64,000 nt of DNA, from NCBI GenBank assembly GCA_029167225.1, contig JARFNK010000006.1:186001-250000 (forward strand), written 5' to 3'. The stretch comes from Sphingobium arseniciresistens (GTDB lineage Bacteria > Pseudomonadota > Alphaproteobacteria > Sphingomonadales > Sphingomonadaceae). The translations under genes were made by a program, and so were the position numbers. A model generated the notes under the pieces. It ran no database searches. It was not told the origin of the DNA and worked only from the letters and a program-made list of their open reading frames with translations. This document shows, in pieces, positions 1 to 64,000 of the stretch (its first letter is position 1; each line of letters opens with the position of its first letter).

Positions 1-919
1 CCTCGTTGCGCGAATGCTGACGGGTCCAGTTCGACACCAGTTCGTCCACGGCCTCGAAGTTTTGAACGCGATCGGCACGCGTGCGGAAGCGCGGGTCATC
101 CGCAAGATCGGAGTGACCCATGACGCTGAGAATCGAACGGAAGTGTACGTCGCCCGGCGAATTGAGCACGACATAGCCATCGGTGGCCGGATATACGTTG
201 TAGGGGGAGACGCCCAATCCGCCATGCCGGTTACCGGTGCGCGGTGGCGCCTTGTCCCCGCGAGCGTGGAGCATGCCCAGATTGGAGGCAAGCGAGCAAT
301 AGGTCGCGTCCTGCATAGAAACTTCGACGACATGGGCGACGCCCGTATGCTCGCGCTGATAGAGAGCGGTCGCAATCGCACCATAAAGGTGGATGCCGGC
401 GAGGAAATCGCACAGCGCCGCGCCGGACTTGACCGGCGGTTGATCGGGGAAGCCCGTGGAGTTAAGGACTCCGGACATGGCTTGCATCACCAGATCCATC
501 GCGGGATAGTCGCGATACGGGCCGTCCTTGCCGTAACCCGAGCTCGACGCATAGATCAGCCTCGGATTGATCTCCTGCAACACGGCGGCGCCAACGCCGA
601 GCCGGTCCAGCACGCCGGGAGTGAAATTCTCGACCAGGATATCGGCGCGTGCGACCAATTCCTTCAATAAGTCGCGGCCCTGCTCGGTCTTGAGGTTGAG
701 CGTGACCGGCTTCTTGTTAGAGTTGAGCATTGCATAGGAGAAGTCCGACCCACCCATGTCGCCGCGCGAGCGCAATGTTTCCCCCTGGAGGGATTCGACC
801 TTGATGACGTTCGCACCACCCATCGCCAACAGAAAGGTGGCGTAGGGGCCATTGTAAACATGGGACAGGTCAATGACGGTTATACCCGCCAGCGGGAGGT
901 GCGATTTGCCTGCGGACAC
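1..919 (-). CDS. CaiB/BaiF family (class III) CoA-transferase, 3' end cut by window edge
   Basis: Reading leftward from a GTG at 919 gives 306 codons without a stop, so the C-terminus lies outside the window. The start is supported by GGAG about 7 nt upstream. The protein opens with the family N-terminus (AGITVIDLSHVYNGPYA), followed by a GxNVIKVE segment, LNLKT near residue 75 and NFTPGVLDRLG near 100. The expected catalytic aspartate is in AMDLVMQAMSG at about residue 142. Class III enzymes move CoA between acids through an acyl-aspartyl intermediate, in the cytosol. It is divergent from the LysR gene at 1155, a usual arrangement for a regulator and its target. The substrate is unknown; the neighbouring transporter, dehydrogenase and P450 suggest activation of a hydrophobic carboxylic acid. 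Confidence 0.9.
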   Translation of the reverse strand, partial: MSAGKSHLPLAGITVIDLSHVYNGPYATFLLAMGGANVIKVESLQGETLRSRGDMGGSDFSYAMLNSNKKPVTLNLKTEQGRDLLKELVARADILVENFTPGVLDRLGVGAAVLQEINPRLIYASSSGYGKDGPYRDYPAMDLVMQAMSGVLNSTGFPDQPPVKSGAALCDFLAGIHLYGAIATALYQREHTGVAHVVEVSMQDATYCSLASNLGMLHARGDKAPPRTGNRHGGLGVSPYNVYPATDGYVVLNSPGDVHFRSILSVMGHSDLADDPRFRTRADRVQNFEAVDELVSNWTRQHSRNE

Positions 920-941
920 TGTAGTCTCCAAGATTTTATTG

Positions 942-960
942 ATAACAATATTGTGTTTAT
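942..960. promoter_or_regulatory. Palindrome in the divergent CoA-transferase/LysR intergenic region
   Basis: The 235-bp gap between divergent starts at 919 and 1155 holds a perfect 10-bp palindrome, ACAATATTGT (945-954). It lies in an AT-rich dyad (ATAAC...GTTTAT) that stands out from the GC-rich surroundings. Location and AT-rich dyad symmetry fit a LysR-type operator controlling both genes. This is inference; no binding data exist here. Confidence 0.45.
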
Positions 961-1154
961 TATGTGATACTTATGTCCATTGTGCGGTGCGTCATCGCTG
1001 GATCCCGAAACCCCACGAAAAATTGCCCAAGGCGCGCCTTGGCATGCATATCTCGTTCAATTAACTGGAAGCGCCGCGATAGAATGTCCATACGGGTTTT
1101 CAAAACGCGGCCTTTTAGTTCGACGAAGGCTCGGGGAGGCGAAGGAAAGAAAAA

Positions 1155-2057
1155 GTGCTGATTGATCTGGTGCAATTGAGAACATTTGTGGCTGTCGCTG
1201 AAGAGCAGCATTTGACCAGGGCTGCGGAGCGGCTCAACATGAGCCAGTCGGCCGCGAGCGCGCATGTCAGAGCCATTGAAGACCGCCTCGGCACGCAATT
1301 ATTCGTCCGGACAAACCGCAATCTCGAACTCACCCATGCCGGTCAGCTGGTCGCCGACAAGGCGAAGGTCCTGCTGCGCCAGGAAGCGATTTTCACGTCC
1401 TTTGCTCGTGAACTGCGGGGGAAGGTTGAAGGCAAGCTCGCTGTCGGCACCAGCAGCGAGCCTGGTACGCGCGTCGGGGAAATCATCGTCGGGATGCGCG
1501 AGAAGCATCCCCTGGTCACGATCGACTTGATGGCTCGCCCGTCGTCCGGCACGCGCCAGGGCCTGATGAGCGGGGAAATCGATATCGGCATCCTGTTGGG
1601 CAAACCGCTCGAACCGAATTTCACCTATTATGAGTTGATCAAGGTGCCATACAGAATTGCTGGCCCGATCGCATGGAAAGACAAGATCGACGCAGCCGAC
1701 TGGCCCGATCTGGCGGAGCTTCCATGGCTAACGCCAAGCGCGAGCTCGGCATATTCGTCGATGTTCTCGCAGCTGTTCGGCGACAAGGGGCTCGAGCCCA
1801 ACAGCGTCATAAAATTCGATAATTCTTTCGTTGGGCGAAGTGTGCTGGCTGCCGGCGCAGGCATGATGCTGGTCCGGGAGGACAATGCCATGAAGGGCGT
1901 GTGTGATGGCAATCTTGCAGTCGCGCCGATCGGGCGTGTGGAAATCCCGCTGTCCATCGCACATCAGACAGCGCGAAAGGATGATCCGCTGATTCAGGCA
2001 TTCCTGGAAGCGGCGACGGGCCCCTGGCCGCAAGCGAACCTGCCCAAGCCGGGGTGA
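1155..2057 (+). CDS. LysR-family transcriptional regulator
   Basis: The protein has 300 aa with a GTG start, and an AAGGAAAG ribosome-binding site lies directly upstream. The N-terminal winged helix-turn-helix is typical (LRTFVAVAEEQHLTRAAERLNMSQSAASAHVRAIEDRLG, residues about 7-45, with LFVRTNRNLELTHAG following). A periplasmic-binding-like effector domain fills the remainder, with GEIDIGIL near residue 135. It is divergent from the CoA-transferase gene, which it probably regulates; the MFS gene 300 bp downstream on the same strand may also belong to the regulon. The inducer cannot be inferred. Confidence 0.93.
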   Translation: MLIDLVQLRTFVAVAEEQHLTRAAERLNMSQSAASAHVRAIEDRLGTQLFVRTNRNLELTHAGQLVADKAKVLLRQEAIFTSFARELRGKVEGKLAVGTSSEPGTRVGEIIVGMREKHPLVTIDLMARPSSGTRQGLMSGEIDIGILLGKPLEPNFTYYELIKVPYRIAGPIAWKDKIDAADWPDLAELPWLTPSASSAYSSMFSQLFGDKGLEPNSVIKFDNSFVGRSVLAAGAGMMLVREDNAMKGVCDGNLAVAPIGRVEIPLSIAHQTARKDDPLIQAFLEAATGPWPQANLPKPG

Positions 2058-2356
2058 AGAGCGTCGCGTCCCGCGGACATTCGTCGAGCGGGTGAGATGA
2101 AGGTCTGTTGCAGGACTTCCCGTGAAATCGCGATTGGCAGTGTCCGCCTGCCGATCGCCATGCTCATCTGGTTAGGTCCATGACCTGGCTGCGCTGCTGT
2201 GCGCTGCTGCCGGAGAGGCGCCACGGCCGTTTCAGGGTCTGTTGCGATCTCGTGATCATGAGCATCGCAAAATACGATTACGATCTCGGGTGAGATAACT
2301 TGTAGAGGAGAAGATCCTGTGTCACCCAAGGCACGATAATTGAGAGGGTGTGTTGG

Positions 2357-3646
2357 ATGGCCGAAAAGTCAGCTGGGTGGAAGCGGAGCTCCTGGGCTGC
2401 GGCGATCGTTCTACTCGCGGTTTACACACTTCATTCGCTCGATCGTTACGTGTTCGGTGTGATCATCGAGCCCCTGCGTCACGAGTTCCATTTCACCGAC
2501 GCCCAACTCGGCGCCATCGGTGGGTCCGCGCACGCGATCGGATTCTGCATCTGCGTGCTTCCGGTCGGCTGGCTGATGGATCGTACCAATCGGGTCAAAT
2601 TACTATCCGTCATGCTGTCGATCTGGAGCGGCGTTTCCGCGCTCGGCGCGCTGGCGACCGGCTATTGGTCGCTCTTTGCCATGCGCACCATCGTTGGTGC
2701 CGCGGAATCGTCGACCGCAGCGGGCACGCAGTCGCTCGTCGCCAGCATCTTCCCGGTCAAGCAGCGCGCCAGCGCGATGGGTGTCGTTCACTCCGGGCTG
2801 GCCCTGGGCACGGGCCTGGCATTCGTCATCGGCGGCTTTGTCGCGCAACATTGGGGATGGCGCGCCGTCTTCCTTGTAGTCGGTATCCCCGGCATCCTTC
2901 TGGCCGCGTTCATGTGGTTCAAGTTCCCGGAACCCCCGCGGAGCGGCGAGATCACGGACACGGGGCGCGCCGTTCCGTTATTGCAGGTCGCGAAATTCTT
3001 TGTGGGAAGCCGGCCGGTCTTCTTCAACACGATCGGCCTTGCCATTGTCGCAATGAATATCGCATCGATCTGGATCTGGATAACGCCGATCCTCATCCGC
3101 GAGCAGGGGTTCAGCCTCGGCATGGCCGGCCTTATCGTCGGCATCGCCGCCGGCGTGCTCAAGTTCGCCTCGACCGCTCTGTCGGGCTTCCTTGCCGACT
3201 GGATCGCCAAGGGGCGTGTCGACAGGCTGTGGATCGTGCCGTCCTGCGCGCTCTTCCTTTCGGTTCCGCTGGCCTTCGGCATTTCGTTCGCTTTCTCTCC
3301 CTTTGTCGCGGCGGGGCTGGTCTTCGCGCTCGGCCTGACCTTGGGCACTCACTATTCAGCGCCCAAGGCAGCGATCATGACGGCGACGCCCGCGAAGATG
3401 CGTGGGTCCGTTGCCGCCATGCAGGAGCTTGTGGCCAATCTGGGCGGCGCAGCCATCGGTCCGCTGATCACGGGCCTCATTTCCGACAAGCTCGGCGGTG
3501 CGAATTCGGTCAGCCTCGCGCTTGGTGCTTCCGTCAGCCTCAATCTTGTTGCTGCGGCCAGCTTCTGGTTCGGGATCAGCGGCACGAAGGGGGCTTCGGC
3601 TTCGACAGAAATACCGAAGGCCGAAGGCATGATTTCACCCAGGTAG
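2357..3646 (+). CDS. MFS transporter, spinster-like type
   Basis: The protein has 429 aa with about 12 hydrophobic helices. I chose the ATG at 2357 rather than the upstream in-frame GTG (2348) because GAGAGGG at 2342-2348 is well spaced for it. Family marks are LDRYVFGVIIEPLRHEFHFTDAQLG after the first helix, GWLMDRTNRVKLL in the 2-3 loop (the MFS motif) and RTIVGAAES. This resembles spinster-like carriers common beside aromatic or steroid catabolic genes in sphingomonads. Its position between the CoA-transferase/LysR pair and the PQQ dehydrogenase suggests import of an organic acid or alcohol. The upstream 300 bp (2058-2356) shows no convincing gene. Confidence 0.88.
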   Translation: MAEKSAGWKRSSWAAAIVLLAVYTLHSLDRYVFGVIIEPLRHEFHFTDAQLGAIGGSAHAIGFCICVLPVGWLMDRTNRVKLLSVMLSIWSGVSALGALATGYWSLFAMRTIVGAAESSTAAGTQSLVASIFPVKQRASAMGVVHSGLALGTGLAFVIGGFVAQHWGWRAVFLVVGIPGILLAAFMWFKFPEPPRSGEITDTGRAVPLLQVAKFFVGSRPVFFNTIGLAIVAMNIASIWIWITPILIREQGFSLGMAGLIVGIAAGVLKFASTALSGFLADWIAKGRVDRLWIVPSCALFLSVPLAFGISFAFSPFVAAGLVFALGLTLGTHYSAPKAAIMTATPAKMRGSVAAMQELVANLGGAAIGPLITGLISDKLGGANSVSLALGASVSLNLVAAASFWFGISGTKGASASTEIPKAEGMISPR

Positions 3647-3876
3647 CTGACGTCTGAGACAAAGCGCGGAGGGCAGGCTGGCCCGGCCCGACGATGCGGG
3701 CTTGAGCGTCAATCTGCGTGCGAGATCGGCCGTTCCGCGGGGGAGGGTTTCCACCAGGCATGGCCGTGCTGGAAAAGATCCGGATGAAACGCGCGGGAGA
3801 CGCGAGCAAAGGGGAGGCAGATCGTCGCATGCAATCTGAACGCCGGCACATCGCACTATATCAAGGAGAATATCGG

Positions 3877-5715
3877 ATGCGCGCTCTGCTGCTCTGTTTC
3901 GGCGTCGCCGCGATCGTGGCGACCAGTGCAGTTGCCGACGTGCCGACCGATACCGCCGCACAGAGCAAGCGCGGCCAGGAAGTCTATACACAGGTGTGCG
4001 CGGCCTGCCATGACCAGGGAGAAGGGCGGGCGCCCAGCAAGGCGGCGCTTACGCAGACCCGATCATCCGAATTCATCCTACGGGCACTCACCACCGGCGC
4101 GATGCGCGACATCGTAGGGGATCTCAGCCTCGACGACAAAAAGGCTGTGGCAACCTATATCATCGGTCGGCCACCCAGTGATGCCGCCAATTTCGATCCA
4201 GGCGTCAACCGCTGCACGTCACCTCCCGCGCCGATGACACTGAATGGCAGCGCATGGAACGGCTGGGGCGGGGCGGGCGTGACCAATGCCCGATACCAGG
4301 CGAATCCGGGTTTCACGGCGGCGGACATCCCGCGGCTCAAGCTGAAATGGGCCTTCGCCTATCCTGTTGGCGTCTCCAACGAGCCGACAGTGGTCGGCGG
4401 GCGCGTGTTCGTATCCAACATGGGTGGCATCACCTTCGCTCTGGATGCGCGGACCGGCTGCACCTTGTGGGCCAAGGATCTTGGTGCCCCGATGCGGACG
4501 ATGATCACGATCATCAAGCTGCCTACCGGCAAGATCGCGGCGATCGCGACCGGATGGTTCGGCGATATCCATGCGCTTGATGCCGATACCGGCGAGACGC
4601 TGTGGCATAGCCGGCCCGACGATCATTCGGCGATACGGCTGACGGCCTCGCCGACCTATTATCAGGGACGGCTCTATTTCGGCTTTTCCTCGGGCGAGGA
4701 AGTGCTCGCGTCGGATCCCAAATATATCTGCTGCACCTTCCGGGGGAGCCTGGCGGCCCTGGATGCGACAACCGGCAAGACCATCTGGAAGTCCTATACG
4801 ATCGATCAGTCGCCGCGGCCTCTCCCCGGGACCCATCGCCAGGGGCCATCCGGCGCCGCCGTCTGGCACGCGCCCAGCATCGATGAGAAGCGCAAGCTGA
4901 TCTATGTCACGACGGGCGACGACTATAGCGATCCGGGGTCGGATGAGTCGGATGCGGTCATCGCCTTTGATCTGGCAACGGGCAAGAAGCGCTGGATTTC
5001 GCAGGTGGTGGAGGATGACGTCTACGTCAGCGGCTGCGATGCCGGCACGCGCCACGGCAACTGCCCGGAGGGCACAGCAGGGCCGGATTTCGACTTCGGC
5101 GCGTCGCCGCTTCTGGTCCAGCTGACCGGCGGAAAGGACGTGATCGTCGCCCTCAACAAGAATGGCATTGCCTATGGGATGGATGCTGATCGACAGGGCA
5201 AGGTCATCTGGCAGACCCAATTGGGACGCGGCGGCAAACTGGGCGGTATCGAGTGGGGCGGCGCGAGCGACGGCAGAAATATCTACGTCCCGATCTCCGA
5301 TACCGCGCTTAGCTCACCGAAATCGGGCGAAGGCCCGCCGCCCAAGCCCGGCATCAACGCGATAGCGGCCGGAACCGGCAAGCTGCTGTGGCATGTGCCC
5401 GCGCTCAAGGCCGCCTGCAGCTGGGGCACGCCCTGCATCGATGCCCATTCGGCTGCCGCCGCAGCCATACCGGGCGCGGTCTTTGCCGGATCGTGGGATG
5501 GCCATATGCGTGCCTATTCGAGCGAGAACGGCGCGCTGCTCTGGGATTTCGATACAGGTCGTGAATTCAAGGGCGTGAACGGTGCGACGGCCAATGGCGG
5601 CAGCATCGATCATGGTGGCCAGACGATTGCCGATGGCATGTTGCTCGTCAATTCAGGTGGCCGCTACGGCCATCCGGGCAACGCATTGCTGGTGTTCACC
5701 GTCGACGGCAAATAG
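3877..5715 (+). CDS. Exported cytochrome c-PQQ alcohol dehydrogenase (polyvinyl-alcohol-dehydrogenase-like)
   Basis: The protein has 612 aa. The start at 3877 follows AAGGAG and gives a clean signal peptide (MRALLLCFGVAAIVATSAVA). A cytochrome c domain comes first, with heme motif C41AACH45. An eight-bladed PQQ beta-propeller fills residues about 130-610, with repeated W-motifs such as DARTGCTLW, DADTGETLW and DATTGKTIW and a vicinal CysCys pair (285-286) of the kind that contacts PQQ. Domain order, cytochrome first, matches polyvinyl alcohol dehydrogenases of sphingomonads rather than methanol-dehydrogenase-type quinohaemoproteins. It would oxidise a secondary or hydrophobic alcohol in the periplasm and pass electrons to its own heme. 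An in-frame upstream start at 3718 exists but would bury the signal peptide. Confidence 0.88.
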   Translation: MRALLLCFGVAAIVATSAVADVPTDTAAQSKRGQEVYTQVCAACHDQGEGRAPSKAALTQTRSSEFILRALTTGAMRDIVGDLSLDDKKAVATYIIGRPPSDAANFDPGVNRCTSPPAPMTLNGSAWNGWGGAGVTNARYQANPGFTAADIPRLKLKWAFAYPVGVSNEPTVVGGRVFVSNMGGITFALDARTGCTLWAKDLGAPMRTMITIIKLPTGKIAAIATGWFGDIHALDADTGETLWHSRPDDHSAIRLTASPTYYQGRLYFGFSSGEEVLASDPKYICCTFRGSLAALDATTGKTIWKSYTIDQSPRPLPGTHRQGPSGAAVWHAPSIDEKRKLIYVTTGDDYSDPGSDESDAVIAFDLATGKKRWISQVVEDDVYVSGCDAGTRHGNCPEGTAGPDFDFGASPLLVQLTGGKDVIVALNKNGIAYGMDADRQGKVIWQTQLGRGGKLGGIEWGGASDGRNIYVPISDTALSSPKSGEGPPPKPGINAIAAGTGKLLWHVPALKAACSWGTPCIDAHSAAAAAIPGAVFAGSWDGHMRAYSSENGALLWDFDTGREFKGVNGATANGGSIDHGGQTIADGMLLVNSGGRYGHPGNALLVFTVDGK

Positions 5716-6126
5716 TCGGCTTCTCGGCTTTGATCCGGCTCCCGGTCGAGAATTCGCCCCGAGGAACCGGATTGAGGCCCTGGGCCGGAAAGGCCGGTCA
5801 GCCTTGCAGCGGCGCAATCGTTCATGGCCGCCTGGGCCGCTGTAACCGAGCCAGTTCGACCTTCGTCACATTGAGCGACGTTGATCCGGCAGATGAGGCT
5901 GTGCGCCCCTGCCAGCATGAAACGCGCGTCATGGAACTGAGCGTTGCCGCCTGTTCGTGAACTGGCGCCGGGCGGCCATCCTCGCCCCGAGAAGATCGTT
6001 CGGGCGATGAGCGTCCACGCCCCAAGCGGGTTTGTAGCCGATGTGCAGCGACTTTGTTAAAACTGCGGCCGGCTCCCAGACAATAATGAACCGTGAGGAT
6101 GCCGGCGGCGGGGTGAAGGAGAGAAC
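5716..6126. other. Intergenic stretch ahead of the P450 gene, no gene recognised
   Basis: This 411-bp gap holds no open frame with protein-like content. A sequence GTAACC-N16-CGTC (5842-5867) resembles an ECF-type promoter but differs in the -10 from the SigF promoters at 8.9 and 10.2 kb. A GAAGGAGAG ribosome-binding site precedes the P450 start. Confidence 0.5.
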
Positions 6127-7443
6127 ATGCAGGATACGGCCAGCGAGTTTGAAGCGCATGATTTCTTCCGCAGCGACCGGTTCGTCAGCGACCCCTACGT
6201 CTATTTCGATTATCTGAGGGACCAGTCTCCGGTCGTGCGTGAGCCGCACCAGGGCATCGTCATGGTCACGGGCTACAACGAAGCGCTGGAGGTCTATAAT
6301 GATCCCACCCGCTTTTCCTCCTGCATGTCGACCACTGGACCGTTTGCGGGCTGCCCCATTCCATTGGCGGGCCACGAGAATGAAGATATTTCGGAACTGA
6401 TCGAAGCCTATCGCGAGCAGACCCCCTTCAGCGATCAGCTTCCCACGATGGATCCGCCGAACCACACCGCTCATCGGGCGCTGCTGATGTCGCTGATCAC
6501 GCCAAAGCGCCTCAAGGAAAATGAGGAGTTCATGTGGAAGCTCGCGGACGAGCAGATCGACACGTTCCTGGCCAAGGGCGAGTGCGAGTTCATGGATGCC
6601 TTCGCCCAGCCCTTCGCCGTCCTCGTCGTATCCGACCTGCTGGGCGTGCCGCCAGAGGACCGGACGGAGTTTCGCAAGCACCTCATCCGCGTGGAGCAGG
6701 AGAGCGGCGGCGCCGTGGTCGGAGGCACCGACGGCGAAGTCAATCACGGTCCACTGACCTTTCTGTACGACAAGTTCTCGAACTATATCGAGGACCGCAG
6801 GCGCAATCCCAAAGGGGATGTCCTTACCGGGCTGGCCAATGCCACCTTCCCCGGCGGCGGCGTGCCGGAGCCGATCGAGGTCGCGCGGATAGCCGCCAAT
6901 CTGTTCGCTGCCGGCCAGGAAACTACGGTGCGATTGCTGAGCTACGCCTTCAAGGTGGTGGGCGAACGCTCCGACCTCCAGCAACGCCTTCGCGAGGATC
7001 GCAGCCTCATTCCCAATTTCGTCGAGGAATGCCTGCGGATCGAGGGCCCGGTGAAGGGCGATTTCCGCCTGGCGAAAATACCGACCAACATTGGTGGCGT
7101 CGATATCCCCGCCGGCGCTTTCCTCTATGTCTCCAACAGCGCCGCAAACCGGGATTCTCGCAAGTTCGAGAACCCTGGAGAATTTGAGCTGGACCGGAAG
7201 AATGCCCGCTTGCATGTCGCATTCGGCGCTGGCCGCCATGCCTGTCCGGGTGCGCCCCTGGCGCGGGCCGAAGCCGTTGTCAGCCTCAATCGCATGTTCG
7301 ACCGGACCAGCGACATTCGCATCTCCGAGAAGGTTCACGGGCCTGCCGACGCGCGGCGTTATAGCTATCTGCCCACCTTCATCCTGCGCGGGTTGACGCA
7401 CATCGCCCTGGAGTTCGACCCGGTGGAGGCTGGTGCGCGATGA
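6127..7443 (+). CDS. Cytochrome P450, bacterial class I
   Basis: The protein has 438 aa, soluble, with no membrane anchor. The I-helix oxygen-activation motif is A261AGQETT267 (acid-Thr pair present), the K-helix ExxR lies in EECLRIEGP, and the heme loop is FGAGRHACPG with ligand Cys373. The size and the adjoining ferredoxin mark a bacterial three-component P450 that takes electrons from reductase through ferredoxin. It ends with an ATGA overlap with the ferredoxin gene, so the two are translationally coupled. The substrate is unknown. With the upstream alcohol dehydrogenase, CoA-transferase and MFS carrier, hydroxylation of a terpenoid, steroid or alicyclic substrate is plausible. Confidence 0.95.
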   Translation: MQDTASEFEAHDFFRSDRFVSDPYVYFDYLRDQSPVVREPHQGIVMVTGYNEALEVYNDPTRFSSCMSTTGPFAGCPIPLAGHENEDISELIEAYREQTPFSDQLPTMDPPNHTAHRALLMSLITPKRLKENEEFMWKLADEQIDTFLAKGECEFMDAFAQPFAVLVVSDLLGVPPEDRTEFRKHLIRVEQESGGAVVGGTDGEVNHGPLTFLYDKFSNYIEDRRRNPKGDVLTGLANATFPGGGVPEPIEVARIAANLFAAGQETTVRLLSYAFKVVGERSDLQQRLREDRSLIPNFVEECLRIEGPVKGDFRLAKIPTNIGGVDIPAGAFLYVSNSAANRDSRKFENPGEFELDRKNARLHVAFGAGRHACPGAPLARAEAVVSLNRMFDRTSDIRISEKVHGPADARRYSYLPTFILRGLTHIALEFDPVEAGAR

Positions 7444-7643
7444 AAGTCCGTATCGATAATGATCTGTGCGCGGGGTTTGGAATCTGCGTGGGGATCTGCC
7501 CCGAGGTCTTCAAACTGCACGAAGACGGCTATGCCACCGTACTGGTCGACGAGGTGCCGAAGAACCTCGAGGATCTGGTGGGCCGCGCTGTCAACCAGTG
7601 TCCGGCGCAGGCGATTTCGTTGGTTGGCGACCCTTCCGACTGA
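7440..7643 (+). CDS. Small ferredoxin, P450 partner
   Basis: The protein has 67 aa. The single-cluster pattern is C10AGFGIC16VGIC20P with the last cysteine in NQCPAQAI (about residue 54), the usual 3Fe-4S ferredoxin of actinobacterial and sphingomonad P450 systems, where the position of the second cysteine of a 4Fe-4S motif is not Cys. The start overlaps the P450 stop by 4 nt. It should deliver electrons to the adjacent P450. No ferredoxin reductase gene lies in the window, so the reductase must come from elsewhere. Confidence 0.93.
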   Translation: MKVRIDNDLCAGFGICVGICPEVFKLHEDGYATVLVDEVPKNLEDLVGRAVNQCPAQAISLVGDPSD

Positions 7644-7664
7644 CGGAAATCAGATCGTTCGGTC

Positions 7665-7970
7665 GGGGCGGGCTCTTCAACGAACGCCTGTTTCACAGCG
7701 TTGTTGATCGGACCCGCAGGGACGGTCGCATGCTCCAGCGCCTGGGAGCAAGGCGTCCCGTTCGCGCCGCAGTGGCGCATGGCGAACCGCTTCGCTAAGC
7801 GCATCGCGATGCGCCACGCGCCCGGCATTCGTCGCAAACCGGTCGTCTGGAAAGCATTCCCATGACCTGACAGCAGCGCTCGAACTGCCCGTCGTTCCCG
7901 GTCGCGAGCACCGACCACCCGGACAGGAACAGCGGCACTGTGATCTCCTTGCGGACAGGCCCGTGCCATC
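7665..7970 (-). pseudogene. Frameshifted C-terminal relic of a CaiB/BaiF CoA-transferase
   Basis: Three minus-strand frames each carry a consecutive piece of a class III CoA-transferase C-terminal domain: SVLATGNDGQFERCCQVMGM (about 7850-7915), then FPDDRFATNAGRVAHRDAL in a second frame (about 7795-7850), then ALEHATVPAGPINNAVKQAF in a third (about 7675-7740). No single frame is intact, so at least two frameshifts have occurred. The N-terminal two thirds are absent, and recognisable sequence stops just before the 21-bp repeat at 7979. It is a second CoA-transferase of the same family as that at 1-919, not a continuation of it. Confidence 0.8.
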
Positions 7971-7978
7971 GAAATCCA

Positions 7979-7999
7979 GGGCCGATCGACATTCAGCCC
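7979..7999 (+). repeat. 21-bp direct repeat, copy 1 of 2
   Basis: Begins GGGCCGATCGAC and ends TTCAGCCC. An identical 21-mer occurs in the same orientation at 63887-63907. Here it contains the stop codon of the DoxX gene and abuts the truncated CoA-transferase relic. It may be a recombination or insertion scar. Confidence 0.6.
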
Positions 8000-8454
8000 G
8001 GGATCAAGCTCCGGCGTTCCAGCCCAAAAAGACGATCGAGCGACCAGTCGCCACCACCATATGCGATGAGGGGCAGCAGGATTGCGGCCCAGCTGAGATG
8101 GGTCGGCCAGGCGTCGGGATAGACGAAGATCTCGATCACCAGGGTCATGCCGAGCAGTGCCGCGGCCGCCGGGCGGGTGAACAGTCCGAAGACCAGCAGG
8201 ATCGGGAAAAGATGCTCCGCATAGGTGGCCCCATGCGCCGCAATTTCAGGGGGCACCAATGGCAGGGCATAATCGGTGCGGAACAGTTCGTAAGTGGAAG
8301 GCGTGATGGTGAGCACGCCTTCCACCTTGGTACGGCCGGACAGAAAAAAGATCGCCGCGATGCCGAGACGCGCGACCAGCAGCAGCAGGCTTTGCGGGAT
8401 CAGCCCATTGAGGCGGCTGCAAGCTTCACCGTAAATGCGCGCCAGCTTGGGCAT
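7993..8454 (-). CDS. DoxX-family membrane protein of the bufferin unit
   Basis: The protein has 153 aa with four hydrophobic helices. The family core is [19 protein letters not shown] (residues about 28-46), followed by [36 protein letters not shown] ribosome-binding site supports the start. It lies 30 bp downstream of the small precursor gene at 8485-8754 and shares its promoter. DoxX proteins accompany DUF2282/DUF692/DUF2063 genes in metal-stress operons (for example gigPABT of Cupriavidus). The role is not settled; a redox or quinone-linked membrane function is a family-level guess. The stop codon lies inside the 21-bp repeat. Confidence 0.9.
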
Positions 8455-8484
8455 TGCTCTTCTCCTCGGATTGGGTGATGGGGA

Positions 8485-8754
8485 TCAGGCCTTGGGCGTG
8501 AGCGAACCGAAGCCCTTGGGCGTCTTGATCTTTGTGCAGGTGCCGGCCTTCACCAGCTTCCAGGCATCGCCCTGATAGGCGATGCGCGAGGTGCCCGCGC
8601 AGCTGGTGCCGGCGCCGGCCTTGCAGTCGTTCTTGCCAGCCTGGGCGACACCGTAGCATTTTTCCATCGGCTTGGCGGGCGCGGCGGCCTGGGCGCTGCC
8701 GGCGGCGATGGCGAGAGCCAAGGCGGCGGCGAGAGTGGCGTGTGTGGGTGTCAT
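8485..8754 (-). CDS. BufA1-type (DUF2282) bufferin precursor
   Basis: The protein has 89 aa: a signal peptide ([23 protein letters not shown]) and then a short secreted part with four cysteines (33, 44, 52 and 73) in the family pattern [18 protein letters not shown]...[11 protein letters not shown]2282 proteins are substrates of DUF692 (MNIO) enzymes, which convert cysteines to thiooxazole-type metal-binding residues in Caulobacter bufferins. The ATG at 8754 was chosen over the adjacent ATG at 8757 for spacing to GGAG. It is expressed leftward with DoxX from a SigF-type promoter at 8864-8889. No modifying enzyme is encoded on this strand, so BufB/BufC at 10.6-12.2 kb are the likely partners. 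Confidence 0.92.
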
Positions 8755-8863
8755 CATTTGTCTCCGTGAGAGCGTGAAGGCCTCAGCTGCGACGGGATCG
8801 TCCAAGACGACCCCGTCGCAGGGCGACCCTGGGAGGCCAAGCGGGCCGGGTCGCGGAAGCTTC

Positions 8864-8889
8864 TTCGCGGGACAGAGGAAATGCGTTAC
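8864..8889 (-). promoter_or_regulatory. SigF-type ECF promoter of the bufA1-doxX operon
   Basis: On the minus strand the sequence reads GTAACG, 16 nt, CGAA. Spacing and both elements match the promoters at 8936 (sigma gene) and 10166 (bufA2), except for one base in the -35. It lies about 110 bp upstream of the precursor start. Confidence 0.8.
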
Positions 8890-8935
8890 ACCGGCTACGC
8901 AAGTTGGCGCCGCAGCCTTTTTCTGCCGCATCGCT

Positions 8936-8961
8936 GTAACCACCGGGCCTGCGTGCGCGAA
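8936..8961 (+). promoter_or_regulatory. SigF-type ECF promoter of the sigma-antisigma operon
   Basis: GTAACC (8936-8941), a 16-nt spacer and CGAA (8958-8961), about 20 bp before the sigma factor start codon. The match to the other two copies indicates autoregulation. Confidence 0.82.
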
Positions 8962-8980
8962 GGACTGCTCGGGAGTGCAT

Positions 8981-9517
8981 ATGCGGGCAAGCGAGGATCA
9001 GCTCAGGATATGGATGATCGGCGGCCTTGATGGGGACGCCGATGCCCATGCCGCATTGCTCGGCGCGCTTGTCCCACTGCTGCGATCCTTTTTCGGGCGC
9101 CGCCTTCGCGGTGCCGAAGCCGATGTCGAGGATCTCGTGCAGGAAACATTGATGGCCATCCATATCCGCCGAGGAACCTATGATCGGACCCGGCCCTTCG
9201 TCGCCTGGGCCTATGCGGTTGCACGCTACAAGATGATCGACCAGTTCCGCCGGACCCGGCAGACCGTGCCTATGGAAGGTCTTGATGAAATTTTGGTCGC
9301 CGAAGGATTCGAGGACGCATGCGCCGCGCGCATGGATATCGAACGATTGCTGGGTGGGCTTTCGCTCAAGCAGGCACGGGCCATCCGCGCGACGAAGATC
9401 GATGGCCTCAGCACAGCCGAAGCCGCCAAGGCCGGAGGCCTCAGCGAGACGGACGTCAAGGTGTCGGTCCATCGCGGCTTGAAGGCCCTGGCCGCGCGAT
9501 TGAAGGGAGACGGCTGA
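8981..9517 (+). CDS. sigF: ECF RNA polymerase sigma factor, SigF type
   Basis: The protein has 178 aa. Region 2 carries [23 protein letters not shown] (about 50-72) and [19 protein letters not shown] (about 76-95). Region 4 has [29 protein letters not shown]. The ATG at 8981 is used because the SigF-like promoter ends at 8961 and GGGAG lies just upstream; longer in-frame starts would lie upstream of that promoter. The stop overlaps the start of the NrsF-type gene (TGATG). In Caulobacter the orthologous SigF-NrsF pair controls bufferin operons in response to heavy metals, and the same gene set is present here. Confidence 0.92.
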
Positions 9518-10158
9518 TGCAGACCGACGACCTCATCCGATCGCTCGCGGGCCATGTTGCGCCGGTTTCGCGCCATCAGGTGGAGCGCCGCGTCGCGCTG
9601 GGCATAGGGGGGGGCGCCGTCGTCACGCTGGCGGCGATTACCCTGGCATTGGGCTTCCGGCCGGATCTCGGCGCGGCGATGCACGGCTTTTCCTTCTGGA
9701 TGAAGTCCCTCTACACGATGTCGCTGGCGATCGGCGCGATTGCCGCAACGGTGCATCTGTCGCGGCCCGATGCGACGCGCGCGCGGTGGCTGTGGCTCCT
9801 GGCCATTCCGCTGGGGCTGCTGGCCTGCATGGCGGCGGGCGAACTGTTCCACACGCCGATGGATGGATGGATGCCCCTTTGGCTGGGCGGGAGCTGGACG
9901 ATATGCTCGATGCTGATCGCTGGGCTTTCCGTGCCGATCTTCATCGGCCTGCTGTGGGCTTTCCGCCAACTGGCGCCCACGCGACTGCGGCTCGCCGGTG
10001 CAGCCGCGGGCCTGGCTTCGGGCGGCTGCGCCGCGACGCTCTACGGTCTGCATTGCCCAGAGGCATCGGCGATGTTCGTGCTCACCTGGTACACGCTGGG
10101 CATGGGCCTTGCGACGCTCGCCGGAGCTTTTTTCGGGCCGCGCCTCCTGCGTTGGTAG
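9517..10158 (+). CDS. nrsF: NrsF-type (DUF1109) membrane anti-sigma factor
   Basis: The protein has 213 aa. It has a short cytoplasmic N-terminus (QTDDLIRSLAGHVAPV) that should hold the sigma factor, then six hydrophobic helices typical of DUF1109. Two cysteines lie in the GGCAATLYGLHCPE segment (about residues 169-182), corresponding to the pair that NrsF proteins need for metal sensing. It is coupled to the sigma gene by TGATG and followed by the bufA2 promoter. Confidence 0.9.
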   Translation: MQTDDLIRSLAGHVAPVSRHQVERRVALGIGGGAVVTLAAITLALGFRPDLGAAMHGFSFWMKSLYTMSLAIGAIAATVHLSRPDATRARWLWLLAIPLGLLACMAAGELFHTPMDGWMPLWLGGSWTICSMLIAGLSVPIFIGLLWAFRQLAPTRLRLAGAAAGLASGGCAATLYGLHCPEASAMFVLTWYTLGMGLATLAGAFFGPRLLRW

Positions 10159-10165
10159 TGGCTGT

Positions 10166-10191
10166 GTAACCATCGGATGACGCCCCGCGAA
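10166..10191 (+). promoter_or_regulatory. SigF-type ECF promoter of the bufA2-bufB-bufC operon
   Basis: GTAACC (10166-10171), 16 nt, CGAA (10188-10191), beginning 8 bp after the nrsF stop codon. It is identical in both elements to the sigma gene promoter. Confidence 0.82.
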
Positions 10192-10233
10192 GAACCTTTG
10201 CCATCCCGGCAAATCGTCTTTCGGAGAGTATCC

Positions 10234-10506
10234 ATGATCACCCTCAAGTCCGGCGTCAGCATCGCCACCACCGCCGCCCTGCTCGCCATCGCCAGCGTTG
10301 CTGCCTCCAGTTCCGCCGTCGCCGCCGACGGTGCCAAGACTGTCCATTGCTATGGCGTCAACAGCTGCAAGGGTACGTCCGACTGCAAGACCGCCAAGAA
10401 CGATTGCAAGGGCATGAACAGCTGCAAGGGCCAGGGCTTCAAGGAAATGTCCGAGAAGAAGTGCGCCGCCGCCGGTGGTAGCCTGACCGCGCCTGCCGGC
10501 CAGTAA
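10234..10506 (+). CDS. BufA2-type bufferin precursor, Cys-rich
   Basis: The protein has 90 aa. A signal peptide (about residues 1-31) precedes a Lys/Cys-rich mature part with six cysteines (39, 45, 51, 58, 64 and 77) in repeated CKG/CKT units: VNSCKGTSDCKTAKNDCKG and then MNSCKGQGFKEMSEKKC. This is the second known bufferin precursor class, distinct from the DUF2282 type at 8485. GGAGAG precedes the ATG at 10234. BufB is expected to oxidise some cysteines to 5-thiooxazoles that chelate copper in the periplasm. A strong hairpin separates it from bufB. Confidence 0.92.
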   Translation: MITLKSGVSIATTAALLAIASVAASSSAVAADGAKTVHCYGVNSCKGTSDCKTAKNDCKGMNSCKGQGFKEMSEKKCAAAGGSLTAPAGQ

Positions 10507-10552
10507 GCTCGTCTTCGCGCTCGGTCCTCCCCCACATGTCGAGCGCGATTTA

Positions 10553-10585
10553 GGGGCCCGGCCCTGCAACCCCTGGCCGGGCCCC
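10553..10585 (+). terminator. Intercistronic hairpin between bufA2 and bufB
   Basis: Perfect 11-bp inverted repeat GGGGCCCGGCC (10553-10563) and GGCCGGGCCCC (10575-10585) with an 11-nt loop, in the 99-bp gap between bufA2 and bufB. There is no run of U after it, so partial termination or mRNA 3'-end protection is more likely than full termination. Confidence 0.65.
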
Positions 10586-10605
10586 ATCCTTGCTGGAGCT
10601 ATCCC

Positions 10606-11448
10606 ATGACCGGCACGTCCATCGCCCCTTTCCAGGGTTTCGGCCTTGGCCTTCGCACCCCGCATTATCAGGATTTCCTGACCAGCGACGTGCCAGTGGA
10701 CTTCGTCGAGGTGATCTCCGAGAATTTCATGATCGATGGCGGCAAGCCCCGCCATGTCCTCGACCAGATCCGCGAGCGACATCCCGTCGCGCTACACGGT
10801 GTATCGATGTCGCTGGGGTCTGCCGATGGGCTCGACCGCGACTATCTCTCGCGCTTGAAGATGCTGGCCGACCATATCGATCCGCTGTTCATATCCGACC
10901 ATCTGTGCTGGACCCGGATCGAGGGGTTCAATTCGCACGACCTGCTGCCGCTGCCCTATACGGAGGACGTGCTGGCGCTGGTCTGCGCGAACATCGCCAT
11001 CGCGCAGGATGTGTTGCAGCGCCCGATGTTGATCGAGAACCCCTCCACCTATCTGCAATTTACCGCAGACAGCATGACCGAATGGCAGTTCCTGGACGCT
11101 ATGTGCAAGGCAACGGGCTGCTCGCTGCTGCTCGACGTCAACAATATCTATGTCAGCGCCATCAATCATGGCTTCGATCCGATCGCCTATCTCGACGGGG
11201 TGCCGGCCGACCGGGTGCGGCAGATCCATCTGGCCGGACACAGCCAGGGGCGCGAGCGCATCATTGACACGCATGACCGGCCAGTGCCGCCGCCGGTCTG
11301 GGCGCTCTATGCCGAGGCGTGCGGCCGGGTCGGGCCCACCGCTACCATGATCGAACGCGACGACGACATTCCGCCGCTGGCCGAACTGCTGGCCGAACTG
11401 GACGTCGCCCGCGCGATCGCCGCCGGTGACAGGAGAGAGGCGGCATGA
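10606..11448 (+). CDS. bufB: BufB, DUF692 multinuclear iron oxygenase (MNIO)
   Basis: The protein has 280 aa. It has the TIM-barrel fold of DUF692 with the metal-binding pattern: [11 protein letters not shown] (Glu), [14 protein letters not shown] (His), FISDHLCW (Asp-His), MLIENPSTY (Glu), [16 protein letters not shown] (Asp, Asn, His) and IHLAGH (His). MNIOs use mixed-valent iron to oxidise cysteine side chains in ribosomal peptides. The gene overlaps bufC by 4 nt (ATGA). One enzyme probably serves both precursors in this locus. Confidence 0.95.
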
Positions 11449-12203
11449 GCCTCATCGCCATGCAACGCGACTTTCGCGACTGGCTGACCGACCGGCCGGG
11501 ATCAATGATGCCCTGGGTGGGCGATGCTGAATCCGTCGGCCTCGCCATCTATCACAATGCTTATCGCGTGCAGCTGGCCGATTGTCTGCATGACATGTTC
11601 GAGAAGACGGCGCTCTGGCTGGGTGACGACGCGTTCATGGCGGCGGCTCGCATCCATATCGAAAGCACGCCGCCCAATGGATGGACGCTGGGCATCTATG
11701 GCGACGGGTTCGACCGGACGCTGGCCCGCCTCTATCCTGATGATCCCGAAATCGCCGAACTGGCCTGGCTGGATTGGAGCCTGAGCCGCGCGTTCGCGGG
11801 GGCGGATGCCACGCCCCTTGCGCCGGATGTGCTGGCGAGGGTGGATTGGGACAAGGCGGGCTTGGTGTTTGTGCCGACCCTGCTGACCGGCGCAGCTGCA
11901 ACCAATGCCGGCGCGATCTGGTCGGCACTGGCGGCTGAGGGCGATCCGCCCATGGGTGAACTGCTGCCGGAGCCCGGCACCATGCTGGTCTGGCGTCAGG
12001 GGTTCACGCCCTGCTTTCGCACGATCGAAACGGACGAAGCCCAAGCGCTTGGGTTTGTCTTGGCAGGTGCCAGCTTCAGTGCCTTGTGCGCCATGCTGGT
12101 CGAAATCCATGGCGAAGAAGCTGGCGTTGCCAATGCAGGCAGCCTGCTGGGGCAATGGATCGGCGAGGGGCTCATCACCGACATAATTGAGGGGCAGGGA
12201 TAA
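11445..12203 (+). CDS. bufC: BufC, DUF2063 partner of the MNIO
   Basis: The protein has 252 aa. The N-terminal DUF2063 helical domain is clear: [14 protein letters not shown], then [41 protein letters not shown], and [25 protein letters not shown]2063 proteins form a heterodimer with DUF692 enzymes and recruit the precursor. Translation is coupled to bufB through ATGA. The following 190 bp (12204-12396) contain no convincing gene. Confidence 0.92.
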
Positions 12204-12396
12204 ACGCAGCGCCAAAAACGGCTGTAACCGGGACCGCCCCGGAAACGTCCCATGCAACGATCGCAGCTTCCCCCTTTTGCCCGTCCCACCGATCTGTCGG
12301 TTCGTGTCGCCGCCGTGCCATCAAGCCCGCCAGGTCTGGAAGGGCTCCCGAACCCTGCGCACCGCCGAACCTCGGGGCATTTTATGAGTGCACGAC

Positions 12397-12780
12397 CTAC
12401 TTTCGCAAGGCTTGCTGCCGCTCCTTACGCGCTGTTACCAGCAATTCGCGCACGGCGGGCTCTTTGATCTGTTCTAGCTGGGTGAGCGAGATATGTCGCA
12501 TCGCTTTGCCCGTGCCGCGAAGCTTGTCAGCCGGATCGTCCAGGTCAGCGCCTCGATAGAAAGCCAGGTTCACATGATCCTTATAGGGTAGGGCACAGGC
12601 ATAGGCCTCACTCATCTTCTTCGGCCCCCAACCCCAACTCACCGCTCGATCGCCTGGCCGGGCGACCTCAACAAGGTCGGGATGCAGTTCGAAAACCAAG
12701 GCGCGCAGCGCGCGCATCAAGGCATCGTGCTGGGGTTCCAGCGCGACGATCTGTTCGAACGTGTCGATCGCGTCTGCCAT
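12397..12780 (-). CDS. DUF1801 domain protein
   Basis: The protein has 127 aa from the ATG at 12780. It has the compact DUF1801 (YdhG-like) pattern: MRALRALVFELHPDLVEVARPGDRAVSWGWGPKKMSEAYACALPYKDHVNLAFYRGADLDDP, then GTGKAMRHISL and a basic C-terminus. Function is unknown; the fold resembles frataxin-like small proteins. It converges on the bufferin operon, and I see no functional link. Confidence 0.75.
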   Translation of the reverse strand: MADAIDTFEQIVALEPQHDALMRALRALVFELHPDLVEVARPGDRAVSWGWGPKKMSEAYACALPYKDHVNLAFYRGADLDDPADKLRGTGKAMRHISLTQLEQIKEPAVRELLVTARKERQQALRK

Positions 12781-12793
12781 GCGTGACAAATGC

Positions 12794-13054
12794 CTAGCTT
12801 TTGCCGCGTCGGCAACCGGTCCCGAGTTCCGCCCTATCGGACGGCTGGTTTTGCCCACACCTGCCCGTTACGTCTTCTTCGATCCAACAGCCGTAGGGAT
12901 ATTGCACGAAAATTTCCTTCTCCTGCTTAGCCCGACATCTGACGATCGCGCCGATCAATATGCCCGACCCGATCACGGCAACGTTCGTGGCGAAAAAGGC
13001 AGTCGAATCCATCCAATACGCTTGGTTTTCGGGCTGATAGCAGAGAGCCAGCAT
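12794..13054 (-). CDS. Possible small membrane protein, weak
   Basis: This 86-codon frame fills most of the 314-bp gap between 12780 and 13095. One hydrophobic stretch (FFATNVAVIGSGILIGAIV) could span the membrane, followed by a charged tail with four Cys. Third-position GC is moderately high but there is no clear ribosome-binding site, and I recognise no family. It may be spurious. Confidence 0.25.
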   Translation of the reverse strand: MLALCYQPENQAYWMDSTAFFATNVAVIGSGILIGAIVRCRAKQEKEIFVQYPYGCWIEEDVTGRCGQNQPSDRAELGTGCRRGKS

Positions 13055-13094
13055 CGAGATCGGCAGGTCGACCCGGTGCCGACAGGAGGTATGG

Positions 13095-13820
13095 GTGGCG
13101 ACGCTGTTGAAACGCGGTCCAACGCGCCTTACCGACGAACGTCGGTTCTTTGCAGTGATGGCAGCCGTTATCGCTTTGGCTACATTCGTCGGCTTCGCAC
13201 CGAGCTACTATCTCGCGCCGATCATCGGCGCCCGGCCGCTGTCTACATTGCTGCATATCCACGGCTTGGCCTTCACAGGCTGGATCATCCTCTACGTGGC
13301 GCAAACCGGGCTGATCGCCGCCGGTCGCACCGACATTCACAAAGTGGTTGGCCCGATTGCCGTTGCGTTGGCTGCGGCGATGGTGCCGCTGGGCGTCGTG
13401 ACGGCGATAGTGACCAAGCACGTTGCCGCGACGAAACAGCTGCCGCCGCTAGGGCCGCCCCTGATCTTTCCGCTCGGCGCGATCTTCACTTTTGCGGTGC
13501 TGGTCGGCGGCGCCGTTGCGCTGCGCAAGCGCGCGGCTTGGCACAAGCGATTGATGCTGCTTGGCACCGCCGCGATCCTGACCACGCCGCTTGCGCGGAT
13601 CACCCGCTTTACGCATCTCGGCCTTGCTCCGCCCATCGGCGGCATTGCCCTGACAGACATCCTTCTTGCCGCGCTGGTGATTTACGATGTGCGATCGCGT
13701 GGCAAGCTGCACCCCGCGACGCTCTGGGGCGGCGGCTTCTTCGTCGCGACACAGGCGCTTCGCATTCTCCTCAACGCCACGCCAGCTTGGCAGACGCTCG
13801 CGAAGGGGCTGACCGGCTAG
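13095..13820 (+). CDS. Six-helix membrane protein, DUF2306-like
   Basis: The protein has 241 aa from a GTG start with a full AGGAGGT ribosome-binding site 5 nt upstream; the ATG at 13091 is out of frame. Six or seven hydrophobic helices carry His residues at their ends: TLLHIHGLAFTGWIILYVAQTGLIAAGRTDIHKVVG, then AAWHKRLMLLGTAAILTTPLARITRF. This pattern is common in small uncharacterised membrane proteins that may bind heme. It is followed by the metallo-beta-lactamase gene. Function is unknown. Confidence 0.7.
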   Translation: MATLLKRGPTRLTDERRFFAVMAAVIALATFVGFAPSYYLAPIIGARPLSTLLHIHGLAFTGWIILYVAQTGLIAAGRTDIHKVVGPIAVALAAAMVPLGVVTAIVTKHVAATKQLPPLGPPLIFPLGAIFTFAVLVGGAVALRKRAAWHKRLMLLGTAAILTTPLARITRFTHLGLAPPIGGIALTDILLAALVIYDVRSRGKLHPATLWGGGFFVATQALRILLNATPAWQTLAKGLTG

Positions 13821-13882
13821 TTCATGACGGTCGATCGTAGGAAACTGCAATGCGCGCAGCCCCGAGCCCTTGGAGAGAAACA

Positions 13883-14953
13883 ATGGAACTGAACCGCCGT
13901 GCCCTTCTCGCGCTTGCAGGTGCCTCGCTTGTCCAGGCGCCGCGACTCTGGGCGGCCGACACCCCCGCCGTTCCCACGATCGATCGACTCCAACTGACCG
14001 TGTTGATCGACAGCACGACAAGCGTCTTCTCGCCGCCGATTGCACGACCGGATTTCCGGGCCGTGCCGCCGCCCATCACCGTTGATTATCACACGGCCTT
14101 TGCCGGCCAATGGGGATATTCGCTGTTGGCCAGGTCGGCGGTCGCCGGCGCGGCGCGAACGACCCTGATCGATTTCGGCTACACCGCAGATGCTTTGCTC
14201 AACAACATGATGTTGCTCGGCGTGGAGCCCGGCACGATCGACGCCATGGTGCTGAGCCATGGCCATTATGACCATTTCGGCGGTCTTGTCGGTTTGCTTG
14301 CGACGGGAAAGATTCAGCGGGGCACGCCCTTGTTCGTGGGGGGCGAGGAGGCTTTCTGTGCGCGGGTTCGCGGCACCGATCCCGAAGGGCCCTCTTTTGG
14401 AGCGATCGACCGGCCATCGATTTATAAGGCGGGGATCGAACTCATCGTCTCAGATGCTTCGCGGATCGTCGGCGGCCAAGGTTTTACCTCAGGCTCGATC
14501 CCGCTTCTGTCGCCCGAGCGGCCGCGTGTACCTACCGGAATGTTTCCCGGCAAGGCATGCGACCGTAATTTGCTCGACGCCGTGAAACGCGACAAGGATT
14601 TCGTCGTGGATGATGCCGGGCACGAACTGGGCACGGCGTTCAACGTCGCCGGCCGCGGACTGGTCGTGGTCGGATCGTGTAGCCACCGCGGTATCATAAA
14701 TACCGTTCGGCGGGCGCAGGCTGTTTCAGGTGTCGACAAGGTGCATGCGGTCGTCGGAGGTTTCCATCTCGTTGCCCCGCAGACGCGCGAGCAGGCGATG
14801 GAAACCCTGTCCCTGATGCAAAATATCAACCCGGACTACATCATTCCGGGACACTGCACGGGTGAGACTTTCATCGCAGCGGCGTTGGCGGTTATGCCCG
14901 AAAAGGTGATCCGGTCGACTGTTGGAACCAGCTATTTCTTTGGTCAAGCGTGA
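13883..14953 (+). CDS. Exported metallo-beta-lactamase-fold hydrolase
   Basis: The protein has 356 aa. GGAGAG precedes the ATG at 13883. The N-terminus (MELNRRALLALAGASLVQAP) looks like a Tat or Sec signal with Ala cleavage near residue 32. The zinc motif H126GHYDHFGG carries His126, His128, Asp130 and His131. Further metal residues are in VVGSCSHRGIINTVR and IPGHCTGE. This architecture belongs to the subgroup annotated as dihydropterin-ribofuranosyl aminobenzene phosphate synthase-like, but an exported protein is more likely a general hydrolase. The real substrate is unknown. Confidence 0.8.
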   Translation: MELNRRALLALAGASLVQAPRLWAADTPAVPTIDRLQLTVLIDSTTSVFSPPIARPDFRAVPPPITVDYHTAFAGQWGYSLLARSAVAGAARTTLIDFGYTADALLNNMMLLGVEPGTIDAMVLSHGHYDHFGGLVGLLATGKIQRGTPLFVGGEEAFCARVRGTDPEGPSFGAIDRPSIYKAGIELIVSDASRIVGGQGFTSGSIPLLSPERPRVPTGMFPGKACDRNLLDAVKRDKDFVVDDAGHELGTAFNVAGRGLVVVGSCSHRGIINTVRRAQAVSGVDKVHAVVGGFHLVAPQTREQAMETLSLMQNINPDYIIPGHCTGETFIAAALAVMPEKVIRSTVGTSYFFGQA

Positions 14954-15147
14954 CGCCTTCTCGACCGGCGCCCCCGCCAATTGTGTTTGTTCGAAAAGGC
15001 AGCCGTCTCGGGTCGCGCCATGGCCGGCTACCACAGTTGAGCGCCGCCGAAGGGGCGTTGGCACGGCTCGTCCTGTGTATTCTACCGGCTCGATCAGTAG
15101 ATCGAGCATCAACGCAGTTTACATAGTCATGGTCAAGGGAGGATTGG

Positions 15148-15801
15148 ATGGGACGAGTGAGGGTGGCTGCGTTCAGCCTGTCGCTGGACGGGTTCGGCGC
15201 GGGGCCAGAACAGAGCTTGGAGAACCCACTTGGCAAGCGGGGACCAGAGCTGCATGGCTGGTTCGTCGGCACGAAGAGCTTCAAGGCCATGTTCGGCTCG
15301 GAGGGCGGTTCCGAAGGCACCGACAATGATTTTGCCCATCGCTCCATGGATGGCTTCGGTGCCTTCATCCTCGGGCGCAATATGTTTGCGCATTCGCGCG
15401 GGGACTGGACGGACGATGGCTGGAAGGGGTGGTGGGGCGAGAACCCGCCCTATCACGCCCCGACGTTCATTCTGACGCATTACCCGCGCGATCCGATCGT
15501 GATGGAGGGCGGTACGACCTTCCACTTCGTGACGGACGGCATCCACGCCGCGCTCGAACGCGCGCGCGAGGCCGCTGGCGATCTGGACGTGAAGATTGGC
15601 GGTGGCGTGTCCACGGTCCGGCAATATTTGCGCGCCGGTCTGATTGACGAGGCGCATTTCGCCTTCTCTCCCGTCATCCTGGGGCAGGGCGAGGCGATGT
15701 TCGAAGGCCTCGATCTCCCCGCACTGGGATATGGCGTGACGGGAAGTACCACTACCGAACGCGCCACCCACGTCGTGCTTGGCCGCGCTGGAGAGGCTTG
15801 A
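15148..15801 (+). CDS. Dihydrofolate reductase family (RibD C-terminal) protein
   Basis: The protein has 217 aa. AGGGAGGA precedes the ATG. The N-terminus VRVAAFSLSLDGFGAGPEQ is the usual start of RibD-C/YwjB-type reductases, followed by GAFILGRNMFAHSRG, PTFILTHYPRDP and DVKIGGGVSTVRQYLRAGLIDE with nucleotide-binding GGG. These are NADPH-dependent reductases with uncertain substrates. The stop overlaps the next ATG (TGATG), coupling it to the VOC protein. The 194 bp upstream of the start show no other gene. Confidence 0.85.
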   Translation: MGRVRVAAFSLSLDGFGAGPEQSLENPLGKRGPELHGWFVGTKSFKAMFGSEGGSEGTDNDFAHRSMDGFGAFILGRNMFAHSRGDWTDDGWKGWWGENPPYHAPTFILTHYPRDPIVMEGGTTFHFVTDGIHAALERAREAAGDLDVKIGGGVSTVRQYLRAGLIDEAHFAFSPVILGQGEAMFEGLDLPALGYGVTGSTTTERATHVVLGRAGEA

Positions 15802-16184
15802 TGAAAGTCACCGTTTCCATTGATGTCCCGTCCATCGAAGAAGGGCTTGCTTTCTTCGGCGATGTTTTCGGCTTTGTCGAAACGGCTCGCCCGCATCCGG
15901 GTTATGCGATGTTGCGCTGTGGCGAGGCCACCATCGGGCTCCTCGCCAAAGCGGCTGGCTCGTCGCCAGCCGTAGGAAGCCAAGATGTCCGTAGATATGA
16001 ACGGCATTGGACGCCTGTCCACGTCGATTTTCGGGTGGAGGATTTTGAAGCGATCTTGGAGCGAGCTTTGAAGAAGGGAGCAAAATCCGAGCAGGTGCAT
16101 CGCATAACGGGTTTTCCGCCCGTGGCATTCTGTAGCGACCCGTTTGGACATGGGTTCTGCATCGTTGGCGTGAACAATCTTTGA
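15801..16184 (+). CDS. VOC (glyoxalase/bleomycin-resistance fold) protein
   Basis: The protein has 127 aa. It has two beta-alpha-beta-beta-beta repeats: VTVSIDVPSIEEGLAFFGDVFGFVETARPHPGYAMLRCGEATIGLLA, then WTPVHVDFRVEDFEAILERALKKGAKSEQ ending with FCSDPFGHGFCIVGV. The start ATG overlaps the preceding stop by one base. It may be a small-molecule binding or isomerising protein; a specific reaction cannot be assigned. Confidence 0.82.
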   Translation: MKVTVSIDVPSIEEGLAFFGDVFGFVETARPHPGYAMLRCGEATIGLLAKAAGSSPAVGSQDVRRYERHWTPVHVDFRVEDFEAILERALKKGAKSEQVHRITGFPPVAFCSDPFGHGFCIVGVNNL

Positions 16185-16412
16185 AATGTCTTGGCACCGT
16201 CGGTGTCTCTCACTCGGCATTGCTGCCAGACCAGAAAGCTGAAGGTTTGCGATCGAGCATGAAAATCGCCGTCTGAATTGCCGGATCTTGCCGGACGCTC
16301 AGCGAGCCATTTTCATTGCTCAGGCTGAGACTATCCGCGATCCCGGCGGCCGTCGGCTAGGCCCAGTCACTTATGTCGACGTTTCCCGCAGTTGACTTAT
16401 TGCGGCGCCCAT

Positions 16413-16605
16413 TCAGCAATACAACCAACAGCGCCGACGATTCAGACGTCTGCTGCTGGCATCGCGGTCTGGAAGCATGGCCGGAACATCGCCTCGGGTA
16501 ATATCGGCCTGGATCATGAAATCTGGAAGCAGCGCGATCTCATTCCCCAGGCCGACGATCTCCCCATCGTCACCAAGGTCAACGCGGTGCCCGGCGCTGA
16601 CGCGT
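16413..16605 (-). pseudogene. Relic of a LysR regulator C-terminus
   Basis: In one minus-strand frame the text GLGNEIALLPDFMIQADI, followed by TRGDVPAMLPDRDASSRRLN, matches the effector-domain end of LysR proteins (usual form GLGIALLPDFMV...LVPLLPD...). Stops lie just upstream in that frame, and no helix-turn-helix region is found in 16605-16738. The rest of the 16185-16738 gap shows nothing else that I can support. Confidence 0.6.
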
Positions 16606-16738
16606 CATGACGCCGCGCGTTTTGGCGACGGGCCATCTGGATGGCATTGGGGGGGAGCCGGAAGCGGCAAGTTGAATATCGGGGGGCTGCGCTCCCCCCG
16701 ATGACAGTCATTGACCTTCCCACCGCGCCTGTTCGCAG

Positions 16739-18307
16739 TCATTGCTTGAGGGGGCGCTGGGGAGGCCGGAAAAAGGCTGGTGGAAAAGGCGCCTGGCCTT
16801 CGCCTTCAGGGTTACGCAGTTCGTTGCGGCCGCCGGCGTCAGCGCTCAACGGAATCTGCATGCCATCGGTCTGTTCCAATATCCTGAACAGATTGCCGCT
16901 CAAGCGCTGCGCCAGATCTTCGTGACCCGGCTGCGCCAGCAGATTGTTATTCTCCTGCGGGTCGGCCGCAAGGTCATAAAGTTCGTCGAGATCCCATATG
17001 CCGTGGAAGTGGATATATTTGTATCGCTCCTCCCTGAGGGCATGGACGGTAGGCGTTTGCGGGAAATTGCGTTCCCAATAATATTCATAGAGGAACTCGT
17101 TGCGCCACGGGGCGTCGGGATTGCCGGCCAGCGGCAGGAAATCCGATCCGGCCATATGTTCCGGCGCTTCGAGGCCCGCAGCCGCGAGCATGGTTGGCGC
17201 GATATCGATATTGGCGACGACGGCCTCGACAGTGCTGCCGGCCGGGAAGAGGGAGGGGCATCGCGCGAGCATCGGGATGCGCATCGATTCTTCATAGGCC
17301 GTCCGCTTGTCGATCAATCCATGCTCGCCGAACATGAAGCCATTGTCGCCAAGATACAGGATCAAAGTGTCGTCGAGTTCGCCGCGCTTTTCCAGCAGAT
17401 CCATGATCCGGGCCAGGCCCTCGTCCACAGCCAGCAATGTTTCCATATAGCGCTTGTAATAGTCGGCGATGTCGAGCGTGCCATGATAGGCATAGTCCAC
17501 GCCATGCCAGCTGTTTCGCTGGTTTTCGACCCACATGGGACGCCCCGCTACGCCAGCCTTCATGCTTTCGGGATAGCGGAACGTCTCCTTATCATAGCGG
17601 CCGGCGTGGCGAGGAGCGGGCATGAATTCGGCGTGCACAGCCTTGTGGGCCAGGTGCATCATCCATGGCCGCTTGCCATCGCGCTTTTCGATCCAGTCGA
17701 TGGCATAGTCGGTCAGTTCGTCGGTGATATAGCCCTTCTGCGGCACACGCCTGCCATCGACATTAAGGCCGTTGGCGCTGGGCATATAGGTGCCCTGGCC
17801 TCTGAAGCTCACCCAATGATCGAAGCCAGGCTGGGGTTCATCCCCTTCATTGCCCATGTGCCACTTGCCGATGAATGCAGTCTCGTAACCAGCTTGCTGC
17901 AGATATTGCGGATAGAATATCAGCCCCGCCGGGATAGGGTGATTGTTGTCCACAACCTTATGCTGATGCGCGTAGAGGCCGGTGAAGATGGAGGCGCGAC
18001 TGGGGGAGCAGAGCGCTGTCGTAACGAAGGCATTGCGGAAATGGGTGCCCTCCCGCGCAAGCCGGTCAAGCGTGGGCGTGTCGCCGAAATCCTGCGCCTT
18101 CATGAAGCCGAGCGCGTCATAACGGTGATCGTCGGTGAGGACGACCAGGATATTCTTGGGCTTTGCGGCGGGCTTGCGCTTCAGCCGCAGATTGGGCGCG
18201 GTTGCGGCCTTCTCCGCGCGCCCTGCAGTGGCTGCCCAGGAATAGAGGCCGAATGCGCCACCGCTGCCTGCCAGCAGGACACCCCGCCGATCGATCTTGT
18301 CCGTCAT
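16739..18307 (-). CDS. Tat-exported sulfatase
   Basis: The protein has 522 aa. The N-terminal MTDKIDRRGVLLAGSGGAFG has the twin-Arg pattern. Metal-binding Asp59-Asp60 lies in LVVLTDDHRYDA. The sulfatase signature with the formylglycine cysteine is C100SPSRASIFTG, and DNGFMFGEHGLIDK supplies the later metal residues. It hydrolyses sulfate esters after Cys-to-formylglycine conversion; the maturase is not in this window. It lies 55 bp downstream of the TonB receptor on the same strand, so co-transcription is likely and a sulfated organic substrate is plausible. Confidence 0.93.
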   Translation of the reverse strand: MTDKIDRRGVLLAGSGGAFGLYSWAATAGRAEKAATAPNLRLKRKPAAKPKNILVVLTDDHRYDALGFMKAQDFGDTPTLDRLAREGTHFRNAFVTTALCSPSRASIFTGLYAHQHKVVDNNHPIPAGLIFYPQYLQQAGYETAFIGKWHMGNEGDEPQPGFDHWVSFRGQGTYMPSANGLNVDGRRVPQKGYITDELTDYAIDWIEKRDGKRPWMMHLAHKAVHAEFMPAPRHAGRYDKETFRYPESMKAGVAGRPMWVENQRNSWHGVDYAYHGTLDIADYYKRYMETLLAVDEGLARIMDLLEKRGELDDTLILYLGDNGFMFGEHGLIDKRTAYEESMRIPMLARCPSLFPAGSTVEAVVANIDIAPTMLAAAGLEAPEHMAGSDFLPLAGNPDAPWRNEFLYEYYWERNFPQTPTVHALREERYKYIHFHGIWDLDELYDLAADPQENNNLLAQPGHEDLAQRLSGNLFRILEQTDGMQIPLSADAGGRNELRNPEGEGQAPFPPAFFRPPQRPLKQ

Positions 18308-18362
18308 GTCAATCTCCTTGGGTCGGCGGGTTGTCCGCCTCGCCGACCGTCATTTACAAATG

Positions 18363-21125
18363 TCAGAAGCTGGCCCGCACACCGCCAAAAAGGCGACGGC
18401 CAGAATCCAGGTAATTGGCGGGGAGAGCGGTCGTATATTCCACGATCTCGTCGCGATCCAAGATGTTCACCGCTTCCAGGACCACGGAAATCTGTGGCGT
18501 CACTTTCAGGCTGATGCTCGCATCCAATGATCCGAACGCGAGATTGGTCCGTCCCATCGCTGGTGGAACCGCCGCCGACGCAAGATATTTGCTGCGCCAG
18601 GAATAGGACAGGCGGGCGCCGACCGGGCCTTTTTCATAATAGCCGACCAGATTGTAATTATGCTTGGAGGCCGCGGTTAACTGGGTGGGGTCGCTGTTGT
18701 CGATGAAGGTATAGTTGGCGATCATGCCCAGACCGTCAAAAGGCGCGGGGAGCCAGGTGAACGCCTGTTGTGCATAAAGTTCGATCCCCTTCAGGTTGAC
18801 TCCCGACCCGTTGACCAATTCGCTGATCGTAAAGTCGGTTTGTATCGCGGTGTTGCCGGTCGTGCGGATATAGGTGACGGGCAGCGAAATGATGCTCTGT
18901 TCACGACGGATCAGGCTTTCCAGTTTCTTGTAGAAAAGCGATGCGCCGACCAGCCCGTCACGGCCGAAATAATATTCGACCGTTGCATCGACGTTGTTTG
19001 CGCGAAACGGATCAAGATAAGGATTGTTGCGCGTGACAGTCAGCGCGTTGCCGTTCGCAGTGGTCGTGGGCGAGATATCGCCCAGGTTTGGGCGCGAAAT
19101 GGTCCGCGACGCGGAGAAGCGGAACTGTAATTCATCTGTCGCTTCATATTTTAGGTTCAGACTGGGCAGGAAATCCCAATAGCTACGCGACACCGAAAGT
19201 GGCCCGGCGGCAGGTACCCTCGTGAACATGCCGGTTTCGACCTCCACCGTGATGCCGTTCAAGTCTGGGGCGACGCCGACCGTCGTCTGGCTGGTCCGCA
19301 CTGCGCGCAGGCCGATATTCCCGGTCAATCGGTCGAAGGCGAAGTCGCCGCGTCCGTAAAGGGCCAGCGTCCTTTCCTTGACGTCCAAGATGCCGGTCGC
19401 GTCGTTGGTGTAATTGCCTGCCGCGATCAGCTGTTCCTTCGTCAGGCCCGCGACGAAGGATCGGGCATCGGACCCAAGCCATTGCTGCGGGAAGGAAGCG
19501 CTGCCGTCATAGCTGCCAAGGAACGAGCCTGATCCGGGCTGTATCAGGATCATGAACGGCGCTGCGCTGAATGATCCCGCTATCGGACCAGCGGGCAGCC
19601 CACCATAGAGCTGCGACACATTGGCCGCGCTGATCGTGATCTGCTTGTTGTCGGCGTAGAGCGCGCGATCGGTATATTTCACGCCGGCGCGCAGGGCGGT
19701 CAGCCCCCGATCGCCGACATCGCGCCGAACATCCAGCTTGATGTCGCGCAGGCGGTCGCGCGTCATCCGGCCCAGCTCGCCATTGAGGCTGAGCAACCGG
19801 AAATTATCCGGGTCCATTTTCCGGTCGGGAAAGCCGTTGAGGTAGGTGATGCTTGGAATCTTGTCGCCAGGCTGTGCAACCACGCGCACCGTGCCGGTGA
19901 TGCTGTCGGCGATGTTGAGCGTATCGCGACGCTGGCGGGAACGCTGCTCCGATCCTTCCAGTATGATTGACCAGCCGTCCCGCTCGAACTTGCCGCCAGC
20001 CACGAAAGACCGGATATAGCCTTCGCGATTCTGGTATCGGCCGCCGTTGCGCAGGTCGATATTGCTGACCGTGAAATCGGTTGCGGTCTCTACGCCGTCG
20101 AGGATCTGCGTGCTGGAGGCGATCACGCCGCTTGCGCCGGCGAAGTTCTGCCAGTTTTCTTGCCGCACGGCCTCGACATTGACCCTTGTATAGAAGCTGT
20201 CGACATAGAGTTCGAGATCGTCTGTCGGCCTGAACTGTACCGATGCGATGCCGCTCAGCCGCCTGTTCTTCTCGGTGAACATGTCGTGGATGATGAGGCC
20301 GGGAATCCGTACCAGACGTGTCGGATTGATCTGTCCGTCGCCGTTCAGATCGTCCGCGCCGCCACCAAGGGGCACGCCCTGGCCTTCCGTGACGGTATTC
20401 CAGCCGGTTTCTATCTGGTGCGTCTGCGGGCGGCGCTCCGTGTAGGAGGCGCCGATCGTGATGCCGAGCCGCCCATCAAGGAAACTATCGGCAAACAGGC
20501 CGGATATGCGCGGCGATGCCTTGCCGGAATTGCTTTCATGTTCGGCCTGCGCCGCGAGTGACAACACGCGCTTGCCGATGTCGAGCGCGCGTGGCGTCCG
20601 GATATTGACCGTACCGGCCAGACCGCCATCTTCCAGATCGGCGGTAGGAGATTTATAGACTTCCAGCGTACGGACGAATTCAGGTGGCAGGGCCGAGAAA
20701 TCGAACGAGCGAGAAAAGCTTGTGAACAGGTCGTTGATGGCATTGGGCACCGACCGGCCATTGAGCGTCACCAGCGTGAACGTGTCGGGCAGGCCACGGA
20801 TATTGACGCTGCGCCCTTCGCCGCGGGTGCGGTTGATCTGCACACCGGTAATGCGTTGAACAGACTCAGCGACGTTCACGTCGGGGAATTTGCCGATATC
20901 TTCTGCACTGATGACGTCGACAATGCTGTCCGCGTTACGCTTGATTTGTGCGGCGCGTTCTATGCCCCTTCTGATGCCGGTCACGATGATATCGCCGCTC
21001 GGTTCGGCGTCGGCGGGTTCGGCAGTGGTCTGGGCTTGCACAAGAGCTGGCGCCAGAAGCAAGAGTGACCCTGATGCGCCCGCCAGCCACTTCCATTTCT
21101 TCCGTATATTCTGAACGCGCGACAT
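18363..21125 (-). CDS. TonB-dependent receptor, Xanthomonas-Caulobacter type
   Basis: The protein has 920 aa with a signal peptide ending LVQAQ. The plug follows with SGDIIVTGIRRGIERAAQIKRNADSIVDVISAEDIGKFPDVNVAESVQRITGVQINRTRGEGRSVNIRGLP, the mark of the large receptor family frequent in Caulobacter and sphingomonads. The C-terminus RRLFGGVRASF ends in an aromatic residue as expected for a barrel. AAGGGGG precedes the ATG. No STN domain is seen, so it is a transport-only receptor. With the sulfatase it probably imports a complex organic molecule rather than a siderophore. Confidence 0.93.
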   Translation of the reverse strand: MSRVQNIRKKWKWLAGASGSLLLLAPALVQAQTTAEPADAEPSGDIIVTGIRRGIERAAQIKRNADSIVDVISAEDIGKFPDVNVAESVQRITGVQINRTRGEGRSVNIRGLPDTFTLVTLNGRSVPNAINDLFTSFSRSFDFSALPPEFVRTLEVYKSPTADLEDGGLAGTVNIRTPRALDIGKRVLSLAAQAEHESNSGKASPRISGLFADSFLDGRLGITIGASYTERRPQTHQIETGWNTVTEGQGVPLGGGADDLNGDGQINPTRLVRIPGLIIHDMFTEKNRRLSGIASVQFRPTDDLELYVDSFYTRVNVEAVRQENWQNFAGASGVIASSTQILDGVETATDFTVSNIDLRNGGRYQNREGYIRSFVAGGKFERDGWSIILEGSEQRSRQRRDTLNIADSITGTVRVVAQPGDKIPSITYLNGFPDRKMDPDNFRLLSLNGELGRMTRDRLRDIKLDVRRDVGDRGLTALRAGVKYTDRALYADNKQITISAANVSQLYGGLPAGPIAGSFSAAPFMILIQPGSGSFLGSYDGSASFPQQWLGSDARSFVAGLTKEQLIAAGNYTNDATGILDVKERTLALYGRGDFAFDRLTGNIGLRAVRTSQTTVGVAPDLNGITVEVETGMFTRVPAAGPLSVSRSYWDFLPSLNLKYEATDELQFRFSASRTISRPNLGDISPTTTANGNALTVTRNNPYLDPFRANNVDATVEYYFGRDGLVGASLFYKKLESLIRREQSIISLPVTYIRTTGNTAIQTDFTISELVNGSGVNLKGIELYAQQAFTWLPAPFDGLGMIANYTFIDNSDPTQLTAASKHNYNLVGYYEKGPVGARLSYSWRSKYLASAAVPPAMGRTNLAFGSLDASISLKVTPQISVVLEAVNILDRDEIVEYTTALPANYLDSGRRLFGGVRASF

Positions 21126-21702
21126 GATTCCCCCTTGCCGTCTAAACCGTTATGAGGATGCCACGCGCAGAGCCCGGCCGGCTCCGAGCCATATCGGGGC
21201 AGGTCAGCCAGATGCCGCACGCGCGCATCGAGATGGAGAGTTTCGGAAGACCTGGCGATGTCGCCTCGGCAATCGCGAACGCCGCGTCGATCCGCTCGTG
21301 TTCGCAATCTCTACCTATTAACTTGTCTTATAGGAGGCAACCGAAGCTTTATTTGTCAGGCGTATAGGAACGCTTGGCACATATCGTTGCGATATCCGCT
21401 GTCCCGCCGTGGCGGGGTGTGATCAGGCCAGTAACCGGCATCGAGATGTGCACATCCGGCGACGCAGACCGACAGAAAGCGGTCGTTTTCTGGCGTGCGG
21501 GTTCCAGGCGACCTCATCATCAGAGCCGATATTTTATGAAGCCGTCCCGACCCAGTTGCGAACGTCCAGCCATGCTGGCCGCTCATCTGCTTTCGACAAT
21601 CATGAATGTGCAGACTGGCTCGCATCATCAGTTTTTTATCGATCGACTGAGGTGGGCCCCGTGCCGTGGCGTCTAGCCGGCAATCCTGAGTGAGTATTGC
21701 CA
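21126..21702. other. Divergent intergenic region, no gene recognised
   Basis: This 577-bp gap separates the receptor (leftward) from the hemolysin-like operon (rightward). Short open frames here have no recognisable content. An AT-richer part around 21310-21360 may carry promoters. No repeat or RNA structure was convincing. Confidence 0.5.
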
Positions 21703-22245
21703 ATGAGCGAAGCCGTAAGGGCCTTTGTAGCCAATCGATTTGCAGAACAGCATGGGGCACAGCCCTGTATGAATTATGATCGGTGGCACGTCGTCCACGC
21801 GCAAAGCGAGCAACCCATGGCGGCGCTCGCCGTGCGCTCGGCATCCGACGAACCCCTTTTCCTCGAAGCCTATCTCCGCTCACCGATTGAGCAAGCCGTC
21901 TCTTCGGCGTTTGGATACCCGGTTTCACGCGATGCAATCGTGGAGATCGGATGTCTCGCAGCAGTTCCAACTGGGGCAATGCTGACGCTTTGGAACGCCA
22001 CGGCTGCCAGCCTTGTGGGGCAACACAGGGTCGCGGTCGCTACGCTCACCCTGCCGTTGCGCAAGATGTTCGCGCGGGTCGGCCTTCCTTTCGTCGAACT
22101 GGCACCAGCGGACCCGGACAGGTTGCATGGAGATATGCGGCGGCGCTGGGGTTCCTACTACGACACGCGCCCGATAGTTTGCGCGGGCGAGATTGCGGCA
22201 GGATCTGCTGCTTTGCGGGGCTTCGCGCCAGGAGCGCGGCCATGA
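21703..22245 (+). CDS. Thermostable-hemolysin-family protein, first gene of ligase/oxidase operon
   Basis: The protein has 180 aa. The ATG at 21703 is preferred to an upstream TTG. The pattern AFVANRFAEQHGAQPCMNYDRWHVVHA, then AALAVRSASDEPLFLEAYLRSPIEQAVSSAFGYPVSRDAIVEIGCLAAV, and later LPFVELAPADPDRL, fits the family named after thermostable hemolysin, which has an acyltransferase-like core. Haemolytic activity should not be assumed. It overlaps the next gene by ATGA, so it acts with the ligase-oxidase fusion, perhaps transferring the activated product. Confidence 0.75.
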   Translation: MSEAVRAFVANRFAEQHGAQPCMNYDRWHVVHAQSEQPMAALAVRSASDEPLFLEAYLRSPIEQAVSSAFGYPVSRDAIVEIGCLAAVPTGAMLTLWNATAASLVGQHRVAVATLTLPLRKMFARVGLPFVELAPADPDRLHGDMRRRWGSYYDTRPIVCAGEIAAGSAALRGFAPGARP

Positions 22246-24281
22246 GCGTGCTTTTTCACGAGATAGCTGGGCGGGCCAAGCAGTGGGGACAGCAGATCGC
22301 GCTTGACGATGGATGTCGCCAGATCGCGTATGCGGATTTGGCGAACCTGGTCTCCGCTATGGCGGAAACCATCGAGCGCACGGCAATCGACCCAGGACCC
22401 GTAGCGATAGAATTGGATAATGGCCTGGACTGGGTTGCAGCCGACCTCGCACTGCTGTCGGCGGGCCGCCCCTGCGTCCCGTTGCCCGGCTTCTTCACCG
22501 CGACGCAGCGAGCCAGGGCGCTCGCTGATGCCGGTGCCGTCGCGACGGTCACGCCGGACGGGATCGTCCCGCTACTTCATGCGCCAGCGACGCTGCCATC
22601 TGGCACCGCCAAGATCAGCTACACGTCCGGGTCGACCGGCGATCCGAAGGGAATTTGCCTCGACGAGCGATTGATGTTGCAAACGGCGCAGGCCATCATC
22701 GCCCGGCTCGGCGATGGGATGGCCGGTATTCACCTTCCGCTACTGGCTCTCCCTGTCCTGCTGGAAAATGTGGCAGGCCTCTATGCAACGCTGCTTGCCG
22801 GGGGCCGCTATCTCGTCCGATCGCCCTCGGAGACCGGGCTTGCCAACCCGTTCATGGCCGATGACGCCAAAATGGTTGAGGCGATCAAAGGTGGCGCGGC
22901 GACCAGCCTGATCCTCGTGCCGGAATATCTTTCCCGGCTGGTGGACTATATGGAGCGAGCAAAAGTACGCTTGCCCGATCTTAGGATCGTCGCCGTCGGT
23001 GGCTCTCGCGTGCCCCTTTCGCTGATGGCGCGCGCTGAGCGGGTCGGATTGCCCGTACTACAAGGCTATGGCCTGACCGAGTGCGGCTCCGTCATATCGC
23101 TCGAAGCCATCGCCGATCGGGATCGCGGCACGGTCGGCCTTCCGCTGTGCCATGCGTCCGTCTCGCTGGCGCCGGACGGGGAGATCGTCATTGCCGGCGA
23201 TTTCTATCTTGGCACAGTGGGACACCCCCGCGAACATGGCCCCATATTTACGGGCGACGTTGGTGCGATGGACGACGCGGGACGGCTTTCGATCATCGGC
23301 CGAAAATCCAGCCTCATCATCACCGGCTTCGGCCGAAACGTCGCCCCCGAATGGGTCGAGGAGCAACTGGTCGCGCAGCCGCAGATCGCGCAAGCGATGG
23401 TCCATGGCGATGGAGAGGCGACACTGAGTGCCATTATCGTCCCCTCGTCGCGTGACGTCGATATTGCCGCGGGTGTGGCGGCGGCGAATGCGGGCCTGCC
23501 CGCCTACGCGCAAGTCAGCCATTGGCAACCTTCCCACCCCTTCACGCCGACAGACGGCACGCTCACGCCCAATGGCCGCTTGCGCCGGGCCGCGATACTG
23601 GACCGTGCCGCGCGACGGCCCTTCTTCGAGCGGCTTTTCGCTGAAACCGCGCCAGCGCGCGCGCGCCTGATGTCCGTGCCGCAACTGCAGGCGGGCCTTG
23701 CCGGAAGGATCAGCCGCGCAACCTATGTGGCCTATCTGAGCCAGGCCTATCACCATGTCAGCCATACGGTGCCGCTGATGCGCCTGGCACGGGCTGGGCT
23801 GTCGGCCAAGCCGATGCTTGTCGAGGCGCTCGACGACTATATCGCGGAGGAGGAAGGTCATGAGCAGTGGATCCTCAACGACATCCGCGCCGCCGGTGGA
23901 GACGCCGAGGCGGTGCTGGCCCAAGGACCGTCGCCGGCGACAGCGCGCATGGTCGACCATGCCTATAGGACGCTGAGCACCGGCAACCCGGCCGCCTTCT
24001 TCGGCATGGTATTCGTGCTTGAGGGGACCAGCATCGCACTGGCGAGCCAGGGCGCTGAATCTGTGCGATCGTCGCTGGGGCTGCCGGCTTCCGCCTTCAC
24101 CTATCTGACATCGCATGGCGCCCTGGATCAGGATCATATGCGCTTTTTCGAGAAGCTGGTGAACGACCTGGACGATCGCGCCGATGAGGAGGCGATTGTC
24201 GCCATGGCGAACGATATATTCGACCTGTTCGCGGGCCTGTTCGCCGCCATTCCCATGGAGGATGACCTTGCAGCAGCTTGA
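22242..24281 (+). CDS. Adenylate-forming ligase fused to a heme-oxygenase-like diiron oxidase (HDO) domain
   Basis: The protein has 679 aa; the start overlaps the previous stop (ATGA). Residues 1 to about 460 are an AMP-binding ligase: SYTSGSTGDPKG (127-137), YGLTE (276-280), TGD (337-339) and GFGRN (362-366). In the C-terminal hinge motif the usual catalytic Lys (GKxxR) is Arg (NGRLRR, 444-449). Residues about 480-665 form a helical domain with ExxH (537-540), Glu594 and HxxxDxxH (625-632), the ligand layout of HDO and CADD/UndA-type enzymes. A carboxylate may be activated and then oxidised or decarboxylated within one polypeptide. The carboxylate is unknown. The SDR start lies 20 nt inside the 3' end of this gene. 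Confidence 0.85.
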   Translation: MSVLFHEIAGRAKQWGQQIALDDGCRQIAYADLANLVSAMAETIERTAIDPGPVAIELDNGLDWVAADLALLSAGRPCVPLPGFFTATQRARALADAGAVATVTPDGIVPLLHAPATLPSGTAKISYTSGSTGDPKGICLDERLMLQTAQAIIARLGDGMAGIHLPLLALPVLLENVAGLYATLLAGGRYLVRSPSETGLANPFMADDAKMVEAIKGGAATSLILVPEYLSRLVDYMERAKVRLPDLRIVAVGGSRVPLSLMARAERVGLPVLQGYGLTECGSVISLEAIADRDRGTVGLPLCHASVSLAPDGEIVIAGDFYLGTVGHPREHGPIFTGDVGAMDDAGRLSIIGRKSSLIITGFGRNVAPEWVEEQLVAQPQIAQAMVHGDGEATLSAIIVPSSRDVDIAAGVAAANAGLPAYAQVSHWQPSHPFTPTDGTLTPNGRLRRAAILDRAARRPFFERLFAETAPARARLMSVPQLQAGLAGRISRATYVAYLSQAYHHVSHTVPLMRLARAGLSAKPMLVEALDDYIAEEEGHEQWILNDIRAAGGDAEAVLAQGPSPATARMVDHAYRTLSTGNPAAFFGMVFVLEGTSIALASQGAESVRSSLGLPASAFTYLTSHGALDQDHMRFFEKLVNDLDDRADEEAIVAMANDIFDLFAGLFAAIPMEDDLAAA

Positions 24282-25026
24282 AGGAAAGCGGATCGCCTTG
24301 ACCGGTGCGGCAGGCGGGCTTGGTGCGCCGCTCACCAGCATGCTGCGCGCGCGCGGCGCCCATGTCACCGGAATAGACCGGATCGAATGCACGGTGTGCG
24401 ACGAAAGCATCGTCACCGATCTTGCCGATGATGGATCGCTGAATTCGCTCGCACAGAAACTGGCGAACGATACGCCTGACATATTGATCAACCTGGCGGG
24501 CGTCATGCGCTTTGGCCTGCACGAGGATCAGCCGGCCGACGCCCTTGCCCTCTGCTATCGCGTGAACCTCTATGTGCCGGCGGTCTTGGCGCAGGCCGTC
24601 GCGGCGCCGATGCGCGCGCGCGGCCACGGACAGATCGTCAACATCGGGTCAGTGCTGGGCGCCATCCCCTATCCCTGGTTTGCGGCCTATTCCAGCAGCA
24701 AGGCGGGCCTCGCGGCACTGAGCCAGAGCCTTCGGCGCGAACTGGCCGGCAGCGGCGTTGAAGTCACGCACGTCAGTCCGCGCGCAGCCAAGACGCCGCT
24801 CAACAACAGCGACGTCAACCGTTTCTTGAAAATCACCAACATGAAGGCCGACGACCCGGAAGCGGTCGCCCGCAAGATATTGGATGCGATCCTGCGACGC
24901 CGCCAATCGGTGTCCATCGGTCGCATGGAACGGCTTTATGCGATCCTGAACGCCCTTTCGCCGCGCTTCATCGATAATGGCATCGCGCCGCAAATCCGTC
25001 GCGCCCGGGCCGAATTCTGTCAATAA
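24262..25026 (+). CDS. SDR-family oxidoreductase
   Basis: The protein has 254 aa. The ATG at 24262 has ATGGAGG just upstream and lies inside the end of the ligase gene, so the two are coupled. The Rossmann motif is GAAGGLG (near residue 16), then NLAG, the catalytic Ser in NIGSVLG and YSSSK. The C-terminus differs from fatty-acid-type SDRs (KTPLNNSDVNRFLKITNMKADDPEAVARKIL), typical of SDRs that act on long or lipid-like substrates. It probably reduces or oxidises the product of the fusion enzyme. Confidence 0.9.
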   Translation: MTLQQLEGKRIALTGAAGGLGAPLTSMLRARGAHVTGIDRIECTVCDESIVTDLADDGSLNSLAQKLANDTPDILINLAGVMRFGLHEDQPADALALCYRVNLYVPAVLAQAVAAPMRARGHGQIVNIGSVLGAIPYPWFAAYSSSKAGLAALSQSLRRELAGSGVEVTHVSPRAAKTPLNNSDVNRFLKITNMKADDPEAVARKILDAILRRRQSVSIGRMERLYAILNALSPRFIDNGIAPQIRRARAEFCQ

Positions 25027-25043
25027 TCATAGGAGAGGAAGTC

Positions 25044-25676
25044 ATGAAAATTCATCTCGCTCTGGCGACCTTGCTTGCCATTGCCGTGCCGGCTGCCGCA
25101 TCCGCAGGAATGCCCGAGGATGTGAAATCCATAAACGACAATTGGGCGCGTATTTCCTACCAGATGAACGGTTCGAGCCACCAGACGAGCGCGCTGGACC
25201 AACTGGCGCGGCAGGCAGATCAGGTCGTGGCGCGCTACCCCAAGCAGGCCGAGCCGCTCTTGTGGCAAGGGATCGTCGTCAGCGAGCAGGCCAACCGCGC
25301 CAATATTTTTCACAAGCTGGGTCTCGCGACGCGCGCGCGGGACATATTGGCCCGCGCCTATGCCATCAATCCGCGTGCCGGCAATGGCGGTGCGGCGATG
25401 AGCCTTGGCGTCCTCTATTACAAGGTGCCGGGCTCGCCGATCGGCTTCGGCGACGATGCGCGCGCGCGCCAGCTGTTGCAACAAGCGCTGGCGCTCGATC
25501 CCAACGGCCTCGACGCCAATTATTTCTGGGGCGATTTCCTCTATGACCAGGGCGACGCGGCGGGCGCCAAGGCGGCGCTCGCAAAAGCGCTCCGCGCCCC
25601 GCATGACCCGGAACGGCCCGTCTGGGATGCCGGTCGGCGCAGGGAAGTGCAGGGCCTGCTGAAGAAGATAGGCTGA
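25044..25676 (+). CDS. Periplasmic TPR-like protein, TatT-type
   Basis: The protein has 210 aa. GGAGAGGAAG precedes the ATG. The signal peptide is MKIHLALATLLAIAVPAAASA. The rest is all-helical with TPR-like repeats: ALDQLARQADQVVARYPKQAEPLLWQGIVVSEQAN, then ARDILARAYAINPRAGNGGAAMSLGVLYYKVPGSPIGFGDDARARQLLQQALALDPNGLDANYFWGDFLYDQGD. The GSPIGFGDD segment is characteristic of TatT-like periplasmic proteins associated with transport of hydrophobic ligands. It may carry or dock the operon product in the periplasm. The stop overlaps the methyltransferase start (TGATG). Confidence 0.8.
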   Translation: MKIHLALATLLAIAVPAAASAGMPEDVKSINDNWARISYQMNGSSHQTSALDQLARQADQVVARYPKQAEPLLWQGIVVSEQANRANIFHKLGLATRARDILARAYAINPRAGNGGAAMSLGVLYYKVPGSPIGFGDDARARQLLQQALALDPNGLDANYFWGDFLYDQGDAAGAKAALAKALRAPHDPERPVWDAGRRREVQGLLKKIG

Positions 25677-26305
25677 TGGGCTTCGCGCGGACGCTCGCGC
25701 AACAGCTCGCGGAGCCGAGCGGCTTTGCCGGCACGCTTTGTGGCGCGGCGATGGACGTCGCCAACCGGATACCGATGCACAAGGCGATCGACCTTCTGGC
25801 GCCTGCGTCCGGCGAGATCCTGCTGGATGCCGGGTGCGGTACCGGAGCCGCAACACGGGAAATGCTCCGACGCTCCTCCTGCCGGATCATTGCCGTCGAT
25901 CAGTCGGCGACGATGATCCGCCGGACTTGGTCCCGCATGGCGAAGTCGGCGCGCGATCGGGTGGAACTGCATTACCGGCGGCTGGAAGACCCGCCATGTC
26001 CGCCGGGCACGCTCGATGGCGTCCTCGCGCTCAATATCCTCTATTTCTGCGACGAGACGTCCGGGATGATTGAGGTCATGCGAAAATGTCTCAAGCCCGG
26101 TGGTCGCCTTGTCGCCTATGTGACTCATCGCGACACGATGGAAAAATGGTCCTTCACGCGGCAAGGACTTCACCGCCTATATGATGAACAACAACTCAGA
26201 TCAGCCCTGATGGCAGGTGGTTTCGACCCTGCACGGATCAGGATGGAAACCAAATCCGTCGCGCCCGGCATAAAGGGGCTGTTTGCGACGGCCTACGCTA
26301 GCTGA
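25676..26305 (+). CDS. Class I SAM-dependent methyltransferase
   Basis: The protein has 209 aa. Motif I is LLDAGCGTGAATREML (about 49-64), motif II IIAVDQSATMI, and a post-motif segment LDGVLALNILYFCDE; KPGGRLVAYVTH is the usual strand-4 region. The start shares one base with the preceding stop. It is the last gene of the hemolysin-ligase operon and converges on DUF2141 with an 11-bp gap. Substrate class (O-, N- or C-methylation) cannot be called. Confidence 0.9.
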   Translation: MGFARTLAQQLAEPSGFAGTLCGAAMDVANRIPMHKAIDLLAPASGEILLDAGCGTGAATREMLRRSSCRIIAVDQSATMIRRTWSRMAKSARDRVELHYRRLEDPPCPPGTLDGVLALNILYFCDETSGMIEVMRKCLKPGGRLVAYVTHRDTMEKWSFTRQGLHRLYDEQQLRSALMAGGFDPARIRMETKSVAPGIKGLFATAYAS

Positions 26306-26316
26306 CTTGGCGCCGC

Positions 26317-26760
26317 TCAATACCGGAGATTGATGCTGATCGAGCCGCCTTGTTCGTTCACGGTGAAACTGGATGCACTGAAGCTGGGAGGCCCCATGAC
26401 GCGGGGATTGTTCGACAGCCCCCATCCCTCAGTGGGGAACATGCCGAAACGCAGGCCCAGCTTTTGATCTTCATTGGCGTCATGATAGGCGATCACCGCA
26501 TATTGGCCGGGAGGCAGATCGTCGAACCGTGCGGTCACGGATGCTGCGGTTGCGCGAACCTGTATAACCTTGATCGCTTGCTTCTCATGACGGAAGCCCT
26601 TGGCGCCACGATACAGGGCGAAGCGGATCCATCCGGGGCCAGGCGTGACATGGTCGGCCTTGACCACCAAAGGAGCCGCGCTGGCCGGTGTCGGCAAAAG
26701 CCCTAGGCTGGCCGTGAACCCGGCGATAACCATCAGCCTTCGACATTGTTGACTTCCCAT
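26317..26760 (-). CDS. DUF2141 periplasmic protein
   Basis: The protein has 147 aa: a signal peptide, then the DUF2141 beta-sandwich with FRHEKQAIKV, FDDLPPGQYAVIAYHDANEDQKLGL and the FGMFPTEGWGLSNNPRVMGPPSF segment typical of the family. It is predicted to be exported. DUF2141 proteins often sit next to carotenoid or lipid genes, and their function is unknown. It is divergent from sodC, and the 177-bp gap may hold shared promoters. Confidence 0.85.
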   Translation of the reverse strand: MGSQQCRRLMVIAGFTASLGLLPTPASAAPLVVKADHVTPGPGWIRFALYRGAKGFRHEKQAIKVIQVRATAASVTARFDDLPPGQYAVIAYHDANEDQKLGLRFGMFPTEGWGLSNNPRVMGPPSFSASSFTVNEQGGSISINLRY

Positions 26761-26937
26761 TCCGTGGCTCTCCCATGCTCGTCGCTTTCAGCCGATCGAC
26801 GCCGCCGCCTGGGAACGACCACAGCTTCAGCCGCCGCTGGATCGAAATTTTTTGGACCAGCGCGACTGAGGGGGCCGCCGGCTGGCGGCGTCACATGCCA
26901 ACCGTGTCGCCAAAAAGGCTCTTTCAGGGAGAAGACC

Positions 26938-27453
26938 ATGCCCCGCCTGCCGATTTTGCTGCTTTCATCATGCATCCTTGTGGCTGCGGCCCCGGCGGAG
27001 AGCGTCAAGAGTTACAGCTTTGGCAAGGCGGCGACCGGCGTCAGCGGCGAAGTGACGCTGACTGACGCACCCAAGGGCGTGTTGGTGCATATTGAAGCCA
27101 GTGGTCTGCAGCCAGGTTGGCACGCCGTACATTTCCATGAAAAGGCGGATTGCAGCGATCCGATGTTCAAATCGGCTGGCGGACATGTCCATATGGCGAG
27201 CCCCGCCGTTCACGGGCTGCTGAATCCGGCAGGAAACGATCTGGGCGATTTGCCCAATATATTTGCAGACGCACAAGGCGTTGTGAAAGCGGAGATGTTC
27301 TCGCCGCTGGTTTCCCTGCGCGACGGGACAGCACGGTCCAATCTGCTCGATACGGACGGATCGGCCCTGGTCATGCATGCCAATGCGGACGATTATGAGA
27401 CTCAGCCGATCGGAGGGGCGGGCGCGCGCGTGGCCTGCGTCGAGATCCGATAG
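26938..27453 (+). CDS. sodC: Periplasmic Cu/Zn superoxide dismutase
   Basis: The protein has 171 aa. AGGGAGAAG precedes the ATG at 26938; an in-frame start at 26746 would overlap the divergent gene and lose the signal peptide. Copper ligands are His65 and His67 (HFHEKADC), bridging His83 (GGHVH), zinc His92 and Asp in the GNDLGDLPN segment, and copper His147 (LVMHANADDY). A disulfide Cys72-Cys167 is expected. It detoxifies superoxide in the periplasm. A 7-bp inverted repeat (27458-27492) after the stop may be a weak terminator before the ECF sigma gene. Confidence 0.95.
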   Translation: MPRLPILLLSSCILVAAAPAESVKSYSFGKAATGVSGEVTLTDAPKGVLVHIEASGLQPGWHAVHFHEKADCSDPMFKSAGGHVHMASPAVHGLLNPAGNDLGDLPNIFADAQGVVKAEMFSPLVSLRDGTARSNLLDTDGSALVMHANADDYETQPIGGAGARVACVEIR

Positions 27454-27514
27454 TGCAGGCTTCCGTGACTGCCATGACCGGTGTAGGAAGCCAGGGCGCT
27501 TGGCTGACGCCATC

Positions 27515-28087
27515 ATGATGACAGCGGCAACGCCCGATCGGGTGCCCGGGAGGTGGGCCGTCAAGAAAGAACAGGATCGCGCGGAAGGGCTTGCAGCCAT
27601 GCTGATGGCGCACCGGCCCCAGCTGTTGCGATTTCTCACCAGCCGTACCGGCAGCTCGGCTGAAGCCGAGGATGTCTTGCAGGAAATCTGGCTGCATGTG
27701 GCGCGCGCGGACACTGGGCCGATCGCCAATCCCTCGGCCTTTCTTTATCGGACCGGGATGAACATCGTCCTTGACCGTGTTCGCGAGAGGCAACGCCGCG
27801 TCAGGCGCGAGCAGGGCTGGTCCGACGCTGTCGTCGAACAACGGGGCGGCGAGGCAACGGATGAAAGCCCTTCGCCCTACGATGTTGCTGAAGGGCGCGA
27901 GCGGGCCCGGCGCCTTGCAACGGCAATCGACGCGCTGCCACCCGGTGCGGGGCGCGTTTTTCGCCGGCACAAGCTGGACGGATTGAGCCACGCGGAAGTC
28001 GCGGCAGAGTTCGGCATCAGCCGCAGTGCCGTTGAAAAACATATCGCCGTCGCCCTTCGGCATCTGCGCGAAGCGATCGAAAGATGA
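27515..28087 (+). CDS. FecI-type ECF sigma factor
   Basis: The protein has 190 aa from the ATG at 27515 (27518 is also possible). Region 2 is LAAMLMAHRPQLLRFLTSRTGSSAEAEDVLQEIWLHVAR; region 4 is LPPGAGRVFRRHKLDGLSHAEVAAEFGISRSAVEKHIAVALRHLREAI, typical of FecI-like sigmas in sphingomonads. It is followed by a FecR gene and a receptor with an STN domain, a complete cell-surface signalling set. An upstream in-frame extension to 27377 would run inside sodC and is unlikely. Confidence 0.93.
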   Translation: MMTAATPDRVPGRWAVKKEQDRAEGLAAMLMAHRPQLLRFLTSRTGSSAEAEDVLQEIWLHVARADTGPIANPSAFLYRTGMNIVLDRVRERQRRVRREQGWSDAVVEQRGGEATDESPSPYDVAEGRERARRLATAIDALPPGAGRVFRRHKLDGLSHAEVAAEFGISRSAVEKHIAVALRHLREAIER

Positions 28088-28163
28088 TGCGGCCGCACTG
28101 GGGTGATGATCGATCGGCGGCGTCGGGTCGGCAAGGGGTGATGGCCATGAACGGGAGGTCAAA

Positions 28164-29132
28164 ATGAATATGCCCGCCGATAGGGAGGGCGATATCGCGA
28201 TGGAAGCCGCGTCATGGCACGCGCGTATCGACGCGCCCGACATGGACTGGGACGCTTTTACCGCCTGGCTCGGCGCTGATGCTGCGCATCGCACGGCTTA
28301 TGACGCCATAGCCCTGATCGATGCGGACATCGACGCGCTTCGTCCCGCGATCCTCGCGGCCCTGCCCTCCAACGACATGGAAGACGCCGCTCCGCCGGCG
28401 GGCTCCAGCCGCATTTGGTGGATAGGTGGAGGCGTTGCCGCCATGGTCGCGCTTGCGGCCGTCGTCGCGATGCGCCTGCCAGCGCCGGATACGGATAACA
28501 TGGTCGCCTACGCGACGTGCCCTGATGCAACCCGGATGATTGCGCTAAAGGATGGCAGCCATATCCTGCTGGATCGCAATTCCCGACTTGCGCTGGCCGA
28601 TGGTCCCTCGCCGCGAGTGGACATGCGTGGCGGCGCCGCGTTTTTCGATGTTCGGCACGACCCCTCGCGCCGCTTCACGATATCTGCCGCCGGCTATGAA
28701 GTGCGCGACATCGGCACCAGGTTCGATCTCGTCGTCACGCCCCGCCAACTGAGCATTGCAGTCAGCGACGGACGCGTGGTTGTCGCGCCGAAGGCAGCCA
28801 GGGGCGTGACGATTGCAGCCGGAAAGCGGATGGACGTCATGACCGGCAGTGGCGAAGCGAAGGTCGGTCCCGTCGATATCGCTGCTGTTGGCGCATGGCG
28901 CCGGGGACAATTGATCTACCACGCAGCTCCCCTCACGCTGGTAGCGACCGATCTGTCACGCTATGTCGGTCGGCAGGTCGCGGTTGATCCTGCGGTCGGA
29001 GACTTGCGACTTTCAGGAGTGCTGACGATCAGTGATGGTGCGGGGCTGGTGGAACAGATTGAAGCCCTGCTACCGGTTGAGGCAGTGGACAGGGGCGGCA
29101 CGATGCGCCTGGTGGAGCGCAGCGCTCGTTAG
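28164..29132 (+). CDS. FecR-family anti-sigma regulator
   Basis: The protein has 322 aa. The N-terminal sigma-binding part is EAASWHARIDAPDMDWDAFTAWLGADAAHRTAYDAI, followed by one membrane helix (about residues 90-110, WWIGGGVAAMVALAAVVAMRL). The periplasmic FecR domain carries MIALKDGSHILLDRNSRLAL, then FDVRHDPSRRFTISAAGYEVRDIGTRFDL. A C-terminal STN-like lobe follows (LVATDLSRYVGRQV, LSGVLTI). It relays the signal from the receptor to the sigma factor. Its 3' end overlaps the receptor gene by about 98 nt. Confidence 0.93.
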   Translation: MNMPADREGDIAMEAASWHARIDAPDMDWDAFTAWLGADAAHRTAYDAIALIDADIDALRPAILAALPSNDMEDAAPPAGSSRIWWIGGGVAAMVALAAVVAMRLPAPDTDNMVAYATCPDATRMIALKDGSHILLDRNSRLALADGPSPRVDMRGGAAFFDVRHDPSRRFTISAAGYEVRDIGTRFDLVVTPRQLSIAVSDGRVVVAPKAARGVTIAAGKRMDVMTGSGEAKVGPVDIAAVGAWRRGQLIYHAAPLTLVATDLSRYVGRQVAVDPAVGDLRLSGVLTISDGAGLVEQIEALLPVEAVDRGGTMRLVERSAR

Positions 29133-31401
29133 TCTTTTCTGTGGCTCTGCGCATGCGGAACCGCGCAGGATTGACATCGCCGCAGGCACGCTGGAAGCGG
29201 CCCTGACCGAACTTGCAAGGCAGAGCGGCATATCGGTGGGCATGGCGGGTACCATCCCAGCCCGTCGCACGCCGCGCGTCAGGGGTGTGATGAGTGCCGA
29301 CGCAGCGCTAAGAAAGCTGCTGAAAGGGTCGGGATTTCGTGCGGTTCCCGCTGGGCCGGCGCTTTGGCGGCTGGAGGCCGTGCCTGCTCAATTCGCTACC
29401 CCCACACGACCTTCGGTTCAGATCGCAACTCCACCCGCTGAAATCGTGGTCACGGCGATGAAACGCGAGGAGATGCTGGGCGATGTGCCGGTCGCAATAA
29501 GCATCATTCAGCCCGATGTCGGCCGAGGAGCAAGCGGCGCCCGCGACGTTCATGAGATGCTGGCCTTCACCGAAGGCGCGATCACGACCAATCTGGGCCC
29601 TGGCCGTGACCGGATTTTTCTACGAGGGGTGGCGGACAGTCCCTTCAACGGTTCGACCCAGTCTACGGTGAACCTCTATCTTGATGATGCGCGCGTAAGC
29701 TATGCCACGCCCGACCCCGATCTGCGCCTGATCGACATCGATCGGATCGAGCTGCTTCGCGGCCCCCAGGGTGCGCTTTACGGATCAGGTGCTCTTGGCG
29801 GCATTGTCAGAATCATACCCAAAAAGCCCGATTTGCAGAACTGGTCGGGCATGGCCGGCATGGAAGCCAGCCAGGTCAGCCATGGCGGTGCGGGCGGAGC
29901 AATCGAAGGGATACTGAACGCCCCTTTGGTGTCGGACCGTCTGGCCCTGCGCCTGTCAGGCTATACCGACCAAACAGGCGGCTGGATCGATGATCGGCAA
30001 AGGGGCAAGGACAATGTCAACCGCAGTCGGCGCATTGGCGGTCGCGCCATGCTGGGCTGGCAGTTTGCGGATAGTTGGCATGCCGATCTTGGCATCACCG
30101 CCCAATGGCTGAATGTGCGTGACAGCCAATATGCATTTCATGGACTGGCGCGCGAAACGGCGATGGCGGAGCCGCATGACAATGATTTTTTGGCCGCGAC
30201 GGCGACAATAAGTGGCAAGGTCGGGGCGCTCGATCTCACATCGTCCACCGCCTATGTGACGCATGAATTTAGCAGCCGTTACGACGCAACCTCTCAGGCT
30301 GGCGACCTTGGGCTGGCGACGCCGCTCGGCTTTGACGAACGCCGCTTGCTGCAACTGACCACGCAGGAGATCCGGCTAAGTGACAGATCTGCATCGCGGC
30401 CCTGGGTTGCTGGCCTGACATTCCTTCAGGCGGAAAATAGACTGACGGACAGATATTTGCCCGGCTCAGGCCAGGCCGTGACGCTGCTCGCGCAGCATAA
30501 TGACAGCTTCGAGGGCGCTCTGTTCGGCGAAGTCGCCCAGCCCCTTGGGAGTGGATGGAAGGTCACGGTCGGCGGACGCGCCTATGCTTCCCGCGTGGAC
30601 AATGAACAGGATGGACAGGCACGACGTAGCGCACGTCAATTTGGGCTGACCCCAAGCCTTACTTTATCCTGGCATCCCACCGCTCGAAGGATGTTCTGGC
30701 TCCGCTACGCAAGCGCGATTCGCCCTGGCGGTATCAATCCCGACGGTGATCCGGGATCGCAATCCTTCCGCTCGGATGATCTCAAGAGCATTGAACTGGG
30801 GTGGCGCCTGAGCGGAACGGATGAGCGTTTCCGGGTGAGCGGCAGCCTGTTCGGTCTTCAATGGGAGAATGTGCAGAGCGATGTCCTCGGCACTGACAAT
30901 CTCGTTCGTACGATCAATGCCGGTCGCGCGCATAATGTCGGTGTGGAGTTGTCAGGAGAGCTTCGCGCTGCTCCCTGGACGCTTGAGGCCAATCTTACGG
31001 TCCAGCGTGGCCGGCTGTCGCACCCTTCCGTTGCGACGGGCGCATTGGGCGAAGACACTCGCCTGCCGATCCTGCCCGATTACGCAGGCACCGTGAAGTT
31101 TTCCTATGCCCAGCCGGTCGGCTCTGCGCTCGCCCGGGGATTTCTTTCAGTGCGATATACCGGTTCGGCCCGACTGAGTTTCGATCCATTGCTCGGCCGT
31201 GAGATGGGCGACTTCTGGGTTGCCGACGCCGGCGTGGAGGTGGTCCTGGGAAGCTTGAGAGCCGGGCTGGTGCTCTCCAATCTCTTTGATCAGCGCGAAG
31301 ATAGCTTCGCCTTTGGCAATCCGTTTACCATACGTGCCATCAACCAGCGAACGCCAGTCCAGCCACGGACGATCAGTCTACACCTGCAGAGAAATTTTTA
31401 A
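29035..31401 (+). CDS. TonB-dependent receptor with N-terminal STN signalling domain (FecA-like)
   Basis: The protein has 788 aa. The N-terminus has a long signal region ending FCGSAHA, then an STN domain RRIDIAAGTLEAALTELARQSGISVGMAG, later RGVMSADAALRKLLKGSGFRAV (about residues 43-112). The plug starts AEIVVTAMKREEMLGDVPVAISII; the barrel ends QPRTISLHLQRNF. The receptor and FecR frames overlap by about 98 nt; the ATG at 29035 has AGGAGT 14 nt upstream, and a start nearer the signal peptide (TTG around 29080) cannot be excluded. With the sigma and FecR genes it should sense and import an iron chelate, heme-like compound or other scarce nutrient. Confidence 0.93.
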   Translation: MVRGWWNRLKPCYRLRQWTGAARCAWWSAALVSLFCGSAHAEPRRIDIAAGTLEAALTELARQSGISVGMAGTIPARRTPRVRGVMSADAALRKLLKGSGFRAVPAGPALWRLEAVPAQFATPTRPSVQIATPPAEIVVTAMKREEMLGDVPVAISIIQPDVGRGASGARDVHEMLAFTEGAITTNLGPGRDRIFLRGVADSPFNGSTQSTVNLYLDDARVSYATPDPDLRLIDIDRIELLRGPQGALYGSGALGGIVRIIPKKPDLQNWSGMAGMEASQVSHGGAGGAIEGILNAPLVSDRLALRLSGYTDQTGGWIDDRQRGKDNVNRSRRIGGRAMLGWQFADSWHADLGITAQWLNVRDSQYAFHGLARETAMAEPHDNDFLAATATISGKVGALDLTSSTAYVTHEFSSRYDATSQAGDLGLATPLGFDERRLLQLTTQEIRLSDRSASRPWVAGLTFLQAENRLTDRYLPGSGQAVTLLAQHNDSFEGALFGEVAQPLGSGWKVTVGGRAYASRVDNEQDGQARRSARQFGLTPSLTLSWHPTARRMFWLRYASAIRPGGINPDGDPGSQSFRSDDLKSIELGWRLSGTDERFRVSGSLFGLQWENVQSDVLGTDNLVRTINAGRAHNVGVELSGELRAAPWTLEANLTVQRGRLSHPSVATGALGEDTRLPILPDYAGTVKFSYAQPVGSALARGFLSVRYTGSARLSFDPLLGREMGDFWVADAGVEVVLGSLRAGLVLSNLFDQREDSFAFGNPFTIRAINQRTPVQPRTISLHLQRNF

Positions 31402-31714
31402 GGCTCCAGCAAGCAACAGCTTGGGATGCCGGAAGAACCGGTGGTGCGAAACCCGCGTTGAAAGCGGCTGCTCGCGAGGCTGCCGTGACTGAGTTGATGA
31501 TTGGATGAAAATGTCCTTTCGACAGGCTATCGACCGGCGACTGGTACAAGTCTTGAGACTGAGGGGAAGTCTAGCCTCGAAATATCACGACCATATCGTG
31601 CGCCCTTGCCGCTCAGCCGCATTTCCCGCCAGAAGCAGCACCTCGAGCGGACAACGCGGCGTTGCGCAATTGGCTACATCGGCGAGTTGGCACGCAACAT
31701 AGCTTGATCGAGCG
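31402..31714. other. Gap between receptor and urease operon, no gene recognised
   Basis: This 313-bp stretch is less GC-rich than the urease genes that follow and has no convincing coding frame. I looked for a cobalamin-type riboswitch because of a GCCGGAAGAACCGGTGG segment near 31429 but could not fit the conserved core. It marks the boundary between the two compositional halves of the window. Confidence 0.5.
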
Positions 31715-32572
31715 ATGCATGCGATCCAAGCCAGCCATTCTTGCCGGACCGAGTACCAGCGCCTCAAGGGCTTTTCGCGGGTTGCGTTTAAAGTCGGCGG
31801 CATCAGCGATATCTACCAGCAAGCGCCCTGTCGCCTTCTGTTTCCTGATCCCATGGCTGGTGAATTTCCTTTGGCCGTGAGCCTGACCACAAGTGGAGGG
31901 CTAACCGGGGGTGACCGCGTGGCCGTCGAGGTCGTCATCAAGCCAGGCGCAAGCGGCACGGTGACAACGCAGGCGGCCGAAAAGCTCTATCGTGTGCTGC
32001 CCGAAGATCCCGACATCGCCGTGGAAACTCATCTGAGCGTTGGCGCGGGTGGGCGCGGCGAATGGCTGGGCCAGGAAGCCATCCTGTTTCAGGGCACGCG
32101 CCTGCGCCGTCGGCTGGACGCCGACGTGGCGGGCGATGGCGCCTTGCTGGCGGTGGAAACGCTAGTGCTGGGGCGCGGCGCCATGGGCGAGGCGTTTACC
32201 CGTGGGCTGGTGCACGATGTCTGGCATATCCGCCGCGACGGGCGATTGATCTGGGCCGATGCCCTGCACCTGCAAGGTGATGGCGCCGGGCATGGCACGC
32301 TTTCCCCGGAACTGCCCCATGGGCTGGGCGGTGCCCGCGCGCTGGCCACGATGCTGTATGTGGGGCGCGACGCCGCTGCACATCTCGATCTGGCGCGGAG
32401 CCTGGCGCCAGCGCCCCATGGCGGTGCCACCAGTTTCGACGGGATGCTGCTGCTGCGCTGGGCAGCGCCCGATGCCCAGGCTCTGCGCGCGCAAGTGATG
32501 GCAGCCGCCTGTGCCATGCGCGCCGCGGTGTTTGGGCTGGCTCCGCGCTTGCCGGCGCTGTGGACCTGCTGA
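31715..32572 (+). CDS. ureD: Urease accessory protein UreD
   Basis: The protein has 285 aa. Family segments: [17 protein letters not shown] (normally LYQQ...P), [38 protein letters not shown], and [39 protein letters not shown]. It forms the UreDFG complex that delivers Ni and CO2 to apo-urease. It begins the ureDABCEFG-hupE operon. The N-terminal 15 residues fit the family less well and an internal start is possible. Confidence 0.93.
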
Positions 32573-32582
32573 AAGGAACGCG

Positions 32583-32885
32583 ATGCAACTGACCCCGCGC
32601 GAGAAGGACAAGCTGCTGGTGGCGATGGCCGCGATGGTGGCGCGCGGGCGGTTGCAGCGCGGGGTGAAGCTCAACCATCCCGAAGCCATCGCGCTGATCA
32701 CCGAATATGTGGTGGAAGGCGCGCGCGACGGACGTCGCGTGGCCGACCTGATGGCAAGCGGTGGACATGTGCTGACGCGTGACCAGGTCATGCCTGGCGT
32801 TGCCGAGATGATCCACGACGTCCAGGTGGAAGCGACATTCCCCGACGGCACCAAGCTGGTGACCGTGCATAAGCCGATCCGTTGA
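32583..32885 (+). CDS. ureA: Urease gamma subunit
   Basis: The protein has 100 aa with AAGGAA upstream of the ATG. It has the complete subunit pattern [69 protein letters not shown]. This is the smallest structural subunit of nickel urease. Confidence 0.97.
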
Positions 32886-32896
32886 AGGAACCCGCG

Positions 32897-33202
32897 ATGA
32901 TTCCCGGTGAAATCCTGTGTGCCGATGGCGAGATCGAGATCAACGCCGGGCGCCCTGTGCTGGCGCTGACCGTGGCCAACACCGGCGACCGGCCGATCCA
33001 GGTGGGCAGCCATTATCACTTTGCCGAGACCAACCCGGCGCTGGACTTCGATCGCGTCGCGGCGCGCGGGCACCGCCTGGACATTGCGAGCGGCACGGCG
33101 GTGCGGTTCGAGCCGGGCCAATCGCGCGACGTGGCGCTGATCCCCTATGAGGGCGCGCGCGTGGTCATCGGGTTTCGTGGTGCCGTGATGGGAGCCCTTT
33201 GA
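32897..33202 (+). CDS. ureB: Urease beta subunit
   Basis: The protein has 101 aa from the ATG at 32897 with GAAGGAA upstream. Family segments are [39 protein letters not shown], then [14 protein letters not shown]. It is separated from ureC by 2 bp. Confidence 0.97.
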
Positions 33203-33204
33203 CC

Positions 33205-34914
33205 ATGGCGATCCGCATGATCCGCGCCGCCTATGCCGGCATGTTTGGCCCCACCACGGGCGACCGCATCCGCTTGGGTGATTCCGCGCTGCTGATCCGG
33301 GTGGAGCGGGATTTCACGATTTATGGCGAGGAAGTGAAATTCGGCGGCGGCAAAGTGATCCGCGATGGCATGGGGCAAAGCCAGATCACGCGGGCGCAGG
33401 GCGCGCCCGACACGGTGATCACCAATGCGGTGATCCTGGACCATTGGGGCGTGGTCAAGGCCGATGTCGCCCTGCGCGACGGGCGCATCCACGCCATAGG
33501 CAAGGCGGGCAATCCCGAAACGCAGCCGGGCGTGACAATTCCGATTGGGCCGGGCACCGAGATCATCGCGGGCGAAGGGCGCATCCTGACCGCCGGCGGG
33601 GTCGACGCGCATATCCATTTCATCTGCCCGCAGCAGGTTGTAGAGGCGCTCAATGCCGGGATCACAACGATGTTGGGCGGCGGCACGGGCCCCGCGCACG
33701 GTACGCTGGCCACCACCTGCACCCCCGGCCCCTGGCACATCGGGCGAATGCTCCAGGCGCTAGAGGCGCTGCCGATGAACTTCGGCCTGTTCGGCAAGGG
33801 CAATGCCAGCAAGCCCCAGGCGCTTGTGGAAATGGTCGAGGCCGGGGCCTGTGGCCTGAAACTGCACGAGGATTGGGGCACCACCCCTGCTGCCATCGAC
33901 TGCTGCCTGACCGTGGCCGACGAACTGGATATCCAGGTGACGCTGCACACCGACACGCTCAACGAAAGCGGCTTTGTCGAAAGCACGATCGCCGCCTTTG
34001 CCGGGCGCACGATCCATGCATTCCACACCGAAGGGGCAGGGGGCGGCCATGCGCCCGACATCATCCGCGTGGCCGGCCTGCCCAATGTCTTGCCCTCCTC
34101 GACCAATCCGACGCGGCCCTACACGGTCAACACGCTGGACGAGCATCTCGACATGCTGATGGTGTGCCATCACCTGGACCCGCGGATTGCCGAGGACGTG
34201 GCCTTTGCCGAAAGCCGCATTCGCCGCGAAACCATTGCCGCCGAAGACATCCTGCACGACCTGGGGGCGTTTTCGATGATGTCGTCCGACAGCCAGGCAA
34301 TGGGCCGGGTGGGCGAAACCGTGATCCGCTGCTGGCAAACCGCGCACAAGATGAAAGTGCAGCGCGGCGCGCTGCCCGGCGATGGCGACGACGACAACCT
34401 GCGGGCGCGGCGCTATATCGCCAAGTACACGATCAACCCGGCGATTGCCCACGGCATTGCCCACGTTGTCGGCTCGGTCGAAGTGGGCAAGCTGGCCGAT
34501 CTGGTGTTGTGGTCGCCCGCGTTTTTTGCCGCCAAGCCCGACATGGTGATCAAGGGCGGTTCCATCGCCACCGCGCCGATGGGTGATCCCAATGCCTCAA
34601 TCCCTACGCCGCAGCCGGTGCATTACCGCCCGATGTTCGGCGCGCTGGGGCGGGCTGGGGTGGAGTCCTCGCTCCATTTCGTTTCGGGGGCGGGGATTGC
34701 CGGGGGCATGGCGCAGCGGCTGGGGCTGGAGCGGCCGCTGGAAGCGGTGCGCAACACGCGCGGCGGCATTTCCAAGGCGAGCATGATCCACAACAGCGCG
34801 TTGCCGCATATCGAGGTGGACCCGGAAACCTATGAAGTGCGCGCCGACGGCGAATTGCTGACCTGCGAGCCGGCCGCCGAACTGCCCTTTGCCCAACGCT
34901 ATTTCCTGTTCTGA
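33205..34914 (+). CDS. ureC: Urease alpha (catalytic) subunit
   Basis: The protein has 569 aa, the family length. The ATG at 33205 was chosen; an overlapping TTG at 33199 is less likely. The nickel centre is visible: [11 protein letters not shown] (two His), carbamylated Lys219 in [21 protein letters not shown] and [15 protein letters not shown], Asp in the SSDSQAMG segment, and the mobile flap with MVCHHLD. It hydrolyses urea to ammonia and carbamate in the cytosol. It is the final step predicted for the nitrogen cluster that follows. Confidence 0.98.
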
Positions 34915-34922
34915 AAGCGACC

Positions 34923-35465
34923 ATGACCGAACCCCTCATCGCCCGTGACGTGCTTCCCGCCGGAAGCTGGGATGCAGCCAGCGCGGCCGATGTCATCGTG
35001 CTGGATTATGACGCGCGCCACCGCCGCCGCTTTCGCTATGTCACGGCGGGTGGCACTGATTTTGTGCTCGACCTGGCGCGGGCCACAGTGCTGGCGCATG
35101 GCGACGGCCTAGCGCTGTCAGACGGGCGGGTGGTGCGCGTGGAAGCCGTGCCCGAGGCGCTGATGGAAGTGCGCGGGGCCAGTCCAATCGCGCTGTTGCG
35201 GCTGGCCTGGCACATCGGCAACCGCCATCTTCCGGCCGAAATCCATAGTGATCGCATCCTGCTGCGCCGCGACGGCGTGATCCTCGACATGCTGCGCGGC
35301 CTTGGCGCGCAGGTGAAGTTGATCGAGGCGCCGTTTACGCCCGAAGGGGGCGCCTATGTCGGGGAGCATGGCCATGCGCACGATCATGACCACGGGCATG
35401 AGCACGGCCATGACCACGGGCATCATCACCATGCTCATGGGCACCACCACGACCATGCTCACTGA
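34923..35465 (+). CDS. ureE: Urease nickel chaperone UreE with His-rich tail
   Basis: The protein has 180 aa. The core has [14 protein letters not shown]-like beta strands and [16 protein letters not shown], the dimer Ni-site region. The tail from about residue 147 is a His/Asp/Gly run, with 19 His in the last 34 residues, able to hold several nickel ions. It overlaps ureF by 11 nt within the His-coding part. Confidence 0.95.
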
Positions 35466-36135
35466 ACCGGCGCTGCACCTGCTGCTGGCGTGGACATCGC
35501 CTTCGCTGCCGATCGGCGGCTATACCTATAGCCACGGGCTGGAAACGGCGGTGGACGATGGTCGGGTGCAGTCTTGGGTTGATCTGGTCGGCTATGTCGA
35601 TGCGGTGATTGCGCGCGGGGGCGGCTGGGTGGATGCGGTGCTGCTGGTCCAGGCGATGCGCGTGGCGCATGACGATGCCGCGTTGGATGTCTTGGCAGAC
35701 CTGGCCGCCGCGTTTCGCGCCAGCAGTGAAACCGCGCTGGAAAGCCGCCAGCAGGGCGCCGCGTTCCTGGCCGTAGTGCGCAAGGCGTGGCCCCATCACG
35801 CGCTGGAAGCCTATGCCGCGCGGCGTGGGGATTGGCCCCATGCCCATGCCACAGTCTTTGCCCTAGCCGCCGCCGCGCACGGCGTGGACGAAGGCGCCGC
35901 GGTGCAAGGTTTCCTCCATGCCACCGCAGCCAACCTGGTTTCGGCCGGGGTGCGGCTGGTGCCGTTGGGCCAGACCGACGGGCAACTGGCCATGGCCGAA
36001 CTTGCCCGCCGCATCGGCCCGATTGCAGGTGCGGCGCGCGCCTGCCCGCTCGATGATCTGGGCACGGCCACCCCGGCGCTCGAACTCTGCTCGTTCCATC
36101 ACGAAACGCTCTACACAAGGCTGTTCCGCTCATGA
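35455..36135 (+). CDS. ureF: Urease accessory protein UreF
   Basis: The protein has 226 aa from the ATG at 35455, giving the family N-terminus [30 protein letters not shown]. Upstream in-frame starts would read the His-tail coding sequence out of frame (repeated MTT/MGT), and no family member has such an extension. The end [16 protein letters not shown] is typical. It bridges UreD and UreG. The ureG start overlaps its stop (ATGA). Confidence 0.95.
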
Positions 36136-36761
36136 TTTCCCACAACGGACCTTTACGCGTCGGCATCGGTGGACCGGTCGGCTCGGGCAAGACGGCGCTG
36201 ACCGATCGGCTGTGCAAGGCAATGCGCGACCGCTGGAACATCGCGGCAATCACCAACGACATCTACACCCGCGAGGATGCCGAATTCCTCACCCGATCGG
36301 GCGCGCTGGTGCCCGAGCGGATTATGGGCGTGGAGACCGGGGGGTGCCCGCATACCGCCATTCGCGAGGATGCCAGCATCAATCTGGCCGCCGTGGACGA
36401 AATGGCGCGCCGCTTTCCCGGCCTGGAACTGATCTTCATCGAAAGCGGGGGCGACAATCTGGCTGCCACGTTCAGCCCGGAACTGGCCGATATCACGATC
36501 TACGTGATCGACGTTTCGGCCGGCGACAAGATTCCGCGCAAGGGCGGCCCCGGTATTACACGATCCGACCTGCTGGTGATCAACAAGATCGACCTGGCCC
36601 CGCTGGTGGGCGCAGACCTGGGCGTGATGGAACGCGATGCCCGGCTGATGCGCCGCGAGCGCCCGTTCCTGTTCACCAATCTCAAGGAATGTCTGGGCCT
36701 GCCTGAGATTATCCAGTTCATCGTCAAGACCGGCGGCCTGTCCGAAAGGATTCCTGCATGA
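36132..36761 (+). CDS. ureG: Urease GTPase UreG
   Basis: The protein has 209 aa. P-loop [26 protein letters not shown] (metal-binding Cys-Pro-His), [17 protein letters not shown] and the guanine-specificity [13 protein letters not shown] are all present. It hydrolyses GTP to load nickel into urease. It overlaps its neighbours on both sides by 4 nt. Confidence 0.97.
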
Positions 36762-37306
36762 AACGTTTGCCCAAAATCGCCGCCCTGCTCACCCTCGCTG
36801 CGCTGCCCGGCACGGCGCTGGCCCATCCCGGCCATGGCGCCGGCGGCGGGTTCGTGGCGGGGCTGCTGCATCCGCTGACCGGCGCCGATCACTTGGCGGC
36901 GATGCTGCTGGCCGGGGCCTGGGCCGGGATCATCGGCGGGCGCGCCGCGCGGGTGCTGCCGGTCACGCTGCTCGCCGCCATGCTGGCCGGCTTTGCCACG
37001 GCCGCGTTGGTGCCGGCGGGGCTGTCCGAGGCGATGATCGGCCTGAGCGTGATCGGGTTGGCGCTGGCCGCGTTGCTGCGCCTGCGCCCGCCGCTGTGGC
37101 TGGCAGCGGCCGGGGTGGCGCTCGCCGGGCTGGGCCATGGCTTTGCCCACGGTCTGGAAGCGCCGGGCGGCGTGGCGCGGATCGGCTTTGTTTTCGGGTT
37201 CCTGGCGACGGCTGCCGCGCTGCAACTGGCCGGGCTGTCGCTGGTGGCGCTGGCGCGGCGGGTCTTGCCGCTGCATGGCGCCGCGTGGCACAAGGCGCGT
37301 CGATGA
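36758..37306 (+). CDS. hupE: HupE/UreJ nickel transporter-like membrane protein
   Basis: The protein has 182 aa: a signal-like first helix, then [37 protein letters not shown], the HupE/UreJ motif with conserved His and Asp that bind nickel. Six helices follow ([15 protein letters not shown] is the second His motif). It supplies nickel to the urease encoded upstream. It overlaps ureG and the M20 gene by 4 nt each. Confidence 0.93.
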
Positions 37307-38646
37307 TGCAGCGTTTTTCCCCCGCTTTCGCTCTGGCTTTGGTCCTCTGCGCCACGACTTCTCCGCCCGCCCAAGCCAAGGCTGATCCCGGCGCTGCCCT
37401 GGCGGTCATCGACGCGCAGTTCGCCAAGGACTGGCCCGATCTCCAGGCGCTCTATCAGGACATTCACAGCCACCCCGAAACCGCCTTTCGCGAAACCCGC
37501 ACCGCCGACGTGCTGGCCAAACAGCTCAAGGCCATGGGCGTGGAGGTGACGCAAGGCGTCGGCAAGACCGGCATCGTAGGCGTCATCCGCAACGGGGCCG
37601 GGCCGCTGGTGCTGTTGCGTACTGAGCTGGATGCGCTGCCGATGGAAGAAAAGACCGGCCTGCCTTATGCCAGCCACGTGCAGCAGACCGAGGCCGATGG
37701 CAAGACCACCTTTGTCGATCACGCTTGTGGCCACGATATCCACATGGCCTGGTGGATCGGCACGGCGCGCGCGCTGCTGGCCATGAAGGCGCGCTGGCAT
37801 GGCACGGTGATCCTGGTGGGCCAACCGGCCGAGGAAGTGGTTTCGGGCGCCAAGGCGATGTTGGCCGATGGGCTCTACACCCGCTTTCCCCAGCCCGATT
37901 TTGCGTTTGGCGCGCATGTCGGCCCGTCGCCGGCGGGCGAAGTGACGATCAAACAGGGCTTTACCACCTCGGCCAGCGATGCGGTGCACATCACGTTCCA
38001 TGGGGTGGGCGCGCATGGCTCGATGCCCGACAAGAGCATCGATCCCGTGGTGATGGGCGCGCGATTCGTCGAAGACGTGCAGACCGTGATCAGCCGCCAA
38101 AAAGACCCGATGAAATTCGGCGTGGTGACGGTGGGATCGTTCCATGCCGGCACCGCCGCCAATATCATTCCCGATACGGCTGACCTTGGCCTGACGCTGC
38201 GGTCCTATGATCCGGCGGTGCGCGACGGGCTGCTCAAGGGCGTCAAGAACACGGCCGAAGCGGTCGCGATGATGTCTGGCGCGCCCGCGCCCGATGTGGT
38301 GCATCTGCACGGCACCGGATCGGTGGTGAATGAGCCGGCGCTGGGTGCGCAGGCCGCCGCCACGCTGACCTCCGCGCTGGGCAAGGATCGCGTGGTGCTG
38401 ATCCCGGCGAGCGAGCAGGGCTGGACCGCGAGCGAGGACTTTTCCGAATTTGCCCAAGGTGGAAAGGTGCGCTCGGTCTATTTCAGCATTGGCGGCACCA
38501 GCGCTGCGATGGCCGCGCAGTACAAGGCGCAGGGCAAACCGGTGCCGGTGAACCATTCCCCGTTCTTTGCGCCCGATCCGGCGATCAGCATCAAGACCGG
38601 GGTGGAAACCCTGACGCTCGCCACCCTGATGGTGGCGGGGAAGTAG
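37303..38646 (+). CDS. Exported M20-family amidohydrolase
   Basis: The protein has 447 aa with a signal peptide ([25 protein letters not shown]), unlike most M20 amidohydrolases, which are cytosolic. Metal motifs: LRTELDALPM (Asp), DHACGHDIHMAWWIG (Cys-Gly-His-Asp) and GQPAEEVVSGAKAML (Glu-Glu); the lid domain has FHGVGAHGSMPDKSIDPV. It is the IAA-amino acid/hippurate hydrolase type. It is translationally coupled to hupE (ATGA), so hydrolysis of an amide in the periplasm is physically tied to urease expression. Confidence 0.9.
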   Translation: MMQRFSPAFALALVLCATTSPPAQAKADPGAALAVIDAQFAKDWPDLQALYQDIHSHPETAFRETRTADVLAKQLKAMGVEVTQGVGKTGIVGVIRNGAGPLVLLRTELDALPMEEKTGLPYASHVQQTEADGKTTFVDHACGHDIHMAWWIGTARALLAMKARWHGTVILVGQPAEEVVSGAKAMLADGLYTRFPQPDFAFGAHVGPSPAGEVTIKQGFTTSASDAVHITFHGVGAHGSMPDKSIDPVVMGARFVEDVQTVISRQKDPMKFGVVTVGSFHAGTAANIIPDTADLGLTLRSYDPAVRDGLLKGVKNTAEAVAMMSGAPAPDVVHLHGTGSVVNEPALGAQAAATLTSALGKDRVVLIPASEQGWTASEDFSEFAQGGKVRSVYFSIGGTSAAMAAQYKAQGKPVPVNHSPFFAPDPAISIKTGVETLTLATLMVAGK

Positions 38647-38652
38647 GGCGCG

Positions 38653-40137
38653 TTATGGCTGCCCGCAGTGGCAGCCGGTGGCGTAGAACGCATGGGTGGC
38701 CGCCTGCGTTTGCGCGATCTGTGCCGTATCGGGCGCAGTGGCAGCGCGCGCGGCGCGGGCCTGTGCCGTAAGGCGGGCGGCTAGGGCGGTTTCGTCCAGC
38801 CCGGTGACCCGGCCATCGCGCACCACGACGCGGCCGCCGACCAGCAGGTGGGCGACATCGGCCCGGGTTGCGCGCGCCAGGAGCCAGGCGGGATCGCAAG
38901 GCCAGCCCGATCCGACCCAGTCTTTCGCCATGCGCCGTCGATCGATCAGCAGCACATCGGCCGGGGCGCCGGGAGCGAGGCGCCCGCCGCCATCGTCTGG
39001 CCCCAGGATGGCGGCGCGCCCGCCGGTCCATGCCGCGTGCAGCACGGCTTGGGTGCCGGGCAGGGCCACCGGGCCACTTGCGTCCCTGTCGGGCTGGCCC
39101 ATCAGCAGGTGCGCCAGGCGCATTTCGCGCAGCATGTCGGCATCGTCATCAAGCCCCATGCCATCGAGGCCGAGGCCCATGGCGATGTCGGCCTGTGCGA
39201 TCTGTGCCAGCGGCGGCAAGCCTGAGCGCAAGCGCAAGTTGGACGAGACATTGACCGAAATGGTTACCCCGCGCGCAGCAAGCAGGGTCAGTTCATCGGG
39301 CCGCAACCACACCCCGTGCGCCACCGTCAGGCGCGGGGAGAGCAGGCCGATCTCGTCCAACCAGGGCACGAAGCCTTGCGGGAAATGGGCATCGGCCCAT
39401 TCGCGTTGCAGCCGCGTTTCGAGCAGGTGCGTATGTACGCGGCGCCCGCTGGCGGCCGATGCGGCGGCAATCGCCGCCAACGTGGCCGGCTGCGCCCATT
39501 GCGGCGCCACGGGGTGATAGTGCAGGGCAAACAGGTCATGCTCGAGCGCCTGCGCACGATCGAACAAGGCCATGTTGGTGGCGCAGGAGCGCAAGCCTTG
39601 GTCCATAGTGGCAATGGCCGCGCGGCGTTCGGGCGGGAAAAGCCGCGCCAGGGCGGCATGATCGCCATAGACCAGCGGATTGGCATCGAAGAACGGCCAG
39701 CCAAAGGCAACGCGCAGGCCGGTTTCGCGCGCGGCGCGGGAAACCGCTTCGGCCTCGTCCAGCAGGGCGGCGCCGTTTTGCGTGTTGTGGCAATGATAGA
39801 CGGCGGCGACGCCCGATCCGGCGAGGCGGGCAAGCGCCAGCGCCGCCGCGTCATAGGCATCGACACGCGGCTGGCGCGCCAGGTCGATCATCCAATGTTC
39901 GAGCGGGGCATCGTCCACGCCGCAGGCGAGCGTGGCGAGGCCACGGCCATGATCGTGGGCATTGGCCAGCGCGGGCATAGCGACGAGTGCGGCTTCGGTC
40001 GCGGTCAGGCCTGACGGATCGCATGGCGCCATCGCGGCGATGCGGCCATCGCCACCGATGGTAATGGCATGGGCGCCCAGAGGCGGTGCATCGGCGGCAG
40101 GCAGCACCGCACCCACATGCCAGGTCGATCCGTGCAT
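38653..40137 (-). CDS. Amidohydrolase-family deaminase, guanine/cytosine-deaminase-like
   Basis: The protein has 494 aa. Metal motifs: ANAHDHGRGLATL (HxH), HTHLLETRLQREWA (His), VAHGVWL (His) and LGLDGMGLDDDADML (Asp), the layout of subtype III deaminases and chlorohydrolases. A C-terminal extension ends GCHCGQP. AAGGAAA precedes the ATG. It is divergent from the TonB receptor at 40512. It probably deaminates or dechlorinates a heterocycle or guanidino-type compound; formimidoylglutamate deiminase is a related alternative. Confidence 0.82.
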   Translation of the reverse strand: MHGSTWHVGAVLPAADAPPLGAHAITIGGDGRIAAMAPCDPSGLTATEAALVAMPALANAHDHGRGLATLACGVDDAPLEHWMIDLARQPRVDAYDAAALALARLAGSGVAAVYHCHNTQNGAALLDEAEAVSRAARETGLRVAFGWPFFDANPLVYGDHAALARLFPPERRAAIATMDQGLRSCATNMALFDRAQALEHDLFALHYHPVAPQWAQPATLAAIAAASAASGRRVHTHLLETRLQREWADAHFPQGFVPWLDEIGLLSPRLTVAHGVWLRPDELTLLAARGVTISVNVSSNLRLRSGLPPLAQIAQADIAMGLGLDGMGLDDDADMLREMRLAHLLMGQPDRDASGPVALPGTQAVLHAAWTGGRAAILGPDDGGGRLAPGAPADVLLIDRRRMAKDWVGSGWPCDPAWLLARATRADVAHLLVGGRVVVRDGRVTGLDETALAARLTAQARAARAATAPDTAQIAQTQAATHAFYATGCHCGQP

Positions 40138-40221
40138 CGCGTTTCCTTCCTGTTGCCGCCGCCTGCTCTACGTGGTGCGAACCACACTTGCCAGCGATGC
40201 GAAGTGCTGGTTGGGCAATGG

Positions 40222-40244
40222 GGTGTTTCGCGCTTGCGAACACC
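40222..40244. promoter_or_regulatory. Dyad in the deaminase/TonB receptor divergent region
   Basis: In the 374-bp gap (40138-40511) there is GGTGTTTCGC, 4 nt, GCGAACACC, an almost perfect inverted repeat. A second dyad GTGGTGCGAACCAC lies at 40173-40186; both share a GCGAAC core. Placement between divergent genes suggests a regulator binding site. No other gene is seen in the gap. Confidence 0.4.
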
Positions 40245-40511
40245 GGCGCCGATGGCCCCGCCGTCGCACAAGAATAGCAACACTCCGGTTCGATTCTTGC
40301 AATGGCGGCCGGGCGGTTTGTGAATCACCTTGTTGGTGAGCCAAGGCCTGCTTGGGGAGAACACCAAGGCACGATCGGGGAGCCGCAGGGCGCAATGGCG
40401 CCACGGTTGCCTTGCCGCCAAATGGCGGCCGGCCGCAATCCTTGCACACGCAAGGCGCGGGACGGACGAGGGCTGTGGGAGGTAAGAAGCATAACAAGAG
40501 GGATAAGCATT

Positions 40512-42863
40512 ATGTCGCACAGTCTTTCGTTGCCCGGCCGCCGTGGCCGGTTGCGCCGCAGCGCCCTGATCCTGATCGCGAGCGCGGCGCCATTCGCGCT
40601 GGATGCTGGCATCGCCTACGCCGCCGATGCGACGCCGGCCCCCGCAGATGCCGCCAGCGATCCGACCGAGGAAATCGTGGTGTCGGCGCAGCGCCGCGAC
40701 GAAACGCTGAGCAAGGTGCCGCTGTCCATCGCCGCCTATTCGCAAAAGGACATGGACATCCAGGGCGTGCGCAGCATCGATGACATCGCGCGCATCACCC
40801 CAGCCCTGCAGTTTTCCACCACGTCTGGCGTGGCCGGCAACAACGGCACAAACATCGCCATTCGCGGGCTGAAGTCCGACGTGGGTTCTTCGACCACCGC
40901 GATCTATATCGACGATACGCCGATCCAGATCCGCAACATCGGCTATTACGGCGGCAACCCCTATCCGCGCGTGTTCGACCTGGAGCGCGTGGAAGTGCTG
41001 CGTGGGCCGCAGGGCACGCTGTTCGGCGCCAGTTCCGAAGGAGGGGCGGTGCGTTTCATCACTCCATCGCCCAGCTTCGACGAGACCAGCATCTATGGTC
41101 GCAGCCAGGTTTCGTTCACCGATCACGGATCGCCCAGCTATGAAGGCGGGCTGGCCGTGGGCGCGCCGCTGACCGATACCCTCGCGTTCCGCGCCAGCGG
41201 CTGGTACCAGCGCCAGGGCGGCTATATCGACCAGGTGACCCAGGGCACCGACAACGTCAAAGCCAAGGACATCAACTGGCAGCGCAACATGGTGGGGCGC
41301 ATGGCCCTTGCGTGGAATCCCACCGATGCACTGACCATCACGCCCAAGGTGTTCTACCAATATCTGCGCCAGAACGCGCGCGACGATTTCTGGGAAGGCT
41401 ATGGCAACGCCAAGGACGGCGATTACCACAGCGGCGTCTACCAGACCGAGCCGACCCGCGACCGCCTGCTGATGCCCTCGCTGACGGCCGAATTGAAGCT
41501 GGACACGGTCACGATTGCGTCCAACACGTCGTACCTCAAGCGCGAGCAGTACCAGACGCTCGATTATTCGACGTATTTCTCCACCCTGCGTTCGGGTTCG
41601 CCCTTCGGGACATATGCGAACAAGGACATCACCAACATGGAGGATTACCTCACGCTCAAGCAGCGGAATTTCTCGCAGGAACTGCGGGCCTATTCGGCCA
41701 ACAATCCGCTGATCGACTGGAGCGCCGGGGTATTCTACACCCACAGCCAGCAGGATTTTTCCAACTTCACCTCGTCGGGCCGCATTCCCGGCGTGCTGGT
41801 CAGCGGCTTTCGGCAGTATGACAACCGCTATAGCCTGGTGGATATCATCGCCTCCAAGGACGACCAGTACGCCGCCTTTGCCAGCGTGGACGTGAAGCCC
41901 ATCGACAAGCTGACGCTGACCGCGGCGCTGCGCTATACCAAGGTCGATTTCTCGTTCGACGAAACCAAGGACGGCCCGACCAACGGCGGATCGCGTACCC
42001 AGGTGATCACCAAGACGAGCGAAGGCGCCTGGACGCCCAAGTTCGCCGCCAAGTACCAGGTCGATGACAACGCGATGCTCTATGCCTCGGCCAGCAAGGG
42101 TTTCCGCCCGGCCGGCGCGCAGCCCAGCACGCTGCCCGAACGCTGCGCCGGCGACCTGACCGCGCTGGGGCTGACCACCAACACCGTGCCGACCAGCTTT
42201 GAGTCGGACTCGCTGTGGTCTTATGAAGCGGGCGCCAAGGGACGCCTGCTGGGCGGCAAGGTGGCATTCGATGTCAGCGGCTATATCGTCAACTGGAAGA
42301 ACATCCAGCAGGCGGTGCGCCTCAACTGCGGCTTCTCCTATGTGTCGAACCTGGGCGATGCCAATGGCAAGGGCCTGGAATTCTCGCTCGAAGTGCGTCC
42401 GGTCACTGGCCTCTCGCTGGGCGGCAACATCGGCTATGCCAATGTACACTATGCCGATGACGTGACGATCAAGGACGGCACAGTTCTGTTGCGCGCGGCG
42501 GGCGAACGCATCAGCGGGCCGCTGTGGTCGGGCCATGCCTATGGCAACTATGAAGCGCCGATCACGGGCGAAGTCTCGGGTTATGCGCGGGTGGACTATA
42601 CCTTCACCAGCAACGACACGATCCCTTCGGCCGTGGGCACGTTCGGCTATGATGCCGGGCTCTATGCCCTGCCGGGCCGCGACTATGTCCAGTTGCGCGT
42701 GGGCGCGCGCAAGGGCGGGATCGATCTCTCGCTGTTTGTGGACAACCTGACCAACTCGCGCGATCTGCTCTCGCGCGGGCACGATGCGGTCGGCGCGTCG
42801 CTCTATTACGAACAGTCCTATCGTCCGCGCACGATCGGGCTGACCTTGCAATACCGCCAGTGA
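40512..42863 (+). CDS. TonB-dependent receptor of the nitrogen cluster
   Basis: The protein has 783 aa. AAGAGGGAT precedes the ATG at 40512, which gives a signal peptide ending GIAYAA. The plug begins TEEIVVSAQRRDETLSKVPLSIAAYSQ and includes VFDLERVEVLRGPQGTLFG; the barrel ends PRTIGLTLQYRQ. No STN domain. It likely imports the nitrogenous substrate across the outer membrane; an MFS carrier follows 77 bp downstream. Confidence 0.95.
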   Translation: MSHSLSLPGRRGRLRRSALILIASAAPFALDAGIAYAADATPAPADAASDPTEEIVVSAQRRDETLSKVPLSIAAYSQKDMDIQGVRSIDDIARITPALQFSTTSGVAGNNGTNIAIRGLKSDVGSSTTAIYIDDTPIQIRNIGYYGGNPYPRVFDLERVEVLRGPQGTLFGASSEGGAVRFITPSPSFDETSIYGRSQVSFTDHGSPSYEGGLAVGAPLTDTLAFRASGWYQRQGGYIDQVTQGTDNVKAKDINWQRNMVGRMALAWNPTDALTITPKVFYQYLRQNARDDFWEGYGNAKDGDYHSGVYQTEPTRDRLLMPSLTAELKLDTVTIASNTSYLKREQYQTLDYSTYFSTLRSGSPFGTYANKDITNMEDYLTLKQRNFSQELRAYSANNPLIDWSAGVFYTHSQQDFSNFTSSGRIPGVLVSGFRQYDNRYSLVDIIASKDDQYAAFASVDVKPIDKLTLTAALRYTKVDFSFDETKDGPTNGGSRTQVITKTSEGAWTPKFAAKYQVDDNAMLYASASKGFRPAGAQPSTLPERCAGDLTALGLTTNTVPTSFESDSLWSYEAGAKGRLLGGKVAFDVSGYIVNWKNIQQAVRLNCGFSYVSNLGDANGKGLEFSLEVRPVTGLSLGGNIGYANVHYADDVTIKDGTVLLRAAGERISGPLWSGHAYGNYEAPITGEVSGYARVDYTFTSNDTIPSAVGTFGYDAGLYALPGRDYVQLRVGARKGGIDLSLFVDNLTNSRDLLSRGHDAVGASLYYEQSYRPRTIGLTLQYRQ

Positions 42864-42885
42864 TCGCAAATCCTGCGGGAAATGG

Positions 42886-42903
42886 GGCCGGCGCGTGCCG
42901 GCC
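42886..42903 (+). terminator. Hairpin after the TonB receptor
   Basis: GGCCGGC (42886-42892), 4-nt loop, GCCGGCC (42897-42903), then a pyrimidine tract TCCTCTTTCC. It could weakly terminate or set the ratio between the receptor and the downstream MFS gene. Confidence 0.5.
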
Positions 42904-42940
42904 TCCTCTTTCCGCCCTCGGTTGAAAAAAGAGAAACGCC

Positions 42941-44185
42941 TTGTCGCAAACCATCGCCCGGCAGCCGCCCGAACATCCCATCGACGGGTTGCTGCCGGGG
43001 TGGCAGGGCACCAGTCGCCAGTTGTTCACCCTGGTGCTGGTCTATGCCATCGGCCTGGGGTCGATGGCGATGGTGGGCATGCTTTCGCCGCTGACCGCCT
43101 TAGTCGCGCGTGATTTTTCCAGTGGTTCGGCCGCGATCGGCTGGACCATTTCGCTGTTTTCGCTGCCGGCGGCGATCACCTCCACCCTTGGGGGTGGGCT
43201 GGTCGATCGCCTGGGGCCGCGCCGCGTGCTGATCCTGGCGCCCTTGCTGCTGGCCCTGGCCGATCTCGGCCTGGTGCAGGCGCGGGCGCTGTGGCTGTTC
43301 GACCTGTCGATGGTCCTGGCCGGAATTGCCTATGTCGGCGTGCTCAATGGCGGGGCGGCCATGTTGATGACCACGCTGGGCGGCAGCCTGCGTGCGCGCG
43401 GCATGGCGCTATGGGCGACTTATGCCCCGGCCGGCTTTTCGGTTGGGCTGTTGCTGGCCGCGCTGGTGGCGCAATGGGCGAGTTGGCGCCTGGCCTTTGC
43501 CGCCCATGGCGCGGTGATGCTGGCCTGCGTGGCCGGCGCCATGTTGCTGCCGCGCGTGGCCTCGGCGCCGCGCGCGCTCGCGCTCTCGTCCCTGGCCCAG
43601 TTGCGCGCCGGGGTGACCAATCCGGTGCTGCTGCTGCTGGCGCTGGCCTTGGCCCTGCCCAACATGGTGTCTTATGGCACCAGCCTGGTGGCGGCAGGCT
43701 GGCTGGCCAACGCGCACGGCGTGTCGCTGGCAGCCTCGGCCGGGATCGTGGCCGGGGCCAAGATCCTGGCCGTGCTGGCCGGCAGCACAGTGACCGGCGC
43801 CTTGCTGGCGCGGGCCATGCGCCCCTTGCGCCTGTTTGCCGTGATGGCCGCCGTAGGCGTGCTGGCGCAGGCCCTGCTGTTCGTGCCGGCCAGCCCGCTG
43901 GTGGCGGCCGTGGCCGGGCTGATGGGCTGGGTCTTTGCCTTTGGCGCGCTGTCGGGCGTGTGCATGGCGCTGTTGCCGCGCGTGGCCGAGCGAGCCGGCG
44001 GCGCGGGGCTGCGCGCAGGGATCGTCAACCAGTTCGTTTCGCTGGCTTCGTTCCTGACCCCCGCCATCTATTTCGGGGTGGGCAGCTGGCATGCCTGGAT
44101 CGCGGTCGCCGCCGGTGCGCTGTTGCTGAGCCTGGCCGCGCTGCGCCACGCCGGGCGCCTGTCAGAGGGCGAACTTGCGGCTTGA
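42941..44185 (+). CDS. MFS transporter
   Basis: The protein has 414 aa from a TTG start (AAAGAGAAA upstream); no ATG or GTG lies closer to the first helix. It has twelve hydrophobic helices; the loop 2-3 motif is GGGLVDRLGPRRVLIL. It is of the small drug/metabolite-type MFS. Probably the inner-membrane carrier paired with the TonB receptor. It converges on the SDR at 44191 with a 5-bp gap. Confidence 0.85.
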   Translation: MSQTIARQPPEHPIDGLLPGWQGTSRQLFTLVLVYAIGLGSMAMVGMLSPLTALVARDFSSGSAAIGWTISLFSLPAAITSTLGGGLVDRLGPRRVLILAPLLLALADLGLVQARALWLFDLSMVLAGIAYVGVLNGGAAMLMTTLGGSLRARGMALWATYAPAGFSVGLLLAALVAQWASWRLAFAAHGAVMLACVAGAMLLPRVASAPRALALSSLAQLRAGVTNPVLLLLALALALPNMVSYGTSLVAAGWLANAHGVSLAASAGIVAGAKILAVLAGSTVTGALLARAMRPLRLFAVMAAVGVLAQALLFVPASPLVAAVAGLMGWVFAFGALSGVCMALLPRVAERAGGAGLRAGIVNQFVSLASFLTPAIYFGVGSWHAWIAVAAGALLLSLAALRHAGRLSEGELAA

Positions 44186-44190
44186 GTTTT

Positions 44191-44931
44191 TCACACCGCC
44201 GTGTCGCCGCCGTCGAGCGGAATGATCGCGCCGGTGACATAGCTGGCCGCGTCGGACAAAAGCCAGGCCATGGCGGCGGCCACTTCGTCGGCGCGGCCGT
44301 GGCGGCGCAGCGGTATGCGCCCGTCGATGGCGGCGCGCGCGGCTGGGGCATCGGCCTGGCCCTGCCAGAACGCCTGGGTCAGCGAGGTTTCCACCCAGCC
44401 CGGCAGAACCAAGTTGACCCGTACCCCCTGTGGCCCTAGCTCTGCCGCCAGGCTGCGGAGCAGGCCGGCCAGGCCCGCCTTGGTGGCCTGATAGCCATGG
44501 CTGTGCACCTGCCCGCGCAAGGTGGCGGTGGACGACACCAGCACCAGGCTGCCGCCGCTGTGCACCAGCAGGCCATGCGCGGCCTGCGCCGCCAGGAACG
44601 GCAGGCGCAGGTTGATCGCGGCGGCGCGGTCCCAATCATCCACCTGCCAATCGGCCAGCGGCGCCCCGGCCATTGCCGATGCCGCCACGACCAGGCCATC
44701 GAGCCGCCCTAGGCGCCGCGTTATCGCCTTGACCAGCGCGCGGGGCGCGGCCGGATCGGCCAGATCGAGCGGGTGGAACGCCACGCCGGGCAGGGCCGGC
44801 GCGGCCGAGGCGGCGCCCGGTTCATCGGCCAGCCACACTGCGTGGCCGTCATCGGCCAGCAGCCTCGCCAGTGCGCCGCCCAGCCCCGCCGTGCCGCCGA
44901 TGATCGCATAGGTTTTCATGGACATGTTCAT
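44191..44931 (-). CDS. SDR-family oxidoreductase with normal catalytic triad
   Basis: The protein has 246 aa from the ATG at 44931 (the two in-frame ATG codons just downstream are alternatives; the long frame beginning at 45195 overlaps the divergent gene). GGTAGLG is the cofactor loop, LVSSTATLRG has the catalytic Ser, and YQATK the Tyr/Lys. The end MAWLLSDAASYVTGAIIPLDGG is classical SDR. It is divergent from the hydro-lyase gene at 45071. Confidence 0.88.
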   Translation of the reverse strand: MNMSMKTYAIIGGTAGLGGALARLLADDGHAVWLADEPGAASAAPALPGVAFHPLDLADPAAPRALVKAITRRLGRLDGLVVAASAMAGAPLADWQVDDWDRAAAINLRLPFLAAQAAHGLLVHSGGSLVLVSSTATLRGQVHSHGYQATKAGLAGLLRSLAAELGPQGVRVNLVLPGWVETSLTQAFWQGQADAPAARAAIDGRIPLRRHGRADEVAAAMAWLLSDAASYVTGAIIPLDGGDTAV

Positions 44932-45070
44932 GGGGGGCGGTGCTCCGCGCGCGCGATCGAAAGTGTTTCCTTTTCCGTCATCGCGACCGGGCAAGACAGC
45001 GCAGGAGCGGCAACGCCCCTGACCGAAAAAAGCAACCCCCGCCGCGCGCCGCGCTTGGTAAGGACGGATC

Positions 45071-45883
45071 ATGATCGATGCAGCGTCTCTTGCCGGGCTG
45101 GACCACAGCGACCCTGGCGCGATGCGCCGGGCGATCCGCGATGGGCGGTTCACCGGCTTTACCAACCTGGTGGCGCGGGGCCATGTGCAGGGCAACCTGA
45201 TTGCCGTGCCCGCCGCCCATGCCGACGATTTCGAGGCCTATTGCAGGGCCAATCCCCAGGCACTGCCGCTGCTGGGCCGGGGCGAGCCGGGGCGTCGCGA
45301 CATGCCCGGCATTGCCGCTGACCTGGATATCGCGCGCGATACCGGCGGCTACATGGTGTTTCGCGATGGCGACCTGATCGATACCCCGCGCGATGCCAGC
45401 GGGCATTGGCGCGACGATCTGGTGCCGTTCGTGATCGGCTGTTCGTTTTCGTTCGAGGCGCTGATGCAGCGTGCGGGCGTGCGGCTGCGCCATCTGGAAG
45501 AGGGCGACGTTTCGGCGATGTACGAAACCACGCGCGACACCGTGCCGGTCGGCCCGTTCGGCGGCAGGCTGATCGTGTCGATGCGCGCGCTGACCCCGGC
45601 CGACGCAATCCGGGCCACGCTGGTTTCCGCGCGCCATCCCGGCTTTCACGGCGCTCCGGTGTCGCTCGGCTTGCCCGAAGACCTGGGTATTGCCAGCTTG
45701 GCCGACAGCTATGGTGGGCATGGCATGAAACGCATTCTGCCCGGCGAACTGCCGGTGTTCTGGGCCTGCGGCGCCACAGGCCAGAATGCCCTGCGCGCCG
45801 CGCGCCTGCCGCTAGCCATCACCCATTACAAGGCCCACATGGTCATCACCGACCTGCCTTTGCCAGAGGACATGCAATCATGA
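45071..45883 (+). CDS. DUF1445 putative hydro-lyase/D-glutamate-cyclase-like protein
   Basis: The protein has 270 aa. Pattern: RDGRFTGFTNLVARGHVQGNLIAVPAAHADDFEAYCRANPQALPLLG, ARDTGGYMVFRDGDLIDTP, DDLVPFVIGCSFSFEALMQRAGV, VGPFGGRLIVSMRAL and the end WACGATGQNALRAARLPLAITHYKAHMVITDL. This is the DUF1445 family, annotated as hydro-lyase or as the D-glutamate cyclase fold that makes 5-oxoproline. It overlaps the next gene by ATGA. The substrate is unknown. Confidence 0.88.
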   Translation: MIDAASLAGLDHSDPGAMRRAIRDGRFTGFTNLVARGHVQGNLIAVPAAHADDFEAYCRANPQALPLLGRGEPGRRDMPGIAADLDIARDTGGYMVFRDGDLIDTPRDASGHWRDDLVPFVIGCSFSFEALMQRAGVRLRHLEEGDVSAMYETTRDTVPVGPFGGRLIVSMRALTPADAIRATLVSARHPGFHGAPVSLGLPEDLGIASLADSYGGHGMKRILPGELPVFWACGATGQNALRAARLPLAITHYKAHMVITDLPLPEDMQS

Positions 45884-46737
45884 ACCTTGAAGACGCTGTC
45901 GCCCATTACGGAGAACACGGCTATGTCGTACTGCCGGGCCTGCTGGAAGGGCCGGTGCTGGACCAGCTGCGTGCCCTGACCGACCGGGTGGAAGCCGCCG
46001 CCGCCGCGGTGGAGGACGACAACGCCTGGTATGATTTCTCCACCGATCTCGATGGCCAGCGCACGGTGCAGCGCATCAAGAAGCCCAACCGGATCGATCC
46101 CTTCTATGCCGCGCTGGCGGGGAACGAGACGATCATGGCTCTGGCCGAGCGGCTGATCGGCCCGATGATCCGGTTGAACCACACCAAGATCAACATGAAG
46201 TCCGCCAAGGGTGGCGACGCGCTGGAATGGCACCAGGACTGGGCCTTTGCCCCGCACACCCACATGGGCACGACGGTCGCCTCGATCCTGATCGACGGGG
46301 CCAGCGCCGCCAATGGCGCGATGCAGGTGATCCGCGGCAGCCACAAGGGGCCGCTGATCGATCATCATGACGATGAAGGCTATTTCGTGGGCGCGGTGCT
46401 GGCCGATGCCATCGATCCGGCCCAGGCGGTGCTGCTCGAAGGCCCTCCGGGTACGGTCAGCTTTCACCATCCCATGACGCTGCACGGGTCGGGCGTGAAC
46501 CTGTCGGGCGATCCGCGTCGCATTCTGTTCTACGAATATGCCGCCAGCGATGCCTTCCCGCTGTTTTACAAGGTGGATTGGGACGAATACGATTCGCGCA
46601 TCGTGCGCGGCCCTTCGACCAGCGACGTGCGGTTCGAGCAGAACCACGTCAAGCTACCGTTCCCCAGCCGCGCGGGCAGCTCGATCTACAAGATCCAGGC
46701 CGGTTCCAACCGCCGCTATTTTGCCGAGGCGAAATGA
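45880..46737 (+). CDS. PhyH-like Fe(II)/2-oxoglutarate dioxygenase
   Basis: The protein has 285 aa from the ATG at 45880, which overlaps the previous stop. Iron ligands: His118 and Asp120 (WHQDWAF) and distal His202 (MTLHGSGVN); Arg213 or Arg214 should bind 2-oxoglutarate. NHTKINMKSAKGGDALEWH is the usual strand before the motif. It hydroxylates a polar metabolite; coupling to DUF1445 and the SDR on either side suggests consecutive steps on one substrate. Confidence 0.9.
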   Translation: MNLEDAVAHYGEHGYVVLPGLLEGPVLDQLRALTDRVEAAAAAVEDDNAWYDFSTDLDGQRTVQRIKKPNRIDPFYAALAGNETIMALAERLIGPMIRLNHTKINMKSAKGGDALEWHQDWAFAPHTHMGTTVASILIDGASAANGAMQVIRGSHKGPLIDHHDDEGYFVGAVLADAIDPAQAVLLEGPPGTVSFHHPMTLHGSGVNLSGDPRRILFYEYAASDAFPLFYKVDWDEYDSRIVRGPSTSDVRFEQNHVKLPFPSRAGSSIYKIQAGSNRRYFAEAK

Positions 46738-47513
46738 GCATCGCTTTCGTTACCGGCGCCAGTGCCGGCACGGGGCGCGAAATCGCGTTGGCGCTGGCAG
46801 GCGAGGGGCACGACGTGGCCGTGCTGGGCCGGCGCACCGCTGCGCTGGACGATCTGGTGGGCGAGATCGCAGGGTTGGGCCGCCGCGCCCTGGCGCTGAC
46901 CGCCGATGTGCGCGACGCCGGCGAGCTTGAGGCCGCGCTCGAAGTTTTGCTGGAATGGAGCGGCGGGCGCATGGATGTGGTGGTCAATGCCGCCGGCACC
47001 ACCGGGCCGCTCTCGCCCCCGATCGGGCAGTATAGCCTGGCAGACTTCGACAGCACCGTAGCCACCAACTTGCGCGCGCCGTTCATCGTGCTCAGCAGGC
47101 TCTTGCCGGTGATGCGCGCGGCGGGCCAGGGCCGGGTGATCATGATCGGCGGCAACCATGGGATGCGCGGTCGCGCCGGGCGGTCGAGCTACAGCGCCTC
47201 GAAATGGGGCCTGCGCGGATTGACCCGCAGCGCCGCGCTAGAAGCCGGTCCCGACGGCGTCACGGTGAATTATATCGCGCCCGGCCCGATTGCCATTCCG
47301 CGCATGAAAGCGGCGTGGAAAGCCCAGGCCGAAGCGGGCGGGGTGAGCGAGGAAGAAGCCCTGCGCGCCTATGTGGCGAACATGGGCATCCCGCTCGGCA
47401 CGCCGAGCGAGGCGCAGGATATCGTGGCGATGGTGCTCTATCTGGCCGGGCCGGGCGGGCGCAACATCACCGGGCAGGAACTGGTGATCGACGGCGGCGC
47501 CACCGTGCTCTGA
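46734..47513 (+). CDS. SDR-family oxidoreductase, catalytic Ser replaced
   Basis: The protein has 259 aa, with an ATGA overlap with the dioxygenase. Cofactor loop GASAGTG, NAAG and YSASK are intact. In the segment before the Tyr (IMIGGNHGMRGRAGRSSYSASK) the position 13 residues upstream is Gly rather than Ser. Two other SDRs in this block (54543 and 61504) share this change and similar flanking sequence, so it marks a subfamily rather than an inactive copy. It is followed by a strong terminator. Confidence 0.9.
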   Translation: MSIAFVTGASAGTGREIALALAGEGHDVAVLGRRTAALDDLVGEIAGLGRRALALTADVRDAGELEAALEVLLEWSGGRMDVVVNAAGTTGPLSPPIGQYSLADFDSTVATNLRAPFIVLSRLLPVMRAAGQGRVIMIGGNHGMRGRAGRSSYSASKWGLRGLTRSAALEAGPDGVTVNYIAPGPIAIPRMKAAWKAQAEAGGVSEEEALRAYVANMGIPLGTPSEAQDIVAMVLYLAGPGGRNITGQELVIDGGATVL

Positions 47514-47535
47514 GTGCAACCGCATGGACCGATAA

Positions 47536-47570
47536 AAAGCCCCCCGGATGATGGCATCCGGGGGGCTTTC
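47536..47570 (+). terminator. Strong intrinsic terminator
   Basis: Perfect 15-bp stem AAAGCCCCCCGGATG (47536-47550) and CATCCGGGGGGCTTT (47555-47569) with a 4-nt loop, ending in a short T run. It lies 22 bp after the SDR stop and closes the 45.07-47.51 kb operon. Confidence 0.9.
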
Positions 47571-47621
47571 CGTGCGACCCGCGGGGCGCGGGAACTGGGT
47601 GGCTCTGTGTGCAACGCCTTT

Positions 47622-47772
47622 TGGCACGCGGAGACGAGGAGTCGCGGAGGGGCGGGTTTGCAGTTGCGGCTCCGGACGGCGCCATTGCGATCAAATATTG
47701 GAATGGTTCGTGCTGAGGCGCAGGGGCGCAGAGATCGTATTTCTCTTCGCGTCTCTGTGCCTCAGCGTGCCA
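47622..47772. repeat. Palindromic intergenic repeat element
   Basis: Outer arms TGGCACGC (47622-47629) and GCGTGCCA (47765-47772) enclose an inner imperfect inverted repeat from GCTGAGGCGCAG (47712) to CTCTGTGCCTCAGC (ending 47766), and a further GGAGACGAGGAG block. Purine-rich GCGGAG/CTCTGC arms of this kind recur in sphingomonad intergenic DNA. It lies between convergent genes. Confidence 0.55.
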
Positions 47773-47800
47773 GAAAATCATTCATACAGCCAGAACCAGC

Positions 47801-49240
47801 TTAAAACAGGTCGAAGTATTCGCGGTGTTCCCAATCGGTGACGGTGGCGTTGTAGCGGGCGACTTCGGCATGCTTGATGCGGGCGAAGTGATCAACGAAG
47901 CCGCTGCCCAGCCCCTCGCGCAGCGTGGCGCTGTGTTCCAAGGCGGGGAGGGCGCTTTCCAGGCTGATGGGCAGCATCGGGGCGGGGGCCTGGTAGGGGC
48001 TGTCCACCGCAGGGGGCGGCAGGGCGCCGGCTGCGATGCCAGCCAGGCCCGAAACCATCTGCGACGCGAGGTAGAGATAGGGATTGGCTGCCGGCTCCCC
48101 CACGCGGTTTTCGATGCGGGTGGCGCCGGGGCTGCCCTTGGCCAGCACGCGCAGCATGGCACCGCGATTGTCCTGCCCCCAGGCGATGCGATCGGGCGCT
48201 AGCGAGTTGGCGCGATAGCGCTTGTAGCCGTTGATCGTGGGGGTGGTGAGAGGCATGGCGGCAGCGGCATGATCGAGCAGCCCGGCCAGATAGTGCTGCC
48301 CCAGCGCAGAAAGGCCAGGCTGGCCATCGGCTTGCGCAAAGGCGTTGCGGCCGCTGGCGCTGTCCACCAGCGACTGGTGCAGGTGCCACCCGCTCGACAT
48401 GGCCTGGGGCAGGGCGGGGCGGCACATGAAGCTGGCATGGTAGCCATGGCGGCGCGCCACCTGCTTGGTCGCGTTGCGGAACAGGATCATCGCATCGGCC
48501 GAGGCGATGCCCGGCTGCACCCCGAACACGAATTCGACCTGACTGGGACCGAACTCCAGCTCCATCGAGGTGAGCGGCAGATCCAGCGCGGCGCAGGTTT
48601 CCCGCAGCACATCGAGGATCGGCTCGATCGTGTCGTAGCGCTGCTCGGTGAGATAGGCATAGCCTTGGTGGGTGAGCGCGACATCGGGCGGGGTGCCGGG
48701 CTGGCCGGCATCCTCGGGCGCAAGGCGCGGGTCGACCAGGCGGGTGAGGTGGAATTCCACCTCCAGCCCGCTCATGAACCTCAGGCCGCGTTCGGCCAGG
48801 CGTTCATGCGCGGCGCGGGCGATGCGGCGCGGGCACCAGGGGTAGGGCGTGCCATCGGCAAAGAACAGATCGCCCAGAAGCCATGCCGTGCCCGGCGCCC
48901 AGGGCAGCAGTTTCAGGCTGAGCGGATCGGGGACCAAGACTAGATCGCCTGCCCCCTGGAGATCGGCACGGCCGATACCCGCGCCCGCCGCAAAGACCGG
49001 CACCACGGTGCGGTGCGATGTGTCTTTCAACAGCAGGCTGGAGGTGATCGACAGGCCCTGTTCCAGCGCACCGGGCAGGGCGGCGAGCATCACCGTCTTG
49101 CCACGCACGATCCCGTGCAGATCGGGAAAGCCCAGGCGAACCGAATGGACCCCGACATCGGCCAAGCGGCGCGGCAGGTCGGCCGCGGAGGCTGTCTGCT
49201 CGTCGCTCCACAGCCTGTGGGCCAAGACGAACCCGCTCAT
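47801..49240 (-). CDS. Glutamine-synthetase-like gamma-glutamyl-amine ligase
   Basis: The protein has 479 aa from the ATG at 49240, overlapping the Rieske stop by 4 nt. A longer upstream frame would be the shadow of the Rieske gene. GS motifs: VRLGFPDLHGIVRGK, EVEFHL, QVEFVFG, SSGWHLHQSLVD, TINGYKRYRANSLAPDRIAWGQDNR, TRIENRVGEPAANPYLYLA. It is the non-canonical GS-III/PuuA-like group that ligates glutamate to an amine with ATP. Coupling with a Rieske oxygenase recalls the aniline pathway, where a GS-like enzyme makes gamma-glutamylanilide before ring oxidation. Confidence 0.88.
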   Translation of the reverse strand: MSGFVLAHRLWSDEQTASAADLPRRLADVGVHSVRLGFPDLHGIVRGKTVMLAALPGALEQGLSITSSLLLKDTSHRTVVPVFAAGAGIGRADLQGAGDLVLVPDPLSLKLLPWAPGTAWLLGDLFFADGTPYPWCPRRIARAAHERLAERGLRFMSGLEVEFHLTRLVDPRLAPEDAGQPGTPPDVALTHQGYAYLTEQRYDTIEPILDVLRETCAALDLPLTSMELEFGPSQVEFVFGVQPGIASADAMILFRNATKQVARRHGYHASFMCRPALPQAMSSGWHLHQSLVDSASGRNAFAQADGQPGLSALGQHYLAGLLDHAAAAMPLTTPTINGYKRYRANSLAPDRIAWGQDNRGAMLRVLAKGSPGATRIENRVGEPAANPYLYLASQMVSGLAGIAAGALPPPAVDSPYQAPAPMLPISLESALPALEHSATLREGLGSGFVDHFARIKHAEVARYNATVTDWEHREYFDLF

Positions 49241-50571
49241 AGCGCGAGCGCGGGCACGTTCCAGGTCGCCTCGGCGCGCAGCCGTTCGACCGCGTCGCGC
49301 CAATAGGCCTCGGGCGCCGTGCCGCCCGGGGCAACGCCGTCGATCGTGGCCGGGCCGGCGCCGGCGTTGCTTTCGCCCAGCGGCGGCAGGGCCAGCGGCG
49401 TTTCGCCCTTCTGCACTTTCTTGATCTGGTTGATCAGCATGACGCGATAGGCCACTATCGCCTTGTCCGATGTGCCCAGGTGCTCGCGCGTGCGGTCCTG
49501 GATGCGGCCCTGGCTTTCCACCGCCCACTGGTCGTGCACGTTGATGTCTTCTCCCATGCCGGTGAAGGTGCGGGTCTTCTGCTCGGCCACGTCGAAGCCC
49601 CAGTTGTTGTGGCGGCCCACGCGCGGCATGTAATCGGGCAGGGTATAGAGTTGCAGGCGCTGCTCGCGCATCAGCGGCTTGTCCACCGGCTCGGCAAAGC
49701 TGGTGAACATGGCATACCAATAGCAGCTATGGTCGTCGATCGGCACGTGCCACTGGGTGATTGTCATGGTGGACGAAAGCGGGATGACGAAAGCCTGAGG
49801 GAACAGCACGTTGGTAACGCGCACATGGGTGTCGCCGCCATGGAGATGGCGCAGCGTGGTGATGCGCATGCCGCAATCGCTAGGGGTGACCGCGATATCG
49901 GGACAGTCGTATTCGCGCAGCACCTTGGTCATCGGCAGGTCGCTGTCGGTCGAATGGGCGCGGAACTGCTTGCCATAGTTGGCGTCGGCCTCGGCATCCT
50001 CGAAATAGCGGTGGAGGAAGCTGGCGTGGGCCGGGTCCATGCCCACTTCCAGCGCCTGGAGCCAGTTGCAGTCGAGATAGCCCTTGAACGAGAAGACGTG
50101 GCTGTCGGGTGCGGCGAGGCAATCGAGCGCGGGGAGCGCGGGGGCCTGCCCATCGGCGTTGAGCGGGCCGAACCAGCCGAAGATGGTGCCGCCCACTTCG
50201 CGCACCGGATAGGCACGCTGCTTGACGCGCTTGCAGAAGCTGCTGCCCTTGGGTTCTGCCGGGGTTTCCAGGCAGGCGCCGTTCACATCGAACAGCCAGC
50301 CGTGGAACGGGCAGCGCACGCCGCCGTGTTCCAAACGCCCGAACGCCAGGTCGGCGCCGCGATGCGGGCAATCGCGGTCGATCAGGCCCAGACGCCCGTC
50401 TTGGTCGCGAAACAGCACCAGGTCCTGGCCCAGCACCTTGATGGCCTTGAGCGGGCGTTCGCCCTCCAGCTCTTCGCTGATCGCCACAGGCTGCCAGTAT
50501 TGGCGTAGCAGGTCGCCCAGCGGCGTGGCGGGGCCAGAAAGCGTGATGAACTTGTTCTGTTCGGGCGTCAT
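49237..50571 (-). CDS. Rieske non-heme iron oxygenase, phthalate-4,5-dioxygenase-like
   Basis: The protein has 444 aa. Rieske ligands Cys68-Pro-His70 and Cys87-x2-His90 (C-x-H-x16-C-x2-H). The mononuclear iron facial triad lies in EVGMDPAHASFLHRYF (Asp179 bridging, His182, His187). The layout is that of phthalate 4,5-dioxygenase and vanillate/caffeine demethylases. It hydroxylates or demethylates an aromatic or N-heterocyclic compound and needs a reductase, which is not encoded nearby. It is co-transcribed with the GS-like gene. Confidence 0.92.
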   Translation of the reverse strand: MTPEQNKFITLSGPATPLGDLLRQYWQPVAISEELEGERPLKAIKVLGQDLVLFRDQDGRLGLIDRDCPHRGADLAFGRLEHGGVRCPFHGWLFDVNGACLETPAEPKGSSFCKRVKQRAYPVREVGGTIFGWFGPLNADGQAPALPALDCLAAPDSHVFSFKGYLDCNWLQALEVGMDPAHASFLHRYFEDAEADANYGKQFRAHSTDSDLPMTKVLREYDCPDIAVTPSDCGMRITTLRHLHGGDTHVRVTNVLFPQAFVIPLSSTMTITQWHVPIDDHSCYWYAMFTSFAEPVDKPLMREQRLQLYTLPDYMPRVGRHNNWGFDVAEQKTRTFTGMGEDINVHDQWAVESQGRIQDRTREHLGTSDKAIVAYRVMLINQIKKVQKGETPLALPPLGESNAGAGPATIDGVAPGGTAPEAYWRDAVERLRAEATWNVPALAL

Positions 50572-50757
50572 GGGGGAGGCCTCTTGTTGGAGTGACCATC
50601 ATTTGCCCCGGATGGCGCGGCGCAGGTGTTGCCCCTTTGGCAGCGCCGCGTTGCGCGATGTGCCACGTTTTGGCCACGCTTCGCGGATTGCGTTGCGCGG
50701 TGCCGTTGCGCTAGCGAAGGTGCCAACGTTTCATCACCAGCCCGAAAGCCTTGCCCC

Positions 50758-51336
50758 ATGCCCCGCACTCTTTCTGCCATCGCCATCTTCTGCGGATCGA
50801 ACGTGGGGGAGGGGGAAGCCTATAAAGAGGCGGCCGCCGCATTGGGCAGCGCGCTGGCGCGGCGGGGCATCGCGGTGGTCTATGGCGGCACGCACAAGGG
50901 GCTGATGGGCATCCTCGCCGATGCCGCGTTGGCCGAAGGCGGGCGGGTGCATGGCGTGATCACCCAGCGCCTGCACGACAAGGGGCACTTGCACCCGGCC
51001 TTGAGCGAAAGCGAGATCGTGGACGGCATGCGGGCGCGCAAGAAGCGGATGCTCGACCTGGTCGATGCCTGCATCGCCCTGCCCGGCGGCATCGGCACGG
51101 CCGAGGAATTCATGGAAGCCTGGACGCTTAACCAGTTGGGCGACGTGGACAAGCCGGTCGGGCTGCTCAATGTCGATGGCTATTACGATAGCTTCATGGG
51201 CTTCATCGATACGATGATCGCGCGCAAGTTCCTGCCCGCCGCGCATCGCGAGGGCATCGCGCTCGATCCCGCGCCCGAGGCGCTGATCGACAAGCTGGCG
51301 GTGTTCGAGAAGCCCACCGTGCAGAAGTGGATGTAA
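50758..51336 (+). CDS. LOG-family nucleotide phosphoribohydrolase
   Basis: The protein has 192 aa. Motifs: FCGSNVGEGEAYKEAAAALG, VVYGGTHKGLMGILADAAL and the catalytic PGGIGTAEEFMEAW (PGGxGTxxE). The family releases base from nucleoside monophosphates (LONELY GUY, TIGR00730). The ribosome-binding site is weak. It is divergent from the Rieske operon and convergent with the aldehyde dehydrogenase. A purine-derived substrate for the cluster would make it relevant, but it may be housekeeping. Confidence 0.93.
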   Translation: MPRTLSAIAIFCGSNVGEGEAYKEAAAALGSALARRGIAVVYGGTHKGLMGILADAALAEGGRVHGVITQRLHDKGHLHPALSESEIVDGMRARKKRMLDLVDACIALPGGIGTAEEFMEAWTLNQLGDVDKPVGLLNVDGYYDSFMGFIDTMIARKFLPAAHREGIALDPAPEALIDKLAVFEKPTVQKWM

Positions 51337-51342
51337 AAAAAG

Positions 51343-51377
51343 GCGGGGCGGATGGCTGAAAAATCCATCCGCCCCGC
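51343..51377. terminator. Bidirectional terminator between LOG and aldehyde dehydrogenase genes
   Basis: Stem GCGGGGCGGATGG (51343-51355) and CCATCCGCCCCGC (51365-51377), 13 bp perfect, 9-nt loop. A run of seven A's at its left gives a U tract for the leftward operon; the rightward side lacks a U tract. Confidence 0.88.
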
Positions 51378-51401
51378 ACCTTCAAACTCGTTTCCCACGC
51401 G

Positions 51402-52874
51402 TCAATCGATAGCGATCCACAGGGATTTGGTTTCCAGGTGTTCCTCCAGGTGGTTCTTGCCATATTCGCGGCCCATGCCGCTGGCTTTCATCCCGCCCGA
51501 CGGCACCGCCGGATCGATCGCGTTGTAGCAGTTGACCCAGACTGACCCGGCGCGCAGGCGCCGGCCCAGGCGATGGGCGCGGCCCACGTTACCGGTCCAC
51601 ACGCCGGCGCCCAGGCCAAACGGCGTGGCATTGGCGCGAGCGATCACTTCCTCTTCGCTTTCGAACGGCAGGACCGCCAGGATCGGGCCAAAGATTTCCT
51701 CGCGCACCGCGCGCATCGTGTCGGTGGCGCCCGACAGCACCGTGGGCGGGAAGAAGAACCCTTGTGCAAAGGCGCCCTTGCTCAGTCGCGCGCCGCCGCA
51801 GACCGTGCCCGCGCCTTCCGCCAGGGCATCGTCTATATGGCCGGTCACACGCGTAAGCTGGCGGGCCGAAACCAGCGGGCCGAGGTCTGTTGCCGGATCG
51901 ATCCCGTTGCCCAGGCGCAGCGCGCCGGCATGGCGGGCAACGGCGGCGGCGAAATCATCGGCCACGCCGCGTTCCACGAACAGGCGCGTGCCGGCGCTGC
52001 ACACCTGGCCCGAATTGGCAAAGGCGGCGACCACCGCCATGCGCGCGGCCTTGTCGAGATCCGCATCGGCAAAGACGATGTTGGGCGATTTTCCGCCCAG
52101 TTCCAGGCTGATCCGCTTGAGGCTGCCTGCAGCGGCGGCCATGATCGCGCGCCCGGTGGCGTCCGATCCGGTAAAGGCGATCTTGTCGACGCCGGGATGA
52201 GCGGCCAGCGCTGCGCCGGCTTCGCTGCCAAGCCCCGTCACCACGTTGAACACGCCCGGCGGCACGCCCGCTTCCAGCGCCAGCTTGCCCAGCAGCAGCG
52301 GGGAGAGCGAAGCGTCTTCCGCCGGCTTGAGCACCAGGGTGCAGCCGGTGGCGAGCACCGGACCGAGCTTGAGGATGCTGGCCCACAGCGGCCCGTTCCA
52401 GGGGATGATCGCCGCGCACACGCCGACCGGTTCCTTCACCGTGCAGGCGAACAGGTTGGGATCGGAAGGGGTTGCGGTCACGCCCTCGATCCCGCGCGCC
52501 ATGCCGGCATAATAGCGCAAGAGATCGGTCAACATCGCGACGCTGCCGCGCGTGTGGCGGATCGGCGAACCCATGTCGAGCGTGTCGAGCAAGGCGAAGT
52601 CTTCGGCATAGGCCGCAACCAGATCAGCCAGGCGCAGCAGCAGCGCCTGGCGCTCGGCCGGGGAGAAGCGCGGCCAGGGACCGGATTCGAATGCTGCGCG
52701 CGCCGCCGCCACGGCGCGGTCCACGTCGGCCGCCTGGCCGCGCGCGAAATCGGCGAGGTGCTCAGCCGTGGCCGGGTTGTGCGAAGGTAGCGTCTGGCCA
52801 TCGGCAGCCGGCACGAACGCCCCGTCGATCAGCAAGCCCAGCGGTTCGCCGGTGAGGAAGGGATGCGGGGCCAT
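51402..52874 (-). CDS. NAD(P)-dependent aldehyde dehydrogenase
   Basis: The protein has 490 aa. Motifs in order: IIPWNGPLWA, LKPAEDASLS, FTGSDATGRAI, catalytic Glu in LELGGKSPNIVF, catalytic Cys in NSGQVCSAGTR, EEIFGPILAVLPF and FGLGAGVWT. It is the classical tetrameric class. It is last of a leftward operon (SDR, PLP enzyme, DUF3830, this), with only 7 bp to DUF3830. It probably oxidises a semialdehyde produced by the oxygenases. Confidence 0.95.
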   Translation of the reverse strand: MAPHPFLTGEPLGLLIDGAFVPAADGQTLPSHNPATAEHLADFARGQAADVDRAVAAARAAFESGPWPRFSPAERQALLLRLADLVAAYAEDFALLDTLDMGSPIRHTRGSVAMLTDLLRYYAGMARGIEGVTATPSDPNLFACTVKEPVGVCAAIIPWNGPLWASILKLGPVLATGCTLVLKPAEDASLSPLLLGKLALEAGVPPGVFNVVTGLGSEAGAALAAHPGVDKIAFTGSDATGRAIMAAAAGSLKRISLELGGKSPNIVFADADLDKAARMAVVAAFANSGQVCSAGTRLFVERGVADDFAAAVARHAGALRLGNGIDPATDLGPLVSARQLTRVTGHIDDALAEGAGTVCGGARLSKGAFAQGFFFPPTVLSGATDTMRAVREEIFGPILAVLPFESEEEVIARANATPFGLGAGVWTGNVGRAHRLGRRLRAGSVWVNCYNAIDPAVPSGGMKASGMGREYGKNHLEEHLETKSLWIAID

Positions 52875-52881
52875 GTCTGGG

Positions 52882-53298
52882 TCAGTCCTTGAGGGTGAAG
52901 GAGATCGACTGGGCGCCTTCCCACAGCGTTTGCTTGCCCAGCTTCGCCAGGTTCTCGTTGCCTTCGATAATCGTCATGAAGTGGATGCCGGCGAGCGGCC
53001 CCAGCTTGCTGGCAAAGGCCACGCCGCCATAGGCCAAGAGGATTTCGGTTTCGCTGTAGCCACCCGGATAAAAGATGAATTCGCCCGGCGCGGGATGGCG
53101 CGTGGGGTTTTCCCAGGGCAGGTCATAGACCGTATTGCCTATCGGGATCCACACGCCTTCGCCGCTCCAGCGCACGTGGATGACCTTTTCGTCATAGGGC
53201 ATCATCGCCTTGAAGCGCGCGCAGGTGACGGGCGCCAGTTCCTCTTCCAGGCGGGCGGTGAAGGCATAGGGGCCAGCCTTGATGGCAACCAGGGTCAT
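52882..53298 (-). CDS. DUF3830 (cyclophilin-like) protein
   Basis: The protein has 138 aa from the ATG at 53298 (GCGGAG upstream). Pattern YAFTARLEEELAPVTCARFKAMMPYDEKVIHVRWSGEGVWIPIGNTVYDLPWENPTRHPAPGEFIFYPGG. DUF3830 proteins have a cyclophilin-like beta fold and are common beside hydantoinase and dihydropyrimidinase genes; the function is not established. Its presence supports a cyclic amide/ureide substrate. Confidence 0.9.
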   Translation of the reverse strand: MTLVAIKAGPYAFTARLEEELAPVTCARFKAMMPYDEKVIHVRWSGEGVWIPIGNTVYDLPWENPTRHPAPGEFIFYPGGYSETEILLAYGGVAFASKLGPLAGIHFMTIIEGNENLAKLGKQTLWEGAQSISFTLKD

Positions 53299-53326
53299 GA
53301 AAAACTCCGCGAAAACAGGGGGGATA

Positions 53327-54526
53327 TCAGGCAGCCGCGTGCAGGCGGGCAAAGCCGCGTTCGAGATCGGCGATAAGGTCGTCCACTTCTTCCAGCCCGA
53401 CGTGCAGGCGCAGGCTGGGGCCGGGCGCTTCCCACATTACTTCCGAACGCAGGTCCGACGGATAGGTGGGAACCACCAGGCTTTCATAGCCGCCCCAGCT
53501 GTAGCCCAGCTTGAACAGGTCCATGTGATCGAGCATCGCGGCAAACTGCGCATCGGTGCAGGCATTGAGCACCACGCCGAACAGGCCCGAGGCGCCGTCA
53601 TAGTCGCGCTTCCAGATGGCGTGGCCGGGATCGCCCGGCAGCGCGGGATACATCACTTGCGCCACTTCGGGCCGGGCTTGCAGCCACTGCGCTACGGCCA
53701 GCGCCGAGGCATGGTGCTGCTTCATTCGCAGCGGCAGGGTGCGCAGGCCGCGCAGGGCCATGTAGATATCATCAGGCCCGCCGCAATAGCCGCTGCCCGA
53801 GGCAGTCTTCTTGACCGGGATGAACGCTTCCTCGGTGCATACCGCCACGCCCAGCATCAGGTCGGAATGGCCCGAGATATATTTGGTGGCGGCGTTGACC
53901 GACACATCGACGCCATGTTCGAGCGGGCGGAAATTGACCGGGCTGCTCCAGGTGTTGTCGAACACGGTCTTGATCCCGTGCGCGCGCGCCACCGCGGTGA
54001 TGGCCGGAACGTCGGTCATCTCGAACGTCAGTGAGCCGGGGCTTTCCATATAGATGACGCGGGTGTTGGGCTTGACCAGCGCCGCGATCCCTGCGCCGAT
54101 CGAGGGACGGTAATAGGTCACTTCCACGCCGAACTTCTTGAGAAACTCCTCGCAGAACGCGCGCGCCGGGCCATAGAGGCTGTCCACGATCAGGAGGTGA
54201 TCGCCCGCCGACAGGAACGCGGTTAGCGCGGCGCAGATCGCGCCCAGCCCACAACTGGTGGTGACAGCGCGATAGCCGCCTTCCAGCAGGGTGATCGCAT
54301 CTTCGAACGCGCGGGTGGTGGCGGTGCCTTCACGGCCATAAGTAAAGCCGACATAGGCGCCCGAGGAGCGATCACGGCGGGTTTCCAACAGCTGTTCCAC
54401 GCTGTTGAACAGTACGGTGGAGCAGTGATAGACGGGCGGATTGACGACACCAAAGTTGGCCGCCGGATCGCGCCCGGCGTGCAGGGTCTGCGTGCCGCGG
54501 CCAAAGCGCGAAAGATCGATGGTCAT
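53327..54526 (-). CDS. Cys/Met-metabolism PLP-dependent enzyme, cystathionine beta-lyase-like
   Basis: The protein has 399 aa. VGFTYGREGTATTRAFEDAITLLEGG, SYGPAR-type (VDSLYGPARAFCEEFL), YMESPGSLTFEMTDV, FDNTWSSPV, and the PLP-lysine in NAATKYISGHSD are all present. It cleaves or replaces at the beta or gamma carbon of a sulfur or hydroxy amino acid. In this catabolic setting it may act on an amino-acid-like intermediate rather than on cystathionine. Confidence 0.92.
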   Translation of the reverse strand: MTIDLSRFGRGTQTLHAGRDPAANFGVVNPPVYHCSTVLFNSVEQLLETRRDRSSGAYVGFTYGREGTATTRAFEDAITLLEGGYRAVTTSCGLGAICAALTAFLSAGDHLLIVDSLYGPARAFCEEFLKKFGVEVTYYRPSIGAGIAALVKPNTRVIYMESPGSLTFEMTDVPAITAVARAHGIKTVFDNTWSSPVNFRPLEHGVDVSVNAATKYISGHSDLMLGVAVCTEEAFIPVKKTASGSGYCGGPDDIYMALRGLRTLPLRMKQHHASALAVAQWLQARPEVAQVMYPALPGDPGHAIWKRDYDGASGLFGVVLNACTDAQFAAMLDHMDLFKLGYSWGGYESLVVPTYPSDLRSEVMWEAPGPSLRLHVGLEEVDDLIADLERGFARLHAAA

Positions 54527-54542
54527 CTTGGTTCAGGCTCCT

Positions 54543-55346
54543 TCAGATAATCGTTCCAGCGTCAACGACGATGTCCTGTCCGGTCATCATCCGCCCACCC
54601 GGGCCAAGCAGGTGCAGCACAGCGCCGGCAACGTCGTCCTCGCTCACCAGGCGGCCCAGCGCGGTGGACTGGACGAAGCGGTTGTACGGCGCGTCGGGCG
54701 CTTCGCCGTTGCGCTCCGCCGATTGGCGGAATAGGCGGCGCAGGCGTTCGCCGTCGATGCCGCCTGGGGAAACCATGTTGACGCGCACACCATGCGGCGC
54801 GCCATCGAGCGCGGCTGAGCGCACCAGCCCGCGCACCGCCCATTTGGAGGCGGCATAGATACCCTGGCCGGCCACGCCCTTGTGCCCATAGGTGCCACCA
54901 ATCACCACGACCTGGCCGCGCGCACGCGCCACCATTGCCGGCATGGCCGCACTCAGTGCGTTGATCACGCCCAGCACGTTGATATCGAAGCAGTGGCGAT
55001 AGGCCGCCTCGCCATTTTCCCAGATCGGTGCCTTGCCGCTACTGACGCCCGCGGCGCAGACCAGCGCATCGACCGGCCCCATGTCTTGCGCGATGGCGGC
55101 GAAAACGGCGGCCAGGGCGGCGGCATCGGTCACGTCTGCGGCATAGGCGCGAGCGGCGCTGCCCACGCTGGCCAGCGCGGCGGCGCCGGTGGCGGCATCG
55201 CGCCCGATCAGCGCCGCGCGCGCGCCCTGGGCCACCAGGGCATGGGCCAGCGCCAGGCCCAGCCCGCGCGTGCCGCCGGTCAGGGCGACGATCTGCCCTG
55301 CCAGGGGGCCGGCCAAAGGTCCGGTTTGCCCGTCGTTGCCTGTCAT
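54543..55346 (-). CDS. SDR-family oxidoreductase, catalytic Ser replaced
   Basis: The protein has 267 aa. TGGTRGLG cofactor loop; the triad region is VVIGGTYGHKGVAGQGIYAASK, with Gly where the catalytic Ser is expected (13 residues before Tyr). The end LHLLGPGGRMMTGQDIVVDAG is standard. It is the first gene of the leftward PLP/DUF3830/ALDH operon. The 205-bp gap to the divergent oxygenase (55552) should hold promoters. Confidence 0.9.
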   Translation of the reverse strand: MTGNDGQTGPLAGPLAGQIVALTGGTRGLGLALAHALVAQGARAALIGRDAATGAAALASVGSAARAYAADVTDAAALAAVFAAIAQDMGPVDALVCAAGVSSGKAPIWENGEAAYRHCFDINVLGVINALSAAMPAMVARARGQVVVIGGTYGHKGVAGQGIYAASKWAVRGLVRSAALDGAPHGVRVNMVSPGGIDGERLRRLFRQSAERNGEAPDAPYNRFVQSTALGRLVSEDDVAGAVLHLLGPGGRMMTGQDIVVDAGTII

Positions 55347-55551
55347 GCTGCGCCCGTGGTTGTGATGATGGTGTGCAGTTTATGGACTAGCCGGTGGCGG
55401 GTGGTGCGCCAAGGTGATGTTTCGGCAGCGGGGGAGTACCAAAAAAACAACGCTCAGGGGCGAAGTGTTGCCTTAGTCATACCATATGCCCGGCCGGAAT
55501 AGCGGCGGCACTGTGTGTCCTGCCGCCGGCCTTCGCAATGGAGCCTGTTCT

Positions 55552-56553
55552 ATGAGCCGTTCCGCCGATGACGTATCCGCCGCCCAAGCGATCACGCTGG
55601 ACGAGGTGCCTCTCATTGATTTTGCGCCGTTCCTGAGCGGCGATGCCGCCGCGCGCCAGGAGGTGGCCGACGCCATCGCCCGCGCCTGCGAAGAGATCGG
55701 CTTCTTCTATCTGGCCGGGCACGGCGTGCCCCAGGTCGCGCGCGACGACGTCTTTGCCGCAGCGGCGGCGTTCTTTGCCCGGCCCCGCGCCGAGCGGGCG
55801 CAGAGCGCGGCAACGCCGGAATGGTATCGCGGCTGGATCGGCGCGCCTGAGGCTGATGGCTTTTCGCGCAACACCCGCCTGTTCGAGCAATATCGGTTGC
55901 AGCATGAATGGCCCGCCGATCCGGCCGACATGGACCATGCCGCGATCTTCGACCAGCCCAACCGCTTCCCGGCCGACATGCCCGCGTTCCGCATGGCGAG
56001 CGAGGCGTACCTCGATGCGATGCTCAACCTGTCGCGCGAATTGCTGCGCGCCTTTGCGCTGGGCCTGGGCTTGGCGCAAAACCGCTTTGACGGCTGGTTC
56101 CGCCATCCTGCCTCGCAATTGTCGATGAACTTCTATCCGCGCCTGCCCGCCATGGCCGATGACGAAGTGTCGAACATGGTGCCCCATACCGACGAAGGGC
56201 CGTTCACTATCCTGGCCCAGGGCGAGGTGGGCGGGCTGGAAGTCAAGCGCCGCGACGGGGTGTGGATCAAGGCGCCACCGATTGCCGGGGCCTATACCAT
56301 CAACGTGGGCGACATGATGATGTGGTGGTCCAATGGCCGCTTCCTGTCGAACTTCCACCGCGTGCGCAACCGCGCGGGGGAAGAACGCTTTTCCGTGCCC
56401 TATTTCGCCAATCCCGATCGCGCCGTGGTGGTGGCCCCGCTGCCCGAACTGGTGGGGGCGGATACCCCGCGCTACCCGGCGGTGAAGGTGGCCGATCACC
56501 TTGCCCGCTTCTATGCCACTCTCGCGAAAAATCCCCAGGACATCTATGGCTGA
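55552..56553 (+). CDS. Isopenicillin-N-synthase-family Fe(II) oxygenase
   Basis: The protein has 333 aa. The ATG at 55552 was preferred to an upstream in-frame start. It has a DIOX-N domain (VPLIDFAPFLSG, CEEIGFFYLAGHGVP) and the iron site His212-x-Asp214 (MVPHTDEGPFT) with distal His269 and Arg279-x-Ser281 (RFSVPYF) for 2-oxoglutarate. It overlaps the start of hyuA by 8 nt and so belongs to the hydantoinase operon. The reaction is unknown; hydroxylation or ring modification is likely. Confidence 0.92.
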   Translation: MSRSADDVSAAQAITLDEVPLIDFAPFLSGDAAARQEVADAIARACEEIGFFYLAGHGVPQVARDDVFAAAAAFFARPRAERAQSAATPEWYRGWIGAPEADGFSRNTRLFEQYRLQHEWPADPADMDHAAIFDQPNRFPADMPAFRMASEAYLDAMLNLSRELLRAFALGLGLAQNRFDGWFRHPASQLSMNFYPRLPAMADDEVSNMVPHTDEGPFTILAQGEVGGLEVKRRDGVWIKAPPIAGAYTINVGDMMMWWSNGRFLSNFHRVRNRAGEERFSVPYFANPDRAVVVAPLPELVGADTPRYPAVKVADHLARFYATLAKNPQDIYG

Positions 56554-58642
56554 ACAACTCTCGCGGTCCCGCGCGCGCATCGGTGCCGATATCGGCGGCA
56601 CGTTTACCGACGTGGTGCTGGAAACCGCCACGGCGCGGCATTCGATCAAGATTCTCACCACGTATGACGCGCCCGAGCGGGCCTTGCTGGAAGGCGTGGC
56701 GCTGCTGCTCGACGAGGCGGGGCTGGCCCCGGCGGACGTGGATCTGGTGGTCCACGGGACGACGCTGGCCACCAACGCGCTGATCGAGCGGCGCGGCGTG
56801 CCGACGGCGCTGTTGACCACCGAAGGCTTTCGCGATGTGCTGGCGCTGGGCAGTGAAAGCCGCTTCGACCAGTACGACATCGCCATGGAAAAGCCTGTGC
56901 CGCTGGTGCCACGCAAGCTGCGCCTGGGCGTGGGCGAGCGCATGGCGGCTACGGGCAAGGTGCTCTTGCCGCTGGACGAAGCGGGCGTGCGCGCGGCAGC
57001 GGCGACATTCCGCGCCGAGGGCATTCGTGCCGTGGCGGTGGCATTCCTGCACGCTTATGCCAATCCGGCGCACGAGCAGCAGGCCGCGCGCATCCTGGCC
57101 GAGGAAATGCCGGGGGTGAGCCTGTCGCTGTCGAGCGAAGTCTCGCCCGAAATGCGCGAGTATGAGCGCTTTTCGACCACGGTGGCCAATGCTTATGTCC
57201 AGCCGATCGTCGACGCTTATCTGCGCCGGCTGGAAATCCGGTTGGCGGAGCTGGGCTTTGCCTGCCCGCTTTACCTGATGCTGTCTTCGGGCGGGCTGAC
57301 CACGGTGGACATTGCCGCGCGGTTTCCAGTGCGGCTGGTGGAAAGCGGGCCGGCGGGCGGGGCAATCTTTGCCGCCTCGGTGGCGGCCGAATGCGGCGCG
57401 GGGGAAGTCCTGGCGCTCGACGTGGGCGGTACTACCGCCAAGATCTGCCTGATCAACCAGTTTCGGCCGCAGACCAGCCAGATGTTCGAGGTTGGCCGCG
57501 CCCACCGCTTCCGCAAGGGATCGGGCCTGCCCTTGCGCATTCCCGTGGTGGAAATGGTGGAAATCGGCGCGGGCGGCGGCTCGATCGCCTCGGTCGATCG
57601 TGCTGGACGCCTGGCCGTGGGGCCGCATTCGGCCGGATCGGAACCGGGGCCGGCGGCCTATGGTCGGGGCGGCACGCGCCCGACCGTGACTGATGCCGAT
57701 ATCGTGCTGGGCCGGATCGATCCGGCGCGTTTTGCGGGGGGCAAGGTTGCGCTCGATCCCGCCGCTTCGGCCACGGCGCTTGCCGGTTTGCGCATCTGGG
57801 ACGGCGCGGCGACCACGCTGGCCGTGGGGGTGAGCGAGATCGTGGACGAGACCATGGCCAGCGCCGCCCGCGTTCACGCGGTGGAGCAGGGCATGACGCT
57901 GGAAAACCGCAGCCTGATCGCCTTTGGCGGCGCGGCGCCGCTCCATGCCGTGCGCTTTGCCGAAAAGCTGGGCATTGCTCGCGTGATCGTGCCGGCCGGG
58001 GCCGGGGTGGGATCGGCCGTGGGCTTTTTGCGCGCGCCGGTATCCTATGAAGTGGCGCGCAGCCATCATCTCCTGCTGTCCGACGGGGCCGATCTGGCCA
58101 CGCTCGATGCGTTGCTGGGCGCCATGGCCGCGCAGGCGCGCGATCTGGTGGCCAAGGGCGCGCCGGGCGCCGCGCAAAGCGAACGCCGCGTGGCGCTGGG
58201 CCGTTATGCCGGGCAGGGCTTTGAAATCCCCTTCGATCTTCCCGAAGGCCCGTTGCCCGGCGTGGCGCAACTGCGCGGTTTGTTCGAGGCGGCCTATCGC
58301 ACGCAATATGGCAACCAGGCGCTCGACTTGCCGGTGGAACTCCTGACCTTCCGCGTCGCCGTGGCGGCCCAGGTCTGGCAAGGGCAGGGCGCGGCAGCGC
58401 CGCTTGCCGACCGCTGGATCACGCCCACCGCGTGGCGCGAAGTGATCGATCCGCAGGATGGCGCGCCCATGCGCTTTGCCGTGGTTGCGCGCGAAGACAT
58501 GGTGCCGGGCGATGCGGTGCGCGGCCCGGTCCTGGTGACCGAGCGCGAAACCACCACGGTCGTCTCGCCGCGTTTCGAGGCGCGAATGGATGCCAACCGC
58601 ACGCTTGTCTGTACCCGCCGCGCCGAGGAGCCCTGCGCATGA
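56546..58642 (+). CDS. hyuA: HyuA, hydantoinase/oxoprolinase ATP-binding subunit
   Basis: The protein has 698 aa. GADIGGTFTDVVLE is the actin-like ATPase phosphate loop; HGTTLATNALIERRG, SGPAGGAIFAASVAAE, DVGGTTAKICLI and EPGPAAYGRGG are family segments. With HyuB it hydrolyses hydantoin or 5-oxoproline with ATP. It overlaps the oxygenase gene by 8 nt and hyuB by 4 nt. Confidence 0.95.
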   Translation: MAEQLSRSRARIGADIGGTFTDVVLETATARHSIKILTTYDAPERALLEGVALLLDEAGLAPADVDLVVHGTTLATNALIERRGVPTALLTTEGFRDVLALGSESRFDQYDIAMEKPVPLVPRKLRLGVGERMAATGKVLLPLDEAGVRAAAATFRAEGIRAVAVAFLHAYANPAHEQQAARILAEEMPGVSLSLSSEVSPEMREYERFSTTVANAYVQPIVDAYLRRLEIRLAELGFACPLYLMLSSGGLTTVDIAARFPVRLVESGPAGGAIFAASVAAECGAGEVLALDVGGTTAKICLINQFRPQTSQMFEVGRAHRFRKGSGLPLRIPVVEMVEIGAGGGSIASVDRAGRLAVGPHSAGSEPGPAAYGRGGTRPTVTDADIVLGRIDPARFAGGKVALDPAASATALAGLRIWDGAATTLAVGVSEIVDETMASAARVHAVEQGMTLENRSLIAFGGAAPLHAVRFAEKLGIARVIVPAGAGVGSAVGFLRAPVSYEVARSHHLLLSDGADLATLDALLGAMAAQARDLVAKGAPGAAQSERRVALGRYAGQGFEIPFDLPEGPLPGVAQLRGLFEAAYRTQYGNQALDLPVELLTFRVAVAAQVWQGQGAAAPLADRWITPTAWREVIDPQDGAPMRFAVVAREDMVPGDAVRGPVLVTERETTTVVSPRFEARMDANRTLVCTRRAEEPCA

Positions 58643-60294
58643 GCAACGCCCTGTCGCAACTGCGCCACCAAGTGATTTGGACCCGCCTGATCGCCATTGT
58701 CGAAGAACAGGCGCAGACCCTGATGCGCACGGCGTTTTCCACTACGGTGCGGGACGCTGGCGATCTTTCCGCCGCGCTGTTTGACCTGGAGGGCCGCCTG
58801 ATTGCCGAAGCTGTGACCGGCACGCCCGGCCACGTCAATTCCATGGCAGCGGGCGTGCGCCATTTCATCGACCGCTTTCCGCTCGATACGATGGAACCGG
58901 GCGATCACTTCATCACCAACGATCCCTGGCTTACCGCCGGGCACCTTCACGATGTGACCGTGGTTTCGCCCGCGTTCCACCAGGGGCGGATCGTGGGCCT
59001 GTTCGGGGTATGCTGCCACCAAGTGGATATTGGCGGGCTTGGCCAGGGCCCGGATGGCCGCTCCATCTATGAAGAAGGCATCCAGATCCCGCTGATGAAG
59101 CTGGCGAGCCGGGACGAATTGAACGAGCAATTGCTGGAAATCGTGTGCCAGAACGTGCGCACACCCTTGCAGGTGCGCGGCGATATCCTGAGCTATGTGA
59201 CGAGCAACAACGCCGCGATCCGGCGCCTGGCCACGATGCTGGGCGAATTCGGCGTGGATGATCTCCAAGACGTGGCCGATACCATCGTCACCCAGTCGCT
59301 CGAGGCCACGCGCGCGGAAATCGCGCGCCTGCCGCAAGGTTCGTGGAGCAGCAGCCTGGTGATCGACGGGTATGATGCGCCGGTCACCTTGCGCGCCACG
59401 CTCAATATCGACGGGGAGCGCGTGAAGGTGGACTACGCCGGATCGGACGCCTGCCTGCCGCGCGGGATCAACGTGGTGCTCAACTATGCCCGAGCCTATA
59501 CCGTCTTCGCGCTGCGCTGCGTGATCAGCCCGGAAGTGCCCAACAACCACGGCGCGCTGCTGCCTTATGAAGTGGACGCGCCCGAAGGCTCGATCCTCAA
59601 CGTGCAACGGCCCTGGCCCGTGGCGGCGCGGCACATCGTGGGGCAGATGCTGCCGGACCTGGTGTTTGGCTGCCTGTCGCAGGCGATCCCCGATCGCGTG
59701 CCAGTGGAGGGCTCCTCGTGCCTGTGGAGCGTGCAGTTGCGCGGACGCCATCCCGAAATCGAGCAGGGCGCACCGAGCGACCTGTTCGACACGATCTTCT
59801 TCAATTCGGGCGGTTCGGGCGCACGGCCAGGGCAGGATGGACTGGATGGCACGGCATTCCCCAGCGGCGTACGCGCCATGCCCGTGGAAGTGACCGAGCA
59901 CGGCGCCCCGATCGTGATCTGGCGCAAGGAATTGCTGACCGATAGCGGCGGCGCCGGGGCGCTGCGCGGCGGGCTGGGCCAGCGCGTGGAAGTGGCGATG
60001 CGCGATGGCAGCGGCTTTGAAGTGCTCGCCATGTTCGAGCGCGTCGGCCATGCCGCGCGCGGCCGCGAAGGTGGCGCCGATGGCGCGCTGGGCCAGGTGC
60101 GCTTGACGGATGGTACCGTGCTGCGCGGCAAGGGCCGACAGGAAATTCCCGCCGGCCAGCGCCTGGTGCTCGACGTGCCGGGCGGGGCAGGCCTGGGCGA
60201 TCCCCACGCGCGCCGGGCCGAGGCCCTGGCCGCAGACCTGGCCGAAGGCTTCGTCTCGGCCGAGGCCGCGCGGACGATCTACCAGGCGTCCTGA
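58639..60294 (+). CDS. hyuB: HyuB, hydantoinase/oxoprolinase second subunit
   Basis: The protein has 551 aa. QVIWTRLIAIVEEQAQTLMRTAFSTTVRDAGDLSAALFD, VPGHVNSM-type TGTPGHVNSMAAGVRHFIDRFP and ITNDPWLTAGHLHD are characteristic, as is GGLGQR near the end. The ATG overlaps the hyuA stop. It is the metal-dependent half of the enzyme. Confidence 0.95.
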   Translation: MSNALSQLRHQVIWTRLIAIVEEQAQTLMRTAFSTTVRDAGDLSAALFDLEGRLIAEAVTGTPGHVNSMAAGVRHFIDRFPLDTMEPGDHFITNDPWLTAGHLHDVTVVSPAFHQGRIVGLFGVCCHQVDIGGLGQGPDGRSIYEEGIQIPLMKLASRDELNEQLLEIVCQNVRTPLQVRGDILSYVTSNNAAIRRLATMLGEFGVDDLQDVADTIVTQSLEATRAEIARLPQGSWSSSLVIDGYDAPVTLRATLNIDGERVKVDYAGSDACLPRGINVVLNYARAYTVFALRCVISPEVPNNHGALLPYEVDAPEGSILNVQRPWPVAARHIVGQMLPDLVFGCLSQAIPDRVPVEGSSCLWSVQLRGRHPEIEQGAPSDLFDTIFFNSGGSGARPGQDGLDGTAFPSGVRAMPVEVTEHGAPIVIWRKELLTDSGGAGALRGGLGQRVEVAMRDGSGFEVLAMFERVGHAARGREGGADGALGQVRLTDGTVLRGKGRQEIPAGQRLVLDVPGGAGLGDPHARRAEALAADLAEGFVSAEAARTIYQAS

Positions 60295-60312
60295 CCAGCA
60301 TTGTTGCGTGAT

Positions 60313-60341
60313 CCGCACCCCGGATATAGTCCGGGGTGCGG
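60313..60341. terminator. Hairpin between convergent hyuB and LysR genes
   Basis: Perfect 12-bp stem CCGCACCCCGGA (60313-60324) and TCCGGGGTGCGG (60330-60341), 5-nt loop. No U tract follows on either strand, but its position in the 63-bp gap between converging stops suits transcript-end formation. Confidence 0.65.
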
Positions 60342-60357
60342 GCACAGCCGGCCCGGC

Positions 60358-61389
60358 TCACCCCTGGTCTGGATTGTCTTTCTGCATGTCGAACGCGAGG
60401 TGTTCGTCCTCGTCGTCTTCGAACGCTGGCATTTCGGCCATGGGCAGGGTGCGGCAGGCGTGCATGTCGCGCGCCAGTTGCTCGGCAAACTTGGCGGCGG
60501 CCAGTGGCAGCGGGCGGCCTTTCAACTGGCCCAGCACGAGCGGGCCATAGGTGCGGTCCACATCGTTGATGCGGCGCACGGCAAAGCGCGGATCGCGGCG
60601 CCATAATTCGGCGCCGATGTCGATCTGGAAGGTGATCAGATCGCTGGACGCGACGATTTCGCCCAGCATGTCGAAATTGTTGGATTCCACCACGATGTGC
60701 GGCTTGACCGAGCTGTTGGCCAGCCGCGTTTCGATGATCTCGCGGCCGCCGAACGCGGTGTCGGGCATGGCCAGGTCATAATGGGCGCATTCGCGCAGGC
60801 GCAGCACGGCCTTGTCGGCCAGCGGATGGTCAGCTGCCATGATCGCGACCAGGCCCTGGCCGATCGACAGGATCGGGTGCAGTTCCGGATGGCGCAGCGG
60901 GCGAAAGATCAGCGCCAGGTCGATCTCGTACGCGGTCAACTGGCGCACCGCGCTGATATGGTCGGTCACCACGATGCGGAATTTCACGTTGGGATGGCGC
61001 ACGCGGAAATCCACCACTTGTTGCAGCAGGAAGCTGCGCGCCACCGCCTGGCTGCAGGCGATGCGGATATCGCCGCGTTGCAGGCCGCCCAGTTCCTCGA
61101 TCTGCGAATAGACGCGCCGCAATTCGGCCGATTGCGAGCGGATCCAGCGGATGAACAGTTCGCCCGCCGCGGTCAGCCGCACGCCCAGCGAATGCCGCTC
61201 GAACAGCGGGGCGCCCAGATCATGCTCCACATCTTGGATGCGGCGCAGCAGGGCCGAAGGCGTCATGTTCAGGCGCTCGGCCGCCTGGCGCACCGAGCCG
61301 GCACGGGCGACTTCGTCGATATAGGCCCAGATTCTTTGGTTACGCAGCGCCACGATGGTTCCGTTCGTATTTTTGCATCGGCATGCCAT
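60358..61389 (-). CDS. LysR-family regulator of the nitrogen cluster
   Basis: The protein has 343 aa from the ATG at 61389; a GTG at 61353 gives a more usual length before the helix-turn-helix and may be the true start. The DNA-binding part is RIWAYIDEVARAGSVRQAAERLNMTPSALLRRIQDVEHDLGAPLFERHSLGVRLTAAG. The effector domain follows, with an acidic C-terminal tail (EDDEDEHLAF) beyond the normal end. It is divergent from the SDR-allantoinase operon across a dyad at 61440-61488, so it is the best candidate local regulator. Confidence 0.93.
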   Translation of the reverse strand: MACRCKNTNGTIVALRNQRIWAYIDEVARAGSVRQAAERLNMTPSALLRRIQDVEHDLGAPLFERHSLGVRLTAAGELFIRWIRSQSAELRRVYSQIEELGGLQRGDIRIACSQAVARSFLLQQVVDFRVRHPNVKFRIVVTDHISAVRQLTAYEIDLALIFRPLRHPELHPILSIGQGLVAIMAADHPLADKAVLRLRECAHYDLAMPDTAFGGREIIETRLANSSVKPHIVVESNNFDMLGEIVASSDLITFQIDIGAELWRRDPRFAVRRINDVDRTYGPLVLGQLKGRPLPLAAAKFAEQLARDMHACRTLPMAEMPAFEDDEDEHLAFDMQKDNPDQG

Positions 61390-61439
61390 GCTTTTAGCAC
61401 ACCAAGGGCAACAGGGGGTAGCCTATGCAGGGGCAGGAA

Positions 61440-61488
61440 CTTCACATATGGCCGCAAAAATCAACAAATATTTTTCAGATATGTGAAG
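61440..61488. promoter_or_regulatory. Nested inverted repeat, likely LysR operator
   Basis: Outer arms CTTCACATAT (61440-61449) and ATATGTGAAG (61479-61488) are perfectly complementary. Inner arms AAAAAT (61456-61461) and ATTTTT (61470-61475) nest within. The region is AT-rich and lies between divergent LysR and SDR genes. Confidence 0.6.
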
Positions 61489-61503
61489 AAATATGAAGAA
61501 TTC

Positions 61504-62307
61504 ATGGGGTTACGTATGGATATTGGCCTTGTAGATAAAGTTGTGATCATTACCGGTGCCGGAAAGGGTATGGGGCCAGCGATCACAAATGCATTTTGCA
61601 TGGAAGGTTCTTTCGTAGCTGTTCTTGGGCGTGACTTGTCTGCCTTGCAAAAGTTGCGTGAAGATAACCCCGAATACGCCGAAAGAATTGCAGCATTTTC
61701 TTGCGATGTTACCGATGCCGCGCAGTGCGATGCGGCGGTGGCTGCGGTGATTGCCGCCCACGGCCGGGTCGATGTCTTGGTCAACGTGGCGGGAGGAACC
61801 GGTCCGGTGGGCCTGCCGGCATGGGAGACCACGCCCGAAGCCTTTGACGAGATCGTGCGGCTCAACATGGCGGGCTGCTTCCACATGATGCGCGCGGTGC
61901 TGCCGGCGATGATTGCGCGTCGCTATGGCAAGATCGTCAATGTCGGCGGCACCTTTGGCATGCACGGGCGCGCCGGGCGCATGGCCTATTCGGCATCGAA
62001 GTGGGGCCTGCGCGGGATCACCAAGTCCACCGCGATCGAGGCCGGGCCGCATAATATCAATGTCAACATCGTCGCCCCGGGCATGGTCGATGGGCCGCGC
62101 TTCCGCACCAAGGTGATGCCCGGCGTGGCCGCCGCACGTGGCATCACGGAAGAAGAGGCCATGGCCGAGCACGCCGCCGAATATGCGCTGCGCCGCATCA
62201 GCCAGGCAGAGGACGTGGCCAATGCCTGTCTGTTCCTGGCTTCCGACGCATCGCGCCAGATCACTGGCGTCGACCTGCCGGTCGATGGTGGCTGGGCGGC
62301 CCTGTAA
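61504..62307 (+). CDS. SDR-family oxidoreductase, catalytic Ser replaced
   Basis: The protein has 267 aa from the ATG at 61504. GAGKGMG cofactor loop, NVAGG, then IVNVGGTFGMHGRAGRMAYSASK, with Gly at the Ser position; the flanking GRAGR...YSASKWGLRG matches the SDR at 46734 closely. Roughly the first 200 bp of the gene are clearly AT-richer than the rest. It precedes the allantoinase-like gene by 45 bp and is divergent from LysR, so it is likely the first enzyme of the induced operon. Confidence 0.9.
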   Translation: MGLRMDIGLVDKVVIITGAGKGMGPAITNAFCMEGSFVAVLGRDLSALQKLREDNPEYAERIAAFSCDVTDAAQCDAAVAAVIAAHGRVDVLVNVAGGTGPVGLPAWETTPEAFDEIVRLNMAGCFHMMRAVLPAMIARRYGKIVNVGGTFGMHGRAGRMAYSASKWGLRGITKSTAIEAGPHNINVNIVAPGMVDGPRFRTKVMPGVAAARGITEEEAMAEHAAEYALRRISQAEDVANACLFLASDASRQITGVDLPVDGGWAAL

Positions 62308-62352
62308 TCCCTTCTTCGTAATCCTGACCGTTCCCCACAGAAAGATCTTCCG

Positions 62353-63774
62353 ATGCTTGCCGATCTTGTTATCCATGGCGCCACCCTGGTGACCGACAGC
62401 ACCACCTTTGCCGCATCGGTGGCCATCAAGGATGGCGCCATTCTGGCCATTGGCGCGGCCGACGCCATGCCCGAGGCGGCCGACGTGCTCGACGCCACCG
62501 GCAAGTACCTGCTGCCCGGCGCGATCGATGCGCACGTCCACTTCCGCGATCCGGGCTATACCCACAAGGAAACCTGGGAAACCGGCACCGCCAGCGCGGC
62601 GATGGGCGGGGTGACCACCGTGTTCGAGATGCCCAACACCAACCCGCCGACCGGCACGGTGGAGGCGCTCAATCTGAAGCTCAAGCAGGCGGAAACCGCC
62701 TATGTCGATTTCGGCATCTATGGCCTGCTCGGCGAATCCAACATCGACGAGCTCGAAGCGCTGATCGAAGGCGGTGTCGCTGCGTTCAAGTGTTTCATGG
62801 GCAATACGTTCGGCAATCTGCCCTCACCGCCGTCGGGCGCGATCCTCGAAGGGTTCGAGATCGTTGCCAAGCACGGCTATCGCGTGGCGCTGCATGCCGA
62901 AAACGCCTCGATCATGGCGCGCCGCCAGAAGAAGCTGATGGCCGCCGGGCGCTGCGATCCGCTGGCCCACCTCGATGCGCGGCCCCCGGTCGTGGCGGTG
63001 GAAGCGGTGGCCCGCGCCGCGATCCTGGCCGAATGGACCGGCGCGCGCATCCACATCCTGCACGTTTCCTCGGGCGACGAGCTGCGCCCCTTGCGCGAAG
63101 CCAAGCTGCGCGGGGTGGATATCACCGCCGAAACCTGCCCGCATTACCTGTTGCTTGACGAGCATGCCTATACCGACAAGAAATCGTTGATCCGCGTCAA
63201 TCCGCCGGTGCGCGAAAAGGTGCACCAGGATCAGCTGTGGCAGGGCGTAGCCGACGGCACGATCGACATGATTGCCACTGATCATGCGCCGCACAGCCAC
63301 GAGGAAAAACACCGCGACGATATCTGGACCGCCGATTGCGGCTTTACCGGGGTGCAGACGCAGATGCCGCTGATGCTCAGCCAGGTGGTGTCGGGCCGCA
63401 TGACCATTACGCAATATGTGAAGATGACCTCGCTCGCCCCGGCGAAGGCCTTTGGCCTCTATCCGCGCAAGGGCGCGCTTCTGCCCGGATCGGACGCCGA
63501 TATCGTGATCGTCGATCTGGACCGGGAAACCGTGCTGGATGCGGCGGATTTGCAGTCCAAGGGCAATTCCACCCCGTTCCAGGGCTGGGTGGCGCAGGGC
63601 GCGCCGATCCATACCCTGGTACGCGGCCGCTTCGTGATGCGCGACGGGCAGCTTTGCACCGATGCCAAGGGCCATGGCCGCAACATCCGCCGGGTGCAGC
63701 AGATGCCCGCGCCCACGCCGCAAAATACCCACACCACCACGGCAGCGATACTGGCCAAGGCGCCGCAGCGCTAA
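62353..63774 (+). CDS. Allantoinase/hydantoinase-like cyclic amidohydrolase
   Basis: The protein has 473 aa. Metal ligands His61 and His63 (DAHVHFRDPG), carbamylated Lys146 (AAFKCFMGN), His181 (LHAENAS), His237 (ILHVSS) and Asp310 (IATDHAPHS). The FRDPG and MPNTNPPT segments place it with dihydroorotase, allantoinase and D-hydantoinase. It opens a cyclic ureide or imide. With urease and HyuAB present, allantoin, hydantoin or a related ring is plausible; the exact substrate is unresolved. Confidence 0.92.
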   Translation: MLADLVIHGATLVTDSTTFAASVAIKDGAILAIGAADAMPEAADVLDATGKYLLPGAIDAHVHFRDPGYTHKETWETGTASAAMGGVTTVFEMPNTNPPTGTVEALNLKLKQAETAYVDFGIYGLLGESNIDELEALIEGGVAAFKCFMGNTFGNLPSPPSGAILEGFEIVAKHGYRVALHAENASIMARRQKKLMAAGRCDPLAHLDARPPVVAVEAVARAAILAEWTGARIHILHVSSGDELRPLREAKLRGVDITAETCPHYLLLDEHAYTDKKSLIRVNPPVREKVHQDQLWQGVADGTIDMIATDHAPHSHEEKHRDDIWTADCGFTGVQTQMPLMLSQVVSGRMTITQYVKMTSLAPAKAFGLYPRKGALLPGSDADIVIVDLDRETVLDAADLQSKGNSTPFQGWVAQGAPIHTLVRGRFVMRDGQLCTDAKGHGRNIRRVQQMPAPTPQNTHTTTAAILAKAPQR

Positions 63775-63792
63775 GCCCGCAGGATAGTTGCG

Positions 63793-63960
63793 ATGAGTGT
63801 GATCGGACGGGCAGGCGTGGCCGTGGCCGCGCCGCGTGCCGCCTTCGTCGAAGCGCAGGTGCTGCCCGGCAGCGAGATCGCGCCTTGGGCCGATCGACAT
63901 TCAGCCCATACGGGCTTGCAAATGGCGATTTCCGGCGGTTCCGGTGCTCACGTGCCTTGA
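63793..63960 (+). CDS. Short frame after the allantoinase gene, possibly a truncated gene
   Basis: 55 codons with AGGAT upstream of the ATG, 18 bp after the allantoinase stop. The first 32 residues (MSVIGRAGVAVAAPRAAF, EAQVLPGSEIAP) look like a native N-terminus, with the same high GC as the cluster. From 63887 the frame reads through the 21-bp repeat and a hairpin, giving a non-protein-like end. It may be a gene cut by an insertion or deletion. I do not recognise the family. Confidence 0.35.
   Translation: MSVIGRAGVAVAAPRAAFVEAQVLPGSEIAPWADRHSAHTGLQMAISGGSGAHVP
63887..63907 (+). repeat. 21-bp direct repeat, copy 2 of 2
   Basis: Identical to 7979-7999 and in the same orientation. Here it interrupts the short frame after the allantoinase gene. 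The bases beyond it on either side differ from copy 1. Confidence 0.6.
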
Positions 63961-63996
63961 GCACGCTGCGCGCCGGGTCACGTCAAATCACCATTT
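63920..63996. repeat. Long imperfect palindrome at the window end
   Basis: Outer arms AAATGGCGATTT (63920-63931) and AAATCACCATTT (63985-63996) pair with one mismatch; inner arms GTGCTCA (63944-63950) and TGAGCAC (63958-63964) pair perfectly. It looks like a REP-type palindrome or the edge of a mobile element that continues beyond the window. Confidence 0.5.
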
Positions 63997-64000
63997 TCGG

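Follow-up and report, generated by a model that had tools for sequence, protein, structure and literature searches.

A conserved proteobacterial gene block with a separable urease partner, probably serving breakdown of an N-heterocycle

What does a long run of nitrogen-compound genes beside a urease operon break down in the soil bacterium Sphingobium arseniciresistens? The window analysed here is a 64,000-nucleotide stretch of contig JARFNK010000006.1, from a genome close to Novosphingobium pokkalii. Positions 31715-63774 hold 29 genes and are 94.9% coding (gene calls, with start codons chosen by us), and several neighbouring genes overlap by 4 bases. G+C content is 66.5% in the block versus 61.9% in the left flank and 56.8% in the right. 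The contiguous gene families named in an initial annotation are confirmed, as all exceed their Pfam cut-offs in a profile search of the block. That annotation had the block ending in urease; in fact urease opens it on the left, and a cyclic amidohydrolase closes it. The left boundary is UreD, with a FecR/TonB-receptor unit upstream. The right boundary is the allantoinase-like gene ALN, ending at 63774; behind it comes a decayed malate synthase G gene, of which only the first part (63793..64000, +) lies within the window. The block comprises several divergent transcription units, and its only regulator gene encodes a LysR protein (60358..61353, -; PF03466/PF00126).

All catalytic assignments are putative and made by family; against specific models, most of the enzymes score under cut-off. 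An M20 amidohydrolase whose signal peptide was identified by eye (37306..38646, +; TIGR01891, 253.4 bits, over cut-off) is followed by AHdeam (38653..40137, -; PF01979), a likely deaminase that we take to be a COG0402-like amidohydrolase. In relatives, the putative counterpart of the M20 enzyme is a secretory-lipase-type hydrolase or a propeller-amidohydrolase. Putative uptake proteins comprise a TonB-dependent receptor (40512..42863, +; PF00593/PF07715) and an MFS transporter (42941..44185, +; PF07690); elsewhere an NMT1/THI5-type ABC transporter may fill this role, and the solute-binding protein of one relative is closest to 4nmy and to 3ix1, a pyrimidine binder. Other genes encode the short-chain dehydrogenases SDR1 (44191..44931, -; PF13561), SDR2 (46734..47513, +; PF00106), SDR3 (54543..55346, -; PF00106) and SDR4 (61516..62307, +; PF13561), an aldehyde dehydrogenase (ALDH; 51402..52874, -; PF00171, 552.5 bits), a PF07286 protein (formerly DUF1445; D-glutamate cyclase family; 45071..45883, +; 149.7 bits) and a LOG-family protein (50755..51336, +; TIGR00730, 156.8 bits, over cut-off).

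Three oxygenases are encoded. The PhyH-type 2OG oxygenase (45880..46737, +; PF05721, 103.2 bits) has H118, D120, H202 and R213 invariant in the alignment. The IPNS/EFE-type 2OG-Fe(II) oxygenase (55552..56553, +; PF03171/PF14226) best matches the EFE-type structure 9ovh (166.9 bits); next come an uncharacterised oxidoreductase and thymine dioxygenase (122.2 bits). The MetC-like, cystathionine-beta-lyase-like PLP enzyme (53327..54526, -) exceeds the TIGR01324 cut-off (479.9 versus 365.9 bits), and K215, presumably its PLP lysine, is invariant in 28 rows. The third oxygenase, a Rieske alpha subunit of LigXa_C type (49237..50571, -; PF00355/PF19301), is nearest to the solved phthalate/isophthalate-type oxygenases 7fhr and 9ina. 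Its gene overlaps by 4 bases that of a glutamine-synthetase-like ligase (47801..49240, -; PF00120), whose nearest solved structure is 8wwu (418.8 bits versus 179 for the next), identified as NpaA1 (PMC11335346); we call the ligase GoaS-like by this nearest structure. The DUF3830 protein (52882..53298, -; PF12903, 101.2 bits) has a predicted structure with a mean pLDDT of only 62, and its Foldseek matches to cyclophilin-like 3kop and, weakly, to the Pictet-Spenglerase KslB are a basis for no function call.

Comparison with relatives suggests that these genes belong together. AHdeam, SDR2, ALDH, the MetC-like lyase, SDR3, HyuA and HyuB are present in all 25 mapped cluster genomes, and ten more block genes in 20-24 of them; blanks for DUF1445 and PhyH in G150, G152, G296 and G151 reflect contig ends or regions outside the stretches covered. 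The order GS-Rieske-LOG-ALDH-DUF3830-MetC-SDR3-IPNS-HyuAB-LysR-SDR4-ALN is preserved, apart from insertions, in sphingomonads and Nitrospirillum, the copies from the latter nesting inside the sphingomonad ones in trees. It is rearranged in betaproteobacteria, Telmatospirillum and G588. AHdeam and MetC share one contig in 17 of 20 genomes. Conservation of gene content, and largely of order, thus speaks for a single functional block over a chance assembly of genes, as initially proposed, and close relatives compared for this purpose do not show the block split among separate places; by this distribution it is evidently inherited as a unit. The initial suspicion that LOG alone might be an outsider did not hold, as its orthologue occurs in 20 of the 25 mapped clusters, which marks it as a regular member and not a foreign gene. 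The M20 hydrolase appears to belong only to the window's close kin, with orthologues in five of 25 clusters (the window and four close relatives) at a threshold of at least 60% identity that, like the other orthologue thresholds, was set by hand. HyuAB alone is no marker of the block, because loci L048-L060, with HyuA relatives of 53-58% identity, have HyuA and mostly HyuB but lack the remaining core genes. Distant AHdeam relatives with 43-48% identity (in G282, G413, G441, G534, G602, G611 and G620) mostly have a different gene context; G602 carries urease and a partial set (LysR, SDR4, ALN, AHdeam and DUF3830), and in G441 one AHdeam copy has relatives of Rieske and GS nearby.

How does the urease relate to this block? 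The nickel urease operon is complete, with UreABC, UreDEFG and HupE/UreJ all on the + strand: the accessory protein UreD (31715..32572; PF01774, 156.1 bits), UreA (gamma; 32583..32885; PF00547, 156.7 bits), UreB (beta; 32882..33202; PF00699, 149.3 bits), UreC (alpha; 33199..34914; PF00449, PF01979), the nickel chaperone UreE (34923..35465; PF05194/PF02814), UreF (35458..36135; PF01730, 122.4 bits), the GTPase UreG (36132..36761; PF02492, 132.4 bits) and HupE/UreJ, a likely nickel permease (36758..37306; PF04955, 114.7 bits). UreC residues are invariant in 34 alignment rows, and the window's UreC is 98% identical in G149 and 94% in G158. Urease was found in all 20 genomes of the first cluster set and in 24 of all 25 cluster genomes. 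In nine of the 25 it lies beside or inside the block, at four different places: left of AHdeam in the window, G149, G150, G152 and G158 (with M20 between) and in G160 (without M20 between), in the SDR1/MFS gap (G159), in the ALDH/LOG gap (G238) and next to DUF1445 (G162). A further 15 have a urease not adjoining the block in the stretches covered. In the UreC tree, the block-linked label requires at least four changes on starred branches, pointing to different urease lineages. By tree and position, urease is a separable partner of the block.

Wider samples were also compared. In the genus sample, urease occurs in 4/4 genomes with AHdeam versus 21/90 without (p 0.004; G224 shares the coordinates of G158 and was counted as the same genome). 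In the class sample, which unlike the others was not selected by cluster, urease occurs in 115 of 385 genomes, including two of three with the full cluster versus 113 of 382 others, too few for inference; among its seven other AHdeam-bearing genomes, only G602 has urease. In the family sample, a Pfam search of 149 genomes detected urease in 36 at E 0.001 and in 25 over cut-off, and only the nine with a full-length match (~1e-53) were counted. A family-wide Fisher test (12/12 versus 7/147, p 1.4e-13) is not relied on, as it pools homology-selected cluster genomes with randomly sampled ones and takes no account of kinship.

The near-universal presence of urease (24 of 25), its joining at different places and its origin from different lineages make urea a likely product of the pathway. 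Of the early proposal that a ureide or imide yields urea, the urea part is thus supported, and a ureide or imide is one possibility only. Against the urea claim stands G588, a near-complete cluster genome, in which M20 adjoins AHdeam and neither urease nor an allophanate hydrolase over cut-off was found.

The ring-acting enzymes give some indication of the substrate. HyuA (56546..58642, +; PF01968/PF05378), a subunit of an ATP-dependent cyclic amide hydrolase, and HyuB (58639..60294, +; PF02538, 477.1 bits) have their domains on adjacent genes; the nearest solved structure to HyuA is the N-methylhydantoinase 7hk5 (389.5 bits). ALN (62353..63774, +), an allantoinase/dihydroorotase-type cyclic amidohydrolase, passes the NCBIfam allantoinase cut-off (TIGR03178, 382.9 versus 357.85 bits), and its H61, H63, R65, N95, K146 and D310 are invariant in 25 rows. 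AHdeam retains H61, H63, H237, E240, H274 and D325 invariantly in its alignment but falls below the equivalog cut-offs of all named NCBIfam deaminases searched (8-oxoguanine, guanine and others; best PRK08203, 133.7 versus 532); it weakly matches 2paj (49.9 bits), a 'putative cytosine/guanine deaminase' that we take to be isoxanthopterin deaminase. As this deaminase-type enzyme is universal (25/25), a ring of cyclic-guanidine or aminopyrimidine-like type, turned into a ureide inside the cell, is an equally plausible possibility. No N-carbamoylase was recognised among the block genes, so urea is the most likely form in which the ureido group leaves. Malate synthase G is decayed in the window and lies near ALN in four relatives only, intact directly behind it in two (L028, L029) and one gene farther on in the other two (L033, L039), a hint of glyoxylate.

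Several other explanations compete with this reading. The urease could be a mere neighbour, retained for general nitrogen scavenging beside enzymes that make no urea. The urease-free G588, the 15 genomes with urease not seen beside the block, the background of urease in the class sample and an allophanate hydrolase over cut-off in the window's own genome all fit this idea; we nevertheless consider it unlikely, as 24/25 cluster genomes carry urease, versus 9/149 genomes of the family by full-length match, and different urease lineages adjoin or enter the block at different places. It is less likely still that at least two independent pathways lie side by side, such as a GS-Rieske amine module and an IPNS-HyuAB lactam or hydantoin module. 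Sub-blocks do travel as units, reordered in betaproteobacteria, and the window has divergent transcription units, but nearly all 25 genomes contain the sub-blocks together, regardless of order, and a single LysR is the only regulator gene among 29.

Two further alternatives concern the substrate. That it is of pterin or folate type seems improbable: here the deaminase would form a lumazine, GS and Rieske enzymes would handle an aromatic amine with a carboxylate, and the pyrimidine half would end as urea. The universal deaminase, the ligase nearest to an aromatic-amine ligase, the phthalate-type Rieske kinship, a relative's pyrimidine-type binding protein and the M20 or propeller-amidohydrolase agree with it, but all by analogy; the 2paj match is weak, the MetC-like lyase and PF07286 fit nowhere, and the exported hydrolase varies by lineage. 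Ordinary purine or allantoin catabolism, with ALN as allantoinase, urease taking urea from the allantoate branch and the rest auxiliary, is the least probable, being very unlikely despite the ALN score and the malate synthase G of relatives. No allantoicase, allantoate amidohydrolase, ureidoglycolate lyase, uricase or xanthine dehydrogenase is among the block families, the invariant R65 and N95 of ALN look like those of a dihydroorotase carboxylate site, and three oxygenases, GS, the MetC-like lyase and HyuAB would be left unexplained.

The preferred reading is that the block probably forms one catabolic island that moves horizontally and serves an imported N-heterocycle, or such a compound in conjugated form, containing a guanidine- or ureide-type N-C-N unit. 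Its observed basis consists of the genes, their joint conservation, the intact putative active-site residues and the repeated urease association. The pathway is best read as oxidative, with the ureido carbon leaving as urea alongside other simple products. An exported hydrolase (M20 here; lipase-type or propeller-amidohydrolase in relatives) would trim the substrate, which may enter via the TonB receptor and MFS transporter, or elsewhere the ABC transporter. AHdeam could strip an exocyclic amine, converting the guanidine or aminopyrimidine-like ring to a cyclic ureide. The three oxygenases would hydroxylate the skeleton, SDRs and ALDH would oxidise the products, and the GoaS-like ligase may mask an amine as a gamma-glutamyl amide, adjacent to the Rieske step. 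Cyclic amides would be opened by HyuAB (with ATP) and ALN (without), and the PLP lyase would cleave an amino-acid intermediate. Urea could then exit from a ureidoglycolate-like carbinolamine or by elimination and be split by urease, with malate synthase G taking up glyoxylate in some relatives. LOG may destroy nucleotides formed accidentally from nucleobase-like intermediates. The order of steps is guesswork.

A bolder version, somewhat more likely wrong than right, is that about 18 enzymes make up an undescribed aerobic pathway, which alpha- and betaproteobacteria have exchanged and which mineralises a natural cyclic-guanidine or ureide heterocycle; oxidative ring opening would lead through a ureidoglycolate-like intermediate to urea and glyoxylate, with urease added independently several times. 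Candidate substrates considered (biotin, riboflavin/lumichrome, pterins/folate, cytokinins, queuine, creatinine, lathyrine- or enduracididine-like amino acids and 2-aminobenzimidazole-like rings) have support too slight to name any. A large island conserved across bacterial classes suggests a natural compound with a breakdown not yet traced, and repeated urease recruitment gives the sharp prediction that urea is a product. Discovery of the substrate could give reactions to DUF3830, PF07286, GoaS-like ligases and EFE-like oxygenases. Topic searches of the open literature found no description of this gene set, in agreement with the early view that the pathway is not a described one, and no paper on DUF3830.

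The block shares parts with several known systems. Like the allantoin pathway (AllB), it has an allantoinase-type enzyme over cut-off, urease and, in relatives, malate synthase G nearby; unlike it, no further allantoin-breakdown enzyme is recognised in the block (none over cut-off), which adds a deaminase-type enzyme, HyuAB and three oxygenases. As in ergothioneine or hydantoin-propionate use, ALN matches two ErtD models (308 and 272 bits), but below their cut-offs (650 and 600), and M20 scores 26.5 bits with ErtE, compared with the 520 required. The IPNS-type protein resembles ethylene-forming enzyme and thymine dioxygenase kin by its overall match to solved structures. Both subunits of ATP-dependent hydantoinase, N-methylhydantoinase and caprolactamase are present with their Pfam domains, but HyuA and HyuB score 442.1 and 176.2 bits against CapAB cut-offs of 1000, and, unlike in HyuAB/CapAB systems, a Hyu gene overlaps an oxygenase gene. 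Finally, the 1-naphthylamine and aniline systems (NpaA1, AtdA1) combine a GoaS-type ligase with a Rieske dioxygenase. The block resembles them in its overlapping ligase and Rieske genes, in the ligase being by far nearest to NpaA1, and in FAD ferredoxin reductases resembling HcaD/AndAa near the block in G156 (below the HcaD/AndAa cut-offs) and, by eye, in G164 and G165. It differs from them in having a single LigXa_C-type Rieske subunit and no recognised NpaA2-type partner, and in that its ligase-Rieske pair appears embedded in a heterocycle and urea pathway.

The block runs from UreD (31715) to an allantoinase-like cyclic amidohydrolase gene (ALN, 63774) and comprises 29 genes with 94.9% coding sequence. 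Open frames, with start codons chosen by hand, and Pfam/NCBIfam scans recovered the gene families named in the initial annotation, and overlaps of 4 or 8 bases link UreA-B-C, UreE-F-G-J, DUF1445-PhyH-SDR2, Rieske-GS (glutamine-synthetase-like ligase) and IPNS-HyuA-HyuB. Within the window, G+C is 0.665 in the block vs 0.619 on the left side and 0.568 on the right; the contig measures 260 kb and the genome 6.6 Mb. The left part of the window also carries a tRNA-Thr gene (8568-8649), a 776-aa fusion of an AMP-binding adenylation domain and a haem-oxygenase-like iron enzyme domain (21951-24281) and, immediately left of the urease operon and outside the conserved block, a FecR and TonB-receptor pair (28164-31401). 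On the contig beyond the right edge (L002:2457-11016), genes of lower G+C encode a GntR regulator, a TonB receptor, a P5C-reductase-like protein, a class IV aminotransferase and an ABC transporter with an SBP_bac_3 protein.

The nearest named copies are found in Novosphingobium pokkalii and Novosphingobium sp. SG919 (HyuA identity 95-96%). Scanning 84,980 species genomes with a HyuA pattern, a method that detects close relatives only, gave 220 loci; among the best 80, which were retained, the other core genes adjoin HyuA to the contig limits wherever HyuA identity is at least 64%, and the rest of the core is missing in the inspected loci at 53-58% (L048 to L060). Orthologues were mapped in 25 genomes, the window's and 24 with longer stretches, using hand-set identity thresholds, and several blanks are stretches outside the mapped sequence. 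The likely deaminase AHdeam, SDR2, ALDH, the MetC-like lyase, SDR3, HyuA and HyuB occur in all 25, with the AHdeam and HyuA counts, unlike the others, partly built in by selection on close copies of either. GS, Rieske, IPNS and SDR4 each occur in 24, LysR and ALN in 23, PF07286 (formerly DUF1445), PhyH and DUF3830 in 21, the TonB receptor in 19, MFS in 17 and SDR1 in 16. LOG, initially suspected of being unrelated, proved a regular member (20/25), whereas the M20 hydrolase, prominent in that first list and present in the window, is restricted to five genomes.

Gene order from GS to ALN is retained in sphingomonad and Nitrospirillum copies, the latter with extra frames, and also, with transporter genes inserted, in G011 and G296 (no LOG match). 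In G238, urease is inserted into this order and the PF07286-SDR2 part is inverted; in Azoarcus, Aquabacterium, Methyloversatilis, Rhodoferax, Telmatospirillum and G588 the genes are rearranged. AHdeam and MetC share a contig in 17/20 genomes. In a six-protein tree (quick method, midpoint root), Nitrospirillum copies form a single clade nested within sphingomonad copies (SH-aLRT 97 at the fork leaving Sphingomonas populi outside, 89 at a closer fork), and this nesting points to transfer between orders.

Urease adjoins or lies within the block in nine of the 25 genomes, in four places, and is absent or unseen next to it in 16. It stands left of AHdeam, with M20 between, in the window and in G149, G150, G152 and G158, and without M20 in G160. 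It lies between SDR1 and MFS in G159 and adjoins DUF1445 in G162, and in G238 the whole operon sits within the core, between ALDH and LOG (L168:19142 to L169:about 4600). In a UreC tree of 34 rows, five window-type copies form a single clade (97/83); those of G238, S. populi, Rr 2-17 and the MAG MJ130617 fall outside it, near ureases from genomes that have neither a close HyuA nor a close AHdeam. On this tree the linked label requires at least four changes, with 14 rows in no group. Unless the block produces urea, or urease and block are needed together, joining on several occasions is difficult to account for.

Urease position is stronger evidence than occurrence counts. Urease alpha was detected in 24/25 cluster genomes (20/20 in one search, plus the window's genome, G235, G238 and G296). 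In a genus sample of 94 genomes, AHdeam occurs in four, all with urease, compared with urease in 21 of the 90 others (one-sided Fisher p 0.004, kinship not corrected). A class sample of 385 genomes, chosen independently of the cluster, contained ten AHdeam matches at 1e-80 or better, three with the full set (G000, G296, G588; urease in two); among the other seven, only G602, with part of the set, has urease. Overall, 115/385 genomes have it. With three full-set genomes, this sample is too small to demonstrate a urease-cluster link. The initial suggestion that the substrate yields urea gains from the repeated joining and from urease in 24/25 genomes, but G588 speaks against it: its searched genome has a near-complete cluster (L186, with an M20 hydrolase gene adjoining AHdeam), no urease and no allophanate hydrolase over cut-off. 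Also counting against it, the window's genome has an allophanate hydrolase over cut-off besides urease.

AHdeam has the likeness of a COG0402-type deaminase, although it reached no specific model (best 133.7 bits vs 532); its putative metal ligands and an HxxE glutamate show no variation across 25 rows. Distant relatives (43-48% identity) lie in different settings (L192, L195, L196, L198, L199, L200), near Rieske/GS relatives in L195, and in G602 (L200-L201) with LysR, SDR4, ALN and DUF3830 but no HyuAB within 40 kb; they perhaps represent related pathways. ALN exceeds the allantoinase cut-off, yet carries invariant R65 and N95 that resemble the carboxylate-binding site of dihydroorotases. The closest solved structure to HyuA is an N-methylhydantoinase, and the MetC-like protein exceeds the cut-off of a cystathionine beta-lyase model.

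What was observed is the gene content, its conservation, the invariance of putative catalytic residues and the repeated urease linkage; the proposed pathway is conditional. The substrate would be trimmed extracellularly, imported and deaminated to a cyclic ureide, its skeleton hydroxylated and oxidised, and cyclic amides opened by HyuAB and ALN; a Rieske step under gamma-glutamyl protection, a PLP lyase step and urea release would also be part of it. Because model scans found no N-carbamoylase over cut-off among the block genes, any ureido group could depart only as urea or through processing elsewhere. A ureidoglycolate-like intermediate would yield urea and glyoxylate together, matching malate synthase neighbours; this is the boldest step, with its basis in a minority of genomes. 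More speculatively, LOG might be a repair enzyme against nucleotides formed from nucleobase-like intermediates.

Behind ALN lies a decayed malate synthase G gene (63793-64000, on to about 64897; L002:793-1897), the genome's sole copy. Full-length copies closely follow ALN in N. pokkalii, SG919, ST904 and S. populi: immediately 3' in L028 (by Pfam) and L029, after a GlcG/HbpS-like gene in L033 and after a 182-aa frame in L039. L040 has a GlcG-like gene, and G166 a more distant malate synthase G copy about 40 kb away; a search of all loci collected at that stage gave no further copies.

No description of the cluster was found in the open literature, which mostly leaves out subscription papers, in line with the initial failure to recognise the combination. 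The cluster is directly testable through its predicted product, which makes interest fairly high. Each enzyme family in this catabolic gene cluster has been described before; their combination is not known to have been. Other lineages add an NMT1/THI5-type binding protein (Pfam, G166; closest to 4nmy and 3ix1, the latter a pyrimidine binder), a propeller-amidohydrolase (G165 by domain scan, G164 and G166 by eye) and, in G156, a secretory-lipase-type hydrolase (domain scan) and FAD ferredoxin reductases (model scan). The IPNS-type oxygenase is closest to 9ovh, an EFE-type entry named in work on ancestral ethylene-forming enzymes (PMC12329707), followed by an uncharacterised oxidoreductase and thymine dioxygenase. 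The Rieske oxygenase, whose gene overlaps that of the ligase, is closest to phthalate-type oxygenases (PMC12445078). By far the closest match of the ligase itself is NpaA1, described as forming gamma-glutamyl amides from aromatic amines (PMC11335346).
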